Position numbers and translations under genes: made by a program. From Bacteroidales bacterium (GTDB lineage Bacteria > Bacteroidota > Bacteroidia > Bacteroidales > P3), in NCBI GenBank assembly GCA_017449975.1, contig JAFSYK010000021.1, forward strand, positions 1-64,000: a DNA stretch of 64,000 nucleotides, given 5' to 3'. Under the pieces are notes generated by a model. The model saw only the letters and a program-made list of their open reading frames with translations, did not search any database and was not told the DNA's origin. This document shows positions 1 to 64,000 of this stretch, one piece after another; within the stretch, counting starts at the first letter, position 1; the number at the start of each line of letters is the position of its first letter.

Positions 1-138
1 GGTTGCCACATTCGCCGTGCTGTAGCTGGCTTGCTCTTTTGCAGTTGCCGTAATTGTGGTCAGCAGCGTTTCCGTCTGCGCCATAGCCATGCCGGTCGTA
101 GCCAGCACAGCCAAAATCGTAAGTAAGATTTTTTTCAT
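1..138 (-). CDS. Secreted protein, N-terminal fragment (cut by window edge)
   Basis: The ATG is at 138-136 on the minus strand and the frame stays open to base 1, giving 46 residues. The start MKKILLTILAVL is a basic n-region plus hydrophobic core ending in GMAMAQ, a typical Sec signal peptide with cleavage after AMA or AQ. The mature part that remains (TETLLTTITATAKEQ) is too short to assign to a family. This could be any exported Bacteroidota protein. The 283-bp gap upstream holds a CACGAAT palindromic repeat. Confidence 0.7.
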   Translation of the reverse strand, partial: MKKILLTILAVLATTGMAMAQTETLLTTITATAKEQASYSTANVAT

Positions 139-171
139 GATGTTATAGTTTTTGATTGATTAATGATATTT

Positions 172-252
172 GTGAATTTTCGTGATTTTTTTTTGAACAC
201 GAATCTCACTAATCAAACGAATGTATTCGTGCTAATTCGTGCAATTCGTGTT
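172..252. repeat. Palindromic CACGAAT/ATTCGTG repeat
   Basis: Several copies of ATTCGTG on one side (about 223-250) and of CACGAAT or ACGAAT on the other (about 196-222) form a long imperfect palindrome that begins GAACACGAAT and ends ATTCGTGTTC. A related element lies at 1395-1452. The rest of the 139-421 gap shows no gene; a purine-rich stretch near 295-380 has no recognisable function. Confidence 0.7.
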
Positions 253-421
253 CGTTTCATAATAGGGACAAAACAAAGCCGCCCCGCCGCCCATGGTGGG
301 CAGCAGGGTGGTGAGTGTCCAACAATAAATATAGGGTTTCCTCCCTTCCCGTTTACAAGACCAGCAAACTGGGGGGGGTAATAATCAGCGTGTTATGAAT
401 ATCGCAGCAAAGCATGGCATA

Positions 422-700
422 CTACATTCCAAACAAATCAGCGTGAGTGCCGGTACGCATTAGCACAAGTTGCAACATGAGGTCGTCCTTGCGGTACATC
501 AACAGCCAGTTGGGTTGGATGTGGCACTCGCGGAAGCCGCGGAACTCGCCCTTCAGCGCGTGGTCCTTGTTGGCGGCCGGCAATGGCTGGTCGGTGGCCA
601 GCAGTTTTATGACCTCGTTGAGTTTCTCTTCGGGTAGGTTGCGGCGGAGCGCCAGCTTGAGGTCGCGCTTGTACTGCGACGTGAAGACAATCTGCCTCAT
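422..700 (-). CDS. YafQ-family type II toxin (mRNA interferase)
   Basis: This 92-residue protein of the RelE/YafQ fold should cleave mRNA on the ribosome when free of its antitoxin. Residues lining up with the catalytic set of E. coli YafQ are visible: H47, H60, an N64-W65 pair where YafQ has Asp-Trp, H86 in GTHADLF, and F90. The Asp-to-Asn change at 64 is the only visible difference. I chose the ATG at 700 because it overlaps the antitoxin stop in an ATGA junction; an upstream ATG at 739 would run far into the antitoxin. It forms a two-gene operon with the antitoxin. Confidence 0.85.
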   Translation of the reverse strand: MRQIVFTSQYKRDLKLALRRNLPEEKLNEVIKLLATDQPLPAANKDHALKGEFRGFRECHIQPNWLLMYRKDDLMLQLVLMRTGTHADLFGM

Positions 701-888
701 GCGTGTACCTGTTTGAGATAGTCCTCGAAGCTGTCGCACACGGTGACATTGCCCCTGCGGTAGTCGGCGATGGCCTGCATCGTGTCGTCGTAGCCTTTCT
801 TTTCCTTTGCGCCAAGGGTGAGGAGCACGCCAATCAGCTGCTTGATGGCACTGTTACGTCCGTCGTATTCAAGTGTTATTGTTGCCAT
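697..888 (-). CDS. Antitoxin partner of the YafQ-like toxin
   Basis: This 63-residue protein sits immediately upstream of the toxin and overlaps it by 4 bp (ATGA), the usual antitoxin-first order. The N-terminal part (MATITLEYDGRNSAIKQLI) is clearly related to the antitoxin at 1467-1667, which shares the pattern MAT-T--YDGRNS----LI---L-LGAK. The C-terminal part differs, as expected for the toxin-binding region. I do not recognise a ribbon-helix-helix motif with certainty, so the function comes from position and the paralogue. It presumably neutralises the toxin and may repress its own promoter. Confidence 0.75.
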   Translation of the reverse strand: MATITLEYDGRNSAIKQLIGVLLTLGAKEKKGYDDTMQAIADYRRGNVTVCDSFEDYLKQVHA

Positions 889-911
889 GGTAATTCGTTT
901 TAAGATTTCTG
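889..911 (-). promoter_or_regulatory. Conserved leader of antitoxin 1
   Basis: Read on the minus strand, the bases before the start codon (ending TTAAAACGAATTACC) are nearly identical to those before the second antitoxin (TTAAAACGAATTATC at 1668-1690). The shared leader suggests duplication of the control region and possibly common autoregulation. Confidence 0.5.
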
Positions 912-961
912 CTCTTATAACGCAACAAGAGTTTGATTATTGTGTATGTTGCAGAAAAAAG

Positions 962-989
962 CCGCCCCGCGCCTCAAAGCGCAGGGCGG
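962..989 (-). terminator. Rho-independent terminator after toxin 2
   Basis: The stem CCGCCC plus GCGC, loop CTCAAA, then GCGC and GGGCGG is followed on the minus strand by a run of T (the A-run at 955-960). It lies 34 bp past the stop of the gene at 1024-1365. Confidence 0.75.
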
Positions 990-1023
990 TCATTCATCTG
1001 CGACTAATGTGCGTTACATTTCG

Positions 1024-1365
1024 TCATTTGTCTTCTATTTCCTTTACCAGTTGGCGCAGATAGGCATCGGACACGTTACTGATTTCGGCTTTGTCGTAGA
1101 TGGACATCAGTGTAATCGTAAGATCGCATTCCGACTGCTGCACATTATAGGTTATCACCCTTGCACCACCGCTTTTGCCTTTGCCCTTCGAGGCGATGTC
1201 CATGCGGTGTTTGTAGGTGTTGCCGCCGAGCGGAGTGCCGCCGAAGGGGTTGCGCTCCAGCTCGTCGAGGAACGCGTTGTAGTCGTCTACAAACAATCGG
1301 TATTTCTTGGCCAACGCTTTGGCGCGGCGCTCGAACTCGGGGAGATATTCGAAAGCAACCATCAT
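1024..1365 (-). CDS. RelE/ParE-superfamily toxin
   Basis: This 113-residue protein begins with a helix pair typical of RelE/ParE folds (FERRAKALAKKYRLFVDDYNAF) and continues with a beta-sheet core containing GGARVITY and LTITLMSIYDK, which fits the RelE/HigB-like group. It is not close to the YafQ-like toxin at 422-700, although the two antitoxins are related. The antitoxin lies 101 bp upstream instead of overlapping, and the gap contains a CACGAAT palindrome and a -7-like box. Two adjacent ATGs (1365 and 1362) are possible starts. A RelE-type nuclease role is inferred from fold and context. Confidence 0.7.
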   Translation of the reverse strand: MMVAFEYLPEFERRAKALAKKYRLFVDDYNAFLDELERNPFGGTPLGGNTYKHRMDIASKGKGKSGGARVITYNVQQSECDLTITLMSIYDKAEISNVSDAYLRQLVKEIEDK

Positions 1366-1366
1366 G

Positions 1367-1374
1367 CAAAGGTA
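1367..1374 (-). promoter_or_regulatory. -7 box TACCTTTG before toxin 2
   Basis: It matches the Bacteroidota -7 consensus TAnnTTTG on the minus strand and ends only 1 bp before the first ATG. If functional, the toxin transcript would be leaderless or nearly so. No clear -33 box is seen. Confidence 0.35.
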
Positions 1375-1394
1375 ACCACTAATTATTCGTTTTA

Positions 1395-1452
1395 TTTGAA
1401 CACGAATTGCACGAATAACACGAATAGTAATTCGTTAGATTCGTGTTCACAA
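1395..1452. repeat. Second CACGAAT palindromic repeat, inside a toxin-antitoxin gap
   Basis: It begins GAACACGAAT and ends ATTCGTGTTC like the element at 172-252, with shorter inner repeats of the same unit. It separates the antitoxin at 1467 from its toxin at 1365. Confidence 0.7.
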
Positions 1453-1466
1453 CTAATTATTAGAGG

Positions 1467-1667
1467 TTATTCAAAGAGATTTCGTGCGTTCTTGCGGGCT
1501 TTGCCTGCATGCAGTTCGTCGAAGGCCGTGGTGAGACTTTCCTTCACCATCTGCTGTTCCGCGCTGGGGCTGCCCTGCTCAATCTTCGCTCCAAGCGAGA
1601 GCATCGCCTCTATGAGGTGCCGCATCGTGCTGTTGCGCCCGTCGTAGGATATTGTCATTGTTGCCAT
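1467..1667 (-). CDS. Antitoxin of the second module
   Basis: This 66-residue protein is paralogous to the antitoxin at 697-888 over its first 30 or so residues (MATMTISYDGRNSTMRHLI then LSLGAK) but diverges after that. It precedes a RelE/ParE-type toxin gene. The shared N-terminus should be the DNA-binding or dimerisation part; the divergent C-terminus is where a different toxin would bind. Function is inferred from position and paralogy. Confidence 0.7.
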   Translation of the reverse strand: MATMTISYDGRNSTMRHLIEAMLSLGAKIEQGSPSAEQQMVKESLTTAFDELHAGKARKNARNLFE

Positions 1668-1690
1668 GATAATTCGTTTTAAAGTTTCCG
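1668..1690 (-). promoter_or_regulatory. Conserved leader of antitoxin 2
   Basis: It is nearly identical to the leader at 889-911 directly upstream of the other antitoxin and probably contains the ribosome-binding and operator region shared by the two modules. Confidence 0.5.
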
Positions 1691-1761
1691 TGATAATAAC
1701 GACAGCATGCCGAAATATTGCATCACGATGACATTATTTCTCTGAATATAGTTGACACAAG

Positions 1762-1790
1762 CGGCGGCGGCTCCCTGTGGAGCCGCCGCC
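1762..1790. terminator. Strong GC hairpin between di-haem gene and antitoxin 2
   Basis: The stem GGCGGCGGCTCC, loop CTGT and stem GGAGCCGCCGCC form a 12-bp perfect hairpin. It lies about 60 bp past the stop of the gene at 1852-3432. There is no clean T-run on the minus strand, so it may be a terminator or a barrier between the operons. Confidence 0.5.
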
Positions 1791-1797
1791 TTTCATT

Positions 1798-1852
1798 TGT
1801 CTTAACTACTTAACTACTATCTACTTAACTACTGTCTACTTAACTACTGTTT
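1798..1852. repeat. TTAACTAC short tandem array
   Basis: It alternates units TTAACTAC and TNTCTAC over about 50 bp and ends at the stop codon (1852-1854) of the di-haem oxidoreductase gene. Same family as 3435-3469, 21917-21936 and 62254-62290. Confidence 0.85.
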
Positions 1853-3432
1853 TAAATTGCATTGATAAACTTCACCACAGCGTCGCGGTCGGCTTTGCTG
1901 AGCTGGCGGAATTTTTCCACGCTCCAGCGGGCGTCGCTCTGGCCGCCCTCACGCGAGCAGCCGTGCCACATGATGGCTTCGATGACGTTGCGGGCGCGGC
2001 AGTCGTGCAGACGGTCGGCATGGCCGGAGCAGATGGGAGCCAGGCCGCGTCCCCACAGCGGGGTGGTGCGGCACCAACCGGTGCGGATGTCGTTCTTCAT
2101 GAAGAGGCGGTGCTGCACCATGTCGGTGTAGGGCCATATCTTCTGGTGCGGATAGCGCGGCAGGCGCACGTCGCCGTCGGAGAAGAAACCGTTGGGGTCG
2201 GTGAAACGGTCGTCGCCGGTCTCCCAGCTGGGACGGTGGCATGCGGTGCAACCAATCTCGCGGAACAGCTTGCGGCCACGCTGCACGGTGGCGTCGCTGA
2301 GGTTACGTGCGGCAGGCACGGCCAATCCACGGTGCCAAACCATGAAGTTGACATAATCCTGGTCACTCATCTCGACGGGCAACTCGGTGCTGGTGAGGTA
2401 GTTGTAGATATCCTGCTGCACGTTGCCTGTTTTGTTCCACTCAGGGAAGTACTGGTAGAACTGGGCCTGCACATCGGGGTCTTGCGAGGCGGCGGTGGCG
2501 TAGATGGAGGGGTCGAGGCTGAGGTAGTGCTTGCGGCGGTCGCTGCGGGTGACGTTGGTGATGTTCCAGATTGCGTTGGCACCGGCGGCATCCTGCAAGG
2601 GACCGCGGCTGAGGGCGTAGGTGAAACGCTTGGGATGGGTGGTGTTGCCGTAGAGCGACGCCCAGTCGCCGCCTGCCCAGATGGCGGGATTGAGGGTGGC
2701 TCCGGCCTCCTGCTCACGCTGGTACTGCGCCTTCAGCGAGTCGTCGGGGATGGCGTCGAGCAGCCCCGTGCCGTAGATGCCAATGGTGCTTTCGAGGCGG
2801 AAAGCCAGTTGGCCGTAGGGCGTGGAGAGCGGGGCATAGAAGGCATCCTCGGGGATGGTCACCTCGGGATAGATAAGGTCGTAGGTCTCGCCGTCGGGGA
2901 AGGTGTTGTTCCAGTCGTCGGTGTAGGGCAGCCAGGCGATGTTGATTTTGCTCTCATCGATGGAGGGCTTGAAGGGCGCCACCGCCTTGGTTTGCGGCAT
3001 GCCGGCCACGGAGCTCTCGTAGGCATTGGTGGCGCTGTTGTACACCACCAGTAGGTAGCCGTTACCCCAGTCGTCGGCGCGGTAACGCTCCATGCGGCGG
3101 CCATGGCCGTAGCCGGGGTGACAACTCTCGCAACTAGAGCGCACATAGAGAGGTCCGAGGCCGTTGAAGGGCGGGTTGTTCTGCGTGACGGTGTGCTCGA
3201 AGAACATCTCTCCGTATTTGAAAGCGTTGACCATACCGGCGTTCTCAACGGCGGGCGTGGGATCTTCGTAGGCCGATGCGCTTTGGTTGAAGGTGGTGCC
3301 CAGAAGGCCACCGGCGTAGGTCTCTTCGTCGATACCAGGCTGCGGTTGCGGTGTCGGCTCCTCTTCGCGGTTGCAGGCGGCGAAACTTATCGTCAGTGCA
3401 ACAGCTGTAATAAATAACGTTGTCTTTTTCAT
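1852..3432 (-). CDS. Di-haem oxidoreductase lipoprotein (thiol oxidoreductase, DUF1111 family)
   Basis: This 526-residue lipoprotein has a signal peptide and lipobox ISFAAC with Cys20. Two c-type haem motifs are visible: CESCH at 101-105 and CTACH near 396. The C-terminal part (TTPLWGRGLAP, then a helix with IMWHG and DAVVKFINAI) follows the DUF1111 family, which resembles di-haem cytochrome c peroxidase (MauG-like). It is the third gene of an operon after a porin and an imelysin lipoprotein, 35 bp downstream of the latter. That association is typical of iron-uptake loci, so a periplasmic redox role in iron handling is likely. The substrate is unknown. Confidence 0.88.
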   Translation of the reverse strand: MKKTTLFITAVALTISFAACNREEEPTPQPQPGIDEETYAGGLLGTTFNQSASAYEDPTPAVENAGMVNAFKYGEMFFEHTVTQNNPPFNGLGPLYVRSSCESCHPGYGHGRRMERYRADDWGNGYLLVVYNSATNAYESSVAGMPQTKAVAPFKPSIDESKINIAWLPYTDDWNNTFPDGETYDLIYPEVTIPEDAFYAPLSTPYGQLAFRLESTIGIYGTGLLDAIPDDSLKAQYQREQEAGATLNPAIWAGGDWASLYGNTTHPKRFTYALSRGPLQDAAGANAIWNITNVTRSDRRKHYLSLDPSIYATAASQDPDVQAQFYQYFPEWNKTGNVQQDIYNYLTSTELPVEMSDQDYVNFMVWHRGLAVPAARNLSDATVQRGRKLFREIGCTACHRPSWETGDDRFTDPNGFFSDGDVRLPRYPHQKIWPYTDMVQHRLFMKNDIRTGWCRTTPLWGRGLAPICSGHADRLHDCRARNVIEAIMWHGCSREGGQSDARWSVEKFRQLSKADRDAVVKFINAI

Positions 3433-3434
3433 TT

Positions 3435-3469
3435 GTCTTAACTACTTAACTTCTGTCTACTTAACTACT
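3435..3469. repeat. TTAACTAC short tandem array at imelysin stop
   Basis: Units TTAACTAC, TTAACTTC, TGTCTAC and TTAACTAC fill the gap between imelysin and di-haem genes and contribute to the imelysin stop codon at 3468-3470. Confidence 0.8.
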
Positions 3470-4622
3470 AATTATTACGTATTGCATCAATTGCCTCGCC
3501 GAGGGCATCGCTCAGTGCGGCACAGGCTTCAACAGCCTCACCGTTGACGGCCTCGCTGTAATGCAGGGCGAAGGGAGCGGGCATGGCGTCGATTTTGGCA
3601 AGCGCGTTGTCGATGGCGGCCAACACTTGGCTGTCCAAACCGGCGTTGAGGCTCTTCAAATAACTGTGCAGTGATTTGCCCTCGTCGCGCTGACCCTCGA
3701 TGCCACCCATATAGGCATTTTGGATGCTGATGATGTTGTTGCGGAAGTCGGTGATGGACATATAGCTGTAGGGCGACTCGATATAGGTGACGTCCTCGCC
3801 GTGCCAGGCGGCGTAGATTTTGCTGCTGCCCACCTCGTCGGCGATGTCGGAACAACCCTGCAGGATGGCCATCAAGGCAGCGGCACGAGTGCCGTAGGTG
3901 CTGCCAGCCACACCAGCGTTCTTCAGGTTCTCGCCATAGCTGTAGTTGCCACCGGCCACGGTGTACGGCATCTCCAAGTCGTCGAGTTTCTCGATATGCG
4001 CAGCGGGAGCAGCATCGCCGAGCCAACCCACCTCGAGCTGATAGCAGCGGTTGCGCAGGTCGCCAGCCACCGCCACCACATATCTCCACTGGTCGGCGGT
4101 GATATCGTTGGCACTGCGGGGCTGGCCGTTGCGGAACAATATGTACTCAATGCCGTGGAATCCCAGCAGGGCGTTGCCTAGTCGCTCGCCGGCCACCACG
4201 TCGCCTTTCTCAGCGTCGAGGGCTTCCAGCATGGCGGGGCTGTTCATCAGAGTGTTGAAGGCATCCTCATCGAGAGGCCAGCTGTCGATGTGGGGGTCGA
4301 TGCCGAAGTCGCCGGCAGCACCGAAGAGGAAGGCTTCGCTCTTCTCCCACTGTTCGCGGGCGGCGAGGAAAGTCTCGCAGGCCTGCTGCACACCGGCGTC
4401 CGTGGGGTTGGCCTTGAGGGCGGCCAGCTGGTTGGCCAGCGCCTCGGTGTTGGCGGCCAGCGCCGTGTAGGTGGGAGACACCGTGTGCTCCACAAACTGT
4501 TCGACAATGGCTTGCGCCTGCAGGTCGTCATCTACGACATCGTTGTTGTTCTCTTTCTCGCACGAAGCGAGTGTCAGGGTGGCCATCAGCGCCACCGCCA
4601 AAGTTCTGAATAAATGCTTCAT
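3468..4622 (-). CDS. Imelysin-family (peptidase M75 / IrpA-like) lipoprotein
   Basis: This protein of 384 residues starts at the ATG at 4622 (MKHLFRTLAVALM), which gives a signal peptide with lipobox LTLASC; an upstream ATG at 4643 would only add seven polar residues. The imelysin signature GxHxxE is seen as FHGIEYILF, and an N-terminal helix pair FVEHTVSPTY is typical of the family. Imelysins are surface or periplasmic proteins tied to iron acquisition; the family name suggests a peptidase but most members have not been shown to cleave peptides. It lies 44 bp after the porin gene and before the di-haem gene, so the three probably act together. Confidence 0.88.
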   Translation of the reverse strand: MKHLFRTLAVALMATLTLASCEKENNNDVVDDDLQAQAIVEQFVEHTVSPTYTALAANTEALANQLAALKANPTDAGVQQACETFLAAREQWEKSEAFLFGAAGDFGIDPHIDSWPLDEDAFNTLMNSPAMLEALDAEKGDVVAGERLGNALLGFHGIEYILFRNGQPRSANDITADQWRYVVAVAGDLRNRCYQLEVGWLGDAAPAAHIEKLDDLEMPYTVAGGNYSYGENLKNAGVAGSTYGTRAAALMAILQGCSDIADEVGSSKIYAAWHGEDVTYIESPYSYMSITDFRNNIISIQNAYMGGIEGQRDEGKSLHSYLKSLNAGLDSQVLAAIDNALAKIDAMPAPFALHYSEAVNGEAVEACAALSDALGEAIDAIRNN

Positions 4623-4643
4623 AATATTATTGTTTTTAGTCAA

Positions 4644-4672
4644 GTCTATAACCTATAACCCATAACCTATTT
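4644..4672. repeat. CTATAACC short tandem array at porin stop
   Basis: Units CTATAAC, CTATAAC, CCATAAC and CTAT run across the gap between porin and imelysin genes, and the porin stop (CTA at 4667-4669, read as TAG) lies inside the array. Confidence 0.75.
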
Positions 4673-5989
4673 CTTAAAGAATCCCGCCCAGGTCACCCCT
4701 ATGGCGCAATAGGGCTCATTGTTGTACTGGCTGGCCAACAGTCGCACGCCGCCTTCGACCTTGATGGCGATTTCGGGCAGCGGATAGTAGTTCACTCCCG
4801 CGCTCACCACCTGCCGTTCGGCCCACTCCACATCGGCCCACCCGTCGGCGGGGACGAAACTGTCGTAGTGGTCGTAACGTCCGAAGAGCCAGAGTTTGGA
4901 TTGTTTGATTGTCGGATTGTTTGATTGTTTGAATATCTGGAGCAAATCAACCCCAGCTTCAATCGAAGCGTCCCAGGCATTCTCGCCCACAGCGGTGTGA
5001 GGGTAGGGGTTGCCGGTCATCGTCGTCTGGTTCTTGTTGCGGGTGCTGATAAGGCTGGCATCGCCCAGATGGCCGTAATCCACATTTCCACGAACCACCA
5101 GCCAACGGTTCTTATAGGCAAAGTCGAAACATCCTATCATCAGGGTTCCTGTGGCGCCGTGGTAGCGCGAGGTTTCGGGATACACCGTCGTCGTGATGTC
5201 ATTGTTGAAGGTGTTGCCCACATAGCCACTCAAGCTCAGTCGCAGGCCTTTCACGCCCGACCAGTCGACACGTGCGGCACCAGCGAGGCTGTTGGCCGGA
5301 CGGAACTCGTAGGGCGAGGCACTCCCGTTGTGCACCCATCCAGCATCGTTGAAGAGGTTGCTGTTAAGCGCCGGCAGCAGCTGCACCTCGTAGCGCCAGC
5401 TGCCCGCTTTGCCCCACAGGCTCACGCCCGTCTCGTGCCAGGTGCAGGGCATGATGGTGTTCTCGCCTTCGGGGCGGTAGAGACCGAAGAACTGCGTGGG
5501 CAGGTGGTTGCTGTTGGTCATTCCCACCGGCACCACTATATGTCCCGCGCGCACATTCAGATATTTATTGAAGCTTTTCTGCACCCAGAACTGCTCCAAC
5601 GCCACCTCGCCACCGCGTTCAATCTCCTGCTCGAACTCGCCCGTCTCCTCCGTCTCCTTCTCCACGGCGGCTTCTATGCCACCGTGCTCGAACTCAATCT
5701 CCGTGCCGATGCTCCATCCGTGCCCGAAGTCGTAACCCAGCATGATGACGGCGTGCGGCAAGTCGAGCCGCGAATAGGAGGGAGCGTCCTTGTAGCGGTC
5801 GGCATGCGAGTAGCGGAACACATTGTCCGAATAGAAATGGCGACTGAACACCGCCTCGCCGTAGCCACCGATAGTGAGTCGCGAGGTGCTGTCTTTCGCC
5901 GTCTTTTGCTCGTTTTGCGCAGAAAGAGCAGGGGCAAACAACATCATCCATGCGGTGCAAATAGCAATAAAACAATCTTTTATATCCAT
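4667..5989 (-). CDS. Outer-membrane porin-like beta-barrel protein of iron locus
   Basis: This 440-residue protein begins with a Sec signal peptide (MMLFAPALSAQ). The body has the alternating pattern of an outer-membrane beta-barrel, for example RLTIGGYGEAVFSRHF, VIMLGYDFGHGWSIGTEIEFEH and FWVQKSFNKYLNVRAGHIVVP. It ends IGVTWAGFFKK with an aromatic near the terminus. It is the first gene of the operon with imelysin and the di-haem protein, so it could be the outer-membrane route for the locus. An odd stretch at residues about 352-365 (FKQSNNPTIKQSK) is encoded by a short tandem repeat. Which solute it passes cannot be told. Confidence 0.75.
   Translation of the reverse strand: MDIKDCFIAICTAWMMLFAPALSAQNEQKTAKDSTSRLTIGGYGEAVFSRHFYSDNVFRYSHADRYKDAPSYSRLDLPHAVIMLGYDFGHGWSIGTEIEFEHGGIEAAVEKETEETGEFEQEIERGGEVALEQFWVQKSFNKYLNVRAGHIVVPVGMTNSNHLPTQFFGLYRPEGENTIMPCTWHETGVSLWGKAGSWRYEVQLLPALNSNLFNDAGWVHNGSASPYEFRPANSLAGAARVDWSGVKGLRLSLSGYVGNTFNNDITTTVYPETSRYHGATGTLMIGCFDFAYKNRWLVVRGNVDYGHLGDASLISTRNKNQTTMTGNPYPHTAVGENAWDASIEAGVDLLQIFKQSNNPTIKQSKLWLFGRYDHYDSFVPADGWADVEWAERQVVSAGVNYYPLPEIAIKVEGGVRLLASQYNNEPYCAIGVTWAGFFKK
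4896..4934. repeat. In-frame TTGTTTGA tandem array inside porin gene
   Basis: Four units close to TTGTTTGA (39 bp) encode FKQSNNPTIKQSK on the minus strand. The composition differs sharply from the GC-rich flanks. Confidence 0.75.
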
Positions 5990-6013
5990 ATTATTCTTCT
6001 TTGATTCCTGCTA

Positions 6014-6021
6014 CAAAGTTA
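6014..6021 (-). promoter_or_regulatory. -7 box TAACTTTG for the porin operon
   Basis: It matches TAnnTTTG on the minus strand, 25 bp upstream of the porin ATG at 5989, leaving a short leader. No Fur-type operator is evident by eye. Confidence 0.55.
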
Positions 6022-6351
6022 CCACCACAGCAAAAAGCCAACAATAGCCAAAAATGGTGATTTTACTTTCATTGCATCCCTACTCTTGAATAACACTTTA
6101 ACTTGGTCTCATTTTTGTCACCATTATGAAGTTTTCATAGATTATGCTGATATTATTATTGTAAATAAGTAAATAATAGGCCGTAATGAAAGCGATTCTG
6201 TTCCAGGCACCAAAGAGATTTTGCAAGTAGTTCAAAATGAACGAAAAAGCAAAATCTTTCTTTTCTTTTATATCTCAAATTTGGTCATAATTTGGTCATA
6301 TTTAAAAAAAAGGAATGAAAAAGGGGTGTCAAATGTAATGAACCCCGAAAG
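6022..6351. other. AT-rich gene-free stretch
   Basis: About 330 bp upstream of the porin operon with no convincing coding region on either strand. It contains a direct repeat of AATTTGGTCAT at about 6279-6301 and poly-A runs. It is bounded on the right by the GC-rich repeat array. Confidence 0.6.
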
Positions 6352-7035
6352 CATACGGGGGCTTTGCATACGGGGGCGTTGCCCCCGCCTAAGGTCTTGT
6401 GCCCCTGCGGGGCGGATTGGACTAATTGGGGCTATGGCGGGCGTACACGGGGGTACGCCCCTACATCGATTGGGCGCTGCGCGTTGCATGCGGGGACTTT
6501 GCATACGGGGGCGCTGCCCCCGCCTATGTTCTCATGCCCCTGCGGGGCGGATTGGACCAATTGGGGCTATGGCGGGCGTACACGGGGGTACGCCACTACA
6601 TCGATTGGGCGCTGCGCGTTGCATGCGGGGGCGATGCATTCGGGGGCGCCACATACGGGGGCGTTGCCCCCGCCTAAGGTCTCATGCCCCTGCGGGGCGG
6701 ATTGGACTAATTGGGGCTATGGCGGGCGTACACAGGGGTACGCCCCTACATCGATTGGGCGCTGCGCGTTGCATGCGGGGGCTTTGCATACGGGGGCGCT
6801 GCCCCCGCCTATGTTCTCATGCCCCTGCGGGGCGGATTGGACTAATTGGGGCTATGGCGGGCGTACACGGGGGTACGCCCCTACATCGATTGGGCGCTGC
6901 GCGTTGCATGCGGGGGCGATGCATTCGGGGGCACCACATACGGGGGCGTTGCCCCCGCCTAAGGTCTTGTGCCCCTGCGGGGCGGATTGGACTAATTGGG
7001 GCTATGGCGGGCGTACACGGGGGTACGCCCCCTAC
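6352..7035. repeat. Higher-order GC-rich hairpin repeat array (135/150-bp units)
   Basis: Five copies of a block that includes GCCCCTGCGGGGCGGATTGG begin at 6401, 6536, 6686, 6821 and 6971. The spacings are 135, 150, 135 and 150 bp, so the array is a duplicated 285-bp dimer plus a fifth copy. Each block carries three potential hairpins: GGGGGCGTTGCCCCC, GCCCCTGCGGGGC and a GGCGTAC...GTACGCC element. Blocks are joined by variable GCATACGGGG or GCATGCGGGG linkers. Every period is a multiple of three, which leaves long open frames (6221-7072 and 6364-7080) that I do not regard as genes. Confidence 0.85.
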
Positions 7036-7092
7036 GACTTATTGGACCAATTGGACCAATTGGACCTATTAGTCTTATAGGAGCTATAGGAC
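7036..7092. repeat. TTATTGGAC-type short tandem array
   Basis: Nine-bp units such as ATTGGACCA repeat and then change to CTATTAGTC and TTATAGGAG. It adjoins the GC-rich array, whose own blocks contain the related stretch ATTGGACTAATTGG. Confidence 0.75.
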
Positions 7093-7111
7093 TTTTTCTT
7101 CCTGAAATTTC

Positions 7112-8527
7112 CTAGAACCTCCAATCAGCATCCCTGCTCATGGAAACCTCCAGAATCCGCTGGGTGGCGGCGGTGACGGCATAGCGGCCGTCGGCACGAC
7201 GGCCTGCAACCCAGAGGATGGTGTCTTCGGCGTCGCAGAGCAGCCACTGGCTTTCGCGCTCGTGTAACGGCAGCTTCAGGTCGGAGAAGAAGTCGCTGAG
7301 GAGACGTGTGCCTTGCATGCCGAAGGGCTGGAAGCGGTCACCCGGTCGCGGATGACGCCAGTGCAACGGCTGTCGCAGCAGGTCGGCGTCGAAGAGCGCA
7401 CGGTCGGCAGTGGTGCGAAACGAGCCATGCTGCTGCAGATACTCTTCCCTACCCCACTCCTTCATCTGGCAGGGCGGCTGCGAGGCTGACGCCTCGCGCT
7501 GCAACGGCGCAACGACCAGCGTCGCACGTTCCCGCACCAGGCGGTGTGTGGGACTGTAGAAACAGCGGCCCGAGGTGCTGTCGAGTGCATCCTGTATGTC
7601 GGTCGTTTGGGCGGCGTTGAAGCCATAGGGACGCAGCAGTTCGAAGAGCCAGCTGCGCAAGGGATGCAACGACCGCAGCGCGTCAATGTCCATCTCGTCG
7701 TAACCGTCGCGGTGGGTCACCACACGCGCACGGACCTCCGCGAGGGCTTGGCGGTAGATGACATCGGTGTCGGCCAGATGTCGCATGGTATCAACTATCG
7801 CCTTGTCAGCACCCGGCACGATGTCGCGCAGCAGCGGCATCAGCTGATGTCGGATGCGGTTGCGACGGTATTCCAGCGAACAGTTGGTGACATCCTCCAC
7901 ATGCTCCAGACCCTGTGCTTCGGCATACGCCACAATCTCCTCGCGCGAGAAGGGTAGCAGAGGATGTGCCACCTGGATGGCGGGGTCGGTGTCGGTCATC
8001 ACAGTGACGGCACGCATGCCTGCCAGACCCGTGATGCCGGTGCCACGCAGCAGGTTGAGAAAGAAGGTCTCTATGCTGTCGTCGCGGTGATGCGCGGTGA
8101 GAACGAGGGCGTTCGTTGAGTCGTTGAACTGTTGAGTTGTTGAATTGTTGAGTTGTTGAATTGTTGAGTTGTTGCTGGGGTTGGGGTTGGAGGAATCAAT
8201 TATTTGGGCGAAGAAGTGGTAACGCAGCTTGCGGGCGGCCATCTCGATTGAGAGGCCGTTCTCGGCGGCGTAGCGGTGCGTGTCGAACTGGGCGACATGA
8301 CAAGCCACGCCGTAGCGTTCGGCCAGCTGGCGCACAAACTGTTCGTCGCGGTCGCTGTCGGCACCCCGCAAATGGAAGTTACAATGGGCAACCTCGTAGC
8401 GGTGGCCCGACTCCTGCATCAGATGGCAGAGCACCACGGAATCAATGCCCCCACTCACTGCCACAAGCAGGTGGGTGGAGGCATTGAACAATTGAGAATT
8501 GAAATCCCTGAATTCTGAAAGATTCAA
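7112..8527 (-). CDS. tilS: tRNA(Ile)-lysidine synthase
   Basis: This 471-residue protein of the N-type ATP pyrophosphatase family converts C34 of the tRNA-Ile CAU anticodon to lysidine with ATP and lysine, allowing AUA decoding; it is essential in most bacteria. The PP-loop SGGIDS lies at residues 25-30 and a second motif LTAHHRDDSIETFFLNLLRG follows near 142-160. The C-terminal TilS domains (WRHPRPGDRFQPFG and RLLSDFFSDLKLP) are present. Residues about 112-138 (NPSNNSTIQQLNN and onward) are an Asn/Gln/Ser/Thr-rich insertion encoded by an 8-bp tandem repeat before the LTAHH strand. It lies 20 bp downstream of the giant T9SS gene on the same strand. Confidence 0.95.
   Translation of the reverse strand: MNLSEFRDFNSQLFNASTHLLVAVSGGIDSVVLCHLMQESGHRYEVAHCNFHLRGADSDRDEQFVRQLAERYGVACHVAQFDTHRYAAENGLSIEMAARKLRYHFFAQIIDSSNPNPSNNSTIQQLNNSTTQQFNDSTNALVLTAHHRDDSIETFFLNLLRGTGITGLAGMRAVTVMTDTDPAIQVAHPLLPFSREEIVAYAEAQGLEHVEDVTNCSLEYRRNRIRHQLMPLLRDIVPGADKAIVDTMRHLADTDVIYRQALAEVRARVVTHRDGYDEMDIDALRSLHPLRSWLFELLRPYGFNAAQTTDIQDALDSTSGRCFYSPTHRLVRERATLVVAPLQREASASQPPCQMKEWGREEYLQQHGSFRTTADRALFDADLLRQPLHWRHPRPGDRFQPFGMQGTRLLSDFFSDLKLPLHERESQWLLCDAEDTILWVAGRRADGRYAVTAATQRILEVSMSRDADWRF
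8114..8192. repeat. In-frame GTTGAATT tandem array inside tilS
   Basis: About eight units alternating GTTGAGTT and GTTGAATT, followed by a GGGGTTGG tail, 79 bp in all. It encodes a low-complexity loop in TilS between the first helical region and the LTAHH strand. Confidence 0.85.
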
Positions 8528-8547
8528 TCTACAACTTATTATTTACT

Positions 8548-11500
8548 TTAGCGTACAATCATCTTGCGCATCAGACGGTGTCCGTCGCACTCGATGCCGT
8601 AGAAATAGACACCGGCCGGCAGCTGCATCTCCGTCGTGGTGATAGGCCAGGTGGTGCGTCCCGCCTCACAGTGCTGCTGGCGCTGATAGCAGAGGTGACC
8701 CATGGCGTCGATGATAAAGAGACGCACATTGGCAGGCTGCGGGATGGAGAACGACACCCTCGTCATCTCGCCGAAGGGGTTGGGGTAGTTCTGCTCCAGC
8801 ACATACTCGTCCTGCTCGGTGACCGTCGGGACACCCTCGAAGCTGTTCAACACCACGATCCACGACGTCTGGTTGTTGTCGGGGTTGGCATCGATCGTCG
8901 ACGAGAAGGTGCCGATGCCCTCGTAGGTGCGGGTGCTGCTCTTGGGCACGGTGGCTTCGAACTCGAGGTCGTAGATCATACCCGGTATAAGAGTACGGCT
9001 GCCCAAGGTGGTGAGCGCTGTACCGTTGATGACGGCATCGAGCGCGTACTGTCCTTGGTGGGCAAAGTTACCGATGTTCTCCAGGCGCATACGCACACGG
9101 CAGTTCTCGTTCATATTCTCCTCAACAAGCAGTTTATCAACCTGGATGTCGACATACGGCTCGACGATGGACGACGTGGTGTCGTTGCGACGGTCGGCAT
9201 CGTCGGCGATGGAGACATAGGCGGTAATCTGATCATAGGGTTGCTGACGCTGCGGCAGCTGGTTGGCAAAGACGATGTAGCCCGCGCTGAGCGCGTTGAG
9301 GGTACCTTCGTAAATCTGGTTTACCAGTGTCGCAGGATCGTTATCGTAGTAGTAGCCTATCTCGAAGGAGGTGACGGCACGCGATCCCAGGTTCTCCACC
9401 GTGAGCTGTACACGACGGCCGTTGACGATAATCTCCTTGGCCTTGAGGTCGGTGATGGCATAGATGCCTTCGACACGCATGGAGATGGTATCGTTGAAGC
9501 GGTAGGAGTCGTCCTCCAGGTCGCTGTAGGCCTTGATAGAGAGGGCACCCAGGTTGACCTGGTAGCGCTGACCGACGGTGTAGTTGAAGTACTCCATCGA
9601 GAAGAGCGGACGACCCATAAGGGCGACGAAGTCGATGGTGTCGACGATAAGGGTGTTGTTGATTGACACCGCTATCGGCAGGCTGGAAATCATGCCGTAG
9701 CCGTTGTTGCGCAGACGCAGGGTGACCGTCACCGAGTCGCCAGCCATCACGCGGCTGTTCGGGGTGAGGAAGGCCGTCATTGCGACGTCACGTTCGAGCG
9801 GCAGCATCGTATAGGAGATGCAGGCGGTATCGTTGTCGTGGTAGAGGTCGCTGGAGCTACGCGTGAAGGCGCAGATCTCAAACACCTCGGGATAGTTGTT
9901 GGTAACGGTGAAGGCGCTGGCGTCGGAGAAGGTGAAGGAGGCGGTGCCGCCGTTGGGAGGTATGGCACCGGTGAAGACCTCCTCGCGCGGCAGGTAGTCT
10001 CCATAGGAGCGGAATGCCACGGGCACCGACCGCAGCGTGTCGTAGCCGTAGTTGATGAGCGTCACCGTCAGCGTCGAACGGGCACCCAATGCCAGCTCCG
10101 TAGGAGCGGTGATCTCGAGCACACCCGCGTCGACGGCGCGCTGGGCACGACGGATGGCGAAATTGTCAAACGAACAACCGTCGCCAAACGAGGCGGTGGC
10201 ATTGGCTACCGGCGTGTAGTAGACCAGACGGAACTGCAGCAGCGGCGGGAAGTTCTCGATGAGATGCGACGTCGGCACACAGTAGAACTTATAACTATAG
10301 TTATCGCTGACGCCGGTGAAGCCCTCTTCGCTGTTGTACCATTCGATGCCACTGATGGTATCGAAACGGGTCCAGACACCGTGTGAGTTGCGGTATTCGA
10401 TGACCATGTGGCTGCCCTCGCCCAAGTCGCGTGCCAGGTAGAACGACAGCGAGTCGGTACGGATCTGCGACACGTCGATATAGGGCGAGTAGAGCATGCT
10501 CAACGTACCACGACGGCCGGTGCGCACCGAAGAGCCAATCTCAGTGGTCCAAGCCCTGGGGTTGGAGTGGGCACCGCGGAGGTGTATCTTGGAGGGATAA
10601 CCCACATGCCAGTAGTTATAGTTGTATTCGTTGTTGCCCGAAGGAGCATACCAGTAGTTCGGACCGTCGAAGTCGTCCTGGAACGTCAGCTGACGGACAT
10701 GGAAACGGTGGAACTCGTAGCGCAGCGTGTCGTTGTCGTGACGCACGTCGCCCGTGGCGCGTACCACTATCGTCAGGTCGGTGGTGCCGGGGTTGAAGGT
10801 GTAGTCGGGCAGCGTGACATAGGCCGACATGCCCGAGGAGAGGACACCCACCCACGGCATGGTGCCAGTGACGGTGGTGCTGTCGAAACGATTGTAGAAG
10901 GTGTAGTCGATGTTGGCGGCGCGGAGCTCGGTGGCACCCTTGTTGACCATCACGAAGCCGACGTTCCGCAAGTTGGCGTCGACCTCATGGTCATGGGCTG
11001 TCACCATACGGGCCGGCGCCAGATCGACCGTGGGCAGGTCGCGCTCGACAAACAGCAGCCAGTCGACGATGTTGCCGTGGTCGATGTTGTTGCAGGGCAG
11101 GTTCGTCGCCACCGTGGTGTCTTGATTCAGGATGAAGCGTGCCTTCATAAAGCCGCAGTGGACCGAAGCCGGGACTACCATCGGCAGACGCAACGTCTGG
11201 TTGGCACGGATCATCGTGTCGCACACGCGCTCCACATGGTTCGTGTCGTAGATGGTGTCGTTGTTGACAATCCTTCTTCTCGAGTAGAAGCTACCATTGC
11301 GGTCGTAGTCGACATAGACGGTCAGTCGCGCCATTGTCTCGTTGTCGCTGAGGTCCTCGCTGTTGGCACAGGAGACAATCAGCGTGTCGACCATGCCATG
11401 GGGCAGCGTAATGACACCCGTGGTGGGATTGTCGTAGGCGGACATATCGATATAGCCACGTCCGACCGGCGGCATCTCCCAATCGATATTGTTGATACTG

Positions 11501-14500
11501 ATACGGGTGATATCCATGCCGTCGTTGTTGGCCACCGATGTTGCACAGTAGGTGTTCTCGGCAAGGGTGGAGAAGGCATACGGGGTGGTCACCGTATCGT
11601 TCTGGCGCACCATCTCCGTGGGCAGGTCAGTCCAAGCCTCGACACGGTAGTTGCGGGCCGTGTTAAAGTAGTTGGTGGGTATCTGCAGCAACGAAGTGAA
11701 GGCGTAGTCCACCGTCTCGTCGGGTTGCAGCGTGCCGTTGTAGACCTCATTGACCAGCGATATCTGGTTGTAGTTGCTACCCTCACGGATGGAGAAACGG
11801 TAGGTCACCGGGATATTGCTGACAGGCTGGTTGGAATAGTTGATGATGCGTACCGTCACGGTGTCGCGCTCGACGTACACCTGACCCGTCGCCGGCGAGA
11901 GAATGGCGATGGCCGCCACATCGTTTTCGACACGGGGATTCAGGTAGACATGAATCGGCGAGTACGAACTCGGACAACCCTCGGCACTGACGCAGTTGAG
12001 GTAGTAGACCGTGTCGCGGAAATAACGCGGAGCGTAGTTCCAGTGCGTGGAGTTGGTATAGGTTGTCGGGTTGTAGAACGGCGACTGGGTCGAGTCACGG
12101 TACCAGCTGATGGGGAACTGGTTGACCTGCGAAGCCCACAGCACATCGGTCGTGGCGTAAGGGATGTGCAGGTCGACGCCGGCAGGCGGCTGCGGGTTGT
12201 AGTTGGACTGCTTGGAGATATAGACCGTCGTGTCGTTGGAAGGCACCAGGTCATACTCGTAATGCACCCAAGCGCGGTACTTGACCGAGATATTCGATTC
12301 CAGACCCGTCGGATAGAGGTTGGCCGGGGTGGTGAAGCTCACCGACTGCGATCCGCTCACCGGCAAGGCGGTGGGCAGGTTGATGAACTCCTCATGCCAG
12401 ATGGGCAGGTTGGGCACCGTCACACCCGGCGTGTTCAATATCACCTGGTAGCCGATGGTCAGCTGCATGGAGGGTGTGATGGGCTTGCGACCCGTATTCT
12501 TCAGGGTAAGGGTGATGGTGGCGTTCTGCAGGTTGCAGCCCGTGGCAGGAGAACCCTGCGACACCGAAGCCATGTAGGCCTGGATGTTGAAAGCGGGATA
12601 GACGTAGAAGCGCGACGAAGCCTCGTTGTTGTCCGGATTGAGGTCGCCCGGCAGGCTGAGGTGCACCACCACCGTCTGGGTGTCGATGACACCGATAGGC
12701 ATAATAATATAGGTGGTGTCAGTCACCATGCCCTGTGTCGGGATGACCGTCACGGTCTCAGTGGGCGAGACGGCGCCGGTGACACCCGTCACATCGGCAT
12801 ACCACGTCACGTTGCGCTCGGAGGAGGAGCCGTTGTTGTAGAAGCTGGCCACAACCATAATGGTGTCGCCCTCGACGATATTGTCGGTCAGCACCGGATG
12901 GCTGATGGCAGCCACCGACACGTCGTGAGCCGGCATGGGATATTCGTGGGCACCGATGGTTGGCGGCGGAATCTGCGTACGCGTGGTACCGTCGATATCC
13001 TCGGGGATATCGAGGTTGTAGTGTGCCAGACCCGAGAGGTTACTGGTGGTCATGTGCAGGTCATCGGCAGCCACGAAATAGGGCTGCAGGTTGTGCGAGG
13101 AGGCATCGGTCTGGTTGGCCAGACGCAACGCCACCAGCGAGTTGGCCTCGCCGTTCCAGTAGGCCAGACGGGTGGTTGCAGTGGTGGTGTTCGAGTAGTA
13201 GTTGTTGTAGTCGGAGATAACCACGGTGGCACCCGGCGTCACAAAGTAGGCATAGCCGCCGGTGAAGTTCGAGAAGATATTGTTGCTCACATAGAGGTCG
13301 CGTGCGGTGGCACCCGCCATGAAGGCAGCCGTCGTGTTGCGGTTGTCGGAGGTGGCGAGACGCAGCGTGTTGAAGTAGACCTCGATGAAGCGCGACGAAT
13401 CGGTGGAGGCGTCGTCGATGGTGATACAGGTGGAGACCACCGTCGAACCGGTGCTGGCACCCACGTTGCCGGAACCCGACACCGACACCATGTTGTTATG
13501 CAGCAACACCTTGTCGAGCGACTGGCTGGCACCGCGACAGGACTTGAGAAGGATACCCGTCTTACCACCGTTCTGGAGGTCGGAAAGGACCACGTTGTTC
13601 TTGCTGATGACCAGCGCACCGACGGAGTTGGCGACGCTGATACCCGTCAGCGGGCGACGGGCGACACTCATGCCCGAGCGCACGGTACAGCGCTCGATGG
13701 TGAACTGATAGACACCCGACAGGTCGACACCCTTCGTGGTGAAGTTGGTGAGACGACAGCTGTCGAATTGCACCTGACGGCTGGAACCCGCCGAGACGCC
13801 GGTGCTCTTGATGGAGTAGTAGCCGCTGTCGAGGAGACAGCCCGTGAAGTAGAGTCCGTTGACGCCACTGCCCAGCGCCACACACGAGGCGTTGGCGTTG
13901 TCGGCGGTGTTTTTGACACGGAGTGTCGCACCCTCGAAACGGATATTCGAAGCGTTGGCAACGGAGACCACATTATTGAAATTGCCCGTTGCGGTGGATT
14001 TCATCGTCACATACTCGAAGCGGATATGCGCCGCGCTGTCGGCCAACTTGACCACATAGTTGTTGGCGTTGGTGGGAGCGGCGGTGATCAAAACATCGGA
14101 CGCCATACCCGTCGACGAGCGGAACGTAATCGTGTTCTGAGCCGACGCACCCTCGATGCGTGCCAGCTGGACCTGTCCTTCATAGGTGTCCGGTTCCACC
14201 AGGAAGCGCACCGGTCCGGCGACGCCGACCGAGTTCAGCGTGTCAATGGCCTCGAGAATCGTGGCATAGGTACCCGTGGAGCCAATCGTGTAGTCGCCGC
14301 CACAGAAACGCACCTGCGCCACCATCTGGATGGTATCGTTGGTCGGAATCAGGTCGCCCGTGGCATTGACCACGACGGTGATGAGGTGACGACCCGGCGT
14401 CATAGGCTGCATGGTGAAGGGCACGCTGACACGGCCACCGGTGGCGATGCTGCCCGAGGTGGCGATGTTCTGCCAGGCACCGTCGTCGACACGGTAGTGC

Positions 14501-17500
14501 AGCTGGTAGGAGGCGATGGCCTGGCTACCCAGGTTGATGACCCGCACCGAAATCGGGGCGCTGGCACACGACGTATGGGTAACGGTGTCAACACTGGCGG
14601 GCCAGTCGATCATAGCCTCGTTGGCGGGGATGCCCGTCAACGACACCACGACGCGCAGACTGGAGCCTTCGCAGTGTTCGGCGCTCTGACCGAAACGGAT
14701 ATTCGGACGATAGCTGCTGCGCTGGCCGGCCGAGGTGAGGCCGCAGACTTGGGTGTTGTTGTTGCTCACATAGAGGGCGCGGTTCGAAGCGGTGGTGTAG
14801 GCGGTGGAGAGACCTGTCGAGATGGCGGCCGGCAACTCGCGGCACACCTGCACCACGATGTTGGAGACACCATCCCAGACAAAGGCCGAATCCAGGTTGT
14901 GGACAATCCATTCGTCGGCACGATGGACGACGAAGTTGTCGGAGGCATAATAGCCCTGTGTCGCCAACCAGTTGTTGCCGCTGGCGGCAAAGACATCCTG
15001 CGTGGTGGTGCCCATAGAGATGGCGTAGTTGGCGAAAGAGACCGTCTGGAGGTTGCCATACAGCGAGTCGAGGCAGAACGACACCGTGTTGATGTCGCCC
15101 GGCTGCACACCGGCTGCCAGCAACTCGGCCGCCGTGTAGATATACTGCTCACGTGCATACTTACGCAGCGTGTTGTAGGGCGACGGCGTCATGGTGCTGG
15201 TAGGCGAAGTGGTCGTGGCGCCCGTGCCAATCTGGTGCTGGTTGGGCAGTATCGACACACCTTTCACGAAGAAAGTGTCGGGCAGATAGAGATGTGGTGT
15301 GGTATAGCTGTTGCTCGTGCTCAACAGATTGTCCTCGCTGTCGTACCAGCGGAAGGTCTGCGTAGCGGGATCAAAGCCCTGCGGTGCCAATGTCAGCGTC
15401 TGGCCATAGGCACAGGTCTGGCTGGTGGCGATATTGGGCAGCAGCGGGGTGAACATCGACAGGGCCGACGCATGCACCGAGTCGTTGGCACGCGTGATGT
15501 CGCCCGTGTAGCGCTCCACCCAGAAAGTGATGTGATAGGTTGTATCGGACTGAGCATGCATGTTCAGCGGCGTCGAGAAGGTGTGGACCATCGACTGGCC
15601 GGCACCCAGACCGGCGCTGATGACGTCCGTACCCGTGGTATGGCCGTCGCTGAAATGCACCGTGAAGCTGGACGAGGCATAGACACCGAAGTTTGTCAAG
15701 GTGACGGTCAGCTGCTCGTCGCCAAGGTTACAGCCTTCGGGCACGACGGGATCCGACACGGCGAGGTCGACGGTGGGACGACCGGTGACGGTGACATTGA
15801 CGCGGGCACGATCACCTGCGCAGAAGCTGGGGTCGTAGATAATCAACGCATCGTTGGTGGTACCCAGCGTCATTGGGTCATCAGCCGATGCCAGTGTCCA
15901 GTAGTTCTTGGTATTGTCGGGCGTAGCGTTGACGTTGACCGGCCAGCTGGTGCGACGGGCACCCGCCACGCCGGTGTTCAGGGTCACACCCGTGCCCGTC
16001 CACATATAGGAGGGAATCGACAGGTTGTTCCAACCGGAGTAGGTGGTGATATTGTTGAATGCCGCCACATCCGCCAGGCCGCCGCCGTCACGGTAAATCA
16101 CGGCGAAGTCGGTCGACGAGCTGGGCACCGTACCCGAGCTGTTGATGGTATAGTAGAGCGTCTTGGTCGAGTCGGTGGTGATGCCGTTGACAAACTGGAA
16201 GACGATGGAGGCCGACGGCTGAATCGTCACAGCGGGCAACTGGATAATCTTATTGAGCGTGAGCGAGGCGCTGAGGATCTGCAGCGTGTCACCCTCCAGG
16301 TTGACCGCATGGTCACCCACGTTGGTCATCTCGACCGCAAAGGCGGTATTGGAGCCAAACCACGAAGGATAGGGATCGGTGTGACCGGCGGCGGTACGCG
16401 ACAGCTGCACCTCGGAGATCTTCATCATGCCCATGTCGCGCTGCTGTGCCACGAAGAACGCAGTGTCGTCGTAGAGCACCGGTGTCGTGAAGCTGGAACC
16501 GATATGGATGGGCGTGGTTGCCAGCGAGTCGGCATACCAGTAGATGCTCGACGGCTGACGACGGCTGGCGCTGTAGATACCCACCGGCCAGGTGGTCACA
16601 CCCGAGGTGACCGAGAGGGTGGCGGCGGTGGAGTACGGCACCGACACCGACGGTGCGACAGGTGCCGTGGGATGGTAGCGCAGGATGACAGAGGTACGCA
16701 TCGTGTCGTTGGTGGTGTTGGGGTCGATGGTCGACTCCAGCCACAACATCAGGTCGTGGGTGATGTCACCCGTGGGGTTGGAGGGCAGGTTCAGGTTCGT
16801 CGAGCTGAAGAAGGTCGCCGTGTCGCCCGCCGGCACCACGCAGGTGACCGGCGTGCTGCCCACCAGCGTGCCGCTGCGGTAGTGCAGCGTCAGGGTGCCC
16901 GACGTGGCGGGGTCGTAGTTGCGCACACCACTGTTTTGCAGCACCACATGCAGCGGGATAGACGACGAGGAGCCGCAGTATTCATGTTCGGGCGAAGCCA
17001 ACGCGGCGATGGTGAAGTCGTAGTACAACGCCTCGAACTCCATCGCACCGGCGCAGGGCGACTGCGCGTCGCGGGCGGTGCCGAACATATCGGTCGTCAC
17101 CTCCGCCAACGGGGTGGCGCAGCCTTTGATGACCGAGTTGTAGGCACGCAGGTCGACGAGACTACCGTTCAGGAAGGTGGGGGCCACCACAATCGACTGG
17201 GTGTCGGCAGGCACTTGGGCAATCCATTCGGCCAGCGTGATGCAGAGTGTGTTGACATGTTTGTTGAGCGCACCACCGGCGGAGTAGTAGACATTGTGTC
17301 CCACCGTGGCGTTGGTGGCGTTACGGGAGTCATAGCTGAAAGCCATATTGTTGCCATCCACACAGGCGATGACATTGTTGACCATGCGCACCTGCGTCAG
17401 CGTGCCGGCGCCGCTACCCATGGTGACAGCGGCCTGGTTGCGACGGTTAGGGGCATTCATGCGCACCGAGTTGTAGGCAAAGGTCGTGTGCTCACCCGAG

Positions 17501-20298
17501 ATGAAGTTAACCGGCGTAGACATCTGCAGCGCCTGTCCATCGTCCTCGCAGACCACCATGTTGTTGGCAATCACTACAGGCACCTGTGCGGTACCCGCCA
17601 GCTGCGCCAGACCCATGGCACTGGCACCATGCGAGGTGTAGAGCTTGTTGGCCGTCACACGCGAAGAGCCGGAGCAGCCCTGCATCAGCAACACATAGCT
17701 GACGCTGGAGGTGACGTCGTTGAGGAAGTTGCTATCGATAAGCACATTGTCCTGATACATCGCCTTGATGGCGGTGGTGCTTTGTGCGCTGAACTCGCTG
17801 TGCAGCACCTGGTTGTCGATAGAGTGGCTCTCGGGACCGTTGCCGGTGAAGTCCACACCGGTGGCGCCACCCTGCAGACGGCAGCGGTCGATCACAATCG
17901 AATCGGCACCCGACGAGGCAATCAGCGCAGCGACATAGTTGCTGCCGTTGTCCTCGAACCAGCAGTTCTCAAACTGGCAGTCGTTGGAGCTGCCGGACAT
18001 GCGCACCATATACTGCAGCGCCGTGGCGGTCTGCGGACGGACGAAGCCGATATTGTGGAAGCGCAGGTGCGCCACCGTGCGCAGGTCGACCAACGTGGTG
18101 GTGTTGGCGTCTGCCTCGAACCACACGCTGTCGGACAGCGGCTCGAAGGTCACCGTGTTGGTGGAGGAGCTGCCCGGGATGACCGGAATGGTCATCGCGC
18201 TGTAGGCGCCGGCAGAGAGTTTGACGGTCAGCGGACCATCGACACCGCAGCGCGACAGCGAGAAGAGGAAGTTGTCGAGCGTGGCGTAGTCGGCATTGGC
18301 GCCACCGACCTGAAGCACGCCGCTCAGAGCGCCGGAGCAGGCGATAAAGTCGGTACAGGTCGTATCGTTGTACGGCTCATGGTCACGATACTGCGTACTC
18401 GACACCGTGATGGTGTCACCCACCCATGCACAGATGGAGTGGAAGCCGACGGTGAAGAGCTGCGAGTTCGACACACGCACCCGCACACTGTCGCCACCGG
18501 CCAACGTGCCTTGCCAGGTATAGGAGACGGGCGCGCCGTTGTCCACCGAATAGCTGATGGGCACAGAGTTGATGACATGTGAACCGTAGTTCTTCAGCCA
18601 GACGACCACCGAGTCGGGCACCTCGGAACGCGAGGCATTGTACTCGCTGGGATAGGCCATCGCACTAATACCGCAGTCGTAGACCAGCGGCTGGTTGACC
18701 TTGGCCGTCAAGAAGACGTGCGGCAGCGTGGAGGCCGTGTCGATATAGATGTTGTTGGGGTCGTAGTAGCTCTCGTCGAAGAAGTCGGAGCCCAGGTTGG
18801 CGTTGTTGCCACCCACGTACACCGTACGCTTCGAGCTGTTGGCCACCGGCATCACCTTGACCGATGTGGCGGCGGGGTCGGTGTTGGCGTTATCGTAGGT
18901 GATACGTATCAGGATGTCCTGACCCGCATAGAAGAACGTGTCCTGGAAAGCAATATTGATGTTCGAGTTGGCCGGGGTACCAGCGGTGATGACCAGCGGT
19001 GCATCGTAGACCGCCTTCATGAAGCCGCTGTAGAAATAGCCGTTGGGCGATGCCGTGTAGTTGCTCGGCACATTGGCTATGCGCACCTGGAAACGTTCGC
19101 GGTTCTGCAGCGCGGTAGTGCTCTGGTGTGTGGTGAAAGCGAGGGAGGTGATGGCGCCCGGTCCGTAGCCGGCGGCACGCAGGCGTGCGCTGTCGACCAC
19201 AAACTCGCTGCGGTTATCGCCGTAGGCCGGGAAGGGATAGTTGATGGAACCGCCCAGCGAGGAGGTATTTCTGACCAGATTGCTTGCGTTGGCCGTACCA
19301 CGCACGCAGGCATAGCTGAGCCAGGCGCTGCTGCTGGTAGGATAGGTGACGGTGTTGCGGTTCGACGTGGCGTCGCGGGCAACCAGATGCCAATACATCA
19401 GCGTGTCGTAGCCCTCAAAGGGGATGCGCACCTCGAAACGGTGCGGCACAGAGGCCATCTCCGTCATCGTCACACGGTGCTCCGTGGGGTCAGAGGCGAC
19501 CTTGTAGACCACGTACACCGAATCCGGGTCGATAAAAATCCCATGCAGTTCATCGGTCGTGATGTCGGCAGCGATGCGGGCGCCACGGCTGTTGGGATAG
19601 GTGTAGGCGTCAGGCATGTCGACCATGGTGAGCGACGGCGTGATGATGGCGTCGGGGCTCACCTTCAGCTGCACATCGTCCAGATACCAGCCCGCATTCG
19701 TCGAGCCGCTGGCGGTACGCGCCATCAGGGTGAAACGGACGAGCAGCTTGCGACCCACCGACGACTGGTTGGCCAGGTAGGCGTCGAAGTCGAAACGCTC
19801 ATGCCGCCACATGCTGTTGGTGACGTTGTTCGCCGTCCAAGCGTCGTAGGCGCTGGCACAAAAGGAACCACGATCGTAAAAGTCATTGCTGTAGGTACCC
19901 TCCGTAATGTTGTAGTAGTTGTTGGTCACCTTGGACCAGTCATTGTCTACACCCGGACGTTTGATTTCAATGACACCCACCAGCGAGGAACGGTTGCAAG
20001 TGCTCGGATCCACGTTGCAGATGTGCATAAACTCCAGCGAGAAATGCTGCCACGAGCTGTTGGTCAAGTTGATGGTGTCCAACATCACCGTCACCGCGGT
20101 GGCGGTGTGCGACATCTTGAGTGCACGTGCGCCAGCGGCGGCAACAGTGGTCTGCGGGGCTGCGGTGCCCTGCTGGATCGTGTAGTTTGTGGGTTCACCC
20201 GTCTCAAATCCCTGCGAGTAGACCGTGGTGATTTGAGCCCTGCCGACCAGTGCCAGACAAGCAAACAAACAGAAGAAAAGTAACGACTGTTTTTTCAT
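8548..20298 (-). CDS. Giant T9SS-secreted multidomain surface protein (3,916 aa)
   Basis: It has a signal peptide (MKKQSLLFFCLFACLALVGRAQ). It ends with a type A T9SS sorting domain over about the last 80 residues (VLEQNYPNPFGE, then PAGVYFYGIE and RLMRKMIVR), so it should be exported by the type IX machinery and anchored or released at the surface. In between I see: a jelly-roll-like N-terminal region; a parallel beta-helix at about 740-1000 (LRFHNIGFVRP); a lamin-tail-like region at about 1290-1490 (KISEVQLSRTAAG); CARDB/Ig-like modules; a second beta-helix at about 2000-2370; a GEVED-like module near 2920-3000 (YVDYDRNGSFYS); and more CARDB-like repeats. No catalytic motif was found. An adhesin or matrix protein is likely. 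It occupies 18% of the window. Confidence 0.9.
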   Translation of the reverse strand: MKKQSLLFFCLFACLALVGRAQITTVYSQGFETGEPTNYTIQQGTAAPQTTVAAAGARALKMSHTATAVTVMLDTINLTNSSWQHFSLEFMHICNVDPSTCNRSSLVGVIEIKRPGVDNDWSKVTNNYYNITEGTYSNDFYDRGSFCASAYDAWTANNVTNSMWRHERFDFDAYLANQSSVGRKLLVRFTLMARTASGSTNAGWYLDDVQLKVSPDAIITPSLTMVDMPDAYTYPNSRGARIAADITTDELHGIFIDPDSVYVVYKVASDPTEHRVTMTEMASVPHRFEVRIPFEGYDTLMYWHLVARDATSNRNTVTYPTSSSAWLSYACVRGTANASNLVRNTSSLGGSINYPFPAYGDNRSEFVVDSARLRAAGYGPGAITSLAFTTHQSTTALQNRERFQVRIANVPSNYTASPNGYFYSGFMKAVYDAPLVITAGTPANSNINIAFQDTFFYAGQDILIRITYDNANTDPAATSVKVMPVANSSKRTVYVGGNNANLGSDFFDESYYDPNNIYIDTASTLPHVFLTAKVNQPLVYDCGISAMAYPSEYNASRSEVPDSVVVWLKNYGSHVINSVPISYSVDNGAPVSYTWQGTLAGGDSVRVRVSNSQLFTVGFHSICAWVGDTITVSSTQYRDHEPYNDTTCTDFIACSGALSGVLQVGGANADYATLDNFLFSLSRCGVDGPLTVKLSAGAYSAMTIPVIPGSSSTNTVTFEPLSDSVWFEADANTTTLVDLRTVAHLRFHNIGFVRPQTATALQYMVRMSGSSNDCQFENCWFEDNGSNYVAALIASSGADSIVIDRCRLQGGATGVDFTGNGPESHSIDNQVLHSEFSAQSTTAIKAMYQDNVLIDSNFLNDVTSSVSYVLLMQGCSGSSRVTANKLYTSHGASAMGLAQLAGTAQVPVVIANNMVVCEDDGQALQMSTPVNFISGEHTTFAYNSVRMNAPNRRNQAAVTMGSGAGTLTQVRMVNNVIACVDGNNMAFSYDSRNATNATVGHNVYYSAGGALNKHVNTLCITLAEWIAQVPADTQSIVVAPTFLNGSLVDLRAYNSVIKGCATPLAEVTTDMFGTARDAQSPCAGAMEFEALYYDFTIAALASPEHEYCGSSSSIPLHVVLQNSGVRNYDPATSGTLTLHYRSGTLVGSTPVTCVVPAGDTATFFSSTNLNLPSNPTGDITHDLMLWLESTIDPNTTNDTMRTSVILRYHPTAPVAPSVSVPYSTAATLSVTSGVTTWPVGIYSASRRQPSSIYWYADSLATTPIHIGSSFTTPVLYDDTAFFVAQQRDMGMMKISEVQLSRTAAGHTDPYPSWFGSNTAFAVEMTNVGDHAVNLEGDTLQILSASLTLNKIIQLPAVTIQPSASIVFQFVNGITTDSTKTLYYTINSSGTVPSSSTDFAVIYRDGGGLADVAAFNNITTYSGWNNLSIPSYMWTGTGVTLNTGVAGARRTSWPVNVNATPDNTKNYWTLASADDPMTLGTTNDALIIYDPSFCAGDRARVNVTVTGRPTVDLAVSDPVVPEGCNLGDEQLTVTLTNFGVYASSSFTVHFSDGHTTGTDVISAGLGAGQSMVHTFSTPLNMHAQSDTTYHITFWVERYTGDITRANDSVHASALSMFTPLLPNIATSQTCAYGQTLTLAPQGFDPATQTFRWYDSEDNLLSTSNSYTTPHLYLPDTFFVKGVSILPNQHQIGTGATTTSPTSTMTPSPYNTLRKYAREQYIYTAAELLAAGVQPGDINTVSFCLDSLYGNLQTVSFANYAISMGTTTQDVFAASGNNWLATQGYYASDNFVVHRADEWIVHNLDSAFVWDGVSNIVVQVCRELPAAISTGLSTAYTTASNRALYVSNNNTQVCGLTSAGQRSSYRPNIRFGQSAEHCEGSSLRVVVSLTGIPANEAMIDWPASVDTVTHTSCASAPISVRVINLGSQAIASYQLHYRVDDGAWQNIATSGSIATGGRVSVPFTMQPMTPGRHLITVVVNATGDLIPTNDTIQMVAQVRFCGGDYTIGSTGTYATILEAIDTLNSVGVAGPVRFLVEPDTYEGQVQLARIEGASAQNTITFRSSTGMASDVLITAAPTNANNYVVKLADSAAHIRFEYVTMKSTATGNFNNVVSVANASNIRFEGATLRVKNTADNANASCVALGSGVNGLYFTGCLLDSGYYSIKSTGVSAGSSRQVQFDSCRLTNFTTKGVDLSGVYQFTIERCTVRSGMSVARRPLTGISVANSVGALVISKNNVVLSDLQNGGKTGILLKSCRGASQSLDKVLLHNNMVSVSGSGNVGASTGSTVVSTCITIDDASTDSSRFIEVYFNTLRLATSDNRNTTAAFMAGATARDLYVSNNIFSNFTGGYAYFVTPGATVVISDYNNYYSNTTTATTRLAYWNGEANSLVALRLANQTDASSHNLQPYFVAADDLHMTTSNLSGLAHYNLDIPEDIDGTTRTQIPPPTIGAHEYPMPAHDVSVAAISHPVLTDNIVEGDTIMVVASFYNNGSSSERNVTWYADVTGVTGAVSPTETVTVIPTQGMVTDTTYIIMPIGVIDTQTVVVHLSLPGDLNPDNNEASSRFYVYPAFNIQAYMASVSQGSPATGCNLQNATITLTLKNTGRKPITPSMQLTIGYQVILNTPGVTVPNLPIWHEEFINLPTALPVSGSQSVSFTTPANLYPTGLESNISVKYRAWVHYEYDLVPSNDTTVYISKQSNYNPQPPAGVDLHIPYATTDVLWASQVNQFPISWYRDSTQSPFYNPTTYTNSTHWNYAPRYFRDTVYYLNCVSAEGCPSSYSPIHVYLNPRVENDVAAIAILSPATGQVYVERDTVTVRIINYSNQPVSNIPVTYRFSIREGSNYNQISLVNEVYNGTLQPDETVDYAFTSLLQIPTNYFNTARNYRVEAWTDLPTEMVRQNDTVTTPYAFSTLAENTYCATSVANNDGMDITRISINNIDWEMPPVGRGYIDMSAYDNPTTGVITLPHGMVDTLIVSCANSEDLSDNETMARLTVYVDYDRNGSFYSRRRIVNNDTIYDTNHVERVCDTMIRANQTLRLPMVVPASVHCGFMKARFILNQDTTVATNLPCNNIDHGNIVDWLLFVERDLPTVDLAPARMVTAHDHEVDANLRNVGFVMVNKGATELRAANIDYTFYNRFDSTTVTGTMPWVGVLSSGMSAYVTLPDYTFNPGTTDLTIVVRATGDVRHDNDTLRYEFHRFHVRQLTFQDDFDGPNYWYAPSGNNEYNYNYWHVGYPSKIHLRGAHSNPRAWTTEIGSSVRTGRRGTLSMLYSPYIDVSQIRTDSLSFYLARDLGEGSHMVIEYRNSHGVWTRFDTISGIEWYNSEEGFTGVSDNYSYKFYCVPTSHLIENFPPLLQFRLVYYTPVANATASFGDGCSFDNFAIRRAQRAVDAGVLEITAPTELALGARSTLTVTLINYGYDTLRSVPVAFRSYGDYLPREEVFTGAIPPNGGTASFTFSDASAFTVTNNYPEVFEICAFTRSSSDLYHDNDTACISYTMLPLERDVAMTAFLTPNSRVMAGDSVTVTLRLRNNGYGMISSLPIAVSINNTLIVDTIDFVALMGRPLFSMEYFNYTVGQRYQVNLGALSIKAYSDLEDDSYRFNDTISMRVEGIYAITDLKAKEIIVNGRRVQLTVENLGSRAVTSFEIGYYYDNDPATLVNQIYEGTLNALSAGYIVFANQLPQRQQPYDQITAYVSIADDADRRNDTTSSIVEPYVDIQVDKLLVEENMNENCRVRMRLENIGNFAHQGQYALDAVINGTALTTLGSRTLIPGMIYDLEFEATVPKSSTRTYEGIGTFSSTIDANPDNNQTSWIVVLNSFEGVPTVTEQDEYVLEQNYPNPFGEMTRVSFSIPQPANVRLFIIDAMGHLCYQRQQHCEAGRTTWPITTTEMQLPAGVYFYGIECDGHRLMRKMIVR

Positions 20299-20371
20299 GA
20301 GATTATTTTATCTTTTTGTTTTTCAAATGTATACAACGTGCTGAAACAAAAACAGCACACCTAATGAAGTA

Positions 20372-20379
20372 CAAATATA
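20372..20379 (-). promoter_or_regulatory. -7 box TATATTTG for the giant protein gene
   Basis: It matches TAnnTTTG on the minus strand, 74 bp upstream of the start codon at 20298, in an AT-rich gap. The -33 element is not clear. Confidence 0.5.
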
Positions 20380-20422
20380 CATTTTTTTTCAAAAACAGCG
20401 CCATTACAAGGAATATAATAAT

Positions 20423-20447
20423 AAAAAAGCCCGCCGACTGGCGGGCT
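20423..20447 (-). terminator. Rho-independent terminator after rlmB
   Basis: Read on the minus strand: stem GCCCGCC, loop AGTC, stem GGCGGGC, then a T6 run. It lies about 25 bp beyond the rlmB stop and before the promoter of the giant gene. Confidence 0.85.
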
Positions 20448-20471
20448 TGGATTTCAATACACGTAACAAGG

Positions 20472-21242
20472 TCACTCGCCGCGTTGCCGCAGAGCCTCGT
20501 ACATGAAAAGGGCGGCAGCCACCGACACGTTGAGCGACTGGACGCCACCCACGATGGGGATGCGGGCATGCCGGTCGGCCAACCGCAGCAAATCGGGCGA
20601 GACCCCCTTGTCCTCCGACCCCATCAGTAGCAGCGTGGGCTGGGTGTAGTCGACCGCAGCGTAGGAGTCCGACGCCTTTTCCGACGCCACCACCACCTTC
20701 ATTCCCAGCGCTTTGGCGACATTGACAACCGTCTTCAGGTTGTCCTCCCGACAAACGGGCAGGTGCATCAACGCCCCTGCCGAACTCTTGACGGCGTCGG
20801 CGCCAATCTGCGCACTGCCGTGCTTGGGCACCACCAGCGCGTCGACACCGGCACAGACCGCGGTACGGGCGATGGCACCCACGTTGCGCACATCGGTGAC
20901 ATGGTCGAGCAGCACCACGAAAGGCGACTTGCCCGCATCCAGCAGCGACTGCACCAGCGGTTCGAAGTCACGGTATTCGATGGGCGAGACGATGGCGACA
21001 ACGCCCTGGTGATTGTTGCGTGTCAGCGCATTGAGTTTTTCCACCGGCACATACTGGCTGGGGATGCCCGCCTCGCGGAGACGGCCTTTCAACTCACCCA
21101 GCAGGTCGCCCTGCAGACCGGTGCGCAGCAGCACCCGGTCGATTTGCCGACCGGCGTCGATGGCCTCGATGACGGGGCGCATGCCGTAGACGATATTTTG
21201 CTCACTCTTCGGTGACGGCTTCTGACGAGAAACTTTGTCCAT
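20472..21242 (-). CDS. rlmB: 23S rRNA (guanosine-2'-O-)-methyltransferase, RlmB/TrmH family
   Basis: This 256-residue SPOUT methyltransferase should 2'-O-methylate a guanosine of 23S rRNA (G2251 in E. coli) using SAM. The N-terminal substrate-binding domain starts [16 protein letters not shown]. The SpoU motifs follow: [29 protein letters not shown] and [17 protein letters not shown], the last forming the trefoil knot. The chosen ATG at 21242 overlaps the end of the upstream ABC gene by 41 bp, indicating translational coupling. It could methylate a related RNA site, since TrmH-family paralogues are hard to separate by eye. Confidence 0.88.
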
Positions 21243-21900
21243 CTTTCATCCAGATTTTTCGGTCGGCCATCTCGGCCAACTCGGGGTTGTGGGTAACGAT
21301 TACAAACGATTGGTTATACTGCTCGCGCAGCGAGAAGAAGAGGTGGTGCAGCTCACGCGCATTGACCGAGTCAAGGTTGCCCGACGGCTCGTCGGCCAGC
21401 ACCACGTCGGGACGGTTGATGAGCGCCCGCGCCACCGACACCCGCTGCTGTTCGCCACCCGACAAGGCCACAGGCTTGTGGTCGGCTCGCGCCTCCAGGT
21501 GTAGAAATGTGAGCAGTTCCATGGCTCGCTGACGCGCCTCGCGCATCGACAAGCCCGCTATCAGGGCGGGTATGCAGACATTCTCCAAGGCGGTGAATTC
21601 GGGCAGCAGGTTGTGGGACTGGAACACAAAGCCGATGTGGCGGTTGCGGAATGCCGCCAGCTGACGTTCAGGCAGCTGTACGATATCGACCTGCGTCGTC
21701 GACCCGCCGTCTGTCATCTCGTAGAACACCTGTCCCGAATCCGGACGGTCGAGCGAGCCCAGTATCTGCAACAGTGTGGTCTTGCCGGCACCCGAGGCGC
21801 CGACAATGGAGACCACCTCGCCGCGGTCGACAGTCAGGTTCACATCCCGCAGCACCTGCAAAGTGCCGTAACGTTTGTTGATATGTGTAGCTGTTATCAC
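21202..21900 (-). CDS. lolD: LolD-like ABC transporter ATP-binding protein
   Basis: This 232-residue ATPase of the MacB/LolD/FtsE group has Walker [10 protein letters not shown] at about 34-42, a Q-loop in [17 protein letters not shown], signature [15 protein letters not shown], Walker [13 protein letters not shown] and an H-loop VTHN. LolD powers release of lipoproteins from the inner membrane; the N-terminus and the Q-loop [11 protein letters not shown] fit this subfamily. The permease (LolC/E-type) is not adjacent, so the exact partner is uncertain. It lies between hutI and rlmB on the same strand. Confidence 0.8.
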
Positions 21901-21916
21901 AGTGTATTTACATTTG

Positions 21917-21936
21917 TCTTAACTACTTAACCACTA
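21917..21936. repeat. TTAACTAC short tandem array at hutI stop
   Basis: Two and a half units (CTTAACTACTTAACCACTA). The last CTA gives the TAG stop of hutI at 21934-21936. Same family as 1798-1852. Confidence 0.65.
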
Positions 21937-23190
21937 CACCTCCACTCCATTCAAGAAGGTACGCTCCACCTTGTTCTCGCCGAAGCTGTAGGGCATATAG
22001 GCATAGCTCGGTATCGGCTTGGTGATGTAGAAGTTGGCTTTCTTGCCCACGGCGATGGAACCCAGTTCCTGGCTCACGCCCATGGCATAGGCCGTATTGA
22101 GGGTGGTGGCGTTGAAAGCCTCTTCTGGCGTGAGACGATAGCGGATGCAGGCCATCGAGAGGATGAGCTGCATATTGTTCGACGGCGCTGTGCCCGGGTT
22201 GTAGTCGGAGGCCATCGCCACAGGCAGACCCGCGTCAATCATCTTGCGCGCGGGAGAGAGTGGCAGATTGAGGAAGAAGGCGCAGCCCGGAAGAACGGTA
22301 GGCATCGTCTCGCTACCTTTCAGACACTCGATCTCGGCATCGCCCATCTGCTCGAGATGGTCGACGGAGATGGCACCGTATTTCACACCCACCTGTACGC
22401 CACCGGAGATGGCCATCTCGTTGGCGTGAATCTTCGGCCGCATACCGTATTTGATGCCGGCCTCCAGAATGCGCTCGGTGTCCGCCACGGTGAAGAAACC
22501 CTGGTCGCAGAACACATCGATGAAATCGGCCAGTCCTTCGCCCGCCACCAGCGGTATCATTTCGTTGATAACCAAGTCGACATAGTCCTCCTGGTGGCCG
22601 CGGTATTCCATCGGGATGCCGTGGGCTCCAAGGAAATTGGACTTAATGGTCAGGGGTGAGTTCTCCTTGAGACGGCGTATCACGCGCAGCAACTTCAACT
22701 CACTCTCGGTGGAGAGGCCATAACCACTCTTGATTTCAATGGCACCCGTACCCAGACGGATCACCTCCTCGAGGCGCTGCTGGGCCATGTCGTAGAGTTC
22801 TTCTTCCGTGGCCGCCGCCGTCGCCTTGGCGGAGTTGAGGATGCCGCCGCCCCGCTTGGCAATCTCCTCATAGCTGAGACCGCGGATCTTGTCGACAAAC
22901 TCCAACTCACGTGAGTTGGCATAGACCAGGTGTGTGTGCGAGTCGCAGAACGACGGGATGACCATGCGGCCCGTGGCGTCGACCTCGCGGTCGAATGGAA
23001 AGTTGAGAATTGAGAGTTGAGAGTTCTTTAACTCTTCCATCTTGCCGAAGGCGGCGATTTTGCCGTCTTCAATGACAAGGAAGGCGTCTTTGATTGTCTC
23101 CAGCTGCGCCATCTCTTTACCTTGCTTGCGCAGCACTGGGGAGCCCTCCACACCCACCAGTTCTTTGATATTTTTGATTAAGGTTTTCAT
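21934..23190 (-). CDS. hutI: Imidazolonepropionase
   Basis: This 418-residue amidohydrolase hydrolyses 4-imidazolone-5-propionate to N-formimino-glutamate in histidine breakdown. The metal-binding strand is DSHTHLVYANSRE at about 83-95, and HAN, DHLEQM and MASDYNPG complete the usual active-site set. It aligns over full length with the family. Residues 55-64 (KNSQLSILNF) are encoded by a TTGAGAA heptamer array, next to the strand that leads into VDATGRMVIPSF. No other hut gene is in the window, so the pathway partners lie elsewhere. Confidence 0.93.
   Translation of the reverse strand: MKTLIKNIKELVGVEGSPVLRKQGKEMAQLETIKDAFLVIEDGKIAAFGKMEELKNSQLSILNFPFDREVDATGRMVIPSFCDSHTHLVYANSRELEFVDKIRGLSYEEIAKRGGGILNSAKATAAATEEELYDMAQQRLEEVIRLGTGAIEIKSGYGLSTESELKLLRVIRRLKENSPLTIKSNFLGAHGIPMEYRGHQEDYVDLVINEMIPLVAGEGLADFIDVFCDQGFFTVADTERILEAGIKYGMRPKIHANEMAISGGVQVGVKYGAISVDHLEQMGDAEIECLKGSETMPTVLPGCAFFLNLPLSPARKMIDAGLPVAMASDYNPGTAPSNNMQLILSMACIRYRLTPEEAFNATTLNTAYAMGVSQELGSIAVGKKANFYITKPIPSYAYMPYSFGENKVERTFLNGVEV
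23000..23026. repeat. In-frame CTCAATT heptamer array inside hutI
   Basis: Units TTGAGAA, TTGAGAG and TTGAGAG on the plus strand read as CTCAATT-type on the coding strand and encode NSQLSILN. Same family as in dnaE, ddl, the GSCFA gene and the ABC ATPase at 57.5 kb. Confidence 0.85.
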
Positions 23191-23210
23191 GATTGGGATT
23201 TCTGTTTTTA

Positions 23211-23260
23211 GGACTTATTATGACCTATAAGACCTATTACGACCTATAAGACTTATAGCT
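23211..23260. repeat. GACCTATAA nonamer array between ruvB and hutI
   Basis: Units GACTTATTA, GACCTATAA, GACCTATTA and GACCTATAA repeat with 9- to 10-bp spacing and fill most of the 74-bp gap. Confidence 0.8.
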
Positions 23261-23264
23261 TTTT

Positions 23265-24293
23265 TTAGAAATCTAACTCCTGCTGACTACCGTTTTGTTT
23301 GAATTTGCCCAGGTGCTGGTAGGCTTGGGCGGTCACCTCGCGGCCGCGGGGGGTGCGCATCAGGTAGCCTTCCTGGATGAGGTAAGGCTCATAGACCTCT
23401 TCGACGGTGCCGGCGTCCTCGCCGACGGCGGTGGCGATGGTGTTGAGACCCACGGGGCCACCCTTGAACTTGTCGATGATGGTGGTGAGGATGCGGATAT
23501 CCATCTCGTCCAGTCCGTTGCGGTCTACATTCAGCGCCTGCAGCGCATAGCGGGCGATGTCCAGCGTGATGGTGCCGTCGCCTTTGACCTGCGCAAAGTC
23601 GCGCACACGGCGCAGCAGACGGTTGGCGATACGGGGTGTGCCACGGCTGCGGCGTGCAATCTCGATGGCGCTCTCGCTGGTGATCTTCACATCCAGCAAC
23701 CCCGCCGAACGGTTGACGATATACGTCAGTGTCTCGGCGTCGTAATACTCCAGTCGGCTGTTGATGCCGAAGCGGGCACGCAAAGGTGCCGTCAGCATGC
23801 CGCTGCGGGTGGTGGCTCCGATAAGGGTGAACGGTTTGAGGTTGAGCTGCACCGACCGTGCCGCGGGACCGCTCTCAATCATAATATCGATGCGGAAATC
23901 CTCCATCGCGCTGTAGAGGTACTCCTCCACCACAGGCGACAAGCGGTGTATCTCGTCGATAAAAAGCACATCGTTGGTCTGCAGCGAGGTGAGCAGGCCT
24001 GCCAGGTCGCCCGGCTTGTCGAGCACCGGACCGCTGGTGGTCTTGATGCCCACCCCCAGCTCGTTGGCGATGATATTGCTGAGTGTCGTCTTGCCCAGAC
24101 CCGGCGGTCCATAGAGCAGCACATGGTCCAGCGGCTCGCCACGGTCGCGGGCGGCACGGACAAACACACGCAGGTTGTCGACCACCTGCCGCTGTCCGGC
24201 GAAACTGTCGAAACCCTGCGGACGCAATGCGCGTTCCATCTCACGTTCCTGCACCGACTGGCCCTTGCTTGTGGCATCCAGATTGTCGTTCAT
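23265..24293 (-). CDS. ruvB: Holliday junction branch-migration ATPase RuvB
   Basis: This 342-residue AAA+ motor works with RuvA to drive branch migration. Walker [10 protein letters not shown] is at 62-70, Walker B DEIHRL at 113-118, sensor 1 GATTRSGML follows, and the sensor 2/arginine region is [17 protein letters not shown]. The C-terminal winged helix contains [16 protein letters not shown]. Length and order match the family fully. It is the first gene of a minus-strand run that includes hutI, lolD and rlmB. The 3' end of ruvB lies beside a GACCTATAA array. Confidence 0.97.
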
Positions 24294-24314
24294 TGAGTCT
24301 TATTATTAGCGTTG

Positions 24315-24322
24315 CAAAGATA
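24315..24322 (-). promoter_or_regulatory. -7 box TATCTTTG for ruvB
   Basis: An exact TAnnTTTG match on the minus strand, 22 bp upstream of the ruvB start codon. Confidence 0.6.
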
Positions 24323-24378
24323 CAAAAATGCATCCATATATACTAAACGCGTATCGGAGTCGTTATACTAAATAAATA

Positions 24379-24403
24379 GGAGTTATAGTGGAAGAGTAAC
24401 TCC
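24379..24403. other. Stem-loop upstream of universal stress gene
   Basis: GGAGTTA and TAACTCC pair around an 11-bp loop, 28 bp before the ATG at 24431. It may be a 5' leader structure; the role is unknown. Confidence 0.4.
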
Positions 24404-24430
24404 CCCCAACAAACGAAAATTACACACACT

Positions 24431-25264
24431 ATGAAATCAATAATTGTAGGTACCGATTTTTCCGAAGGCTCGTTTGTCGCCTTGGCTGTCGCCGTCGACA
24501 TCGCCCGTGCACTTAAAACCAACATCAAACTGGTATGGGTTCAGAAAGAGCGCATGCTTGCCAGTGACGAGGAACGCGAGACCATGAAACGCCTTTCCAT
24601 CGAAAAACTACAGCATCTGTGCGAACAATACCGCGACCAGTTGGCTCCGCTGGAGATCCACTACGAGGTAAAGAGCGGACGTGTGTCGAGTGTCATTGCC
24701 GACCTGGCCCGCCGCGAGAACGCACCGATGATTGTCATCGGCACCAATGGCGCCAGCGGATTCGAGAAATACTGGATGGGCAGCACCGCCGTGCGCATTG
24801 TGCAGGAAGCCCCCTGCCCCACCCTCTCCATCCGTCAGGGCTTCAACTTCCACAAGGCTTTGGAGCACATCGTGGTGCCTATCCGTGTCTCCACCAGTTC
24901 GCGCGAGAAAATTCGTCCCGCGAGCATGATGGCGCACATCTTCGGGTCGCATGTCCATATTCTCGGACTCCTCGACGTACCCGACGAGGAACAGACGCTA
25001 CTCGCCTATATGAAGCAGTCGTCCGACTACCTGACAGCTGAGAACATCCCGCACACCTCGGTGGTACGGAAGTCCTCCAACGCCTGCGACACCATCCTCT
25101 CCTACGCCTACGAAATCAACGCCGACCTGCTGGTCATCCACACCGAGCAGGACAAGTTTGTGCAACAGCTGTTCCTGGGCACCAACGCCCAACAGATTGT
25201 CCACAAGTCGCAGATTCCCGTGTTGAGCCTCCACCCCGAAGACTATATCAACTTTGCCCGATAA
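24431..25264 (+). CDS. Universal stress protein, tandem Usp domains
   Basis: This 277-residue protein has two Usp folds. The first (residues 1-136) carries the ATP-binding signature G-x2-G-x9-G-S/T at 104-119 (GTNGASGFEKYWMGST) and begins SIIVGTDFSEGS. The second (about 146-277) is more diverged but ends with PVLSLHPEDY in the typical last strand. UspA-family proteins bind ATP and modulate stress survival. The stop codon overlaps the start of the next gene by 11 bp, so the two are probably cotranslated. A stem-loop lies upstream. Confidence 0.9.
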   Translation: MKSIIVGTDFSEGSFVALAVAVDIARALKTNIKLVWVQKERMLASDEERETMKRLSIEKLQHLCEQYRDQLAPLEIHYEVKSGRVSSVIADLARRENAPMIVIGTNGASGFEKYWMGSTAVRIVQEAPCPTLSIRQGFNFHKALEHIVVPIRVSTSSREKIRPASMMAHIFGSHVHILGLLDVPDEEQTLLAYMKQSSDYLTAENIPHTSVVRKSSNACDTILSYAYEINADLLVIHTEQDKFVQQLFLGTNAQQIVHKSQIPVLSLHPEDYINFAR

Positions 25265-26531
25265 CGACATCCTTATCGTCGGTGCCGGTGCCGCCGGCCT
25301 GATGGCTGCCACCGTCGCCGCCCAGCGCGGACTGCGTGTGCTACTGTTGGAGAAGATGGACCAGCCGGGACGCAAGCTGCGCATCACCGGCAAGGGTCGC
25401 TGTAACCTTACCAACACCGCCACGCTGAAAGAGACGCTGCCCCACATTGGCTCCGACAGCCGTTTCCTGCGCAACTGCTACGCCCGTTTCTTCAACCGCG
25501 ATCTGATGGACTTCTTCGAGCAGCGCGGCGTACCCCTGGTGGAGGAGCGTGGCGGACGAGTCTATCCCGCCAGCGGTCGTTCGCTCGACATATTCCTGGC
25601 ACTGGTCAACGAGTTGGAGCACAACGACCGTGTCACTATTCGCAAGAACAGCCTCGTGAAATCGCTGCTTATGGCGACACCGCTGCATGCCGACGACAAG
25701 CCCCGCATCCGCGGCGTGCGGCTGCAGAACGGCGACACCCTGGCGGCGCCACATGTCGTCGTCGCCACCGGCGGTCTCTCCTACCCCACCACCGGCTCTA
25801 CCGGCGCCGGACTGCTCTGGGCACAGGAGTGCGGCCACACCGTCATACCTGCCATTCCATCGCTGGTGCCGCTGGTATGCAACGACACGCTGCCTGCCGA
25901 CCTGACGGGCTTCGTGCTGCGCAACGTGCGACTGACCATCACGCAGGCCAACGGACACAAACTCTGTGAGCATTTCGGCGAGATGTGTTTCACCGAGGAC
26001 GGCATCGGCGGCCCCATCGTGCTGTCGGCCAGCCGACAGGTGAGTCGTCGTCTGCACGACGGCGAGACGCTGACGGCACATATCGACCTGAAGCCCGCCA
26101 TCGAGACGGCGGAGCTGGACCAGCGGCTCATCCGCGATTTCGACGCCAACGGACGCCGGCTGTTCCACGACGCGCTGCGGCTGTGGCTGCCCGCCGAACT
26201 GGTGCCGCTGGCACTGCAACGGCTGCATATCGAATACTACAAGCGGCTGCACCAAATCAATGCAGACGAGCGCAAGCGGCTGCGCAATTTCCTAAAAGAC
26301 TGTACGCTGACCCTTACCGGCACCCGCTCGTTCAACGAAGCCATCATCACGCAGGGCGGCGTCAGCCTCAAAGAGGTGAACCCGCAGACCATGGAGTCGA
26401 AACTCGTTGATGGACTCTACTGGATTGGCGAGGTACTCGACCTCGACGCCGACACCGGAGGCTACAACCTCCAGATTGCTTTCTCCACCGCCTACGCCGC
26501 CGCCAACGCCATCGCCATGTTTAACGTTTAA
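25254..26531 (+). CDS. HI0933/BaiN-family NAD(P)/FAD-dependent oxidoreductase
   Basis: This 425-residue flavoprotein has a Rossmann FAD motif ILIVGAGAAGLMAA at about 6-19 and the family motif GRKLRITGKGRCNLTN near 40-54. Later motifs FTEDGIGGP and GGVSLKEVNPQTMESK are also characteristic, and the end GGYNLQIAFSTAYAAA closes the FAD site. The start is a TTG at 25254 that overlaps the Usp stop; no ATG precedes the FAD motif. The substrate is not known from sequence; BaiN in Clostridium acts on bile-acid intermediates, but most family members are uncharacterised. The last codons (AMFNV) run into a GTTTAAC array that supplies the stop. Confidence 0.88.
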   Translation: MPDNDILIVGAGAAGLMAATVAAQRGLRVLLLEKMDQPGRKLRITGKGRCNLTNTATLKETLPHIGSDSRFLRNCYARFFNRDLMDFFEQRGVPLVEERGGRVYPASGRSLDIFLALVNELEHNDRVTIRKNSLVKSLLMATPLHADDKPRIRGVRLQNGDTLAAPHVVVATGGLSYPTTGSTGAGLLWAQECGHTVIPAIPSLVPLVCNDTLPADLTGFVLRNVRLTITQANGHKLCEHFGEMCFTEDGIGGPIVLSASRQVSRRLHDGETLTAHIDLKPAIETAELDQRLIRDFDANGRRLFHDALRLWLPAELVPLALQRLHIEYYKRLHQINADERKRLRNFLKDCTLTLTGTRSFNEAIITQGGVSLKEVNPQTMESKLVDGLYWIGEVLDLDADTGGYNLQIAFSTAYAAANAIAMFNV

Positions 26532-26566
26532 TGTTTATCGTTTAACGTTTAATGTTTAACGTTAAT
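26519..26566. repeat. GTTTAAC heptamer array at flavoprotein stop
   Basis: Units GTTTAAC, GTTTAAT, GTTTATC, GTTTAAC, GTTTAAT and GTTTAAC form a clean 7-bp array that includes the TAA stop at 26529-26531. Confidence 0.9.
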
Positions 26567-26618
26567 AATAAACTTGGGGAAACAACGACTCCCCCCTCTT
26601 GGATAATACCTCCCGTCC

Positions 26619-28559
<1,941 letters not shown>

Positions 28560-28602
28560 TGGAGGGGTTGAAGAGTTGGAGGGTTAGAGGGTTGGGAGGG
28601 TG
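28560..28602. repeat. GTTGGAG-type array upstream of ABC-F gene
   Basis: Degenerate units of about 7 bp (GGTTGAA, GAGTTGG, GGGTTAG, GGGTTGG) lie directly before the ABC-F start codon. Confidence 0.65.
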
Positions 28603-28611
28603 TGACAAAAA

Positions 28612-28637
28612 GAAAGGCCGCCTTCATAGCGGCCTTT
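28612..28637 (-). terminator. Terminator after tonB
   Basis: The stem AAAGGCCGC, loop CTTCATA and stem GCGGCCTTT are followed by a T-rich stretch on the minus strand, 20 bp past the TonB stop. Confidence 0.8.
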
Positions 28638-28656
28638 ACATTATAGTATAGTACTA

Positions 28657-29343
28657 TTAGTTCAGTTTGAACGACACGGGGAGGTTAAACTGCACACGCA
28701 CATTCTTACCTCTCTGCTTGCCGGCTTTCCACTTGGGCATGGCCTTCACCACACGGACAGCCTCGTTGCCGCAACCGCCACCGATGTCACGCAGGATGCG
28801 CGGGTTGGCAATGCTGCCGTCCTTCTCGACGACGAAGGTGACATACACCTTGCCCTCAATGTTGTTCTCCTTGGCCAGCTGCGGATATTTGATGGACTCG
28901 CCTAGATATTTGTAGAGGGCCTCCATACCGCCGGGGAACTCGGGTTCCTCTTCCACAACCTGGAAGATTTCCTCCTCCTCGACAACGACCTCTTCTTCGA
29001 TCTCCACTGGGACAAACTCCTCCTGGGCCTTGTTGGCGTCGTCGCCCATATCGACGATACCCAGCTCATGGGTAATCTCGGCGTCGTTCTCCACAACGAC
29101 GAGCTCGGTGGCCACCTCAGGCTGTTCGGGCTCTGGTGGCGGAGGGGTATCCTCGGCAGTCTGGATAATGACATCCTCAATCTCGTTGATGGCGGTACGC
29201 TGCGCCACCTCCACTTCTTCGGCATCGTAGGACTTGATGTTGAAGGCCACCAATGCGAAGACGAGTGCTACCACCAGACCAATCTCCAAAAGAAGACCTT
29301 TCTTGTCTTCCAAATCGGCTTTGGGACTTTTCTTCAGTTCCAT
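28657..29343 (-). CDS. TonB family energy-transducing protein
   Basis: This 228-residue inner-membrane protein has one N-terminal transmembrane segment (LLLEIGLVVALVFALVAF, about 18-35), an acidic periplasmic linker rich in E, V and P (TPPPPEPEQPEVATEL), and a TonB C-terminal domain (FPGGMEALYKYLGESIKYP, then VYVTFVVEKDGSIANP and VRVQFNLPVSF). It should transmit proton-motive force to outer-membrane receptors. The linker is unusually acidic for a TonB. No ExbB/ExbD is adjacent, so the motor proteins lie elsewhere. A terminator follows. Confidence 0.9.
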   Translation of the reverse strand: MELKKSPKADLEDKKGLLLEIGLVVALVFALVAFNIKSYDAEEVEVAQRTAINEIEDVIIQTAEDTPPPPEPEQPEVATELVVVENDAEITHELGIVDMGDDANKAQEEFVPVEIEEEVVVEEEEIFQVVEEEPEFPGGMEALYKYLGESIKYPQLAKENNIEGKVYVTFVVEKDGSIANPRILRDIGGGCGNEAVRVVKAMPKWKAGKQRGKNVRVQFNLPVSFKLN

Positions 29344-29403
29344 ATCATTTGTTTTTAACTGATTATCACAAATTGAACGGATGTATTACCATCCCTTTTC
29401 AAG

Positions 29404-29418
29404 GTGCTAAATTAGCAC
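29404..29418. promoter_or_regulatory. Perfect 15-bp palindrome upstream of tonB
   Basis: GTGCTAA, centre A, TTAGCAC, followed on the plus strand by a T8 run. It sits about 60 bp before the TonB start, so it could be an operator for tonB or a terminator for plus-strand transcription. Confidence 0.4.
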
Positions 29419-29499
29419 TTTTTTTTCAATTATGAACAAAAAGATGTAAAAAAATATTTTTGTCGTTTTACCACTGAGCGTTACAGCGGCCACTTTTCG

Positions 29500-32400
29500 C
29501 TACACCTCCTCCACCGTCGCCGTGGTGGTGTAGAGCAAAAAACCACGCACCGTGGCATGCCCCATCGCAGCCAACGCCCGCTTGTAAGATTCGACCTGGG
29601 CATGGTACGCCACCTCGGGCTCACCGGTCTTGAAGTCGACAATCCATACCTCGTCGGGCAGAAAGAGCACCCTGTCGGGACGCAGCAGCCGACCTTCGAA
29701 CAGCAGATCACATTCATTATAGACCTTATAACGATGGTCAAAGAAGCGCGCGCTATCGGGATGGGCCAGCAAGCCTGCTATCTGCTCACGCAGCCGCGAC
29801 GGCCAGCTGTCGGGCACCGCATGTTGCGAACAGAAGTGGTCGACCAAGGCAGCGACATCGCCGTCGTCCGTCAGCTGCGACAAGATGGCGTGCATCGCCT
29901 TGCCAAACTGTAACGGACTGTCGTCGGAGAAATCGTCTGGCCCTTTCGACTCAGAAGCCACCACCACCTTCTCCTCCCACGGAGCGAAATGGAGCGTGGG
30001 ATGCACCGTCAGCAGCGACGTGTCGCACTCCTCGGGATGGGGCGCAGCGGTATCGTCGCCTGTGACAAAACGTTCACTATCGCCCACCTTCTCTGTGGTC
30101 CAAGTCAGCAACGGCTTGTCGGAGATCTCACGCGTCACATATTGATGAAGCCAGCCGGGGTAATCCTCCACGGAGGTGTCGAATCGCGTGCTGCAGAGCA
30201 CAAACAGCTTGTCGCGGGCACGGGTGGTGGCCACATAGAGCAGGTCGGCGGCATCGACCACACGGCGCACCTCCTCCTCCTTCAACTGGTCGGCATAGAG
30301 GAGGCCGTTGTCGACATCCTCTTTCCGCACATCGACCGGTGCCATTGGCAATGCCAGACGCTCCTGATAGGGTTCCAGCGACACCCACATCTTGTGACGC
30401 TTGTCTTTCTGCGGCGGCACGATATAAATAATGACCGGCGCCTCCAGACCTTTGGCCTTGTGGATGGTGGAGAGACGCACCGCGTCCAGGTCCTCGGAGG
30501 TGGTCAGCGAAAACGACTGGTCGTCGAACCAAGCGACAAACTCACCGATATGATTTCTGTGGCGACGGCAATACTCCTGCACACGACCCAAGAAACTGAT
30601 GGTGTAGTCCGTCTCCACGTCGTACAGCCGCAGGTCGCGCACCAGCGACTCGCAGCACTCGTAGAGCGAGCGGTCACGCAGCGCAGCGCGCGAGAGGGTG
30701 TAACCCTCGCCCTCCAATATCTCCTCCAGGTTGAACGACTTCTGGCTGATGACCGCCGCCGCATAGTCGCGGGACAGCAGTCCCAGCCGTCGCATCTGTT
30801 CCAGCACCTCCACCGCCGACAGCTTGTCGTATTCGTCGGCCACCCAGAGCAGAGCGGCACGCAAGAGGCGCACCACACGGCTGTTCTGCAACAGAAACGA
30901 AGTGTCGGAGACCATCGGTATCGGTGTTCGGCCGTCGGTCGACGCCGACAGGTAGTCGGCCACCACACTCAACACTTTTCCCTCGCGACCCAGAATGGTG
31001 ATGTCGCGCATGCGGTAACCTTTCTCGTCGACCTGCTGACGGATAATCTCGTACACACGTTGCCACATCGCTTCCAACGGCAACGCCTGCCTGTTGCCGA
31101 CGGGCATAAAGTCCAGCGACACCAGTCCGCCCTTGCGTCGCGGCAGCTGCCGCAGGTCGGGTTCCTGAGCGTTGGCACCGATAAAGATGTCATATAAGAG
31201 CCGGTTGTCGGCCAACCGCTCGGCGGCCAGCCAACGGTAGAAATCGTTGTTGAACTTCACCACCGTCTCCGTGGAACGAAAATTATGTTCGAGACGCTGC
31301 ACCTCCGAAACGCCGGGGTGTTTCAGCAGAGCGCCGTGGACGGGATTGTCGACATCGGGCAACGCAACGAACTGTCGCACATCGCCCTGCCGGAAACGGT
31401 AGATGGCCTGCTTCGCGTCGCCCACCACCAGGGAGTAGCCGCCCTGGGCGATGCTGTTGGAGACAAGCGGCAGCAGGTTCTGCCACTGCATGCGCGACGT
31501 GTCCTGGAATTCGTCGATAAGATAGTACTGGTAGCGGCTGCCGATACGCTCGTAGACAAACGGCATGGGCTCATCCTGCACCACCTTGTTAATCTGCTTA
31601 TTGAACTCGGAAATATGGATCATCTCCTCTTCGCCGTACTGCTGTTCTATCAGTTGTGAGATGCGGTTCAGTAGCGCCAGCGGATAGATCTGTTTCAGCA
31701 CCGCGTTGCGGGTGTTGTAATAGGGCAGCTCGGCCTTGAGCAGGTCGACCAGCTGCCGAAACAGGGTCTCCATCTGGGGATAGATGCGGTCGACGGCATC
31801 CGCCTCGGCTGCCGACACCTTGGCACCCACCCGCTTGCCGCCGTCGAAAAAGTCGTTGGCACGCTTGGAAGGCATACCCAGACGCTTCTCCGCGCAACGT
31901 ACAAAATAGGCGTAGACACCGGTCTTGCCATAGAAGAAACTGTCGACCGTCAAGCCGTTGTCGGCACAGAGCTGCAGCACCGCTTGTCCCAATTCGGCCA
32001 CCTGCTGCTCGAGAGCGGCATTGTCGTCCAAATATTTCTTGCGCAACAGGTAGAAATCACGCATCGACAGCTGTTCGAGCTTGTGCATATAGCCCGGCAC
32101 CTCCTCCTTGAACAACTCCTTGGCCAGGGTGCTGATGCTGCCGTCGACACTGTGCTCGGTGCCGAAGGTGGTTTTTCCGGAGGAGAAGAAGTTGGTGTTG
32201 CCCTCCTCCATCTTTCCTCCGATATAACTCCACAGTATCTCCGTCAGCTCCTCCTCGCCCTGCCGACCCGCCAGGTCAATCAGGGTGTCGGTGGAGACAT
32301 TGCGCAGCACCTTGTCGTCGGTCACCACCTCGAAGCCCATGGGCAGATGCAGGTCGCGGGCAAAGGTGCGTACGATGCGGCTCATGAAACTGTCGATGGT

Positions 32401-32757
32401 GCTAACCGCAAAATCGGAATAGTTGTGCAGAATGGCGGCATGGACCGACTGCGCCGCCAGGCGCAGCCGTGCGTCGTCCCAGCCCAAAATCTGGGCCAGC
32501 TCGGCCCCCATCGTTGTCGAAGTGCCTTGGGTGGCCATCTTGTCGAGCCACGCCATCACACGGTCTTTCATCTCCTTGGCAGCCTTGTTGGTGAAGGTGA
32601 TGGCCAGGATGCGACGGAACTGGCGCGACCAGTCGTCGCCCGGCACATCAAATGCCAGCCGCAGATATTCGCGTACCAACGTATAGGTTTTGCCCGACCC
32701 TGCCGAGGCCTTGCAGATGACAAACTGAGCCTTGCGATTCTTATCCATAAATGCCAT
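29500..32757 (-). CDS. AddA-like UvrD-family helicase-nuclease
   Basis: This protein of about 1,085 residues is a superfamily 1A DNA helicase. Walker A ASAGSGKTYTLV lies near the start; later motifs include YYLIDEFQDTSRMQWQNLL (Walker B), VVGDAKQAIYRFRQGD and VRLSTIHKAKGLEAPVIIY. The C-terminal domain carries a PD-(D/E)xK nuclease pattern (VWIVDFKTGEPEVAYHAQV). This is the AddA/RecB plan for double-strand-break resection. An ATG at 32784 would lie upstream of a -7 box at 32762-32769, so I place the start at 32757 (or 32748). No AddB-like partner is in the window. Confidence 0.88.
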   Translation of the reverse strand: MAFMDKNRKAQFVICKASAGSGKTYTLVREYLRLAFDVPGDDWSRQFRRILAITFTNKAAKEMKDRVMAWLDKMATQGTSTTMGAELAQILGWDDARLRLAAQSVHAAILHNYSDFAVSTIDSFMSRIVRTFARDLHLPMGFEVVTDDKVLRNVSTDTLIDLAGRQGEEELTEILWSYIGGKMEEGNTNFFSSGKTTFGTEHSVDGSISTLAKELFKEEVPGYMHKLEQLSMRDFYLLRKKYLDDNAALEQQVAELGQAVLQLCADNGLTVDSFFYGKTGVYAYFVRCAEKRLGMPSKRANDFFDGGKRVGAKVSAAEADAVDRIYPQMETLFRQLVDLLKAELPYYNTRNAVLKQIYPLALLNRISQLIEQQYGEEEMIHISEFNKQINKVVQDEPMPFVYERIGSRYQYYLIDEFQDTSRMQWQNLLPLVSNSIAQGGYSLVVGDAKQAIYRFRQGDVRQFVALPDVDNPVHGALLKHPGVSEVQRLEHNFRSTETVVKFNNDFYRWLAAERLADNRLLYDIFIGANAQEPDLRQLPRRKGGLVSLDFMPVGNRQALPLEAMWQRVYEIIRQQVDEKGYRMRDITILGREGKVLSVVADYLSASTDGRTPIPMVSDTSFLLQNSRVVRLLRAALLWVADEYDKLSAVEVLEQMRRLGLLSRDYAAAVISQKSFNLEEILEGEGYTLSRAALRDRSLYECCESLVRDLRLYDVETDYTISFLGRVQEYCRRHRNHIGEFVAWFDDQSFSLTTSEDLDAVRLSTIHKAKGLEAPVIIYIVPPQKDKRHKMWVSLEPYQERLALPMAPVDVRKEDVDNGLLYADQLKEEEVRRVVDAADLLYVATTRARDKLFVLCSTRFDTSVEDYPGWLHQYVTREISDKPLLTWTTEKVGDSERFVTGDDTAAPHPEECDTSLLTVHPTLHFAPWEEKVVVASESKGPDDFSDDSPLQFGKAMHAILSQLTDDGDVAALVDHFCSQHAVPDSWPSRLREQIAGLLAHPDSARFFDHRYKVYNECDLLFEGRLLRPDRVLFLPDEVWIVDFKTGEPEVAYHAQVESYKRALAAMGHATVRGFLLYTTTATVEEV

Positions 32758-32761
32758 TTTG

Positions 32762-32769
32762 CAAAAATA
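32762..32769 (-). promoter_or_regulatory. -7 box TATTTTTG before addA-like gene
   Basis: It matches TAnnTTTG on the minus strand and ends 4 bp before the ATG at 32757, implying a leaderless or very short-leader transcript. Confidence 0.4.
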
Positions 32770-32828
32770 ATCATTTCGTCGCAATCCGAAAGAAGAAAAA
32801 CAGATGCTGCCAATTCAAAATAAAAATG

Positions 32829-32836
32829 TATCTTTG
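32829..32836 (+). promoter_or_regulatory. -7 box TATCTTTG for mutA
   Basis: An exact TAnnTTTG match, 36 bp upstream of the ATG at 32873 and divergent from the box at 32762-32769. Confidence 0.6.
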
Positions 32837-32872
32837 TAAATTACGAAACAATAATATATAAGATATAACCCC

Positions 32873-34741
32873 ATGGAAGACAATCGATTGTTCAGTGAAT
32901 TTCCACCCGTTTCCACCGAACAGTGGGAAGAAGTCATCAACAAAGACCTCAAAGGTGCCGATTACGAGAAGAAACTGGTATGGAAAACCATCGAAGGTTT
33001 CAACGTAAAGCCCTATTACCGTGCCGAAGACCTGGCACAGCTGGAGTATCTGGATAGCAATCCCGCCCAGCAGCCTTTCACGCGCGGCAAGAAGAGCGAC
33101 AACAACGTGTGGGACATCCGTCAGGATATCCATGTGAAGGATGCCGCCAAGGCCAACGCCATCGCACGCAACGCCGTGCAGCGCGGCGCCACCGCTCTGG
33201 GTCTCTGCGCCAAGGAGATCAACACCGTCGAGGAGATGCGGACCCTGCTTTCGGGCATCAACCCCGAGGTGGTGAAAATCCACTTCAACTGCTCGCGCAA
33301 CTACATGGAGACGCTGAAACTCTTTGTCGAGGTGCTGCGCAAGGAGGGTCGTGATCTGGAGAAGGTGGAAGGCAGCTGCAATTTCGACATCTTCCACTAT
33401 GCTCTGAAGCATGGCCAGTTCTACCGCGGCGAGGAGCAAGACCTGGCCGAGGCCAAGGAGTTGGTGGAATACACCAAAGCCACCCTGCCCCACTACCGCT
33501 GCCTAACCATCAACGGCAGCCTGCTGCACAACGCCGGCAGCAACATCGTGCAGGAGCTGGGCTTCAGCATGGCCGCCGCCAACGAGATGGTGGCACGTCT
33601 GACCGACATGGGCTGCCGCATGGAGCATGTGGCCTCCAGCATCGCCGTCAACTTTGCCACCGGCAGCAACTACTTCATGGAGATTGCCAAAATCCGCGCC
33701 ACCCGTCTGCTGTGGAGCAAGATTGTGGAGCAATACAAGCCTACGTGCGACTGCGCCTACCGCCTGTTCATCAACTGCGTGTCGGCATCGTGGAACAAGT
33801 CGGTCTTCGACCCCTACGTCAACATGCTGCGCACCACCACCGAGACCATGTCGGCCGCCATCGCCGGCGCCGACTCCATCAGCACCATCCCCTTCGACAG
33901 CACCTACAAGGAGGAGAGCGACGATTTCGGTTACCGCATCGCCCGCAACCAGCAGCTGCTGCTGAAAGAGGAGAGCTATATGGACAAGATTGTCGACCCC
34001 GCCGCCGGCAGCTACTATATCGAGAACCTCACCGACAGCATCGCCCAGCACGCCTGGCAGCTGTTTGTCACCGTCGAGGAGAAGGGTGGCTTCTGCAAAG
34101 CCATCCGCGAAGGCTACGTGCAGGACGAGGTGGAGCGCATCGCCAAACAGCGCGACAAAGACATCGCCACCCGCAAGACCACCATCCTGGGCACCAACCA
34201 GTACCCCAACTTGCTGGAAAAGATGGACGACAAGGTGTCGCAGGAGAAGCACGGCTGTTGCTGCTGCAAAGCAGAAGGCACCGAGATCCGCACGCTGCAC
34301 ACCTACCGCGGCGCCGAGCCCTTCGAGGCACTGCGTCTGGCCACCGAGCGCAGCGGCAAGCGTCCGCGCGTGTTCCTGCTGACCTACGGCAACCTGGCCA
34401 TGCGCAAAGCCCGCTCGGGCTTCGCCACCAACTTCTTCGGTGTGGCGGGCTACGAGATCGTCGACAATGCCGGCTTCAAGAGCGCCGAAGAGGGCGTGAA
34501 AGCGGCATTGGACGCCAAGGCCGACATCGTGGTGCTCTGCTCGAGCGACGACGAATATGCTGAAATCACCGAGGCCGCCTGCAAGGGTCTGAAAGGCAAG
34601 GTAAAAAGCATCGTGCTGGCCGGCTACCCCAAAGAGATGGTCGATACCTACAAAGGCTATGGCGTTGACGAATTTATCCACGTTAAGACCAACGCCCTGG
34701 AATGCCTCACCGCCTTCCAGAAACTGATGGGTATCATGTAA
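32873..34741 (+). CDS. mutA: Methylmalonyl-CoA mutase small (beta) subunit
   Basis: This 622-residue protein starts FSEFPPVSTEQWEEVINKDLKGADYEKKLVWKT in two successive blocks, as in small subunits. It continues with a TIM-barrel region and ends with a cobalamin-binding-like fold (RVFLLTYGNLAMRKARSGFATNF at about 500) that lacks the DxHxxG cobalamin ligand motif, as expected for the non-catalytic subunit. With MutB it interconverts methylmalonyl-CoA and succinyl-CoA for propionate formation. mutB is normally directly downstream; here an LptF/LptG permease follows, so the large subunit must lie elsewhere or is missing. A -7 box precedes the gene. Confidence 0.9.
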   Translation: MEDNRLFSEFPPVSTEQWEEVINKDLKGADYEKKLVWKTIEGFNVKPYYRAEDLAQLEYLDSNPAQQPFTRGKKSDNNVWDIRQDIHVKDAAKANAIARNAVQRGATALGLCAKEINTVEEMRTLLSGINPEVVKIHFNCSRNYMETLKLFVEVLRKEGRDLEKVEGSCNFDIFHYALKHGQFYRGEEQDLAEAKELVEYTKATLPHYRCLTINGSLLHNAGSNIVQELGFSMAAANEMVARLTDMGCRMEHVASSIAVNFATGSNYFMEIAKIRATRLLWSKIVEQYKPTCDCAYRLFINCVSASWNKSVFDPYVNMLRTTTETMSAAIAGADSISTIPFDSTYKEESDDFGYRIARNQQLLLKEESYMDKIVDPAAGSYYIENLTDSIAQHAWQLFVTVEEKGGFCKAIREGYVQDEVERIAKQRDKDIATRKTTILGTNQYPNLLEKMDDKVSQEKHGCCCCKAEGTEIRTLHTYRGAEPFEALRLATERSGKRPRVFLLTYGNLAMRKARSGFATNFFGVAGYEIVDNAGFKSAEEGVKAALDAKADIVVLCSSDDEYAEITEAACKGLKGKVKSIVLAGYPKEMVDTYKGYGVDEFIHVKTNALECLTAFQKLMGIM

Positions 34742-34781
34742 TTAAGCAGAATACCATCCGTTGGGATTGTCGTAGCAAGAC

Positions 34782-35882
34782 ATGCGACTGCCACACATCG
34801 AAACGCGGCTCATCGACAGGTATATCCTTGGGAAATACCTCAAGACTTTCTTTATGGCGCTGGCGCTCATCATCGTCATCGTCATCACGTTCGACGTGTC
34901 GGAGAAGCTGGACGATTTCTTGGAAAACCACGCCCCGCTGCGTGCCATCATCTTTCAGCACTACTTCAACTTCATCCCGGGCTTTGTCAGCCTCTACAGC
35001 GCCCTGTTTATCTTTATCTCGGTGATTTTCTTCACCTCGAAGATGGCGGGCAACACGGAGATTATCGCCATCCTGGGCAGCGGCATCAGTTATCAGCGCA
35101 TGCTGCGACCATTCCTGCACGGATCCCTGATGGTAGCGTTGATTGTGTTCATATTCAGCAACTTTGTCATACCCGTCAGCAACCGCAAGTTGCTGGAGTT
35201 CGACAAGCAGTATATCCACACACGCCGCGACAACTACTTTACCAACATCCACTTCCAGTCGGAACCCGGGCACCAGCTGTTTGCCGAGTCGTACAATGTG
35301 GACGAGAAGCGGTCGTACAAACTGCACAAGGACATCTACAACGACAAGGGTGCCCTCGTGGAACGGCATATCGCCGAGATAGCCACCTTCGACAGCGTCA
35401 ACGGGCTATGGACCTGCCACAACTACTACCACCGCACCCTCGACGGACTGAATGAACACCTGGAACACGTCGCTGTCAAACAGGTCGACTTGGGCATACA
35501 ACCCGAGGATTTCAGCCACGCCGTGGAGAACATCGAGGTGATGAACAGCATCCAACTGTTCCGCTACATCCAACGCGAGAAACTGCATGGCAGCACGGCC
35601 ATCATCGCCGCCCTCATCGAGCTCTACCAGCGACTGCTCAACCCGTTGGCCATCATCATTATGACCTATATGGGCGTCGCCGTCTCGTCACGCAAGTCAC
35701 GCGGCGGCATCGGCGTGCACCTGGCCATCGGCATCAGCCTGGCCTTCTCGTTCATCGTCTTCATGCGAGCCTGCGTGGTCTTCTCGACCAACAGCAACCT
35801 GCCGCCCTTCCTCTCTATCCTGCTGCCACAGGCGCTCTACGCCCTCATCGCCTTCTTCATGGTGAAGAAAGCGCCCAAATAG
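34782..35882 (+). CDS. LptF/LptG-family permease
   Basis: This 366-residue inner-membrane protein has the YjgP/YjgQ plan. The N-terminus IDRYILGKYLKTFFMALALI is followed by membrane segments near residues 23-43, 62-85 and 112-133, a large periplasmic beta-rich region (about 140-265), and three more segments at the C-terminus (IIIMTYMGVAVSS, ISLAFSFIVFMRACV and ILLPQALYALIAFF). LptF and LptG form the membrane channel of the ATPase complex that lifts LPS toward the outer membrane. The N-terminus is slightly more LptG-like, but I do not separate the two. It lies 40 bp after mutA. Confidence 0.85.
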   Translation: MRLPHIETRLIDRYILGKYLKTFFMALALIIVIVITFDVSEKLDDFLENHAPLRAIIFQHYFNFIPGFVSLYSALFIFISVIFFTSKMAGNTEIIAILGSGISYQRMLRPFLHGSLMVALIVFIFSNFVIPVSNRKLLEFDKQYIHTRRDNYFTNIHFQSEPGHQLFAESYNVDEKRSYKLHKDIYNDKGALVERHIAEIATFDSVNGLWTCHNYYHRTLDGLNEHLEHVAVKQVDLGIQPEDFSHAVENIEVMNSIQLFRYIQREKLHGSTAIIAALIELYQRLLNPLAIIIMTYMGVAVSSRKSRGGIGVHLAIGISLAFSFIVFMRACVVFSTNSNLPPFLSILLPQALYALIAFFMVKKAPK

Positions 35883-35889
35883 TAAACGA

Positions 35890-35924
35890 ATGGGACCGAT
35901 TAGCCCCATTGGACCAATAAGCAA
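35890..35924. repeat. TTATTGGAC-family array before sufE
   Basis: Degenerate 9-bp units (GGGACCGAT, TAGCCCCAT, TGGACCAAT) fill the gap between the permease and sufE. Same family as 7036-7092, 49568-49608 and 58313-58365. Confidence 0.65.
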
Positions 35925-35929
35925 AGAAT

Positions 35930-36346
35930 ATGACCATCCAAGAGATAGAATCCCAAATCATCGACGAATTTGCACAGTTCGAAGAATGGCTGGACAAATA
36001 CACCTATATCATCGAGTTGGGGCGTGAGTGTCCCGCCATCGACGAGGCCGACAAGACCGAGAGCAACCTCATACAAGGCTGCCAGTCACGGGTGTGGCTG
36101 AGCTGCCGTCACGAGGAGGGAAAACTCTACTTCCGTGCCGACAGCGACGCGGTCATCACCAAGGGTATCATCACCCTGCTTATCCGTGTGCTCGACGGAC
36201 AAAAGCCCGCCGACATACTGGCCGCCGACCTCGGCTTCCTCGACCAGATAGGCTTGAAAGAGCACCTCTCGCCCACCCGTTCCAATGGTCTCACCGCCAT
36301 GGTGAAGCAGATGAAACTCTATGCCCTGGCGTTCTCTATGAAGTAA
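35930..36346 (+). CDS. sufE: SufE family sulfur acceptor protein
   Basis: This 138-residue protein accepts sulfane sulfur from SufS and passes it to the Fe-S scaffold. The reactive cysteine is C51 in LIQGCQSRVW, with the loop otherwise conserved. The helices (FAQFEEWLDKYTYIIELG and FLDQIGLKEHLSPTRSNGL) follow the family over full length. It is followed by a SufT-like DUF59 protein, which supports a role in Fe-S assembly. The SufBCDS genes are not in the window. Confidence 0.93.
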   Translation: MTIQEIESQIIDEFAQFEEWLDKYTYIIELGRECPAIDEADKTESNLIQGCQSRVWLSCRHEEGKLYFRADSDAVITKGIITLLIRVLDGQKPADILAADLGFLDQIGLKEHLSPTRSNGLTAMVKQMKLYALAFSMK

Positions 36347-36445
36347 GTACCCGGAACATCGAATACGCAACAGGAACATCTAAAAACACGAAATAAACGA
36401 AAAAAAGAATTAAATTTTTTCGAGTTTTTCGATGTTTATTGTAAA

Positions 36446-36470
36446 ACTCTCAATTCTCAATTCCCAATGT
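36446..36470. repeat. CTCAATT heptamer array before the SufT-like gene
   Basis: Units CTCAATT, CTCAATT and CCCAATG; the last includes the ATG at 36467, so the array abuts or contributes to the start codon. Confidence 0.75.
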
Positions 36471-36784
36471 CCCCCACCCCCGAAACCATCAACGACGCCG
36501 TCGTCAATGTGCTGCGCAACATTTACGACCCCGAGATTCCAGTCAATATCTACGATCTGGGTCTCATCTATAAGATAGATGTTGACGCAGACCTGAATGT
36601 CAAGATACTGATGACCATGACCGCCCCCGACTGCCCCGAGGCGGAATATATGTTCCAAGAGGTGAAACAGATGGTGGGCTACATCGAAGGCATCAAGAGC
36701 GTCGATGTGGAGCTGACATTCGACCCGCCCTGGACCATGGACCGAATCCCCAACGATGTGAAAGTGGAACTGGGATTTATGTAA
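36467..36784 (+). CDS. DUF59/MIP18 family protein (SufT-like)
   Basis: This 105-residue single-domain protein matches the DUF59 family: helix TINDAVVNVLRNIYDPEIPV, then VNIYDLGLIYKIDVDADL, MTMTAPDCPEAEYM (Cys56) and the final FDPPWTMDRIPN. Relatives such as SufT, PaaD and MIP18 take part in Fe-S protein maturation. Following sufE by about 120 bp supports that role. The ATG at 36467 lies inside a CTCAATT array. A TCTAGA array begins at its stop. Confidence 0.85.
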   Translation: MSPTPETINDAVVNVLRNIYDPEIPVNIYDLGLIYKIDVDADLNVKILMTMTAPDCPEAEYMFQEVKQMVGYIEGIKSVDVELTFDPPWTMDRIPNDVKVELGFM

Positions 36785-36856
36785 TCTAGAAAATCTAGCT
36801 ATTCTAGACAATCTAGATAATCTAGATAATCTAGAAATTTTAGAAGCCCTAGAAAA
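36783..36856. repeat. AATCTAGAT nonamer array
   Basis: About eight degenerate 9-bp units around the core TCTAG(A/C) fill the gap between the SufT-like gene and the permease at 36872. A second copy of the family is at 41590-41669. Confidence 0.9.
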
Positions 36857-36871
36857 GAAAAAAACAACAGC

Positions 36872-37984
36872 ATGAGACTCTTCCGCAAAAAGAATGCCAC
36901 CGACCTGGCCAGCGTGTCGCTGAACCGCATGACCTGGCATCGTTTTTGCCGCAACAAGCTGGCGGTAGCCAGCCTGTGGGTCATCGGGCTGCTGGCTGTA
37001 GTGGCGCTGCTGGGGTACCTCATCACCCCCGACCACACGCCGCACTGCAACCAGCAGTATCTGGAGTTGGCAGCACAAAAACCCATGAGCCATGCCACAT
37101 TCCTGCACACCCGGCTGGACGGAGGAGAGCCCGAGCGCCACGGACTGTTTCACCGCATGTGTTTCGGCGAGCCGCTGGCTTACAAGGCGCAACCCATCTA
37201 CCAATACCATTACGAAGGCGACACGCTGGTAGCCGAAACCTTCACCGGATCCACACCCAACGACGGCGAGACACTGCGCTACCACCGCAGCGAAGTGGTA
37301 GAAGTGACCCAGCGCACCTTTGTGTTGGGCACCGACAGCTACGGACGCGACGTGCTGAGTCTCATCCTTATCGGCAGCCGGGTCAGCCTGTCGGTGGGCT
37401 TCATCGCCCTCTTCATTGCCCTGCTCATCGGCATCACGATGGGCGCCCTGGCCGGCTACTTCGGCGGATGGGTCGACAATGTCATCATGTGGCTCATCAA
37501 CGTGGTGTGGTCCATCCCCACTGTACTGCTGGTCATCGCCATCACCTTCGCGCTGGGCAAAGGCTTCTGGCAGGTCTTCGTGGCTGTAGGTCTCACGATG
37601 TGGGTCGACATCGCCCGTGTGGTGCGTGGACAGGTGCTGTCGCTCAAAGAGAAAGAATATGTCGAGGCGGCGCGGGCGCTGGGCTACCGCGCACCCCGCA
37701 TCATCTTCCGTCACATCCTGCCCAACACCGTGGGCGCCATCATCGTTATCGCCGCCTCCAACTTTGCCTCGGCCATCCTGCTCGAAGCCGGACTGAGCTT
37801 CCTGGGCATCGGCGTACAGCCTCCCATGGTGTCGTGGGGCTCGATGGTCAAAGAGAACGCCAGCTACCTGCTGCTCGACAGCGCCTATCTGGCCCTGCTG
37901 CCCGGCGCCGCCATCATGGTTGTGGTACTCGCCTTCATGCTCTTCGGAAACGGCATCCGCGACGCCGTCGATGTGAAGCGATAA
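36872..37984 (+). CDS. DppC/OppC-type ABC transporter permease
   Basis: This 370-residue protein has an N-terminal membrane segment (VASLWVIGLLAVVALLGYLI), a periplasmic insert of about 100 residues (45-145), then the five-segment BPD permease core. The EAA-loop EAARALGYRAPRIIFRHILPN binds the ATPase subunits. The conserved start of the core TFVLGTDSYGRDVLSLILIGSR and end SWGSMVKENASY fit the DppC group for peptides or nickel. No partner permease, ATPases or binding protein are adjacent, which is unusual. Confidence 0.85.
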   Translation: MRLFRKKNATDLASVSLNRMTWHRFCRNKLAVASLWVIGLLAVVALLGYLITPDHTPHCNQQYLELAAQKPMSHATFLHTRLDGGEPERHGLFHRMCFGEPLAYKAQPIYQYHYEGDTLVAETFTGSTPNDGETLRYHRSEVVEVTQRTFVLGTDSYGRDVLSLILIGSRVSLSVGFIALFIALLIGITMGALAGYFGGWVDNVIMWLINVVWSIPTVLLVIAITFALGKGFWQVFVAVGLTMWVDIARVVRGQVLSLKEKEYVEAARALGYRAPRIIFRHILPNTVGAIIVIAASNFASAILLEAGLSFLGIGVQPPMVSWGSMVKENASYLLLDSAYLALLPGAAIMVVVLAFMLFGNGIRDAVDVKR

Positions 37985-38058
37985 GGAACCGTTTTGGTTT
38001 TTAACACTTTCTAACATTAAATGTTAAAAAAAAACATATCCATACCATTTATTTTTTG

Positions 38059-38066
38059 TACTTTTG
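38059..38066 (+). promoter_or_regulatory. -7 box TACTTTTG for lipoprotein gene
   Basis: It matches TAnnTTTG, 62 bp upstream of the ATG at 38129, in an AT-rich leader. A TAACATTAAATGTTA palindrome lies at 38022-38036. Confidence 0.5.
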
Positions 38067-38128
38067 CCGAATAGAAAAAATATACGAATACAATTATTTA
38101 TTTATTAACCCATTTAATAATCAACAAC

Positions 38129-38683
38129 ATGAAAAAAACTATCAAATTTTTCGCACTGATGGCTGTTGCCGGTGCCATGGTTTTCACTGGTTGCAAGAAA
38201 GACGACGAAGAGAACGCTGAGGCCGTTAACGCCGAGACCCTGCAGATTACCTTTGATGGTCGTGTGGTTCCCATGGGCTGGTTTGACGCCACTTTCGATG
38301 GTGAGTACGCTCAGATTGAAGCTGCTGCCGCTCACATGAGCAAAGGTAGCCTCGAGAACTTCACCCTGCCCTATGCCCAGGTTCAGTTCACCCAGCAGGA
38401 TATCTTCAACGCATACTACAGCGAGCACGCCAACCGTATCTATGACAACGTCTGCGAGTGGGCTTACGATGAGGATCTTCCCCAGAGCTTCCAGCTGAAC
38501 GGCTTCGATGCCACCACTCTCACCCTAGAGAGCGCTATCGCCTCGATGACCATGTATGACTACTATGCTTATATGAACGACGAGGCTGATGTTGACGAAA
38601 AAGTTATGACCGCTACCGCCACCAACATCACGCTGACTCGCACCAATGGCAAGAAAGTCAGAAACTACAGCTTCAACGACTAA
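38129..38683 (+). CDS. Small lipoprotein, unknown function (paralogue of 43381 gene)
   Basis: This 184-residue protein has a lipoprotein signal with lipobox MVFTGC and an acidic linker KKDDEENAE. The mature domain begins TLQITFDGRVVPM and ends with a strand TNITLTRTNGKKVRNYSFND. The gene at 43381-43962 has the same layout (AVIDGRVITIYS near the start and LRNGKAVSFHI near the end), so I take them as distant paralogues. I do not recognise a named family. It has its own -7 box and is followed by another small lipoprotein. Confidence 0.75.
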   Translation: MKKTIKFFALMAVAGAMVFTGCKKDDEENAEAVNAETLQITFDGRVVPMGWFDATFDGEYAQIEAAAAHMSKGSLENFTLPYAQVQFTQQDIFNAYYSEHANRIYDNVCEWAYDEDLPQSFQLNGFDATTLTLESAIASMTMYDYYAYMNDEADVDEKVMTATATNITLTRTNGKKVRNYSFND

Positions 38684-38722
38684 TCAACTGATTCTGTAAA
38701 ATAATCAAAGAATAATAATACA

Positions 38723-39082
38723 ATGAAGAAGAATTTTAAACTGTTGGCCCTCGCCATTTTGGCTTGCGCCACCATCTATGCTTGCAAGAACAACACCACC
38801 GAGGCCGAGGCTGACACCGTGGTTATGACCGAGATCGAGGAAGAAGCTCTGTGCGAAGGCCCCGCTGACGAGGTTGCCGAAGTGACGACCGAAGAGGCCG
38901 CCGTCAAAGAGACCGTGAAGAAAGAGGCCACCAAGGCTGCCAACAAAGTTGTGAAGGCTGCTGCCGAGACCGCTACCGAGGTTGCCACCGAGGCTGTCAA
39001 AGAGGAAGCCAAGGTTATCACCAACACCACCTCCGAAGAGAAAGAGGCTCTGAAAGCCAAAACTTCCAGAAGAAAAAAATAA
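38723..39082 (+). CDS. Small acidic/alanine-rich lipoprotein
   Basis: This 119-residue protein has a signal peptide with lipobox TIYAC and a mature part that is almost entirely A, E, K, T and V, with heptad-like repeats (KETVKKEATKAANKVVKAAA) that would form a long helix or coiled coil. The end is basic (KAKTSRRKK). It lacks any catalytic motif and may be a structural or periplasmic spacer protein. A strong terminator follows at 39102. Confidence 0.7.
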   Translation: MKKNFKLLALAILACATIYACKNNTTEAEADTVVMTEIEEEALCEGPADEVAEVTTEEAAVKETVKKEATKAANKVVKAAAETATEVATEAVKEEAKVITNTTSEEKEALKAKTSRRKK

Positions 39083-39101
39083 TCACTCTTCACAGGTAAA
39101 T

Positions 39102-39130
39102 AAAAAAGAGTGCCGCGTGGCACTCTTTTT
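39102..39130 (+). terminator. Terminator after small lipoprotein
   Basis: AAAAAAGAGTGCC, loop GCGT, GGCACTCTTTTTT: a perfect hairpin with a T-run, 20 bp after the stop at 39082. Confidence 0.9.
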
Positions 39131-39154
39131 TATTTGCTAAAGAAACCATTGGAT

Positions 39155-39601
39155 ATGAAAAGACTGCACATCGTCGCAATCGCTTTTCTCTCACTGACCG
39201 CAGCTACCTGCGGCGGAGAGAAGACACTGGTCAAAGATGCGGCCTACGGCTATCTGGACGCCATGGGAAACTACCGGATATCCGACGCCCGGCAATTCGC
39301 TACACCCCAGACGCAAAAGGCAACGCTCGACTACATCGAGAAGGACATCCTGCCTTATGTCAATCCCGCTGATATCCAGCAAAATACCCCTGCCAAGATC
39401 ACCATCAAAAAGATCCGTATGGTCAACGACACCACTGCCCAAGCCTACTATCGCAAGGTGACGCCCATCAAGGTACAGAACGACTCCGTCATGCTGGTCA
39501 AACGCCATGGCGAATGGAAAGTCAACCTGATTGTTCAACGCAGCCGCACCCTCGACGCCATGTCGAGAATGGGGGGTGCCGACAAAGAAAAAAAGAACTA
39601 A
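39155..39601 (+). CDS. Small lipoprotein, DUF4878-like
   Basis: This protein of 148 residues has its start at the ATG at 39155 (MKRLHIVAIAFL), since upstream in-frame codons run through a terminator. Lipobox LTAATC. The mature part has a helix and sheet pattern (KDAAYGYLDAMGNYRISDARQF, then KIRMVNDTTAQAYYRK and LVKRHGEWKVNLIVQ) reminiscent of DUF4878 or lumazine-binding-like folds, in which small beta-alpha proteins bind or turn over unknown substrates. Family assignment is tentative. A strong terminator follows. Confidence 0.7.
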   Translation: MKRLHIVAIAFLSLTAATCGGEKTLVKDAAYGYLDAMGNYRISDARQFATPQTQKATLDYIEKDILPYVNPADIQQNTPAKITIKKIRMVNDTTAQAYYRKVTPIKVQNDSVMLVKRHGEWKVNLIVQRSRTLDAMSRMGGADKEKKN

Positions 39602-39617
39602 CCAACTCCCGTAACCC

Positions 39618-39655
39618 ACAGAGGCCGTTTTGATTGTAATCAAAACGGCCTCTGT
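39618..39655 (+). terminator. Terminator before recJ
   Basis: A 17-bp stem beginning ACAGAGGCCGTTTTGAT with loop TGTA and a perfect return strand ending ACGGCCTCTGT, then a short AT-rich tail. It separates the lipoprotein from recJ. Confidence 0.8.
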
Positions 39656-39700
39656 TATTATTTCCCGCCATTTACACTTTTCTGATTAGCAAAAAAAATG

Positions 39701-39708
39701 TATATTTG
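39701..39708 (+). promoter_or_regulatory. -7 box TATATTTG for recJ
   Basis: An exact TAnnTTTG match, only 13 bp upstream of the recJ ATG at 39722, so the leader is very short. Confidence 0.5.
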
Positions 39709-39721
39709 CAATCAGTAAAAA

Positions 39722-41590
39722 ATGAAACAGAAACGTTGGTTAATCAGAAAAGATTATGATGTAGAAGTTGTTGAGAACCTTGCTGAGAAATTGAGTGTCG
39801 ACCCCGTCATCGCCACCCTTCTGGTGGAACGCGGCATTACAACATTCGAGGAAGCGCGCCGCTTCTTCCGCCCCAGTTTGGAGCAACTTCATGATCCATT
39901 CTTGATGCATGATATGCATCAAGCCATTGAACGTATTGATCAGGCTTTGATACACCATGAGCGCATCATGGTGTATGGCGACTACGACGTGGACGGCACC
40001 TCGGCCGTGGCACTGCTCTTCTCGTTCCTGCAGAAACTGAGTGGCAACCTGGACTTCTATATCCCCGACCGCGAGGCCGAAGGATACGGCATCTCGTTCC
40101 GTGGCATCGACTACGCCTACGAGACCGGTGTCAAGCTCATCATCGCCCTCGACTGCGGCATCAAAGCGGTGGAACAGGTGGCCTACGCCTCGGAGCGAGG
40201 CATCGATTTCATCATCGGTGACCACCACCTGCCCGGAGAGACACTGCCACAGGCCGTGGCCGTGCTCGACCCCAAGCGCGAAGACTGCGCCTACCCCTAC
40301 AAGGAACTGTCGGGCTGCGGCATCAGTTTCAAGATTGTGGAGGCCTACATCGAGCATCGGCTCGGCGTGCGCGCCTGCGACAATCCCGAGCAACTGGACG
40401 AAGAGCAGCGCAACATCCGCGAGAAGATAATGCTGGAGCTGCTGAGCTACCTCGACCTGGTGGCCGTCAGTATCGCCTCGGACATTGTGCCCATCACCGA
40501 CGAGAATCGCGTGCTGGCCACCTTCGGTCTCAAAGTCATCAACACCCACCCACGTCCCGGCATCGAGGCCATCCTGCGCTACGGACACATCGCCCCGCGA
40601 CGTAACAACCGTGGCGAAGGCGAGCCGCCAGTGGCAACAACAGCGGCGACCAACCCCAGCGCCACCTACTTTGAGAAAGAGCTCACCATCGCCGACCTCG
40701 TCTTCCTGGTAGGTCCTCGCATCAATGCAGCGGGACGCATCCACTCGGCTTTCGACTCGGTGCGACTGCTATTGTGCGACAACAAAGCCAAAGCCGCCGA
40801 ACTGGCCGAGGATATCAACAACTATAACATGGAGCGCAAGGGGCTCGACTCCGCCGCCACCGAAGAGGCCAAACGACGCATCGAGACCGACGCCGTCATG
40901 CTGTCGCGCAAGAGCATCGTGCTCTTCGACGAGGAATGGCACAAAGGCGTGGTGGGCATCGTGGCCTCGCGACTGGTGGAAGCCTACTACAAGCCCACCA
41001 TTATCTTCACCCGTTCGACCGACGACATGATTGTGGGCTCGGCCCGTTCCATCAAGGAGTTCGACATCCACACCGCCCTCGAGCAGTGTGCCGACCTGCT
41101 GGAGCACTTCGGCGGACACCGCTGTGCCGCCGGTGTGTCGCTCAGACCCGAAAATCTGGACACCTTCATCCAACGCTTCGAAGCGGTGGTATCGGAGTCC
41201 CTCCGCGAAGAGGAAATGGTTCCCGAAGTGGAAGTGGATGCCGAAATCAGCTTTGCGGAGAACTTGACACCGAAATTCCTGCGCATCCTCAAACAGTTTG
41301 CCCCCTTCGGACCGGAGAACAACGTGCCCGTCTTCCTGTCGCACCACATGGTCGACACCGGCCACGCCCGCATTGTGGGCAGCCGTCACTTGAAGTTCAA
41401 CGCCATTCCACTCGACGCACGTTCCAAGCCCTACCCCGCCATCGCTTTCCAGATGGCCGACTGCTACGAGAAGATGCGCCAGGGACAGTCGTTCGACCTC
41501 TGCTATCAACTGGAGGAGAACTACTGGAACGGCAAGACGGAGATACAGCTCAACGTCAAAGACATCAAGTTCGAGGAAGAGGAATATTAA
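39722..41590 (+). CDS. recJ: Single-stranded-DNA exonuclease RecJ
   Basis: This 622-residue DHH-family 5'-3' exonuclease works in recombination and mismatch repair. The metal site motif GDYDVDGTSA is at 86-95 (Asp87, Asp89, Asp91). Further motifs are IIALDCGIKA, IIGDHHLPGE, the C-terminal GGHRCAAG and the OB-fold strand NVPVFLSHHMV. Length and order fit the family. A less conserved stretch (RRNNRGEGEPPVATTAATN, about residues 295-315) sits between the DHH and DHHA1 parts. A TCTAGA array begins at its stop codon. Confidence 0.95.
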   Translation: MKQKRWLIRKDYDVEVVENLAEKLSVDPVIATLLVERGITTFEEARRFFRPSLEQLHDPFLMHDMHQAIERIDQALIHHERIMVYGDYDVDGTSAVALLFSFLQKLSGNLDFYIPDREAEGYGISFRGIDYAYETGVKLIIALDCGIKAVEQVAYASERGIDFIIGDHHLPGETLPQAVAVLDPKREDCAYPYKELSGCGISFKIVEAYIEHRLGVRACDNPEQLDEEQRNIREKIMLELLSYLDLVAVSIASDIVPITDENRVLATFGLKVINTHPRPGIEAILRYGHIAPRRNNRGEGEPPVATTAATNPSATYFEKELTIADLVFLVGPRINAAGRIHSAFDSVRLLLCDNKAKAAELAEDINNYNMERKGLDSAATEEAKRRIETDAVMLSRKSIVLFDEEWHKGVVGIVASRLVEAYYKPTIIFTRSTDDMIVGSARSIKEFDIHTALEQCADLLEHFGGHRCAAGVSLRPENLDTFIQRFEAVVSESLREEEMVPEVEVDAEISFAENLTPKFLRILKQFAPFGPENNVPVFLSHHMVDTGHARIVGSRHLKFNAIPLDARSKPYPAIAFQMADCYEKMRQGQSFDLCYQLEENYWNGKTEIQLNVKDIKFEEEEY

Positions 41591-41669
41591 ATCTAGAGCA
41601 TCTAGATAGTCTAGAAGTTCTAGAAATTCTAGATAATCTAGAAAATCTAGAAAATCTAGCCCATCCAGA
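41590..41669. repeat. Second AATCTAGAT array, between recJ and ettA
   Basis: About nine degenerate 9-bp units around TCTAGA fill the gap between recJ and ettA. Same family as 36783-36856, 4.8 kb away. Confidence 0.9.
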
Positions 41670-41683
41670 AAAAACCAAAATCT

Positions 41684-43354
<1,671 letters not shown>

Positions 43355-43380
43355 ATACTAACCATAAAACAAAAACAACC

Positions 43381-43962
43381 ATGAAAAAGATTATGATGTT
43401 TGTGGCCGTCGCCACAATGATATTTGCCGCTGCCTGCAACAAGGATGACGACAACAAGGACAACGGGAACAGTGGCGCCATCATCGAGGCAGCTCCCAAC
43501 ACCGCCGTCATCGACGGTCGTGTCATTACCATCTACAGCCACTACGACATTGACCAGAACGGTCGTGGCTACGCCGATGCCGAATGTTTGGAACAGATTG
43601 ACGGCGTCACCCTGCTTTCCATCCGCGCTGACGTTGAAGAGAACAGCCTGAACCGCACGTTCGACCTCACCCATTACTATAACGATGCCGACTATGCCTT
43701 TGGATTCAGTTTCGGTGGTGACAACCAAACCAGTACGCTCTACTATTCTCAAGACAACCACACAGAAGGCGTACCGCACTACTATGGTGTCATCGATGGT
43801 GAAAATTACGATGAAGGCGCTTTCCAGAGCGGAACGCTGACTATCACTCGCACCGATGATATCTTCGACTACCTGCTCACCGGAAAACTGAGAAACGGCA
43901 AGGCCGTCAGTTTTCACATCACCGTCCCCGCCGACGAGTGGGAATACCTGGATCGGAAATAA
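43381..43962 (+). CDS. Small lipoprotein, paralogue of 38129 gene
   Basis: This 193-residue protein has lipobox IFAAAC with an Asp/Asn-rich linker (NKDDDNKDNGN). The domain layout parallels the lipoprotein at 38129-38683 (VIDGRVITIYSHYDI near the start, RNGKAVSFHITVP near the end). I do not recognise a named family. The spacing of 26 bp after ettA and the lack of a clear -7 box suggest cotranscription with it. The gene stops 3 bp before the left end of a MITE. Confidence 0.72.
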   Translation: MKKIMMFVAVATMIFAAACNKDDDNKDNGNSGAIIEAAPNTAVIDGRVITIYSHYDIDQNGRGYADAECLEQIDGVTLLSIRADVEENSLNRTFDLTHYYNDADYAFGFSFGGDNQTSTLYYSQDNHTEGVPHYYGVIDGENYDEGAFQSGTLTITRTDDIFDYLLTGKLRNGKAVSFHITVPADEWEYLDRK

Positions 43963-43965
43963 TGA

Positions 43966-44127
43966 GAAGCTGTTTAAGTTTGATTGATGAGTTTTATTAT
44001 GGACATGGGCGAGCAGATTTTTTGCCTTTCCGATGGAACAATGGGATTCCATTGTGACTGAGGAAAGATGAAAAAGATGCCGTTCATGTACTTTAAGAAA
44101 AACATTGAATTAAATTTAAACAGCTTC
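43966..44127. mobile_element. 162-bp MITE with terminal inverted repeats and TGA target duplication
   Basis: The left end GAAGCTGTTTAAGTTTGATT and the reverse complement of the right end GAAGCTGTTTAAATTTAATT match at 18 of 20 positions (12 of 12 outermost). Flanking TGA is found on both sides (43963-43965 and 44128-44130), a 3-bp target duplication of the TNA type known for the IS1031 group of IS5. Inside is a palindrome with a CAATGG/CCATTG stem and an outer CTTTCC/GGAAAG pair. There is no room for a transposase, so it must be moved in trans by a related IS that is not in the window. Confidence 0.8.
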
Positions 44128-44145
44128 TGAGTCCCTTTTCCCCGC

Positions 44146-44526
44146 ATGCGCGCCTTTCTATTGCTCGGCCTCTCGCTGCTGTGCGCCATCACACTATGGG
44201 CACAGCAGCCGCTGTTGACACACAGTGCCGACGGTAAACTGCAGCAGTCGCAGCACGACATATATGACAGCCACGACCGGCTGGCGGTGCGCATCGTCTA
44301 CACCTATGATGACAGCACGGGAGCGGTGGAGAGCCGTAGCCTGACAGGCTACGACCGTCAAGGTCGCATCCAGCGGGTGGAGGTATACAGCGCCGACGAA
44401 CGGCTGCTCTTCACCGACACCTACCACTATCGTCGCAACGGAACGCTACGCAAGCGCGTGCAGTGCAGCTACGACGAAAACGGACAACTCATCGACAAGC
44501 AAACCATCAAACCCTCCACCCATTAA
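44146..44526 (+). CDS. Small secreted protein with RHS/YD-like beta-hairpin pattern
   Basis: This 126-residue protein has a signal peptide (MRAFLLLGLSLLCAITLWAQ) and a short mature part with YDSHDRLAVRIVYTYDDSTG and GYDRQGRIQRVEVY, resembling the YD-type repeats of Rhs proteins or YP-rich antitoxin-like modules. It is too short for a full Rhs core. The C-terminus (KQTIKPSTH) runs into a CCATCAAAC repeat array. Function unknown. Confidence 0.6.
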   Translation: MRAFLLLGLSLLCAITLWAQQPLLTHSADGKLQQSQHDIYDSHDRLAVRIVYTYDDSTGAVESRSLTGYDRQGRIQRVEVYSADERLLFTDTYHYRRNGTLRKRVQCSYDENGQLIDKQTIKPSTH

Positions 44527-44548
44527 ACCCTCAAACCATCCAACCTCC
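44499..44548. repeat. AAACCATCA/AAACCCTCC array at the 3' end of 44146 gene
   Basis: Degenerate units (AAACCATC, AAACCCTCC, ACCCATT, AAACCCTC, AAACCATCC) span the stop codon of the small secreted gene and end at the dnaE ATG. Confidence 0.75.
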
Positions 44549-47500
44549 ATGGCCACCTTTACACACCTCCACGTACACTCGCACTATTCCATCCTCGATG
44601 GCATGTCGAAGGTTCCCGACCTTATCCGCAAGTGCAAACGTGACGGTATGTATGCCATGGCGCTGACCGACCACGGCAACATGTTCGGCATCAAGGACCT
44701 GGTGGACACCGTGGATGGAGAGAATGGCAAGGTGAAAGACCAGATAAAAGCAGCGAAGGCGAAAATCGGGGAGTTGGAGGCACAGATCAAAGAGCTGGAA
44801 ACGCAAATTTCGGAGGAAGAGCAAAAGACCGACGCCGACCAACTGGCAACACTCAACGGGCAACTCAAAGAACTCAACACACAACTTGCAGATTCCAACT
44901 CTCAACTCTCAATTCTCAATTCTCAATTCTTCAAGCCCATCATCGGCATCGAGGCCTACTGTGCCCGTCGCTCGCTCTACGACAAAGACAAGACCGTCAA
45001 GGAGACCAATCCCGAGACGGGACGCGAGCGCATCACAGACCGCAGCGGCTACCACCTCATCCTGCTGGCCAAAAACAAGCAAGGCTACCGCAACCTCTGC
45101 AAGCTGAGTTCCATCGCCTATATCGACGGCTTCTACGACCGTCCCCGTATTGATCACAACGTGCTGGAGCAGTATCACGAAGGCATTATCTGCTGTTCCG
45201 CCTGCTTGGGCGGCGAGATACCGCAGCTCATCATGCGCAACCAACACGAGAAGGCGGAAGAGAGCGTGCTGTGGTTCAAGAGGGTGTTTGGCGACGACTA
45301 CTACCTGGAGCTGCAACGTCATCCCACCGACAAGCCCGGCGGCGACACAAACGTCTACAAGCGGCAACAGCTGGTGAACCCGTTCCTCATCGAACTGGCC
45401 CGCAAGCACAACATCAAGCTGATTGCCACCAACGACGTGCACTTTGTCGAGGAGGAGCATGGCATCGCCCACGACCACCTTATCTGCATCAGCACGCAGA
45501 CCAACTACAACGACCCCGACCGAATGCACTACACGCAGCAGGAGTGGCTGAAGAGTCCCGCTGAGATGGAGGCGCTCTTCGAAGACCTGCCCGAAGCGTT
45601 GGCCAACACGCAGGAGATTGTCGACAAGGTGGAGGTCTACAGCATCAACAGCGACCCCATCATGCCGGTCTTCCCCATTCCCGACGACTTCGGCAGCGAG
45701 GCGGAATACCGCAGCCGCATCACCGAGCAGGAGCTCTTCGACGAGTTCACACGCAACGAGAAAGGCGAGGTGGTGCTCAGCGAAGAGAAAGCCAACGACA
45801 AAATCAAGAAACTCGGCGGCTACGACAAACTGTACCGCATCAAGTTTGAGGCCGACTACTTGGAACAGCTGGTGTGGGCGGGCGCCCGAAAAAGGTATCT
45901 CTCCGACAGGCCGGAGCTGACAGGCTCGGCCGACATACAAGCCGCCCTGTCCGAGGAAATCCGCGAGCGCATCCGTTTCGAGCTGCACACCATCAAGACG
46001 ATGGGATTCCCCGGATACTTCCTCATCGTGCAGGACTATATCCGCGCTGCCCGCGAAGAGCTGGATGTCAGCGTGGGCCCCGGCCGTGGCTCTGCAGCCG
46101 GAAGCGTGGTAGCCTACTGCCTGTGGATCACCGATGTCGACCCACTGAAATACGACCTGCTGTTTGAACGTTTCCTCAATCCCGACCGCATCTCGCTGCC
46201 CGATATCGACGTCGACTTCGACGACGCCGGTCGCGGCAAGGTGCTGGACTGGATTTCCAACAAATATGGCCACGAGAAGGTGGCGCACATCATCACCTAT
46301 GGCACCATGGCCACCCGTGCCGCCCTCGCCGACGTGGGACGCGTGGAACAGATACCGCTCAGCACGGTCAACATGCTGAAGAGCTACATCCCCGACCGCG
46401 GATTTCCCGAGGGGATGAAGGACGAGCACGGAAAACCGTTTGAAAAGTTGCCCAAAGTCAACCTGTCCAACTGCTACAAGTATGTGCCCGAGCTGAAGAA
46501 AATCATGCAGAGCCAGGACCCCAAAGACAAGCAGTTGCAGCCCATGCTGCTCTATGCCGAAGAGCTGGAGGACACCAACAGACAGATTGGCATCCACGCC
46601 TGCGGCGTCATCATCGGTGCCGACGACCTGACACGCTTCGCCCCCATGTGCACCATCTACGACAAGGAGTCGAAGCACGACGAGCTGGTGACGCAATACG
46701 ACGGTCATGTGGTGGAGACGGTGGGACTTATCAAGATGGACTTCCTCGGACTGAAGAACCTCTCCATCATCAAAGATGCGTTGCGCAGCATCGAACGGCG
46801 CACGGGCGAGAAGATAGACATCGACCACATCCCCATCGACGACAAAGAGACCTACGAACTCTTCAGCCGCGGCGAGACCATCGGCACCTTCCAGTTTGAG
46901 TCGCCCGGAATGCGGAAGCACCTGCGCGAACTGCAACCCACCGTTTTCGAGGACCTCATCGCTATGAATGCCCTCTATCGCCCGGGTCCTATGGACTATA
47001 TCCCCGACTTCATCGACCGCAAGCAGGGACGCAAGCCCATCGAGTATGACATCCCCATCATGGAGACCTACCTCAAGGAGACCTACGGCATCACCGTCTA
47101 CCAAGAGCAGGTCATGCTCCTGTCTCGCCTGCTGGCCGGATTCACGCGCGGACAGAGCGATACGCTGCGAAAGGCCATGGGCAAGAAGCAGATAAGCAAA
47201 ATGAACGAGCTAGAGGTGCTCTTCTACGAAGGCGGCGAGAAAAACGGCCATCCGAAAGATAAACTGCACAAAATATGGGAGGACTGGAAGAAATTCGCCT
47301 CCTATGCCTTCAACAAGTCGCACGCCACCTGCTACTCGTGGGTGGCCTACCAGACGGCCTACCTCAAAGCCCACTACCCTGCCGACTATATGGCGGCCAC
47401 GCTCACCAGCGGCCAGACCGACATCAAGCGTGTAGCCGAACTGATGGAGGAGTGCCGCCGCATGGGATTGAATATCATGCCGCCCTCCGTCAACCAGTCG

Positions 47501-48586
47501 TTGATGAATTTCTCGGTGACCGGCGCCAACGAGATACGTTTTGGTTTGAAAGCCATCTCCGGCATGGGTGAAGCCGCAGCCGAAGCCATCATCAACGAAC
47601 GGGAACAGAACGGGGCGTTCAGCGACATCTTCGACTTCCTGCAGCGCATCGACCTGCGAACGGTCAACCGCAAAAACATCGAGTCGCTGGTCAAAGCCGG
47701 CGCCTTCGACGGCCTCGGCGAAATGCACCGTGCACACTACTTCTACCACGACGGACCGGAGAAAGAGACCCCCTCTTTCCTCGAGAAACTGATGCGCTGG
47801 GCCACACGCCAGAAAGAGCTGGCCAACAGCAGCCAGATGTCTATCTTCGACATGAGCGAGGAGATCAAACAGGAGGACCACCCGGCAATTCCCGAATGCG
47901 CGGAATGGAGCTCCATCGAGCGCTGCAAATTCGAGCGCGAAGTGATGGGCCTCTACATCAGCGGCCACCCGCTCGACGAATTCAAATATGAGCTCAAGTA
48001 CTTCGTCAACACCAAGACGTCGGCATTGCAAGACCTCAAACCGCTGATAGGAAAGACCATCCGCTTTGCCGGACTCGTCACCAGTGTCCGGACTGGCATT
48101 TCGCAGAAAAACGGCGACCCCTATGGCAACATGACCATCGAAGACTACGACGGTTCCTACGAGATACGGCTCTACAAGGACAACTACACCAAGTTTAAGC
48201 CCTATTTTGAGGAGGGCATGTTCCTCTCCGTGCGCGGCAGCGTGGAACAATGGTCGCACCGCGACAAGGAGGGCAACCTCAGCGTATCGCCACCACGACT
48301 GCAAATCAGCGAGATACGGACCCTCGGCAGCATTATGGAGATCAACACCTTCGGGCTGACGCTCCATATCAACCTGACGGACATCGACACCGATTTATGC
48401 GAGAAGATAGTCAGCATCGCCAAGAAAAACAAGGGCGACGCACTGCTGCAAGTGCGCGTGCATGACACCGTCAAGAAGCTGGAACTGCTGATGAAGTCCA
48501 CCGAGTTGCATGTCAGCCCGCACGGCTTCATCCACGATATTGAAAAAGAGCCCCGCATCCAAGATATTATCCCCACCCTACGCTGA
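44549..48586 (+). CDS. dnaE: DNA polymerase III alpha subunit (DnaE)
   Basis: This 1,345-residue replicative polymerase has a PHP domain at the N-terminus (THLHVHSHYSILDG at 5-18; LTDHGNMFG at 39-47), the polymerase core with the Asp pattern LPDIDVDFDDAGRGKVLDWI, the HhH region and an OB-fold (KTIRFAGLVTSVRTGIS). Residues 57-128 form a charged coiled-coil insertion in the PHP domain, before the strand KPIIGIEAYCARRS. Bacteroidota DnaE proteins often carry such an insertion, but the last part here (NSNSQLSILNSQF) is encoded by a CTCAATT tandem array. Four bp separate it from the ATG of the GSCFA gene. Confidence 0.96.
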   Translation: MATFTHLHVHSHYSILDGMSKVPDLIRKCKRDGMYAMALTDHGNMFGIKDLVDTVDGENGKVKDQIKAAKAKIGELEAQIKELETQISEEEQKTDADQLATLNGQLKELNTQLADSNSQLSILNSQFFKPIIGIEAYCARRSLYDKDKTVKETNPETGRERITDRSGYHLILLAKNKQGYRNLCKLSSIAYIDGFYDRPRIDHNVLEQYHEGIICCSACLGGEIPQLIMRNQHEKAEESVLWFKRVFGDDYYLELQRHPTDKPGGDTNVYKRQQLVNPFLIELARKHNIKLIATNDVHFVEEEHGIAHDHLICISTQTNYNDPDRMHYTQQEWLKSPAEMEALFEDLPEALANTQEIVDKVEVYSINSDPIMPVFPIPDDFGSEAEYRSRITEQELFDEFTRNEKGEVVLSEEKANDKIKKLGGYDKLYRIKFEADYLEQLVWAGARKRYLSDRPELTGSADIQAALSEEIRERIRFELHTIKTMGFPGYFLIVQDYIRAAREELDVSVGPGRGSAAGSVVAYCLWITDVDPLKYDLLFERFLNPDRISLPDIDVDFDDAGRGKVLDWISNKYGHEKVAHIITYGTMATRAALADVGRVEQIPLSTVNMLKSYIPDRGFPEGMKDEHGKPFEKLPKVNLSNCYKYVPELKKIMQSQDPKDKQLQPMLLYAEELEDTNRQIGIHACGVIIGADDLTRFAPMCTIYDKESKHDELVTQYDGHVVETVGLIKMDFLGLKNLSIIKDALRSIERRTGEKIDIDHIPIDDKETYELFSRGETIGTFQFESPGMRKHLRELQPTVFEDLIAMNALYRPGPMDYIPDFIDRKQGRKPIEYDIPIMETYLKETYGITVYQEQVMLLSRLLAGFTRGQSDTLRKAMGKKQISKMNELEVLFYEGGEKNGHPKDKLHKIWEDWKKFASYAFNKSHATCYSWVAYQTAYLKAHYPADYMAATLTSGQTDIKRVAELMEECRRMGLNIMPPSVNQSLMNFSVTGANEIRFGLKAISGMGEAAAEAIINEREQNGAFSDIFDFLQRIDLRTVNRKNIESLVKAGAFDGLGEMHRAHYFYHDGPEKETPSFLEKLMRWATRQKELANSSQMSIFDMSEEIKQEDHPAIPECAEWSSIERCKFEREVMGLYISGHPLDEFKYELKYFVNTKTSALQDLKPLIGKTIRFAGLVTSVRTGISQKNGDPYGNMTIEDYDGSYEIRLYKDNYTKFKPYFEEGMFLSVRGSVEQWSHRDKEGNLSVSPPRLQISEIRTLGSIMEINTFGLTLHINLTDIDTDLCEKIVSIAKKNKGDALLQVRVHDTVKKLELLMKSTELHVSPHGFIHDIEKEPRIQDIIPTLR
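44893..44931. repeat. In-frame CTCAATT heptamer array inside dnaE
   Basis: Units CCAACTC, TCAACTC, TCAATTC, TCAATTC and TCAATTC encode NSQLSILNSQF in the PHP insertion. Confidence 0.9.
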
Positions 48587-48592
48587 CGTCCT

Positions 48593-49570
48593 ATGCGCAC
48601 CCACCTCACCACACCCATCGACATCCTGCCGCAACCCACCGTCCGGCCCCACAGCCGCCTGCTGCTACTGGGATCCTGTTTCACCGACGCGGTGGGAGCA
48701 CGCATGGAGCAAGGGGGACTGTCGGTGCTGCGTAACCCCTTCGGCGTGCTCTACAACCCACTGTCCATCGCAGACTGTCTGGACTACTGCCTAGAGCAGC
48801 GGACGCTGGACGACACGATGCTGGTGCAACACGACGGATTGTGGCACTCGTGGCTGCACCACACCACCCTCTCCCACCCCGACCGTGAGGCGTGTCGGCG
48901 ACAGTGCCACGAGCGCATCGATGCGGCACACCAGTGCCTGCAGGTATGCGACACCATCGTCGTCACCTGGGGCACCGCCTACGCCTACTACCTCACCACA
49001 CAGCCTGACAACGGGCAGTCGCTAAGCGAGCCACTGCTCGTGGCCAACTGCCACAAGGTGCCGGCACGCCACTTCGACCGCCGCCGGCTCAGCGTAGAGG
49101 AGATTGTACAAGCATGGCTGCCGCTCTGCCAAAAACTGGCACAGCTGCCGCAACAGCCACGAATCATCTTCACCGTGAGTCCCATCCGTCACCTGGCCGA
49201 CGGAGCCCACGGCAACCAGCTTAGCAAAGCCACCCTCCTTCTGGCCCTCGACCACCTTAGTGATCAGTGGTCAGTAATCAGTGATCAGCAGAACCGCGTC
49301 AGCCAACCGGCCACTGATCCTCAATTCTCAAGTCTCAATTCTCAATTCTCAATTTCCTACTTCCCCGCCTACGAAATCATGATGGACGAGCTGCGTGACT
49401 ATCGTTTCTACGACCGCGACATGCTGCATCCCTCCGACCTGGCAGTCGACATCATCTGGCAACGGTTCCAGCAGACCTACCTGCTGCCTGAAACCATTGA
49501 ACATTGTCTACAGGGAGAAAAGAAATACAGACAATCACAACACCGAACGATAAATAATACAACAAATTAG
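48593..49570 (+). CDS. GSCFA domain protein
   Basis: This 325-residue protein has the family motif region LLLLGSCFTDAVGARM near residues 24-39, followed by NPFGVLYNP and, further on, WGTAYAYYL and IIFTVSPIRHLADGAHGN. The GSCFA family is related to SGNH hydrolases and is mostly uncharacterised. Residues about 223-254 are encoded by two separate tandem repeats (GTGATCA and CTCAATT units), inserted before the conserved YFPAYEIMMDELRDYRFY. Six bp follow the dnaE stop, suggesting an operon. A lipolytic or esterase role is only a possibility. Confidence 0.85.
   Translation: MRTHLTTPIDILPQPTVRPHSRLLLLGSCFTDAVGARMEQGGLSVLRNPFGVLYNPLSIADCLDYCLEQRTLDDTMLVQHDGLWHSWLHHTTLSHPDREACRRQCHERIDAAHQCLQVCDTIVVTWGTAYAYYLTTQPDNGQSLSEPLLVANCHKVPARHFDRRRLSVEEIVQAWLPLCQKLAQLPQQPRIIFTVSPIRHLADGAHGNQLSKATLLLALDHLSDQWSVISDQQNRVSQPATDPQFSSLNSQFSISYFPAYEIMMDELRDYRFYDRDMLHPSDLAVDIIWQRFQQTYLLPETIEHCLQGEKKYRQSQHRTINNTTN
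49259..49353. repeat. Two adjacent heptamer arrays inside GSCFA gene
   Basis: The first (49259-49290) has units GTGATCA, GTGGTCA, GTAATCA and GTGATCA; the second (49318-49353) has units of the CTCAATT family. Both are in frame and add about 32 residues. Confidence 0.85.
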
Positions 49571-49608
49571 TATAATTGGACTAATTAGCCCAATTGATCC
49601 TATAAAAC
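49568..49608. repeat. TTATTGGAC-family array before ddl
   Basis: Degenerate 9-bp units (ATAATTGGA, CTAATTAGC, CCAATTGAT) overlap the 3' end of the GSCFA gene and run to within 12 bp of the ddl start. Confidence 0.7.
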
Positions 49609-49619
49609 TATTCACCAAA

Positions 49620-50624
49620 ATGAAAACCATTGCTTTAGTCATGGGTGGCTACTCGGGAGAGCACGACATCTCCATCGCCAGCGGCCAGCAAGTCTATCAA
49701 TCCATCGATAAAAGTCGCTACAACGTCTACCCCATCGTCGTGGATCGCGAAGGCTGGTACTGGCTTGCCGACGACGGCAGACACCATCCCGTCGACCGCA
49801 ACGATTTTAGCGTGACGGCTGCTGACGGCAGTCGCGTCCATTTCGACCTTGCCTTCATCATCATACACGGCAACCCAGGCGAGAATGGTGTGCTGCAGGG
49901 CTATTTCGACACCCTCGGCATCCGTTACACCACCTGCGGATATTACACCTCGGCACTCACCTTCCACAAAGGATTTTGCAACCCTGTGGTCGCCAGCCTC
50001 GGCATCGTCAAAATTGCCAAATCGGTACTCTTGTACAAAGATCATTTCAATTCTAATTCTCAATTCTCAATTCTCAATTCTCAATTAAGCTATCCTCTCT
50101 TCGTCAAGCCCGCGGCGGGAGGCAGCAGTGTGGCCACCACCAAGGTGAAGAGTCCCGATGCATTGATGCCCGCCATCCAGGCCGCCTTCGAGCAGGACGA
50201 CCAAGTGCTGGTGGAGGAGTGCATCAAAGGCCGCGAGTTCGACTGCGGCGTCTTCCGCAAGGCCGACGGCGAGAAGTTGGTGTTTCCCATAACCGAAATC
50301 ATCCCCAAGGGCGGTCACGAGTTCTTCGACTACGAAGCCAAATACCAAGGTTTCAGCAACGAGGTGACGCCCGCCGAATGCGACGAGCGCATCTCGAAGC
50401 ATATCCAGACGGTGTCGTCGCAACTCTACGACCTGCTGGGCTGCCGCGGCATCGTGCGCTTTGACTACATCTACGACACCGACGCCGATGAATTGTATTT
50501 CCTCGAAGTCAATACCATTCCGGGACAGAGTGCCGAGAGCATCGTACCCAAGCAGGCGCGCGCCATGGGCATCAGCCCCGCCGAGCTCTACGAGATGGCT
50601 ATCGAGGCCGCACTTGAATCGTAG
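49620..50624 (+). CDS. ddl: D-alanine--D-alanine ligase
   Basis: This 334-residue ATP-grasp enzyme makes D-Ala-D-Ala for peptidoglycan. The N-terminal motif GGYSGEHDISI at 10-20, the HGNPGENGVLQG loop at 83-94, and the ATP-grasp strand FVKPAAGGSSVATT at 161-174 are present, with EVNTIPGQS near the C-terminal metal site. Residues 144-157 (NSNSQFSILNSQLS) are an insertion encoded by a CTCAATT array directly before the strand YPLFVKP. In other Ddl proteins this connection is short. The gene is preceded and followed by short repeat arrays. Confidence 0.95.
   Translation: MKTIALVMGGYSGEHDISIASGQQVYQSIDKSRYNVYPIVVDREGWYWLADDGRHHPVDRNDFSVTAADGSRVHFDLAFIIIHGNPGENGVLQGYFDTLGIRYTTCGYYTSALTFHKGFCNPVVASLGIVKIAKSVLLYKDHFNSNSQFSILNSQLSYPLFVKPAAGGSSVATTKVKSPDALMPAIQAAFEQDDQVLVEECIKGREFDCGVFRKADGEKLVFPITEIIPKGGHEFFDYEAKYQGFSNEVTPAECDERISKHIQTVSSQLYDLLGCRGIVRFDYIYDTDADELYFLEVNTIPGQSAESIVPKQARAMGISPAELYEMAIEAALES
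50046..50087. repeat. In-frame CTCAATT heptamer array inside ddl
   Basis: Six units (TTCAATT, CTAATT, CTCAATT, CTCAATT, CTCAATT, CTCAATT) encode a 14-residue insertion in the ATP-grasp region. Confidence 0.9.
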
Positions 50625-50627
50625 ATT

Positions 50628-50664
50628 GTAAAATTCGAAATTCAAAATTCAAAATTCAAAATTA
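50628..50664. repeat. AATTCAAA octamer array after ddl
   Basis: Units AATTCGAA, ATTCAAA(A) repeat four times and end in AATTATTT next to the -7 box of the following lipoprotein. Confidence 0.8.
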
Positions 50665-50671
50665 TTTTTTT

Positions 50672-50679
50672 TACTTTTG
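50672..50679 (+). promoter_or_regulatory. -7 box TACTTTTG for lipoprotein
   Basis: It matches TAnnTTTG, 30 bp before the ATG at 50710, and directly follows an AATTCAAA array. Confidence 0.5.
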
Positions 50680-50709
50680 CGGTGACAAAACCATTAAAAA
50701 ACAATTATT

Positions 50710-51396
50710 ATGAAAAAATTACTTCAAGTCTGCTTCATTGCAGCAATGGTCTTCGGTCTTGCTTCCTGCGAGAAGGACAACGACAGCAGCAACGGCAACG
50801 GAACAAACATTAACACACAAAACTCGTTGGTGGGCACCACGTGGGGCTACAACGACGGAGAGGCTGAGGTACGTGTTCTTTTTGAGACGACGATGGTGAA
50901 GGTCAGTGTACAAATGCCCCATGGTAATGAATATTATGAGGGCACTTACACCTACAACAACGGCAGTGGCACCATTGCTCTCGTCGATGGCGAACAGACG
51001 TTGAACATCACCTTCACCGTCAGCGGCAACACCATGAATGCTTACAACACGCCCGCTGGTAACGTAACATTGACCCTTATCGGCAGCAATCCGCAACCCC
51101 AGCCCAGTGGCAGCTATCCGCTGAACGGCACCACTTGGCAGACCTCTTTCCAAGAAGTGGGGATAACTGTAACGTTAAGCGTCACCTTCTACACAACGAA
51201 CTGCTTCCTCGTCTATGCCGACAGCGAAGGCGATAGTGAGCAGACGACAGGTACCTACACTTATACCGGTACGCTCACCAGTGGCCAGGGAGTCATCTAC
51301 GTCGATGGCGAGCCCGGCACTTTCACAGTTAACGGCAATCAGGCCACGGTCACTAACGACGGACGAAGCTATGTGTTCACCCGTGTCAGCAAATAA
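50710..51396 (+). CDS. Lipoprotein with two lipocalin-like repeats
   Basis: This 228-residue protein has lipobox FGLASC and an Asn/Asp-rich linker. The mature part has two repeats that begin LVGTTWGYNDGEAEVRV (about 40) and LNGTTWQTSFQEVGITV (about 138), each followed by strands ending in a GTYTY(N/T) and G-V-VDG-- pattern. That fits a lipocalin-like, small-beta-barrel domain known in Bacteroidota lipoproteins (GxW near the start). Ligand unknown. The gene has its own -7 box and a bidirectional terminator after it. Confidence 0.78.
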   Translation: MKKLLQVCFIAAMVFGLASCEKDNDSSNGNGTNINTQNSLVGTTWGYNDGEAEVRVLFETTMVKVSVQMPHGNEYYEGTYTYNNGSGTIALVDGEQTLNITFTVSGNTMNAYNTPAGNVTLTLIGSNPQPQPSGSYPLNGTTWQTSFQEVGITVTLSVTFYTTNCFLVYADSEGDSEQTTGTYTYTGTLTSGQGVIYVDGEPGTFTVNGNQATVTNDGRSYVFTRVSK

Positions 51397-51416
51397 GACC
51401 TACAAGGCATAAAATC

Positions 51417-51449
51417 AAAAAGGTCTCCCACATAGGAGACCTTTTTTTT
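51417..51449. terminator. Bidirectional terminator between lipoprotein and tRNA-Cys
   Basis: AAAAGGTCTCC, loop CACATA, GGAGACCTTTTTTTT. The T-run serves the plus-strand lipoprotein; the A-run serves as T-run for the minus-strand tRNA. Confidence 0.9.
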
Positions 51450-51450
51450 G

Positions 51451-51524
51451 TGGAGGTCGCTTCCGGATTTGAACCGGAGTAGCAGGTTTTGCAGACCTGT
51501 GCCTAGCCCCTCGGCCAAACGACC
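51451..51524 (-). tRNA. tRNA-Cys (anticodon GCA)
   Basis: It runs 74 nt on the minus strand with an encoded CCA. The acceptor GGTCGTT pairs with AGCGACC and the discriminator is U, as for tRNA-Cys. The anticodon stem CAGGT/ACCTG encloses the loop CTGCAAA, giving anticodon GCA. The T-arm TCCGG/CCGGA encloses TTCAAAT. A -7 box lies at 51567-51574. Confidence 0.95.
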
Positions 51525-51566
51525 TTATTGCCATCGGGAAGATAACTATACCTCCCAATTGGACTG

Positions 51567-51574
51567 CAAAGATA
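51567..51574 (-). promoter_or_regulatory. -7 box TATCTTTG for tRNA-Cys
   Basis: An exact TAnnTTTG match on the minus strand, 42 bp upstream of the tRNA 5' end. Confidence 0.6.
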
Positions 51575-51609
51575 CGAACATTTTGTTTATCGGCAAAATT
51601 TATTTTAGA

Positions 51610-51641
51610 AAACAGGGGCGTCTCGGCGAGACGCCCCTGTT
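51610..51641 (-). terminator. Terminator after T9SS repeat protein
   Basis: AACAGGGGCGTCTC, loop GGC (or GCC), GAGACGCCCCTGTT, followed on the minus strand by TTTTC. It lies about 33 bp past the stop at 51675. Confidence 0.85.
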
Positions 51642-51674
51642 AATGAATGCATTAATACTGGCACACCGCAAGGG

Positions 51675-54600
51675 TTACCGTTTTACAACCCGGCGGAGCA
51701 CCGCGCCTTCGGGCATGGTGATGCGGAGGGTGTAGGTACCGTCGGCAAGAGCCGACAGGTCGATGGTGTTGGTGTGCTCATAGACAGCCACGCAGCGGCC
51801 CACCAAATCGAGCACCTCGACGCGGTCCGCCTCGGTAACATTGATCTGCACATTACCTGTCGTCGGGTTCGGGTAGACCTTCACTGCATTGAGCAGGGAG
51901 AGCTGCGGCTCGCTGCCGCCCTTCCCGGTGATGGTGAGGTACAGCGTAACGATGCTGTCGCAGCCGTACTGGTTGGTCGTCAGACGTGACACCACCGCCG
52001 AACTGGTGAAGGTGATGCCATACCAGGTGAAGCTGCCGGTGGCGGTGGCCACCGTGTCGCCCGTCGTTGCAGAGGACACGGTCAACGTCAGCGTGTCACG
52101 GATGGGACAGCCGTCGGCGGCGGTGCTTTTGTAGAATTTGTTGCCACTCTTGTTGTAGGTCTGGCCCGTCTTGTCCCACGTGTAAGGACCGCAACTGGTG
52201 ATGTACTCATGGCTGCTCCAACGGTCGACGATAGTCAAGCTCAGCGTATCGCGGATGGGACAGCCCTCGGGCGTAGTGCTTTTGTTGAACTTCAACCCAC
52301 CCTTGTTATAGGATTTGCCGGTGAGATCCCAGGTATAGGGGCCACAGTTGGTGACCTCGGTGAAACTGTGCTGGCTGCTGGCGATAGTCAGCACCAATGT
52401 GTCGCGGATGGGGCAGCCATCCTCAGCGGTGCCTTTGTAGGTCTTAATGCCCGACTTGTTGTAGGTCTGGCCGGTCTTGTACCACGTGTAAGGCGCGTCG
52501 CAGCTGGTGACTTGCTCGCGGCTGCTCCAGCGGTCGACGACGGTGAGCGTCAACGTGTCGCGGATGGGGCAACCCTCGTCGGAGGTACCCTTGTAGTACT
52601 TGTTGCCGCTCTTGTTGTAGGTCTTGCCGGTGCGCTCCCAAGTGTAGGGGCCACAGTTGGTGACATACTCGTGGCTGCTGAGGCGGTCGACAATGGTCAG
52701 CGTCAGCGTGTCGCGGATAAGGCAGCCGTCCTCGTCGGTCTCCTTGTTGAACTTGTCTCCGCTCTTGTTGTAGGTCTTGCCGTTGACATCCCAGGTGTAG
52801 GGACCGCAACTGGTGACGTACACGTGGCTGCTCCAGCGCTCGACAATGGTCAGCGTCAGCGTGTCGCGGACGGGACAGCCTTCGGGCGTGGTGGCCTTAT
52901 GGTACTTGTTGCCGCTCTGGCTGTAGGTCTGTCCGGTCAGCTCCCATGTGAATGCGCCGCAGCTGGTGACATACTCGTGGCTGCTGATGTGGTCGACCAC
53001 CTTCAACGTCAGCGTGTCGCGGATGGGACAGCCGTTGTCGTCGGTGGCGCGGTAAAATTTGTTGCCACTCTTGTTGTACGTCTTGCCCGTCAGATCCCAC
53101 GTATAGGAGCCGCAGTGGGTAACATAGGTGTGGCTGTGCCGTCCGGTGGAGATGGTCAGTTCCAACGTGTCGCGGATAGGACAGCCATCGGCGGCGGTAC
53201 CTTTATAAAACTTCAATCCCGACTTGTTATAGGTCTGGCCGGTCTTGTCCCACGTGTAAGGCTCGCAGCGGGTGACGCGCTCATAGCTGCTCCAGCGGTC
53301 GACGATGGTGAGTTCCAGCGTGTCGCGAATGGGACAGCCCTCAGGCGTGGTACCCTTGTTGAACTTCAGACCCGACTTGTTGTAGGTCTGTCCGGTAAGT
53401 TCCCAGGTATAGGGACCGCAGTGGGTGACATAGGTATGACTGCGTTGACTGGCGACAACGCTCATCGTCAGTTCGTTGGACCAAGCGCTGTCGGCTGGTG
53501 CGCAGGGGTTGTCGACCTTCACCTTGGCACGGATAACATCGCCCTCCTGTATGTTTTTGATGGACACGCTATCGCCCGTCAGACCCGGCAGCAGCTCGCC
53601 GTTGCGGTACCACAGGTACTGCGGGTAGTAGTCCTCGGCCCGCTGTGTGGTAGCCACAAAAACCGCCGCCGTGCCTTCGCACACCGAGGTGTTGTCAGTG
53701 CTGATGCTGACAGCCGGTGCCTGTGTGCTGCGCACGATGACGGTGCGGCTGTAGGTGTTGCGGCATTCGGTGACGTTGCTGATGCCCAGCGTGAGGGTGT
53801 AGGTGCCGGGCTGGCTCAGCGAGAAAGTGATGTTGCCCTGCGTGGTGAGGTCGTCCTCGCCGTCGCCCTGCAGATCCCACCAGTAGTAGGTCTGCGCCGA
53901 TGTGCCTTGACTTTGGTCGAGCACCGCTATCTCGTCGCCCGGACAGACATGGTCGCCATCGGGCAGCGCAAACTGCGGCTCGGGACCGATGCAGTAGACC
54001 TGGGTATAGGTGGGGCTCCACATGGCGCCAGCGCGGGCACGGATGCAGAGTGTGTGCTCGCCGTCGGTAGTGGGGACAGGGATATCGTCCATATTCACCA
54101 GTACGGGGCTGTTGGCCGAGAAAGCCACCGGCGTGCCATTGCCGAAGCCTGGGTCCTCATCCCAGTAGTACTCCACCTGTTCCACCTGCTCCAGCTCCTC
54201 CTCGCCCACCATCACGGTGGTCCAATAGGTGGGGCTCCACTGCGTGCCTTCGGCCGTCTTGGCGCGGATGCCCAAGCGGTGGACGCCGTTGCTGACTCCT
54301 TCGGTGGAGAAAGCTGCGTTGTCAATCTGCACAGTGCTGCCCGGCGTGAAGCCTGTCAGGGGGATGCCGTTGCCATAGCCGGGGTCTTCGTCCCAGCAGT
54401 ATTCCATCTGATCCACCAACAGCAGCGCCTCTTCGCCCACCACCACGGTGGTCCAGTAGGTGGGGCTCCACAGCGTGCTGCCCGCCGTCTTGGCGCGGAT
54501 GCCCAAGCGGTGGACGCCGTTGCTCACGCCGGCAGCGGAAAGGGCGCCGTTGTCAATCTGCACGATGCCGCTGGGCGTGAAGCCCGTCAGCGCGGTGCCG

Positions 54601-54956
54601 TGGCCATAGCCGGGGTCGTCGTCGAAATAGTATTCTATGCGTTCCACCACAGCATCCGCCGCGGTGCCCACCACCACGGTGGTCCAATAGGTGGGACTCC
54701 ACAAGCCGACGTAGAGGTTGTTGCGGGCGCGGATGCCGAGACGGTGCACGCCGTCGGCAACACCCGCTATCGACAGGGCGCCGTCAAACTGCACGACGCC
54801 GTTCGACACCGTGAAGCCCGATAGCGTGAAGCCCGCGCCAAAGCCGGGGTCGCCGTCCCAGAAATATTCGACGCGACCCACCGTCTGTCCAGTCGCTGGC
54901 AGCGCAAAGGCAGCCAACAGCAGACAGACTGTTAGACAATGTCGTATAGCATTCAT
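51675..54956 (-). CDS. T9SS-secreted repeat protein (1,093 aa) with nine 51-residue repeats
   Basis: After a signal peptide (LLLAAFALPATGQ) come four repeats of about 75 residues (VEYFWDGDPGFG to WSPTYWTTVVVG), a type common in Bacteroidota surface proteins. A PKD-like module follows (YYWWDLQGDGEDDLTT). Then there are nine nearly identical 51-residue repeats with consensus HEYVTSCGPYTWDKTGQTYN and a GCPIRDTLTLT end, each with two cysteines, plus a tenth degenerate one. The C-terminus (VKVYPNPTTGNVQINV then ADGTYTLRITMPEGAVLRRV) is a type A T9SS sorting domain. It is likely a surface adhesin or matrix protein. The 51-residue array is a likely site of copy-number change. Confidence 0.9.
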   Translation of the reverse strand: MNAIRHCLTVCLLLAAFALPATGQTVGRVEYFWDGDPGFGAGFTLSGFTVSNGVVQFDGALSIAGVADGVHRLGIRARNNLYVGLWSPTYWTTVVVGTAADAVVERIEYYFDDDPGYGHGTALTGFTPSGIVQIDNGALSAAGVSNGVHRLGIRAKTAGSTLWSPTYWTTVVVGEEALLLVDQMEYCWDEDPGYGNGIPLTGFTPGSTVQIDNAAFSTEGVSNGVHRLGIRAKTAEGTQWSPTYWTTVMVGEEELEQVEQVEYYWDEDPGFGNGTPVAFSANSPVLVNMDDIPVPTTDGEHTLCIRARAGAMWSPTYTQVYCIGPEPQFALPDGDHVCPGDEIAVLDQSQGTSAQTYYWWDLQGDGEDDLTTQGNITFSLSQPGTYTLTLGISNVTECRNTYSRTVIVRSTQAPAVSISTDNTSVCEGTAAVFVATTQRAEDYYPQYLWYRNGELLPGLTGDSVSIKNIQEGDVIRAKVKVDNPCAPADSAWSNELTMSVVASQRSHTYVTHCGPYTWELTGQTYNKSGLKFNKGTTPEGCPIRDTLELTIVDRWSSYERVTRCEPYTWDKTGQTYNKSGLKFYKGTAADGCPIRDTLELTISTGRHSHTYVTHCGSYTWDLTGKTYNKSGNKFYRATDDNGCPIRDTLTLKVVDHISSHEYVTSCGAFTWELTGQTYSQSGNKYHKATTPEGCPVRDTLTLTIVERWSSHVYVTSCGPYTWDVNGKTYNKSGDKFNKETDEDGCLIRDTLTLTIVDRLSSHEYVTNCGPYTWERTGKTYNKSGNKYYKGTSDEGCPIRDTLTLTVVDRWSSREQVTSCDAPYTWYKTGQTYNKSGIKTYKGTAEDGCPIRDTLVLTIASSQHSFTEVTNCGPYTWDLTGKSYNKGGLKFNKSTTPEGCPIRDTLSLTIVDRWSSHEYITSCGPYTWDKTGQTYNKSGNKFYKSTAADGCPIRDTLTLTVSSATTGDTVATATGSFTWYGITFTSSAVVSRLTTNQYGCDSIVTLYLTITGKGGSEPQLSLLNAVKVYPNPTTGNVQINVTEADRVEVLDLVGRCVAVYEHTNTIDLSALADGTYTLRITMPEGAVLRRVVKR

Positions 54957-54959
54957 AAG

Positions 54960-55009
54960 AAACTGTTTTGATTGTGTTGAAAAAGATTATGGGACATCAA
55001 AAACAGTTT
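54960..55009. other. Inverted repeat in the gap between two secreted protein genes
   Basis: AAACTGTTTTGAT at the left and ATCAAAAACAGTTT at the right pair with one bulge around a loop of about 24 nt. It follows the stop of the 55012 gene on the minus strand; there is no T-run, so it may attenuate rather than fully terminate. Confidence 0.45.
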
Positions 55010-55011
55010 GC

Positions 55012-56076
55012 TTACTGCTGGACTTTGATCTTGAACGAGGCGTTGACGGTGTTGTTCTCCGACGGACGGTCGCTGACCGTGGCGTCGATGATGTAGGGAC
55101 GATACTGTGGGATGCCCGCCGGCGTGTAGGGACGCTCGCCCGCCACGGCGCCGTAGGCGCCACAGGTGGTGCCGTTGGTGCCGGCACCCACAGCGGGGCT
55201 GTTGGCCAGGTGGCGGAACTGCTCCTCGATCGAGGCGGCATCGCTCCACATCAGCGTTCCTTCCAAAGTGGCGTTGAAGACCGAGTTGGTGTAGTCGGCC
55301 CGCGGCGCGCAGGAGAACACATTGTTGATGATGGTGTTGTTGTTCGAAGGCACAGCGTCCAGACAACGATTGGCAGCCACATCGTCGGAAATATTGTAGT
55401 TGACGTATGTACTATGATTGATTATAATATTATTGTAGATGAGAGAATTACTTAAGTTCCCGCGAACAATGTTGACACTGTTTTCAGCGGCAATGACGGT
55501 GTTGTTGAAAAAACTGATGTCGTTGGAGTTGCCAAAATGAACACGACCCCAAAAGATGTTGTTCTTAATGGTTGACGCGGTAATCGGAGACGAGAGATAG
55601 AGTATTTCATAGTTATAGGAACCTGATCCCGTGATAAAATTATTATTTAGCGTAATGTTACTTACATTATTAGTGTTATAAAACTGTGTCATAATACAGT
55701 TGCTGATAGTTGTAGAAGATGCACTGTTGTAGACTGCCGCAAACTTGCATCCGCTAACAGTTGTTCCTGATGCCTGCAGATGGACTATCGCTGTGAACGC
55801 GGCATTGCGGATATCCATGGCGTTGATGTCGTTCAGCAGATAGTTGTAACCGGGACCGACAAGGTGCAATTTTTTCGTGATATGGAGTTCGCCCAGCTCG
55901 ACGTGGCCGGGTTCGATGTAGAGCGTGTCGTCGGCCAGAACCTGATCCGACGCAACGGCGGCGGAAACAGAAAGGAAGTGGGCATGCTGGTTGGTTTGCG
56001 AACAGACGCGCCAGGCGCGGGCTTGCACAGAACCCGTCAGGATGAGGGCTGCCAAAAGGAAATAGATTTTTTTCAT
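55012..56076 (-). CDS. Secreted parallel beta-helix protein
   Basis: This 354-residue protein has a signal peptide (MKKIYFLLAALILTGSVQA) and an N-terminal strand region (LADDTLYIEPGHVELGELHI). Repeated beta-helix coils with Asn-rich turns follow (TISNCIMTQFYNTNN, ITLNNNFITGSG, STIKNNIFWG, ISFFNNTVIAAENS, SLIYNNIIINHS). The end has the NSPAVGAGTNG element seen in Bacteroidota choice-of-anchor beta-helix proteins. There is no T9SS sorting domain, so it may be periplasmic or truncated at the C-terminus. It lies 55 bp upstream of the T9SS repeat gene on the same strand. No catalytic residues are evident. Confidence 0.8.
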   Translation of the reverse strand: MKKIYFLLAALILTGSVQARAWRVCSQTNQHAHFLSVSAAVASDQVLADDTLYIEPGHVELGELHITKKLHLVGPGYNYLLNDINAMDIRNAAFTAIVHLQASGTTVSGCKFAAVYNSASSTTISNCIMTQFYNTNNVSNITLNNNFITGSGSYNYEILYLSSPITASTIKNNIFWGRVHFGNSNDISFFNNTVIAAENSVNIVRGNLSNSLIYNNIIINHSTYVNYNISDDVAANRCLDAVPSNNNTIINNVFSCAPRADYTNSVFNATLEGTLMWSDAASIEEQFRHLANSPAVGAGTNGTTCGAYGAVAGERPYTPAGIPQYRPYIIDATVSDRPSENNTVNASFKIKVQQ

Positions 56077-56123
56077 GTTGCTTTGTTTTTACTGTTAGAC
56101 AAATATTTAACGAAATGATATTG

Positions 56124-56131
56124 CAAATATA
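56124..56131 (-). promoter_or_regulatory. -7 box TATATTTG for the beta-helix gene
   Basis: An exact TAnnTTTG match on the minus strand, 47 bp upstream of the start at 56076. Confidence 0.55.
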
Positions 56132-56145
56132 CAAAAAAAATCACT

Positions 56146-56192
56146 ACGTGAATAGTGAATGGAGAATTCGTGAATGGTGAATGGTAAATGGA
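56146..56192. repeat. GTGAATG heptamer array
   Basis: Units GTGAATA, GTGAATG, GAGAATTC, GTGAATG, GTGAATG and GTAAATG make an array of about 47 bp in the gap between the beta-helix gene and the ABC permease. Confidence 0.85.
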
Positions 56193-56205
56193 CAAATGAT
56201 ATGCG

Positions 56206-56254
56206 CTGACTGCTGCTAACCACTAACTGCTAGCTGCTAACTGCTGGCTGCTAA
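56206..56254. repeat. GCTGCTA heptamer array at permease stop
   Basis: Units ACTGCTG, CTAACCA, CTAACTGCTA, GCTGCTA, ACTGCTG and GCTGCTA run up to the stop codon (56255-56257) of the permease. A second repeat family directly next to the GTGAATG array. Confidence 0.85.
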
Positions 56255-57520
56255 TCAAAGTATTCTGCGGCGGTAGAGTCGGGCAGCCGCGGCGGTGCAG
56301 AGCGGTATGGCGGCGATGACGAGTGCCAGCGCCAGCATGACCTGCCAGACGGGGAGACCGAAGGGAAGCCGGAACAGCAATGCGACAGGCGCAGTGAAGG
56401 GAATGAGGGATAGCGTCACCGCCAGCGCCCCCGACGGGTCGGCCTGCATGGCAGGCACACAACAGAGCGCCACCAGCAGCGGCGACGTAAGCAGGAGTGT
56501 GAAGGCGGCGGTGTCGGCATCCTTGTCGAGTCGCGCTCCCAGCGCAGCAAAAAGGGATGCATAGAGCAAGTAGCCCGTCATGGCGAAGAGGAAAAACCAG
56601 GGCAGCACGGTGACCCAGTCGATGGCGGAAAGCCCTTGCATCAGTTCCGACACAGGCGGCATCTGGTCGGCCGACTGCATCTGCGCCACGGCAGCGTCGC
56701 CCTTGGTGGCCAGCGAATGGAGCTGCTGTTGCTCGACACGGTCGAAAAGGTCGGCATAGGCGACATGGATGCCCCCTATGGCGGCGGCTGAAAGTAGCAG
56801 CCACAGCGCGAACTGCAGCAGTCCCGCCGCACCGATGCCCAGCACCTTGCCCAGCAACAGGCGGAAAGGCGAGACAGACGACACCAGCATCTCGACCACA
56901 CGGCTGTGGCGTTCTTCCATGACGCCACGGGTGACCTGTCCGCCAAAGACAAGCACCACCAGCAACGCCAACAGCGCCAACGTGAGGCCCAGCGCCCCTT
57001 TGACTTGGGCATAGGCCTCGCGTCCGGTGGCCATGTCCTGGGTGCGGAGATGGATGCGCGTGCGCGCAATCAAAGCATAGTCTTCGACGGCAATGCCATG
57101 CACGTCGAGCAGGATACTATTGCGTAGGATAGTCTGCAGCTGGTGGTCGACCTCGGCCTGCAGTGCAGTCGAGGGGCTATGGGCCTGATAGTAGAGCACC
57201 GCCTCGGTGGGGATAGTGGTCTCGCGCGCCAAGATAAGCAGCAGCGCGTCGGCGGCATCCTCCTCAACCATGCGACGTCCCAGTGCCACACCACCCACCG
57301 GCTGGTAGGCGACAGCGGGTGACGACTGAAGCTGCGAGGCGAAAAGACCGCTCTCGTCGACGACGGCGACACAAACCTGTCGCTCGGGACGCGACGCCAG
57401 CAGCGGCGGGATGAGGTAGAGCGCCGCCACCAGCAACGGGATGGCCAGCGACAGAATCCAGAAAGCCGGCCGCCGCACCCGCGAACGGAACTCACGACAG
57501 AGGATGATCCAGAGAGACAT
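56255..57520 (-). CDS. ABC-2 type transporter permease (NatB-like)
   Basis: This protein of 421 residues starts at MSLWIILCREFRSRVRRPAFW (ATG at 57520). An ORF start 81 bp upstream would only add residues encoded by a repeat array, so I prefer this ATG. There is a first membrane segment at about 20-42 (FWILSLAIPLLVAALYLIPP), a large extracytoplasmic domain (45-190), and five membrane segments toward the C-terminus (LGLTLALLALLVVLVFG and so on), as in NatB/YhaP-type exporters. With the ATPase directly upstream (29-bp overlap) it forms an export system of unknown substrate; NatAB exports sodium in Bacillus. Confidence 0.85.
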   Translation of the reverse strand: MSLWIILCREFRSRVRRPAFWILSLAIPLLVAALYLIPPLLASRPERQVCVAVVDESGLFASQLQSSPAVAYQPVGGVALGRRMVEEDAADALLLILARETTIPTEAVLYYQAHSPSTALQAEVDHQLQTILRNSILLDVHGIAVEDYALIARTRIHLRTQDMATGREAYAQVKGALGLTLALLALLVVLVFGGQVTRGVMEERHSRVVEMLVSSVSPFRLLLGKVLGIGAAGLLQFALWLLLSAAAIGGIHVAYADLFDRVEQQQLHSLATKGDAAVAQMQSADQMPPVSELMQGLSAIDWVTVLPWFFLFAMTGYLLYASLFAALGARLDKDADTAAFTLLLTSPLLVALCCVPAMQADPSGALAVTLSLIPFTAPVALLFRLPFGLPVWQVMLALALVIAAIPLCTAAAARLYRRRIL

Positions 57521-58307
57521 GGGGGAATTGAGAATTGAGAGTTGAGAATTGAGAATTGAGATTATCCCGCCCATTAGACCCATTAGACCCATTAAACCCA
57601 CTAACCACTAATTCAACAAATATTTCATTGAGTGCGGTTTGTGGAAAATCCTGTTGCAGGGCGTCGAGGGTGCCGTTGAAGCGGAGGCGTGAGTCGTGCA
57701 GGATAGCCAGTCGGTCGCATAGGGTCTCGACAGCAGCGATGTTGTGCGACGAGATAAGTACCGCAGCGCCACGGCTGCGGATCTCCGCCACCACCTCCTG
57801 CAGCAGCAAGGCGTTGAGCGGGTCGAGACCGCTGAAAGGTTCGTCGAGTACCACCAGCTGTGGGTCGTGTAACAGGGCGGCTGCCAGCTGCACCTTCTGT
57901 TGTGTGCCCTTGGAGAGCTGCGACGGCAGTAGCGTAGCCACCTCGGGGATAGCCAGCCGTTGCAACCAAGCCATGGCACGACGCTGCGCCTCGGCAGCGG
58001 TGAGGCCTTTGAGACGGCCCCAAAAACAAAGCTGCTCGTCGACCCGCATGCGGGGATAGAGACCGCGCTCTTCGGGCAGGTAGCCGATGCGACGACAGTC
58101 GTCGGGCGACAGGGCATGGTCAGACCACAGCACCGAGCCGCTGTCGGGCGACAGCATGCCGTTGAGGATACGGATAAGCGTGGTCTTGCCGGCGCCGTTG
58201 AGACCCAGCAAGCCCGTGACGCTGCCGCCGTCGAGTTGCAGCGACACCGTATCGAGCACCTTGTGGGCGCCGAAACTATGGGTAAGCTGGTGGAGATTGA
58301 TTTTCAT
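57492..58307 (-). CDS. ABC transporter ATP-binding protein (NatA-like)
   Basis: This 271-residue ATPase has Walker A GLNGAGKTT at about 35-43, a Q-loop IGYLPEERGLYPRMRV, signature LSKGTQQKVQLAAAL and Walker B LVVLDEPFSGLD. The H-loop ISSHN follows. This is the drug/Na exporter group. The C-terminal 38 residues (VVSGFNGSNGSNGRDNLNSQ and onward) are encoded by two tandem arrays and overlap the start of the permease by 29 bp; the conserved domain appears to end at about FVELV. Confidence 0.9.
   Translation of the reverse strand: MKINLHQLTHSFGAHKVLDTVSLQLDGGSVTGLLGLNGAGKTTLIRILNGMLSPDSGSVLWSDHALSPDDCRRIGYLPEERGLYPRMRVDEQLCFWGRLKGLTAAEAQRRAMAWLQRLAIPEVATLLPSQLSKGTQQKVQLAAALLHDPQLVVLDEPFSGLDPLNALLLQEVVAEIRSRGAAVLISSHNIAAVETLCDRLAILHDSRLRFNGTLDALQQDFPQTALNEIFVELVVSGFNGSNGSNGRDNLNSQFSTLNSQFPHVSLDHPLS
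57524..57612. repeat. Two arrays inside/after the ABC ATPase 3' end
   Basis: 57524-57563 has TTGAGAA heptamers (CTCAATT family on the coding strand); 57569-57612 has CCATTAGA nonamers. Both are read through by the ATPase gene and contribute its C-terminal tail. Confidence 0.85.
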
Positions 58308-58312
58308 TGAGG

Positions 58313-58365
58313 CTATCGGTCTTATTGGACTTATTGGGCTAATTGGACTAATTAGTCTTATCGCT
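58313..58365. repeat. TTATTGGAC-family array at BatA-like stop
   Basis: Degenerate 9-bp units (TCTTATTGG, ACTTATTGG, GCTAATTGG, ACTAATTAG) fill the gap before the ABC gene and supply the stop of the BatA-like gene at 58348. Confidence 0.85.
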
Positions 58366-60414
58366 CTTCTTAATTCTTACTTTCAAAATCAGCACTTCAG
58401 CCAGCAGCATCGTCAACGCCAGCCAAAGACAGAGGTGCGCCAAACTGCGGGCATGGCCTACATGCAACGCCACAGGCTGTGTGGCGGTGAGCGTGGCGGT
58501 GTGACCTTTGACCTGGGGCAGGGCGTCGGCAGAGAGAAACTCCATCACCGACTCCTGCCGCGTGTAGTTGAACGCCAACGAGAGCGGTGCGGCGACATCG
58601 GGCGCCGACAGGCGATAGCAGCCCGCCAGCGAGACGAGGTTGGAAGCCACCATGCGGCTGCTGCCGCCCACGACAACGATATTGGGCATGCAGACCTCGC
58701 TCCCCTCCTCGGCACCAATGCCGTAGCGTCCGGTGAGACGTGCAGGCGGTGCGATGGCTGCCGGCAATTCAACAGGCGGCGCATCAGGGGCGATAAGATG
58801 ATAGGGCGGTTGAAGGGGACGACTGAAAAGCGCCATGTTGTAGAACGTGGGGACAAACAGCGACTGGCCGACGAGGTCGGTGGCAGCCATGTTGAGCGGT
58901 GCGGCGAAGAGGTAGCAGGGACGCTGCGCCGTGGGATAGAAGGCCGTCAGCACGGCGTCGCCCGACGGCAGGGTGAGCAGATTCTGCGCCACCGTAGCGG
59001 CAGTAGGCTTGAGCTGATACCAGGAGTGGAAACGCGGCATCTCCGCTTCCTTGGGCCGAGTAGAAAACACGGAACGGTAGAGCGCGTGGTCGACATCGAT
59101 GTAGGAGAGCCGCAGGTCGCCCTGCTTGCGGACATCGAGCAGCGGTGCATGGAGCGGCTGCAGCAGGGCGGCATAGGCGTTGCGGTCGGCCTTGTCGGGT
59201 GCCACCACCGTCAGCGTGCCACCACGCCGCACATAGTCGTGGAGGATCTGCGTGAGCAGCGACGACGGTGCGTCGACGCCCGTGAGCACCACCCAGTCGC
59301 AGGACTCCGACGAGGAGAGCACGGCGGCCGCCTCGCCGACGGCGACAGAACGGTAGCCTACGGCGGTGTCGGCAGCGAAGAGGCGGTGCAGATAGCTATT
59401 GGGCTGGGTGCCATAGACCTCGAGCACAGCGATGCGCTGTGCCACATTGAAGGCGAAGAAAAGTGTGTCGTCGAAAGTGACGGGGCTGTCGGCTGTGGCG
59501 ACGAAGCCTTCGACGGCGCCGCCGTGGTCGATGACAAAACGCATGGGCACCACCGTCTCGCCGTGGGGCGGCAGAGTGGCGGTGGACTGTGCACGCCGAC
59601 GGCCATGGACATAGAGGTGCAACGGCACCTGCTCGAGGGTGCGGTCGGAGGCGTTGCGCAGATGGACGGAGAGCTCGACATGGTCGCCCACTCGAAACGA
59701 GGGGGCGGCAAAAGTCAAGGTGTCGAGATAGATATTGTCGACCGTGGTGGCCTTCAATGGAATAAAGGTGCTATGCGCCGCGGAGAGCAACGAGTCGTCG
59801 AGCGATTCTATATCCGACGTAGAACGCTGGAAATCAGAGATAAGGTAGGCACGGCGATTGTCGGCACTGGCATCGTGCAGAAATCGCTGTTGCCGCTGCA
59901 CCACACGGCTGAGCGGAACACTGTTGGGCGAGATGCGCACCTCGTCGACAGCGGTGAGGAAGTCGTCGCGGTCGAGCCAGTGGAACTCCTCGCCACGCAT
60001 GTCGTTGGTGAGCAGTTGGAAGCGGTCGGCTGGACTGTAGGCTTGGGCAATCTCGGTGGCTTTGCGCTTGGCACATTCGAGCAGATGACCGTCGGAAGAG
60101 CGCTGCAACATGCTGAACGAATTGTCGATGTAGACACTCACCGCCGTGGTGCCGGGCTGCAACGCCTCGCCGTCACGGTTGATGGAAGGATTGGCGAAGG
60201 CCAGCACAAGAAACACAATGGCGGCGATGCGCGACGCCAGCAGCAGGCGACGACGTAGACGCGACTCCTGACGTGTGGCCTGTTGCAAGACCTCCAGCAG
60301 GTCAACGTTGCTGAAATAGACCTTACGATAGCGACGCAGGTCGAAGAGGTGCACCACAATGGGCACCGCCACCGCCAAAAGGCCTATCAGATAAAGAGGA
60401 TGAGCAAGGAACAC
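58348..60414 (-). CDS. BatA domain / VWA-like membrane protein
   Basis: This 688-residue protein begins with the Bacteroidota aerotolerance (BatA) N-terminus FLAHPLYLIGLLAVAVPIVVHLFDLRR, a membrane segment with LFDLRR after it, then a second segment (LLLASRIAAIVFLVLAFANPSI). A VWA-like domain with metal motif DNSFSML follows near 95-100. The long periplasmic region (150-620) has CARDB/GATase-like stretches (VYIDTLTFAAPSFRVGDHVELSV), and a last membrane segment (LWLALTMLLAEVLIL) ends the protein. It is typical of the Bat operon neighbourhood, but here it stands next to nth. Cellular role unknown; envelope stress is suggested for the family. Confidence 0.82.
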   Translation of the reverse strand: MFLAHPLYLIGLLAVAVPIVVHLFDLRRYRKVYFSNVDLLEVLQQATRQESRLRRRLLLASRIAAIVFLVLAFANPSINRDGEALQPGTTAVSVYIDNSFSMLQRSSDGHLLECAKRKATEIAQAYSPADRFQLLTNDMRGEEFHWLDRDDFLTAVDEVRISPNSVPLSRVVQRQQRFLHDASADNRRAYLISDFQRSTSDIESLDDSLLSAAHSTFIPLKATTVDNIYLDTLTFAAPSFRVGDHVELSVHLRNASDRTLEQVPLHLYVHGRRRAQSTATLPPHGETVVPMRFVIDHGGAVEGFVATADSPVTFDDTLFFAFNVAQRIAVLEVYGTQPNSYLHRLFAADTAVGYRSVAVGEAAAVLSSSESCDWVVLTGVDAPSSLLTQILHDYVRRGGTLTVVAPDKADRNAYAALLQPLHAPLLDVRKQGDLRLSYIDVDHALYRSVFSTRPKEAEMPRFHSWYQLKPTAATVAQNLLTLPSGDAVLTAFYPTAQRPCYLFAAPLNMAATDLVGQSLFVPTFYNMALFSRPLQPPYHLIAPDAPPVELPAAIAPPARLTGRYGIGAEEGSEVCMPNIVVVGGSSRMVASNLVSLAGCYRLSAPDVAAPLSLAFNYTRQESVMEFLSADALPQVKGHTATLTATQPVALHVGHARSLAHLCLWLALTMLLAEVLILKVRIKKSDKTN

Positions 60415-60420
60415 TGTGAA

Positions 60421-60486
60421 TGGTTAGTGGTTATGGATTAGTGGTTATTGAGTGGTCTTATTGGTCTTATTGGTCTTATTGGCCCC
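60421..60486. repeat. TTATTGGTC nonamer array at nth 3' end
   Basis: TAGTGGTTA-type units and then clean 9-bp TTATTGGTC units. The second half lies inside nth and encodes its C-terminal NKTNKTNKTTQ tail. Confidence 0.9.
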
Positions 60487-61119
60487 ATTTCCCTTATAGA
60501 ACCGGCATATCTCTGTCAGTCCGCACTCGTCGCATTTGGGTTTGCGGGCCTGGCAGACATAACGGCCGTGGAGGATAAGCCAGTGGTGCGCCACAGGAAT
60601 CTTGTCGGCCGGCAGGTGGCGCGTCAGCGTGCGTTCGGTATGCAGCGGCGACGGACTGTTGTGTGTCAGTCCCAGTCGCTCGGCGACACGGAACACGTGG
60701 GTGTCGACCGCCAAGGCGGGTTGGTTGAAGATGACTGAAGCGATGACGTTGGCCGTCTTGCGTCCCACGCCGGGCAGCTGCTGCAGAGCATCGATGTCAG
60801 ACGGCACCTCGCCGCCAAAGTCGGAGACCATCTTGCGTGCCATGGCTGCCAGATGAGCGCTCTTGCTGTTGGGATAAGAAACCGAACGAATATAGTGCAG
60901 GATATCGTCGGCCGAGGCCTGCGACAGGGCGTGGGCATCAGGGTAGGCGGCGAAGAGAGCGGGCGTCACCATGTTGACACGCTTGTCGGTACACTGTGCC
61001 GAAAGTACCACCGCCACCAGCAGCTGATAGGCGTCAGCATAGTGCAGCTCGGGTCCCGCATCGGGCCGCGTTGCCTCGAAATAGGCAATCAACCGGTCGT
61101 ATTTTTCTTTAAGGGTCAA
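60445..61119 (-). CDS. nth: Endonuclease III
   Basis: This 224-residue HhH-GPD DNA glycosylase removes oxidised pyrimidines and nicks the abasic site. Lys121 in LPGVGRKTANV and Asp139 in AVDTHVFRV form the active site. The 4Fe-4S ligands C189-x6-C196-x2-C199-x5-C205 are intact (CQARKPKCDECGLTEIC). The C-terminal tail after the cluster (GANKTNKTNKTTQ) is encoded by a TTATTGGTC array and is not part of the usual family length. The gene overlaps that array and is followed by the BatA-like gene. Confidence 0.96.
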   Translation of the reverse strand: MTLKEKYDRLIAYFEATRPDAGPELHYADAYQLLVAVVLSAQCTDKRVNMVTPALFAAYPDAHALSQASADDILHYIRSVSYPNSKSAHLAAMARKMVSDFGGEVPSDIDALQQLPGVGRKTANVIASVIFNQPALAVDTHVFRVAERLGLTHNSPSPLHTERTLTRHLPADKIPVAHHWLILHGRYVCQARKPKCDECGLTEICRFYKGNGANKTNKTNKTTQ

Positions 61120-61150
61120 AGAGTTGAAAGTTTAAGGGTTTGAGAAGTTC
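61116..61150. repeat. Short degenerate array between the EEP gene and nth
   Basis: Units GTCAAAG, AGTTGAAA, GTTTAAGG and GTTTGAGAA, weaker than the other arrays. It covers the gap of 32 bp and the start region of nth. Confidence 0.5.
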
Positions 61151-61151
61151 A

Positions 61152-62198
61152 CTATTCACTAATCCTTTCCACCACCGCCATCACGGGATTGTGGTCGGAG
61201 ATATCGGTGTCGAAGCACTTGTAGGCCCGCACCGCGAAGGACTTGTCGCAGAAGATGTGGTCGATGCGATAGGAAATCGGTCCGCCTTTGTAGGTGGTGC
61301 AGAGTCCCCTACCCTGCTTGACAAAAGCATCGTTGAGATGCTTGGAAATCTGCTGGTAGATATACGATGCCGGGGTGTCGTTGTAGTCGCCCGCCACAAT
61401 GACGGGGTTGGGCGATGCGGTGATGATGGGCAACAGGCCATTCTTCCACTGCTGTTCGTGCTGTCGGGTGGTCTGCAGCATCTTGTGGAAGATATGGCGC
61501 ACCTCCGACGAGTCGTATTGTAGATGGGCCACGGCATGGGTCTCGTCAGCCGTCAGCTGGTAGGAGTCGAGATGGACACTTACCAGCCGTACCGTCTGCT
61601 GCGGCCACTGCACGTCGGTGCAGATCATGCCTCCGTTGTCTTCCTGCGGCACCTCCTGCAAGGGGTATTTGGAGAAGAGCACGATGCCTGCTATACGGTT
61701 ACGTGCCCCACGCACATAGCGGTAGCCCAGCGCCTCCATGCTGTCAGCCAACTTATAACCCTTCGGGGTGAGGTATTCCTCCAGCGACACCACATCGGGC
61801 TGCTCGGTACGAAGGATTTCGACAAATTTGGCTGCGCCGGCTGCCGGCGACAACGTGTCATTGGGGCTGTTGAAGCCATGAGCGTTGAATGAAAGGATGC
61901 GCAAGGTGGTGTTGGAGACGGGAACGTCGGCCGTGCCAGACAGCTGCAAGAACTGCGGCACAAAGCCGATACGCAGCGCGATGGCGATGGCCGACACTAG
62001 AAACTCTTTACGGGAGAAGCACAGCCAACCGATGACCCACAACGCGTTGATTACAAACAGATAGGGACAGGCATAGCTGAGCAACGACGGCAGGCGCATC
62101 TGCGAAGGCCCCAGCCAAACGGTAAGGGTAGAGACAACCAGCAATGCAGCACACACCACATTGATTATCAACAAGAGGATGCGAAAAAACTTGCCCAC
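61152..62198 (-). CDS. Endonuclease/exonuclease/phosphatase family membrane protein
   Basis: This 348-residue protein has an N-terminal membrane region with two to three segments (ILLLIINVVCAALLVVSTLTV, LFVINALWVIGWLCF and FLVSAIAIALRIGFVP) and then an EEP domain. Catalytic motifs are SFNAHGFN, VVSLEEYL, VHLDSYQL, VAGDYNDTP and YRIDHIFC with SDHNPVMA near the end. The combination with N-terminal membrane segments is common in Bacteroidota. The substrate is unknown; family members act on phosphodiesters such as nucleic acids or inositol phosphates. Confidence 0.88.
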   Translation of the reverse strand: MGKFFRILLLIINVVCAALLVVSTLTVWLGPSQMRLPSLLSYACPYLFVINALWVIGWLCFSRKEFLVSAIAIALRIGFVPQFLQLSGTADVPVSNTTLRILSFNAHGFNSPNDTLSPAAGAAKFVEILRTEQPDVVSLEEYLTPKGYKLADSMEALGYRYVRGARNRIAGIVLFSKYPLQEVPQEDNGGMICTDVQWPQQTVRLVSVHLDSYQLTADETHAVAHLQYDSSEVRHIFHKMLQTTRQHEQQWKNGLLPIITASPNPVIVAGDYNDTPASYIYQQISKHLNDAFVKQGRGLCTTYKGGPISYRIDHIFCDKSFAVRAYKCFDTDISDHNPVMAVVERISE

Positions 62199-62224
62199 CG
62201 GTCGTCAAGGTTTGGTTTAATATG

Positions 62225-62232
62225 CAAAGATA
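62225..62232 (-). promoter_or_regulatory. -7 box TATCTTTG for the EEP protein gene
   Basis: An exact TAnnTTTG match on the minus strand, 26 bp upstream of the start at 62198. Confidence 0.6.
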
Positions 62233-62253
62233 CGCTTAAATCTGCAATCATTG

Positions 62254-62290
62254 GCCTTAACTACCTAACTTCTTATCTACTTAACTACTT
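62254..62290. repeat. TTAACTAC array between divergent promoters
   Basis: Units TTAACTACC, TAACTTCT, TATCTAC and TTAACTAC lie between the divergent -7 boxes at 62225-62232 and 62296-62303. Same family as at 1.8, 3.4 and 21.9 kb. Confidence 0.85.
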
Positions 62291-62295
62291 TTTCG

Positions 62296-62303
62296 TATCT
62301 TTG
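62296..62303 (+). promoter_or_regulatory. -7 box TATCTTTG for aroE
   Basis: An exact TAnnTTTG match that ends 5 bp before the aroE ATG at 62309. The expected transcription start would fall at or next to the ATG, so a leaderless mRNA is likely. Confidence 0.55.
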
Positions 62304-62308
62304 TCACC

Positions 62309-63058
62309 ATGATACAGGCAGGACTCATCGGCACCCCGCTGGGACACAGCGCATCGGCGGCATACTTTGCACAGCATCACCCCGACTGTCGCTACCGTGC
62401 CCACGAGATGGCGTCGCTGGAAGGACTGCGTCAGTGGGTGGAGGAGGAACGGCTGGACGGTTTCAACGTCACCATCCCCTACAAGCGGGCCATCATCAAG
62501 CATCTCGACGCGGTGGATGACACCGCACGACGTATTGGTGCGGTGAACTGTGTGCGGGTGCAACGCACGGAGGGTCGCACAATACTGACGGGTTACAACA
62601 CCGACTATCAAGCTTTCGCCGAAACACTGCAGCCCATGCTACAGCCGTGGCACCGGAAGGCGCTGGTGCTGGGCACCGGCGGCGCGGCACAGGCCGTAAG
62701 CTACGCCCTGCAAAAACTGGGCATCGACCACACCTTCGTCAGCCGCACCCCCGAAACGCACCCCAACGCTATCGGCTACGACCAGCTTCCCAGCCTGCTT
62801 CTTCCAACTAACCATTCAACCCTCCAACCCACAATAATTATCAACGCCACCCCCGTGGGGATGTGGCCCAACACGGAAGAGACGCCGATGCCCGATATGC
62901 AAGGCATCGGACCGCAGCACCTCTGCTACGACCTCATCTACAATCCCGAAAAGACCCGCTGGCTACACGAAGCAGCGCAACGCGGAGCCACCACATGCAA
63001 CGGCACCGCCATGCTCCACCGCCAAGCCGACCTAAGTCTCGCGCGATGGAGAGTGTGA
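62309..63058 (+). CDS. aroE: Shikimate dehydrogenase
   Basis: This 249-residue enzyme reduces 3-dehydroshikimate with NADPH. The N-terminal motif AGLIGTPLGHSASAAYF at 4-20, the substrate-binding NVTIPYK at 53-59 (Lys59), NTDY with Asp99, the NADP loop LGTGGAAQAV at 121-130 and INATPVGMWP at 178-187 are present. Residues 166-175 (PTNHSTLQPT) are encoded by a CCAACC-type array directly before the IINATPVGM strand. The family start fits the ATG at 62309, which lies only 5 bp after a -7 box. Confidence 0.95.
   Translation: MIQAGLIGTPLGHSASAAYFAQHHPDCRYRAHEMASLEGLRQWVEEERLDGFNVTIPYKRAIIKHLDAVDDTARRIGAVNCVRVQRTEGRTILTGYNTDYQAFAETLQPMLQPWHRKALVLGTGGAAQAVSYALQKLGIDHTFVSRTPETHPNAIGYDQLPSLLLPTNHSTLQPTIIINATPVGMWPNTEETPMPDMQGIGPQHLCYDLIYNPEKTRWLHEAAQRGATTCNGTAMLHRQADLSLARWRV
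62803..62830. repeat. In-frame CCAACTAACC-type array inside aroE
   Basis: Degenerate units of 7-8 bp (CCAACTAA, CCATTCAA, CCCTCCAA, CCC) encode PTNHSTLQPT, an insertion before the INATPVGM strand. Confidence 0.75.
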
Positions 63059-63102
63059 TTTAAAATATTGTTGTCCTCCAAAAGTTCTTTTTGACACAAC
63101 AA

Positions 63103-63291
63103 TCAACTGCACTTCATATCCTTCTTCGTACATCCAAGATTCGAAACAAAAGTTTCGAGGTCCTTTTCAAAACCATCGACATTAGGTACCAGCGGGACGA
63201 CCCAGTTGGTATCAAAAGGCTCCTGGATATATTTCTGTTCCCATCCCGACTCACTCATGTGAGCCAGACAGAGATAAATGCGTTTACCCAT
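63103..63291 (-). pseudogene. N-terminal remnant of a DegT/DnrJ/EryC1/StrS aminotransferase
   Basis: This fragment encodes about 62 residues starting MGKRIYLCLAHMSESGWEQK and continuing YIQEPFDTNWVVPLVPNVDG-FEKDLETFV, which is the well-known N-terminus of PLP-dependent sugar aminotransferases (usual form: xIYLSxPHMxGxEQxYIxEAFDTNWVxPLGPN). The usual EAF and PLGPN have become EPF and PLVPN, and the frame ends soon after without the PLP-lysine region. So it is a decayed 5' remnant. Such enzymes make amino sugars for surface glycans. A -7 box at 63314-63321 still precedes it. Confidence 0.75.
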
Positions 63292-63313
63292 CCTTACAAT
63301 CACATTAATGGTG

Positions 63314-63321
63314 CAAAGTTA
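63314..63321 (-). promoter_or_regulatory. -7 box TAACTTTG before aminotransferase remnant
   Basis: It matches TAnnTTTG on the minus strand, 22 bp upstream of the ATG at 63291, so the promoter has outlived the gene. Confidence 0.5.
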
Positions 63322-63402
63322 ACGATTTTTTCGATAACATTTCCCCATTCTTCCATACAATAAAGGTAGAACTTTTAAATACGCAACTATGATATACATC
63401 AT

Positions 63403-63567
63403 TCACAACCGCCTAATATGGATTTTCCACAACGAAAGAGGCCCTAGTCTGTACTGGCCGGAAATGTTCTTCCCCAGCATCCGAAACGAGCACAAATGGC
63501 CACCAATGGTGATACGCTTGTAAAATGATACACCGCCCTCGACAAATTCGAACAGAGGTCGAACCAT
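63403..63567 (-). CDS. Possible small protein of 54 aa
   Basis: The minus-strand frame reads MVRPLFEFVEGGVSFYKRIT and on to a TGA at 63403. It has a protein-like composition but no recognisable family. A plus-strand frame of 44 residues (MIYIIHNRLIWIFHNERG at 63389-63523) covers the same bases, so the coding strand is uncertain. It could also be a decayed fragment like its neighbour. Confidence 0.25.
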   Translation of the reverse strand: MVRPLFEFVEGGVSFYKRITIGGHLCSFRMLGKNISGQYRLGPLSLWKIHIRRL

Positions 63568-63590
63568 ACCTTTCTCCCCACTTCACATTG

Positions 63591-64000
63591 TTATGGCATA
63601 GTGTAGCCATACTCAAAATGCCTATTATTATCCTGTTGAATCTCGATATTCATCCCAATAAAGAAACGTTTCAAAGGAGTGTATTCGGTCTCACTATATT
63701 TTCTAACCATCCATTGTTCTTCACCCTCGTATTTATCCCACTTGTAATAGTAGTCATGAATAGTTGAATTATCAGGAAAGTCAGCAACCATCTGGGGTTT
63801 GTTGGATTCCCATGATTCGTTTCGCTCATAATATGGCAAGTCAAAACTTGACCTGTCACCCTTCAGAATGAATTCAAAAGCCTCCTGATATGATCTGATT
63901 TCTTTAAACAGACGCCTTCCGACTTCTTCTAAATATCCATCGAAATGAATAGAAGATGTCATGACATTGTCATTGATAATCAGATTGCACTCGGTGTCAT
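63591..64000 (-). CDS. Hypothetical protein, 3' part of a gene that runs off the window
   Basis: The minus-strand frame is open from the window edge to the stop at 63591, giving at least 136 residues. The first visible residues DTECNLIINDNVMTSSIHFD continue without a stop into the internal ATG at 63962, so the gene almost certainly starts outside the window. The sequence is rich in charged and aromatic residues (DYYYKWDKYEGEEQWMVRKYSETEY) and looks soluble; no signal peptide or known motif is seen. Codon use is more AT-rich than the window average, like the other bases after 63.1 kb. Confidence 0.65.
   Translation of the reverse strand, partial: DTECNLIINDNVMTSSIHFDGYLEEVGRRLFKEIRSYQEAFEFILKGDRSSFDLPYYERNESWESNKPQMVADFPDNSTIHDYYYKWDKYEGEEQWMVRKYSETEYTPLKRFFIGMNIEIQQDNNRHFEYGYTMP

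Follow-up and report, generated by a model that had tools for sequence, protein, structure and literature searches.

In this study, we analysed a 64,000-nt stretch of DNA (the window) from the draft genome, in 103 contigs, of a gut bacterium, and found it to be scattered with short tandem arrays of 7-9 bp units. With TRF, 41 arrays of period 7-9 were detected in the window at a score of at least 30 and 27 at a score of at least 40, against an original prediction of about 30. In 20 second-order Markov simulations the lower cut-off gave a mean of 4.2 arrays (maximum 9) and the higher none (mean 0, maximum 0), while simulated intergenic DNA of the same length and composition held 0.05 arrays on average (maximum 1). 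Such arrays are not found in random sequence, and it is confirmed that those of the window are real and not a product of chance.

Most of the arrays are intergenic. Three full copies of one CTTAACTA family were found: an 8/15-bp array at 1801-1850, with an ATG triplet 4 bp further on in the minus strand, where no gene is called; an array at 3437-3469, which has the higher-order pattern of the first and lies 4 bp before the ATG at 3432 (minus strand); and an array at 62256-62290, absent in the sister genome G122 (the closest relative found), whose matching site has 8 unread bases. Of the four TTAACTAC examples that had been predicted, those at 1.8, 3.4 and 62.3 kb are indeed arrays sharing an irregular higher-order pattern, whereas that at 21.9 kb is a tract of about two units (21918-21931), below the TRF threshold, that retains the CATTTGT-CTTAACTACTTAAC start of the TTAACTAC arrays. 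The predicted extent to 62830 was too long, as the array at 62256-62290 is the last and none of score 30 lies further on. A CTATAAC array (4646-4670), a GACCTATAA/19-mer array (23208-23257; absent in G122) and a composite of a GTGAATG array followed by a CTGCTAA array (56148-56254) each lie between two minus-strand genes. A TTGGAGGG array (28559-28601) stands directly before the ATG of a minus-strand ABC-F gene, where G122 has 15 unrelated bases, and a plus-strand CTCAATT array (36448-36468) runs into the ATG at 36467. Three further arrays, all absent in G122, lie upstream of start codons, namely the 9-mer arrays of AATCTAGAA (36783-36856; ATG 36872) and AAATCTAGA (41589-41672; ettA, ATG 41684) and a CAAACCAT/CAAACCCT array (44500-44545; dnaE, ATG 44549). 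A GTTTAAC array (26519-26563), also absent in G122, contains the stop codon (26529-26531) of the plus-strand gene at 25254-26531. An AAAATTC array (50630-50663) comes after ddl, a CTTATTGGA 9-mer array (58321-58361) is absent in G122, and TGGTTAG and TGGTCTTAT arrays form a composite (60420-60482) whose second array, the one that could be placed, is absent in G122. A ATTGGACCA 9-mer array (7041-7070) comes after a GC-rich minisatellite; neither this minisatellite (6351-7031) nor the long-period repeats at 52080-53432 and 54146-54858 count among the 7-9 bp arrays.

The arrays inside genes of the window include those in dnaE, ddl, hutI and tilS. A GTTTGATT array (4894-4932) lies within a minus-strand ORF (4667-5989). 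In tilS, a minus-strand GTTGARTT array (8115-8190) is open in frame where the G122 protein is 24 residues shorter, and the same holds for a minus-strand CTCAATT-family array (22993-23025) in hutI (imidazolonepropionase), where G122 is 7 residues shorter. The plus-strand CTCAATT array in dnaE (44892-44930) is likewise open in frame, and the protein exceeds its G122 counterpart by 43 residues; among the eight relatives aligned a similar stretch occurs only in L067. A GSCFA-family gene carries two plus-strand arrays, AGTGATC (49259-49288) and CTCAATT (49320-49354), which together amount to 25 extra residues compared with G122. Absent in G122 are also the plus-strand CTCAATT array in ddl (D-Ala-D-Ala ligase; 50047-50086), which is open in frame, and a minus-strand composite of CCCATTAGA and CTCAATT (57525-57600) at the C-terminal end of an ABC-transporter ATPase ORF. 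Because the arrays reach DNA polymerase III, D-Ala ligase and TilS, the process that makes them also gives rise to novel loops and C-termini in proteins.

In 690.7 kb of the window's genome (G000; 30% of it), 298 arrays were found, nearly all with a period of 7, 8 or 9. Their density, 4.31 per 10 kb, agrees with the predicted one per 2 kb. No row with a period of 6 or less was seen in this sample at TRF score 40, and only 39 (35 of period 6, two of period 5 and two of period 3) at score 30. Ignoring rotation and strand, the arrays at score 40 fall into 106 unit classes, and, as predicted, families recur at unlinked loci (31 arrays of AATTCTC, equivalent to CTCAATT, 16 of AAAAACT, 14 of AAAATCTAG, 12 of AACCAAT, and others). 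The modal length of the heptamer arrays is about 30-32 bp, and 54 of 103 unit classes are without G or C (expected 36.8; maximum 50 of 1000), a G/C strand asymmetry that resembles telomerase products.

Of the 298 arrays, 139 lie between codirectional genes, 20 in divergent gaps, 14 in convergent gaps and 55 inside genes; some of the last are ordinary coding repeats. In a first sample, 93 arrays in codirectional gaps lay between 0 and 1093 bp from the called start, 18 of them ending at most 16 bp from it. The coding strand is C-rich in 89 codirectional-gap arrays and G-rich in 42, and arrays overlapping gene 3' ends show the opposite trend (16 C-rich versus 30 G-rich), a reversal to be expected if stop codons come with the G-rich orientation. 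We do not regard the strand bias as a sign of a link to transcription. An inverted partner (score at least 24, within 120 bp) was found for 22 of the 298 arrays versus 5 and 10 in two controls, for 8 of 57 arrays versus 3 and 3 in G025 and G106 together, and for 4 of 24 versus 1 and 0 in G073 and G091. Despite striking single examples, inverted (hairpin) arrays were rejected as a general rule.

The arrays are not missing from all relatives, nor are they the same in all of them; this and their absence from random sequence were the points on which the original prediction could have failed. A 229-kb sample of G122 held two arrays (0.09 per 10 kb), about 50-fold fewer than in G000. Of 27 window arrays tried, 11 could not be placed in G122 and all 16 that could, including those in dnaE, ddl and tilS, are absent there; the hutI array is likewise missing in the protein alignment, and no seed was seen in the G122 sequence at the sites of in-gene arrays. 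Such a difference between sister genomes means that the cause can be searched for by comparing near relatives. Across the order CTCAATT-like arrays are patchy, 196 of 393 genomes having one match or more, and array-like matches reach many families. In species pairs that are 89-94% alike, arrays are kept with changed unit numbers (as in the arrays shared by G025 and G106) or other sequence occupies the same site, and at some sites unrelated arrays stand opposite each other. A number of arrays do not differ between the two species of a pair, which means that rapid turnover is not universal. At four sites that were aligned, the local sequence looks replaced and no target-site duplication can be seen; the replaced segments may overlay several events. 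The AACACGAAT family, which has conserved flanks, is an exception.

The prediction that the arrays reflect more than local slippage is supported by four lines of evidence. Unlinked arrays of a family carry the same few one-base variants, concentrated on one or two unit positions: AACTCTC makes up 46 of 82 variant units and occurs in 28 of 58 arrays of its family, and AAAAAGT makes up 22 of 33 and occurs in 19 of 25. These variants are genome-specific, AATTTTC being present in 12 of 13 G125 arrays and in none of 19 G120 arrays (p = 6e-8, in stretches chosen because they bore hits and with some arrays on the same contig). Different arrays also recur next to each other in the same order: of 111 adjacent pairs, 45 are of an ordered combination that occurs two or more times (6.8 on average after shuffling, maximum 18), and 32 remain when five pairs of one MITE-like element and eight same-family pairs are left out. 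When labels were permuted across contigs, same-family pairs were enriched 2.2-fold at 0.3-2 kb and 1.6-fold up to 10 kb, and not beyond, although this regional clustering may partly reflect regions of different origin in the metagenome-assembled genome (MAG). Because of the shared variants, their genome specificity, the repeated order and the clustering of families within 10 kb, we infer that the arrays probably spread by copying between loci rather than by independent slippage. The genome-specific sharing of variants would amount to concerted evolution, which in our view is not usually considered for short bacterial repeats.

The reading that we favour, with confidence a little short of an even chance, is 7-9 nt slippage combined with template switching between nearby tracts, copying arrays genome-wide in an ongoing process. 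Short low-GC tracts would gain or lose whole 7-9 nt units by slippage or unequal exchange. Segments some 30 bp long, or several arrays together as a composite, would be copied to other sites, mainly no further than about 10 kb away, and there take the place of a little local sequence or break it up. This would most likely happen by microhomology-mediated template switching in replication or repair: when a 3' end stalls, it would pair with a second AT-rich tract, copy a few units, slip, and sometimes switch to a different tract before returning. Insertions would survive mostly between genes, or in variable protein regions if they keep the frame open. Other arrays would serve as the templates, and the copying would be done by replication or repair enzymes and not by a dedicated element. 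No array-gain event together with its donor was caught in the genome comparisons. A bolder version, which we consider doubtful, is an undescribed templated DNA-writing activity of Bacteroidales with a 7-9 nt register that copies arrays nearby, homogenises them genome-wide and is toggled between sister species; if true, it would be a bacterial counterpart of the dispersed spread of satellite or telomere-like repeats that also remodels loops of essential proteins.

A dedicated enzyme (a reverse transcriptase, a transposase, or a terminal or primase-like polymerase) working in a 7-9 nt register or from RNA templates, in the manner of telomerase, would suit the sharp 7-9 bp ruler, the excess of unit classes without G or C, the modal array length, the great difference between sister genomes and the composites in repeated order. 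We nevertheless judge it unlikely, given that about 100 unit classes would require many templates, that the spread is local, and that RVT_1 and Y1_Tnp do not track the arrays. These two families, mutS1, the Y-family polymerase (IMS) and the PolX thumb were each searched for in 60 same-genus genomes, several of them incomplete, with array-rich and array-poor genomes defined by at least 100 (n = 15) and at most four (n = 15) CTCAATT-like hits. RVT_1 had no match in 10 of 15 rich genomes and was present in 7 of 15 poor ones, counts subject to genome incompleteness and divergent enzymes; Y1_Tnp, with two matches in G000, had none in 6 of 15 rich genomes, some incomplete, and was present in 10 of 15 poor ones. 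Carriers and non-carriers of either did not differ significantly in array count (Mann-Whitney p 0.16-0.84); among genomes at least 90% complete the medians were 43 with Y1_Tnp and 10 without (p 0.16). PolX was unmatched in all 60 genomes. Both mutS1 (above cut-off in all but G091, G119, G127, G131 and G140) and IMS were matched in 55 of 60 and were compared with array counts by eye only; as both are present in G000 and in G122, they leave the density gap unexplained. The five tested families do not explain the arrays, and no linked enzyme, which the original prediction had proposed to look for, was found among them. A viral vehicle was rejected for the exact 28-mer of four CTCAATT units, which occurs in 18 stretches of a collection of 2.9 million viral contigs, too few for phage carriage.

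Independent birth by slippage at each site, with only certain AT-rich 7-9-mers prone to it, would account for the unit-number changes at shared arrays and for the recurrence of CTCAATT-like units in other families of the order, and a proposal by Mrazek, cited in the available text of MacGregor (2015; PMC4679880), ties 7 nt to polymerase contact. It is quite unlikely in view of the non-random, genome-specific variants that arrays share, the recurrence of different arrays in the same order, the clustering by family and the lack of a visible seed in G122 at in-gene sites. Selection for a regulatory role, with the arrays serving as translation leaders, terminators or protein-binding sites, would be consistent with the many arrays in codirectional gaps, with those ending close to a called start, and with the translational role proposed, in the available text of MacGregor (2015), for the TAACTGA repeats of Beggiatoaceae. 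Arrays also lie in divergent and convergent gaps and inside genes, unrelated arrays face each other in close species at some sites, and arrays are nearly absent from the sampled G122, all of which makes regulation very unlikely as the explanation. An assembly artefact comes to mind with a 103-contig draft and with named relatives that are mostly MAGs, but the same phenomenon occurs in many separately assembled genomes, separately assembled species have sites in common, and reading frames stay open in conserved genes, so that an artefact is extremely improbable.

REP and REPIN elements are palindromic units tied to a RAYT (Y1) transposase gene. Like the arrays here they are short, dispersed and intergenic, but these arrays are mostly non-palindromic tandem repeats, inverted partners are not general among them, and Y1_Tnp does not track them. 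Phase-variable contingency repeats also change in unit number; they mostly have 1-5 nt units in particular surface genes, whereas 7-9 nt units occur here throughout the sampled genome. Cyanobacterial STRRs are short direct repeats in which heptamers are prominent. Together with the long simple sequence repeats with an excess of heptanucleotides (Mrazek, 2007, as cited in PMC4679880) and the clustered octamer repeats of many mesophiles (PMC4060949), they resemble the arrays here in being short direct repeats over-represented in scattered bacterial genomes, heptamers prominently among them; in the available text, the top ten genomes for 5-11 nt repeats belong to Burkholderia, cyanobacteria, actinobacteria and Xanthomonas, and no Bacteroidales system is described. 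The original prediction knew of no such system in Bacteroidota, yet MacGregor (2015) lists TAACTGA heptamer direct repeats in five Bacteroidetes genomes, besides marine Beggiatoaceae and some Cyanobacteria, and mentions that further heptamer repeats stand next to some of the Bacteroidetes sets. Apart from that paper, a literature search whose coverage mostly excluded subscription papers turned up no description of this kind of system for Bacteroidales. As far as the available text of MacGregor (2015) goes, the TAACTGA repeats are, like the arrays here, short heptamer direct repeats, mostly intergenic with some in genes, patchy among relatives, lacking at the corresponding site in near relatives of two Bacteroidetes, and of no evident mechanism. 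In their main genome, again in the available text, one heptamer dominates, heptamers one base away from it seldom occur as repeats, and a start codon follows closely after most sets, whereas here there are about 100 classes of 7-9 bp, one-base variants are common and shared, and fewer than half of the arrays lie in codirectional gaps, with few close to a start. The arrays described here are related to the known bacterial heptamer repeats and are a variant of them, set apart by shared variants, ordered composites, genome-specific homogenisation and local clustering.

TRF detected 27 arrays of period 7-9 in the window at a score of 40 vs none in 20 second-order Markov copies, and 41 such arrays at a score of 30 vs a Markov mean of 4.2. 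In a first sample of the window's own genome, G000 (the window plus 20 stretches of 20 kb, 464 kb in total), 185 arrays of period 6-10 were found, with none in a first-order Markov copy; GC content was 33% within the arrays vs 55% in the surrounding DNA. An enlarged sample (690.7 kb out of 2.31 Mb) contained 298 arrays, or 4.31 per 10 kb. These counts bear out the original prediction that the arrays exceed chance and occur about once per 2 kb. The period was 7 bp in 120 of the 298, 8 bp in 92, 9 bp in 83 and 10 bp in three, and the modal length of heptamer arrays was about 30-32 bp. In the 690.7-kb sample, no TRF row had a period of 6 or less at a score of 40; at a score of 30, there were 35 of period 6, two of period 5 and two of period 3.

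The gene context of the 298 arrays was taken from our own simple codon-based gene caller (508 genes). Codirectional intergenic gaps held 139 arrays, divergent gaps 20 and convergent gaps 14; 49 overlapped the 3′ end of a gene and two a 5′ end, 19 lay at stretch edges, and 55 were inside genes, an undivided count that includes some ordinary coding repeats. In-gene arrays of the CTCAATT family took the TGA-free orientation in 8 of 8 cases in the first sample. Within the window, dnaE, ddl, hutI, tilS and one GSCFA-family gene contain arrays, and an ABC ATPase ORF has one at its C-terminal end.

None of these in-gene sites carries an array in the sister genome G122, the closest genome found, which is indistinguishable from the record 'bacterium P3' at the dnaE locus. 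For 16 of the 27 window arrays, the corresponding position in G122 was located (14 separate sites), and in every case the array was missing; placement was not possible for the remaining 11. Only two arrays were found in 229 kb of G122. Using CTCAATT x3 with up to three mismatches as the pattern, for which a single match is a low bar for calling presence, at least one match was obtained in 55 of 60 same-genus genomes (0 to 756 per genome), 47 of the 101 genomes drawn from the family and 196 of the 393 drawn from the order; 39 of the 393 had at least 20 matches (hand count). The backward control pattern was also abundant in some genomes, which we take to be a further heptamer family (TTAACTC) and not noise, such units being seen only in genomes G025 and G106. 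In a dnaE tree of 30 of the 60 same-genus genomes, G000 (215 hits) and G122 (4 hits) were sisters with full support, G097 (0 hits) was nested within an array-bearing group, and G137 (198 hits) and G119 (0 hits) were also sisters (64% and 81% complete, respectively).

Close species pairs differed at some array sites. G073 and G091 are about 92% alike near dnaE, and 23 of 24 arrays were placed; by reading, 4 of 12 G073 arrays lie opposite other sequence in G091, and several others are identical. For G025 and G106 (93.6% alike near dnaE, 89% across another 17 kb), 42 of 61 arrays were placed; common arrays differ in unit number (e.g., 29 vs 43 bp ahead of an ATG), and at several sites one species has an array where its partner has different sequence. 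At four aligned sites, 12 to about 50 bp look, from the alignments, to have been replaced, with no obvious target duplication. Stretches L036 and L061 have different arrays in the same gaps; no arrays were found in L032/L033 or L050/L071.

The claim that the arrays reflect more than local slippage was supported by four kinds of evidence for copying. One-base variants within families were far from evenly distributed (ten families, score 36): in G000, AACTCTC made up 46 of 82 variant units of the AATTCTC family (a rotation of CTCAATT) and occurred in 28 of 58 arrays, AAAAAGT made up 22 of 33 in the AAAAACT family and occurred in 19 of 25 arrays, and the AAACGTT family varied mostly at one unit position. 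Variants were also genome-specific: AATTTTC was present in 12 of 13 AATTCTC arrays of genome G125 vs 0 of 19 of G120, and AACTCTC in 1 of 13 vs 14 of 19, some of these arrays sharing a contig; G000 carries both, with AATTTTC in 14 of the 58. (The G125, G007, G121 and G120 stretches were picked for holding hits, and their densities are not representative.) Array order was repeated: among 111 neighbour pairs in G000 (score 30, up to 40 bp apart), 45 had an order and orientation that recurred (two or more occurrences), compared with 6.8 on average and at most 18 in 500 shuffles, and 66 occurred once. Setting aside five pairs from a single MITE-like element and eight that join same-family arrays leaves 32 of the 45; AAAAACT, GCAGTTAGC, TTAAGATG, TTCACAAC, for example, recurs at several loci. 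Finally, same-family pairs clustered by distance (356 arrays, 400 permutations). The observed/expected ratio was 2.20 for pairs 0.3-2 kb apart, 1.66 for 0.3-5 kb and 1.61 for 5-10 kb; it was 1.05 for 10-20 kb and lower than 1 at greater separations. Part of this clustering could stem from a mosaic of regions that differ in history.

Other repeats were also seen. A MITE-like element at window positions 1370-1471 is a dispersed unit of about 100 bp around AACACGAATTGCACGAATAACACGAATA with roughly inverted ends; its identity with a copy in stretch L095 is 100% over 102 bp, and with others 84-92%, and the array family AACACGAAT is part of it. A GC-rich minisatellite at 6351-7031 (135/150/285-bp units) contains the palindrome-like GGGCGTACACGGGGGTACGCCC, which also lies beside arrays elsewhere (L088:8060-8300, 16980-17260). 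The window encodes a single ORF of 3916 aa (8548-20298, minus strand) and another of 1093 aa (51675-54956), within which there are repeats of 153 and 231 bp. G025 carries two palindromes, each about 110-150 bp long (L198, 5926-6080 and 14091-14208), with short tandem repeats as arms; copies of these account for most of 72 G106 matches and are spread over many contigs. Another element (L196, 12192-12356), kept in G025 and G106, lies between perfect inverted arrays, (GGGACAGT)3 ... (ACTGTCCC)3, with inner TATATCTA repeats.

We think that slippage in a 7-9 nt register together with local, microhomology-driven template switching accounts for most features. Arrays would gain or lose whole units by slippage, and template switching would copy tracts between sites; the combination would yield unit-number change, unit-to-unit switches, duplication-free replacement, copied variants and distance decay. 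Small loops are removed by mismatch repair, which might set the lower limit of unit size. The upper limit might reflect the duplex length gripped by the polymerase, a link attributed to Mrazek in the available text of PMC4679880.

It is also possible that a dedicated writer enzyme makes the arrays. Among genomes at least 90% complete, the median count was 43 with a Y1 transposase vs 10 without (p 0.16); across the sampled genomes, some incomplete, neither Y1 transposase nor reverse transcriptase was necessary or sufficient. PolX was unmatched in all 60 same-genus genomes, and the sisters G000 and G122 both have mutS1 and a Y-family polymerase. The linked enzyme that had been proposed did not emerge from these candidates. 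Inverted (hairpin) partners accompany only a minority of arrays, and the CTCAATT array is rare in viral contigs, so neither hairpins as a general feature nor viral carriage was retained. The window's genome has a third MutS-like match, with three in-frame stops (G000:C21:32209-33117).

About half of psychrophiles and mesophiles have clustered octamers, according to PMC4060949. In the open-access literature, we found no closer parallel than the TAACTGA heptamer repeats of Beggiatoaceae, cyanobacteria and five Bacteroidetes (MacGregor 2015; PMC4679880); other heptamer repeats adjoin some of the Bacteroidetes sets, and the accessible text gives no mechanism. Like the TAACTGA repeats as described there, the present arrays are patchy and have no evident mover; unlike them, they comprise many 7-9 bp unit classes and show shared variants, ordered composites and clustering.
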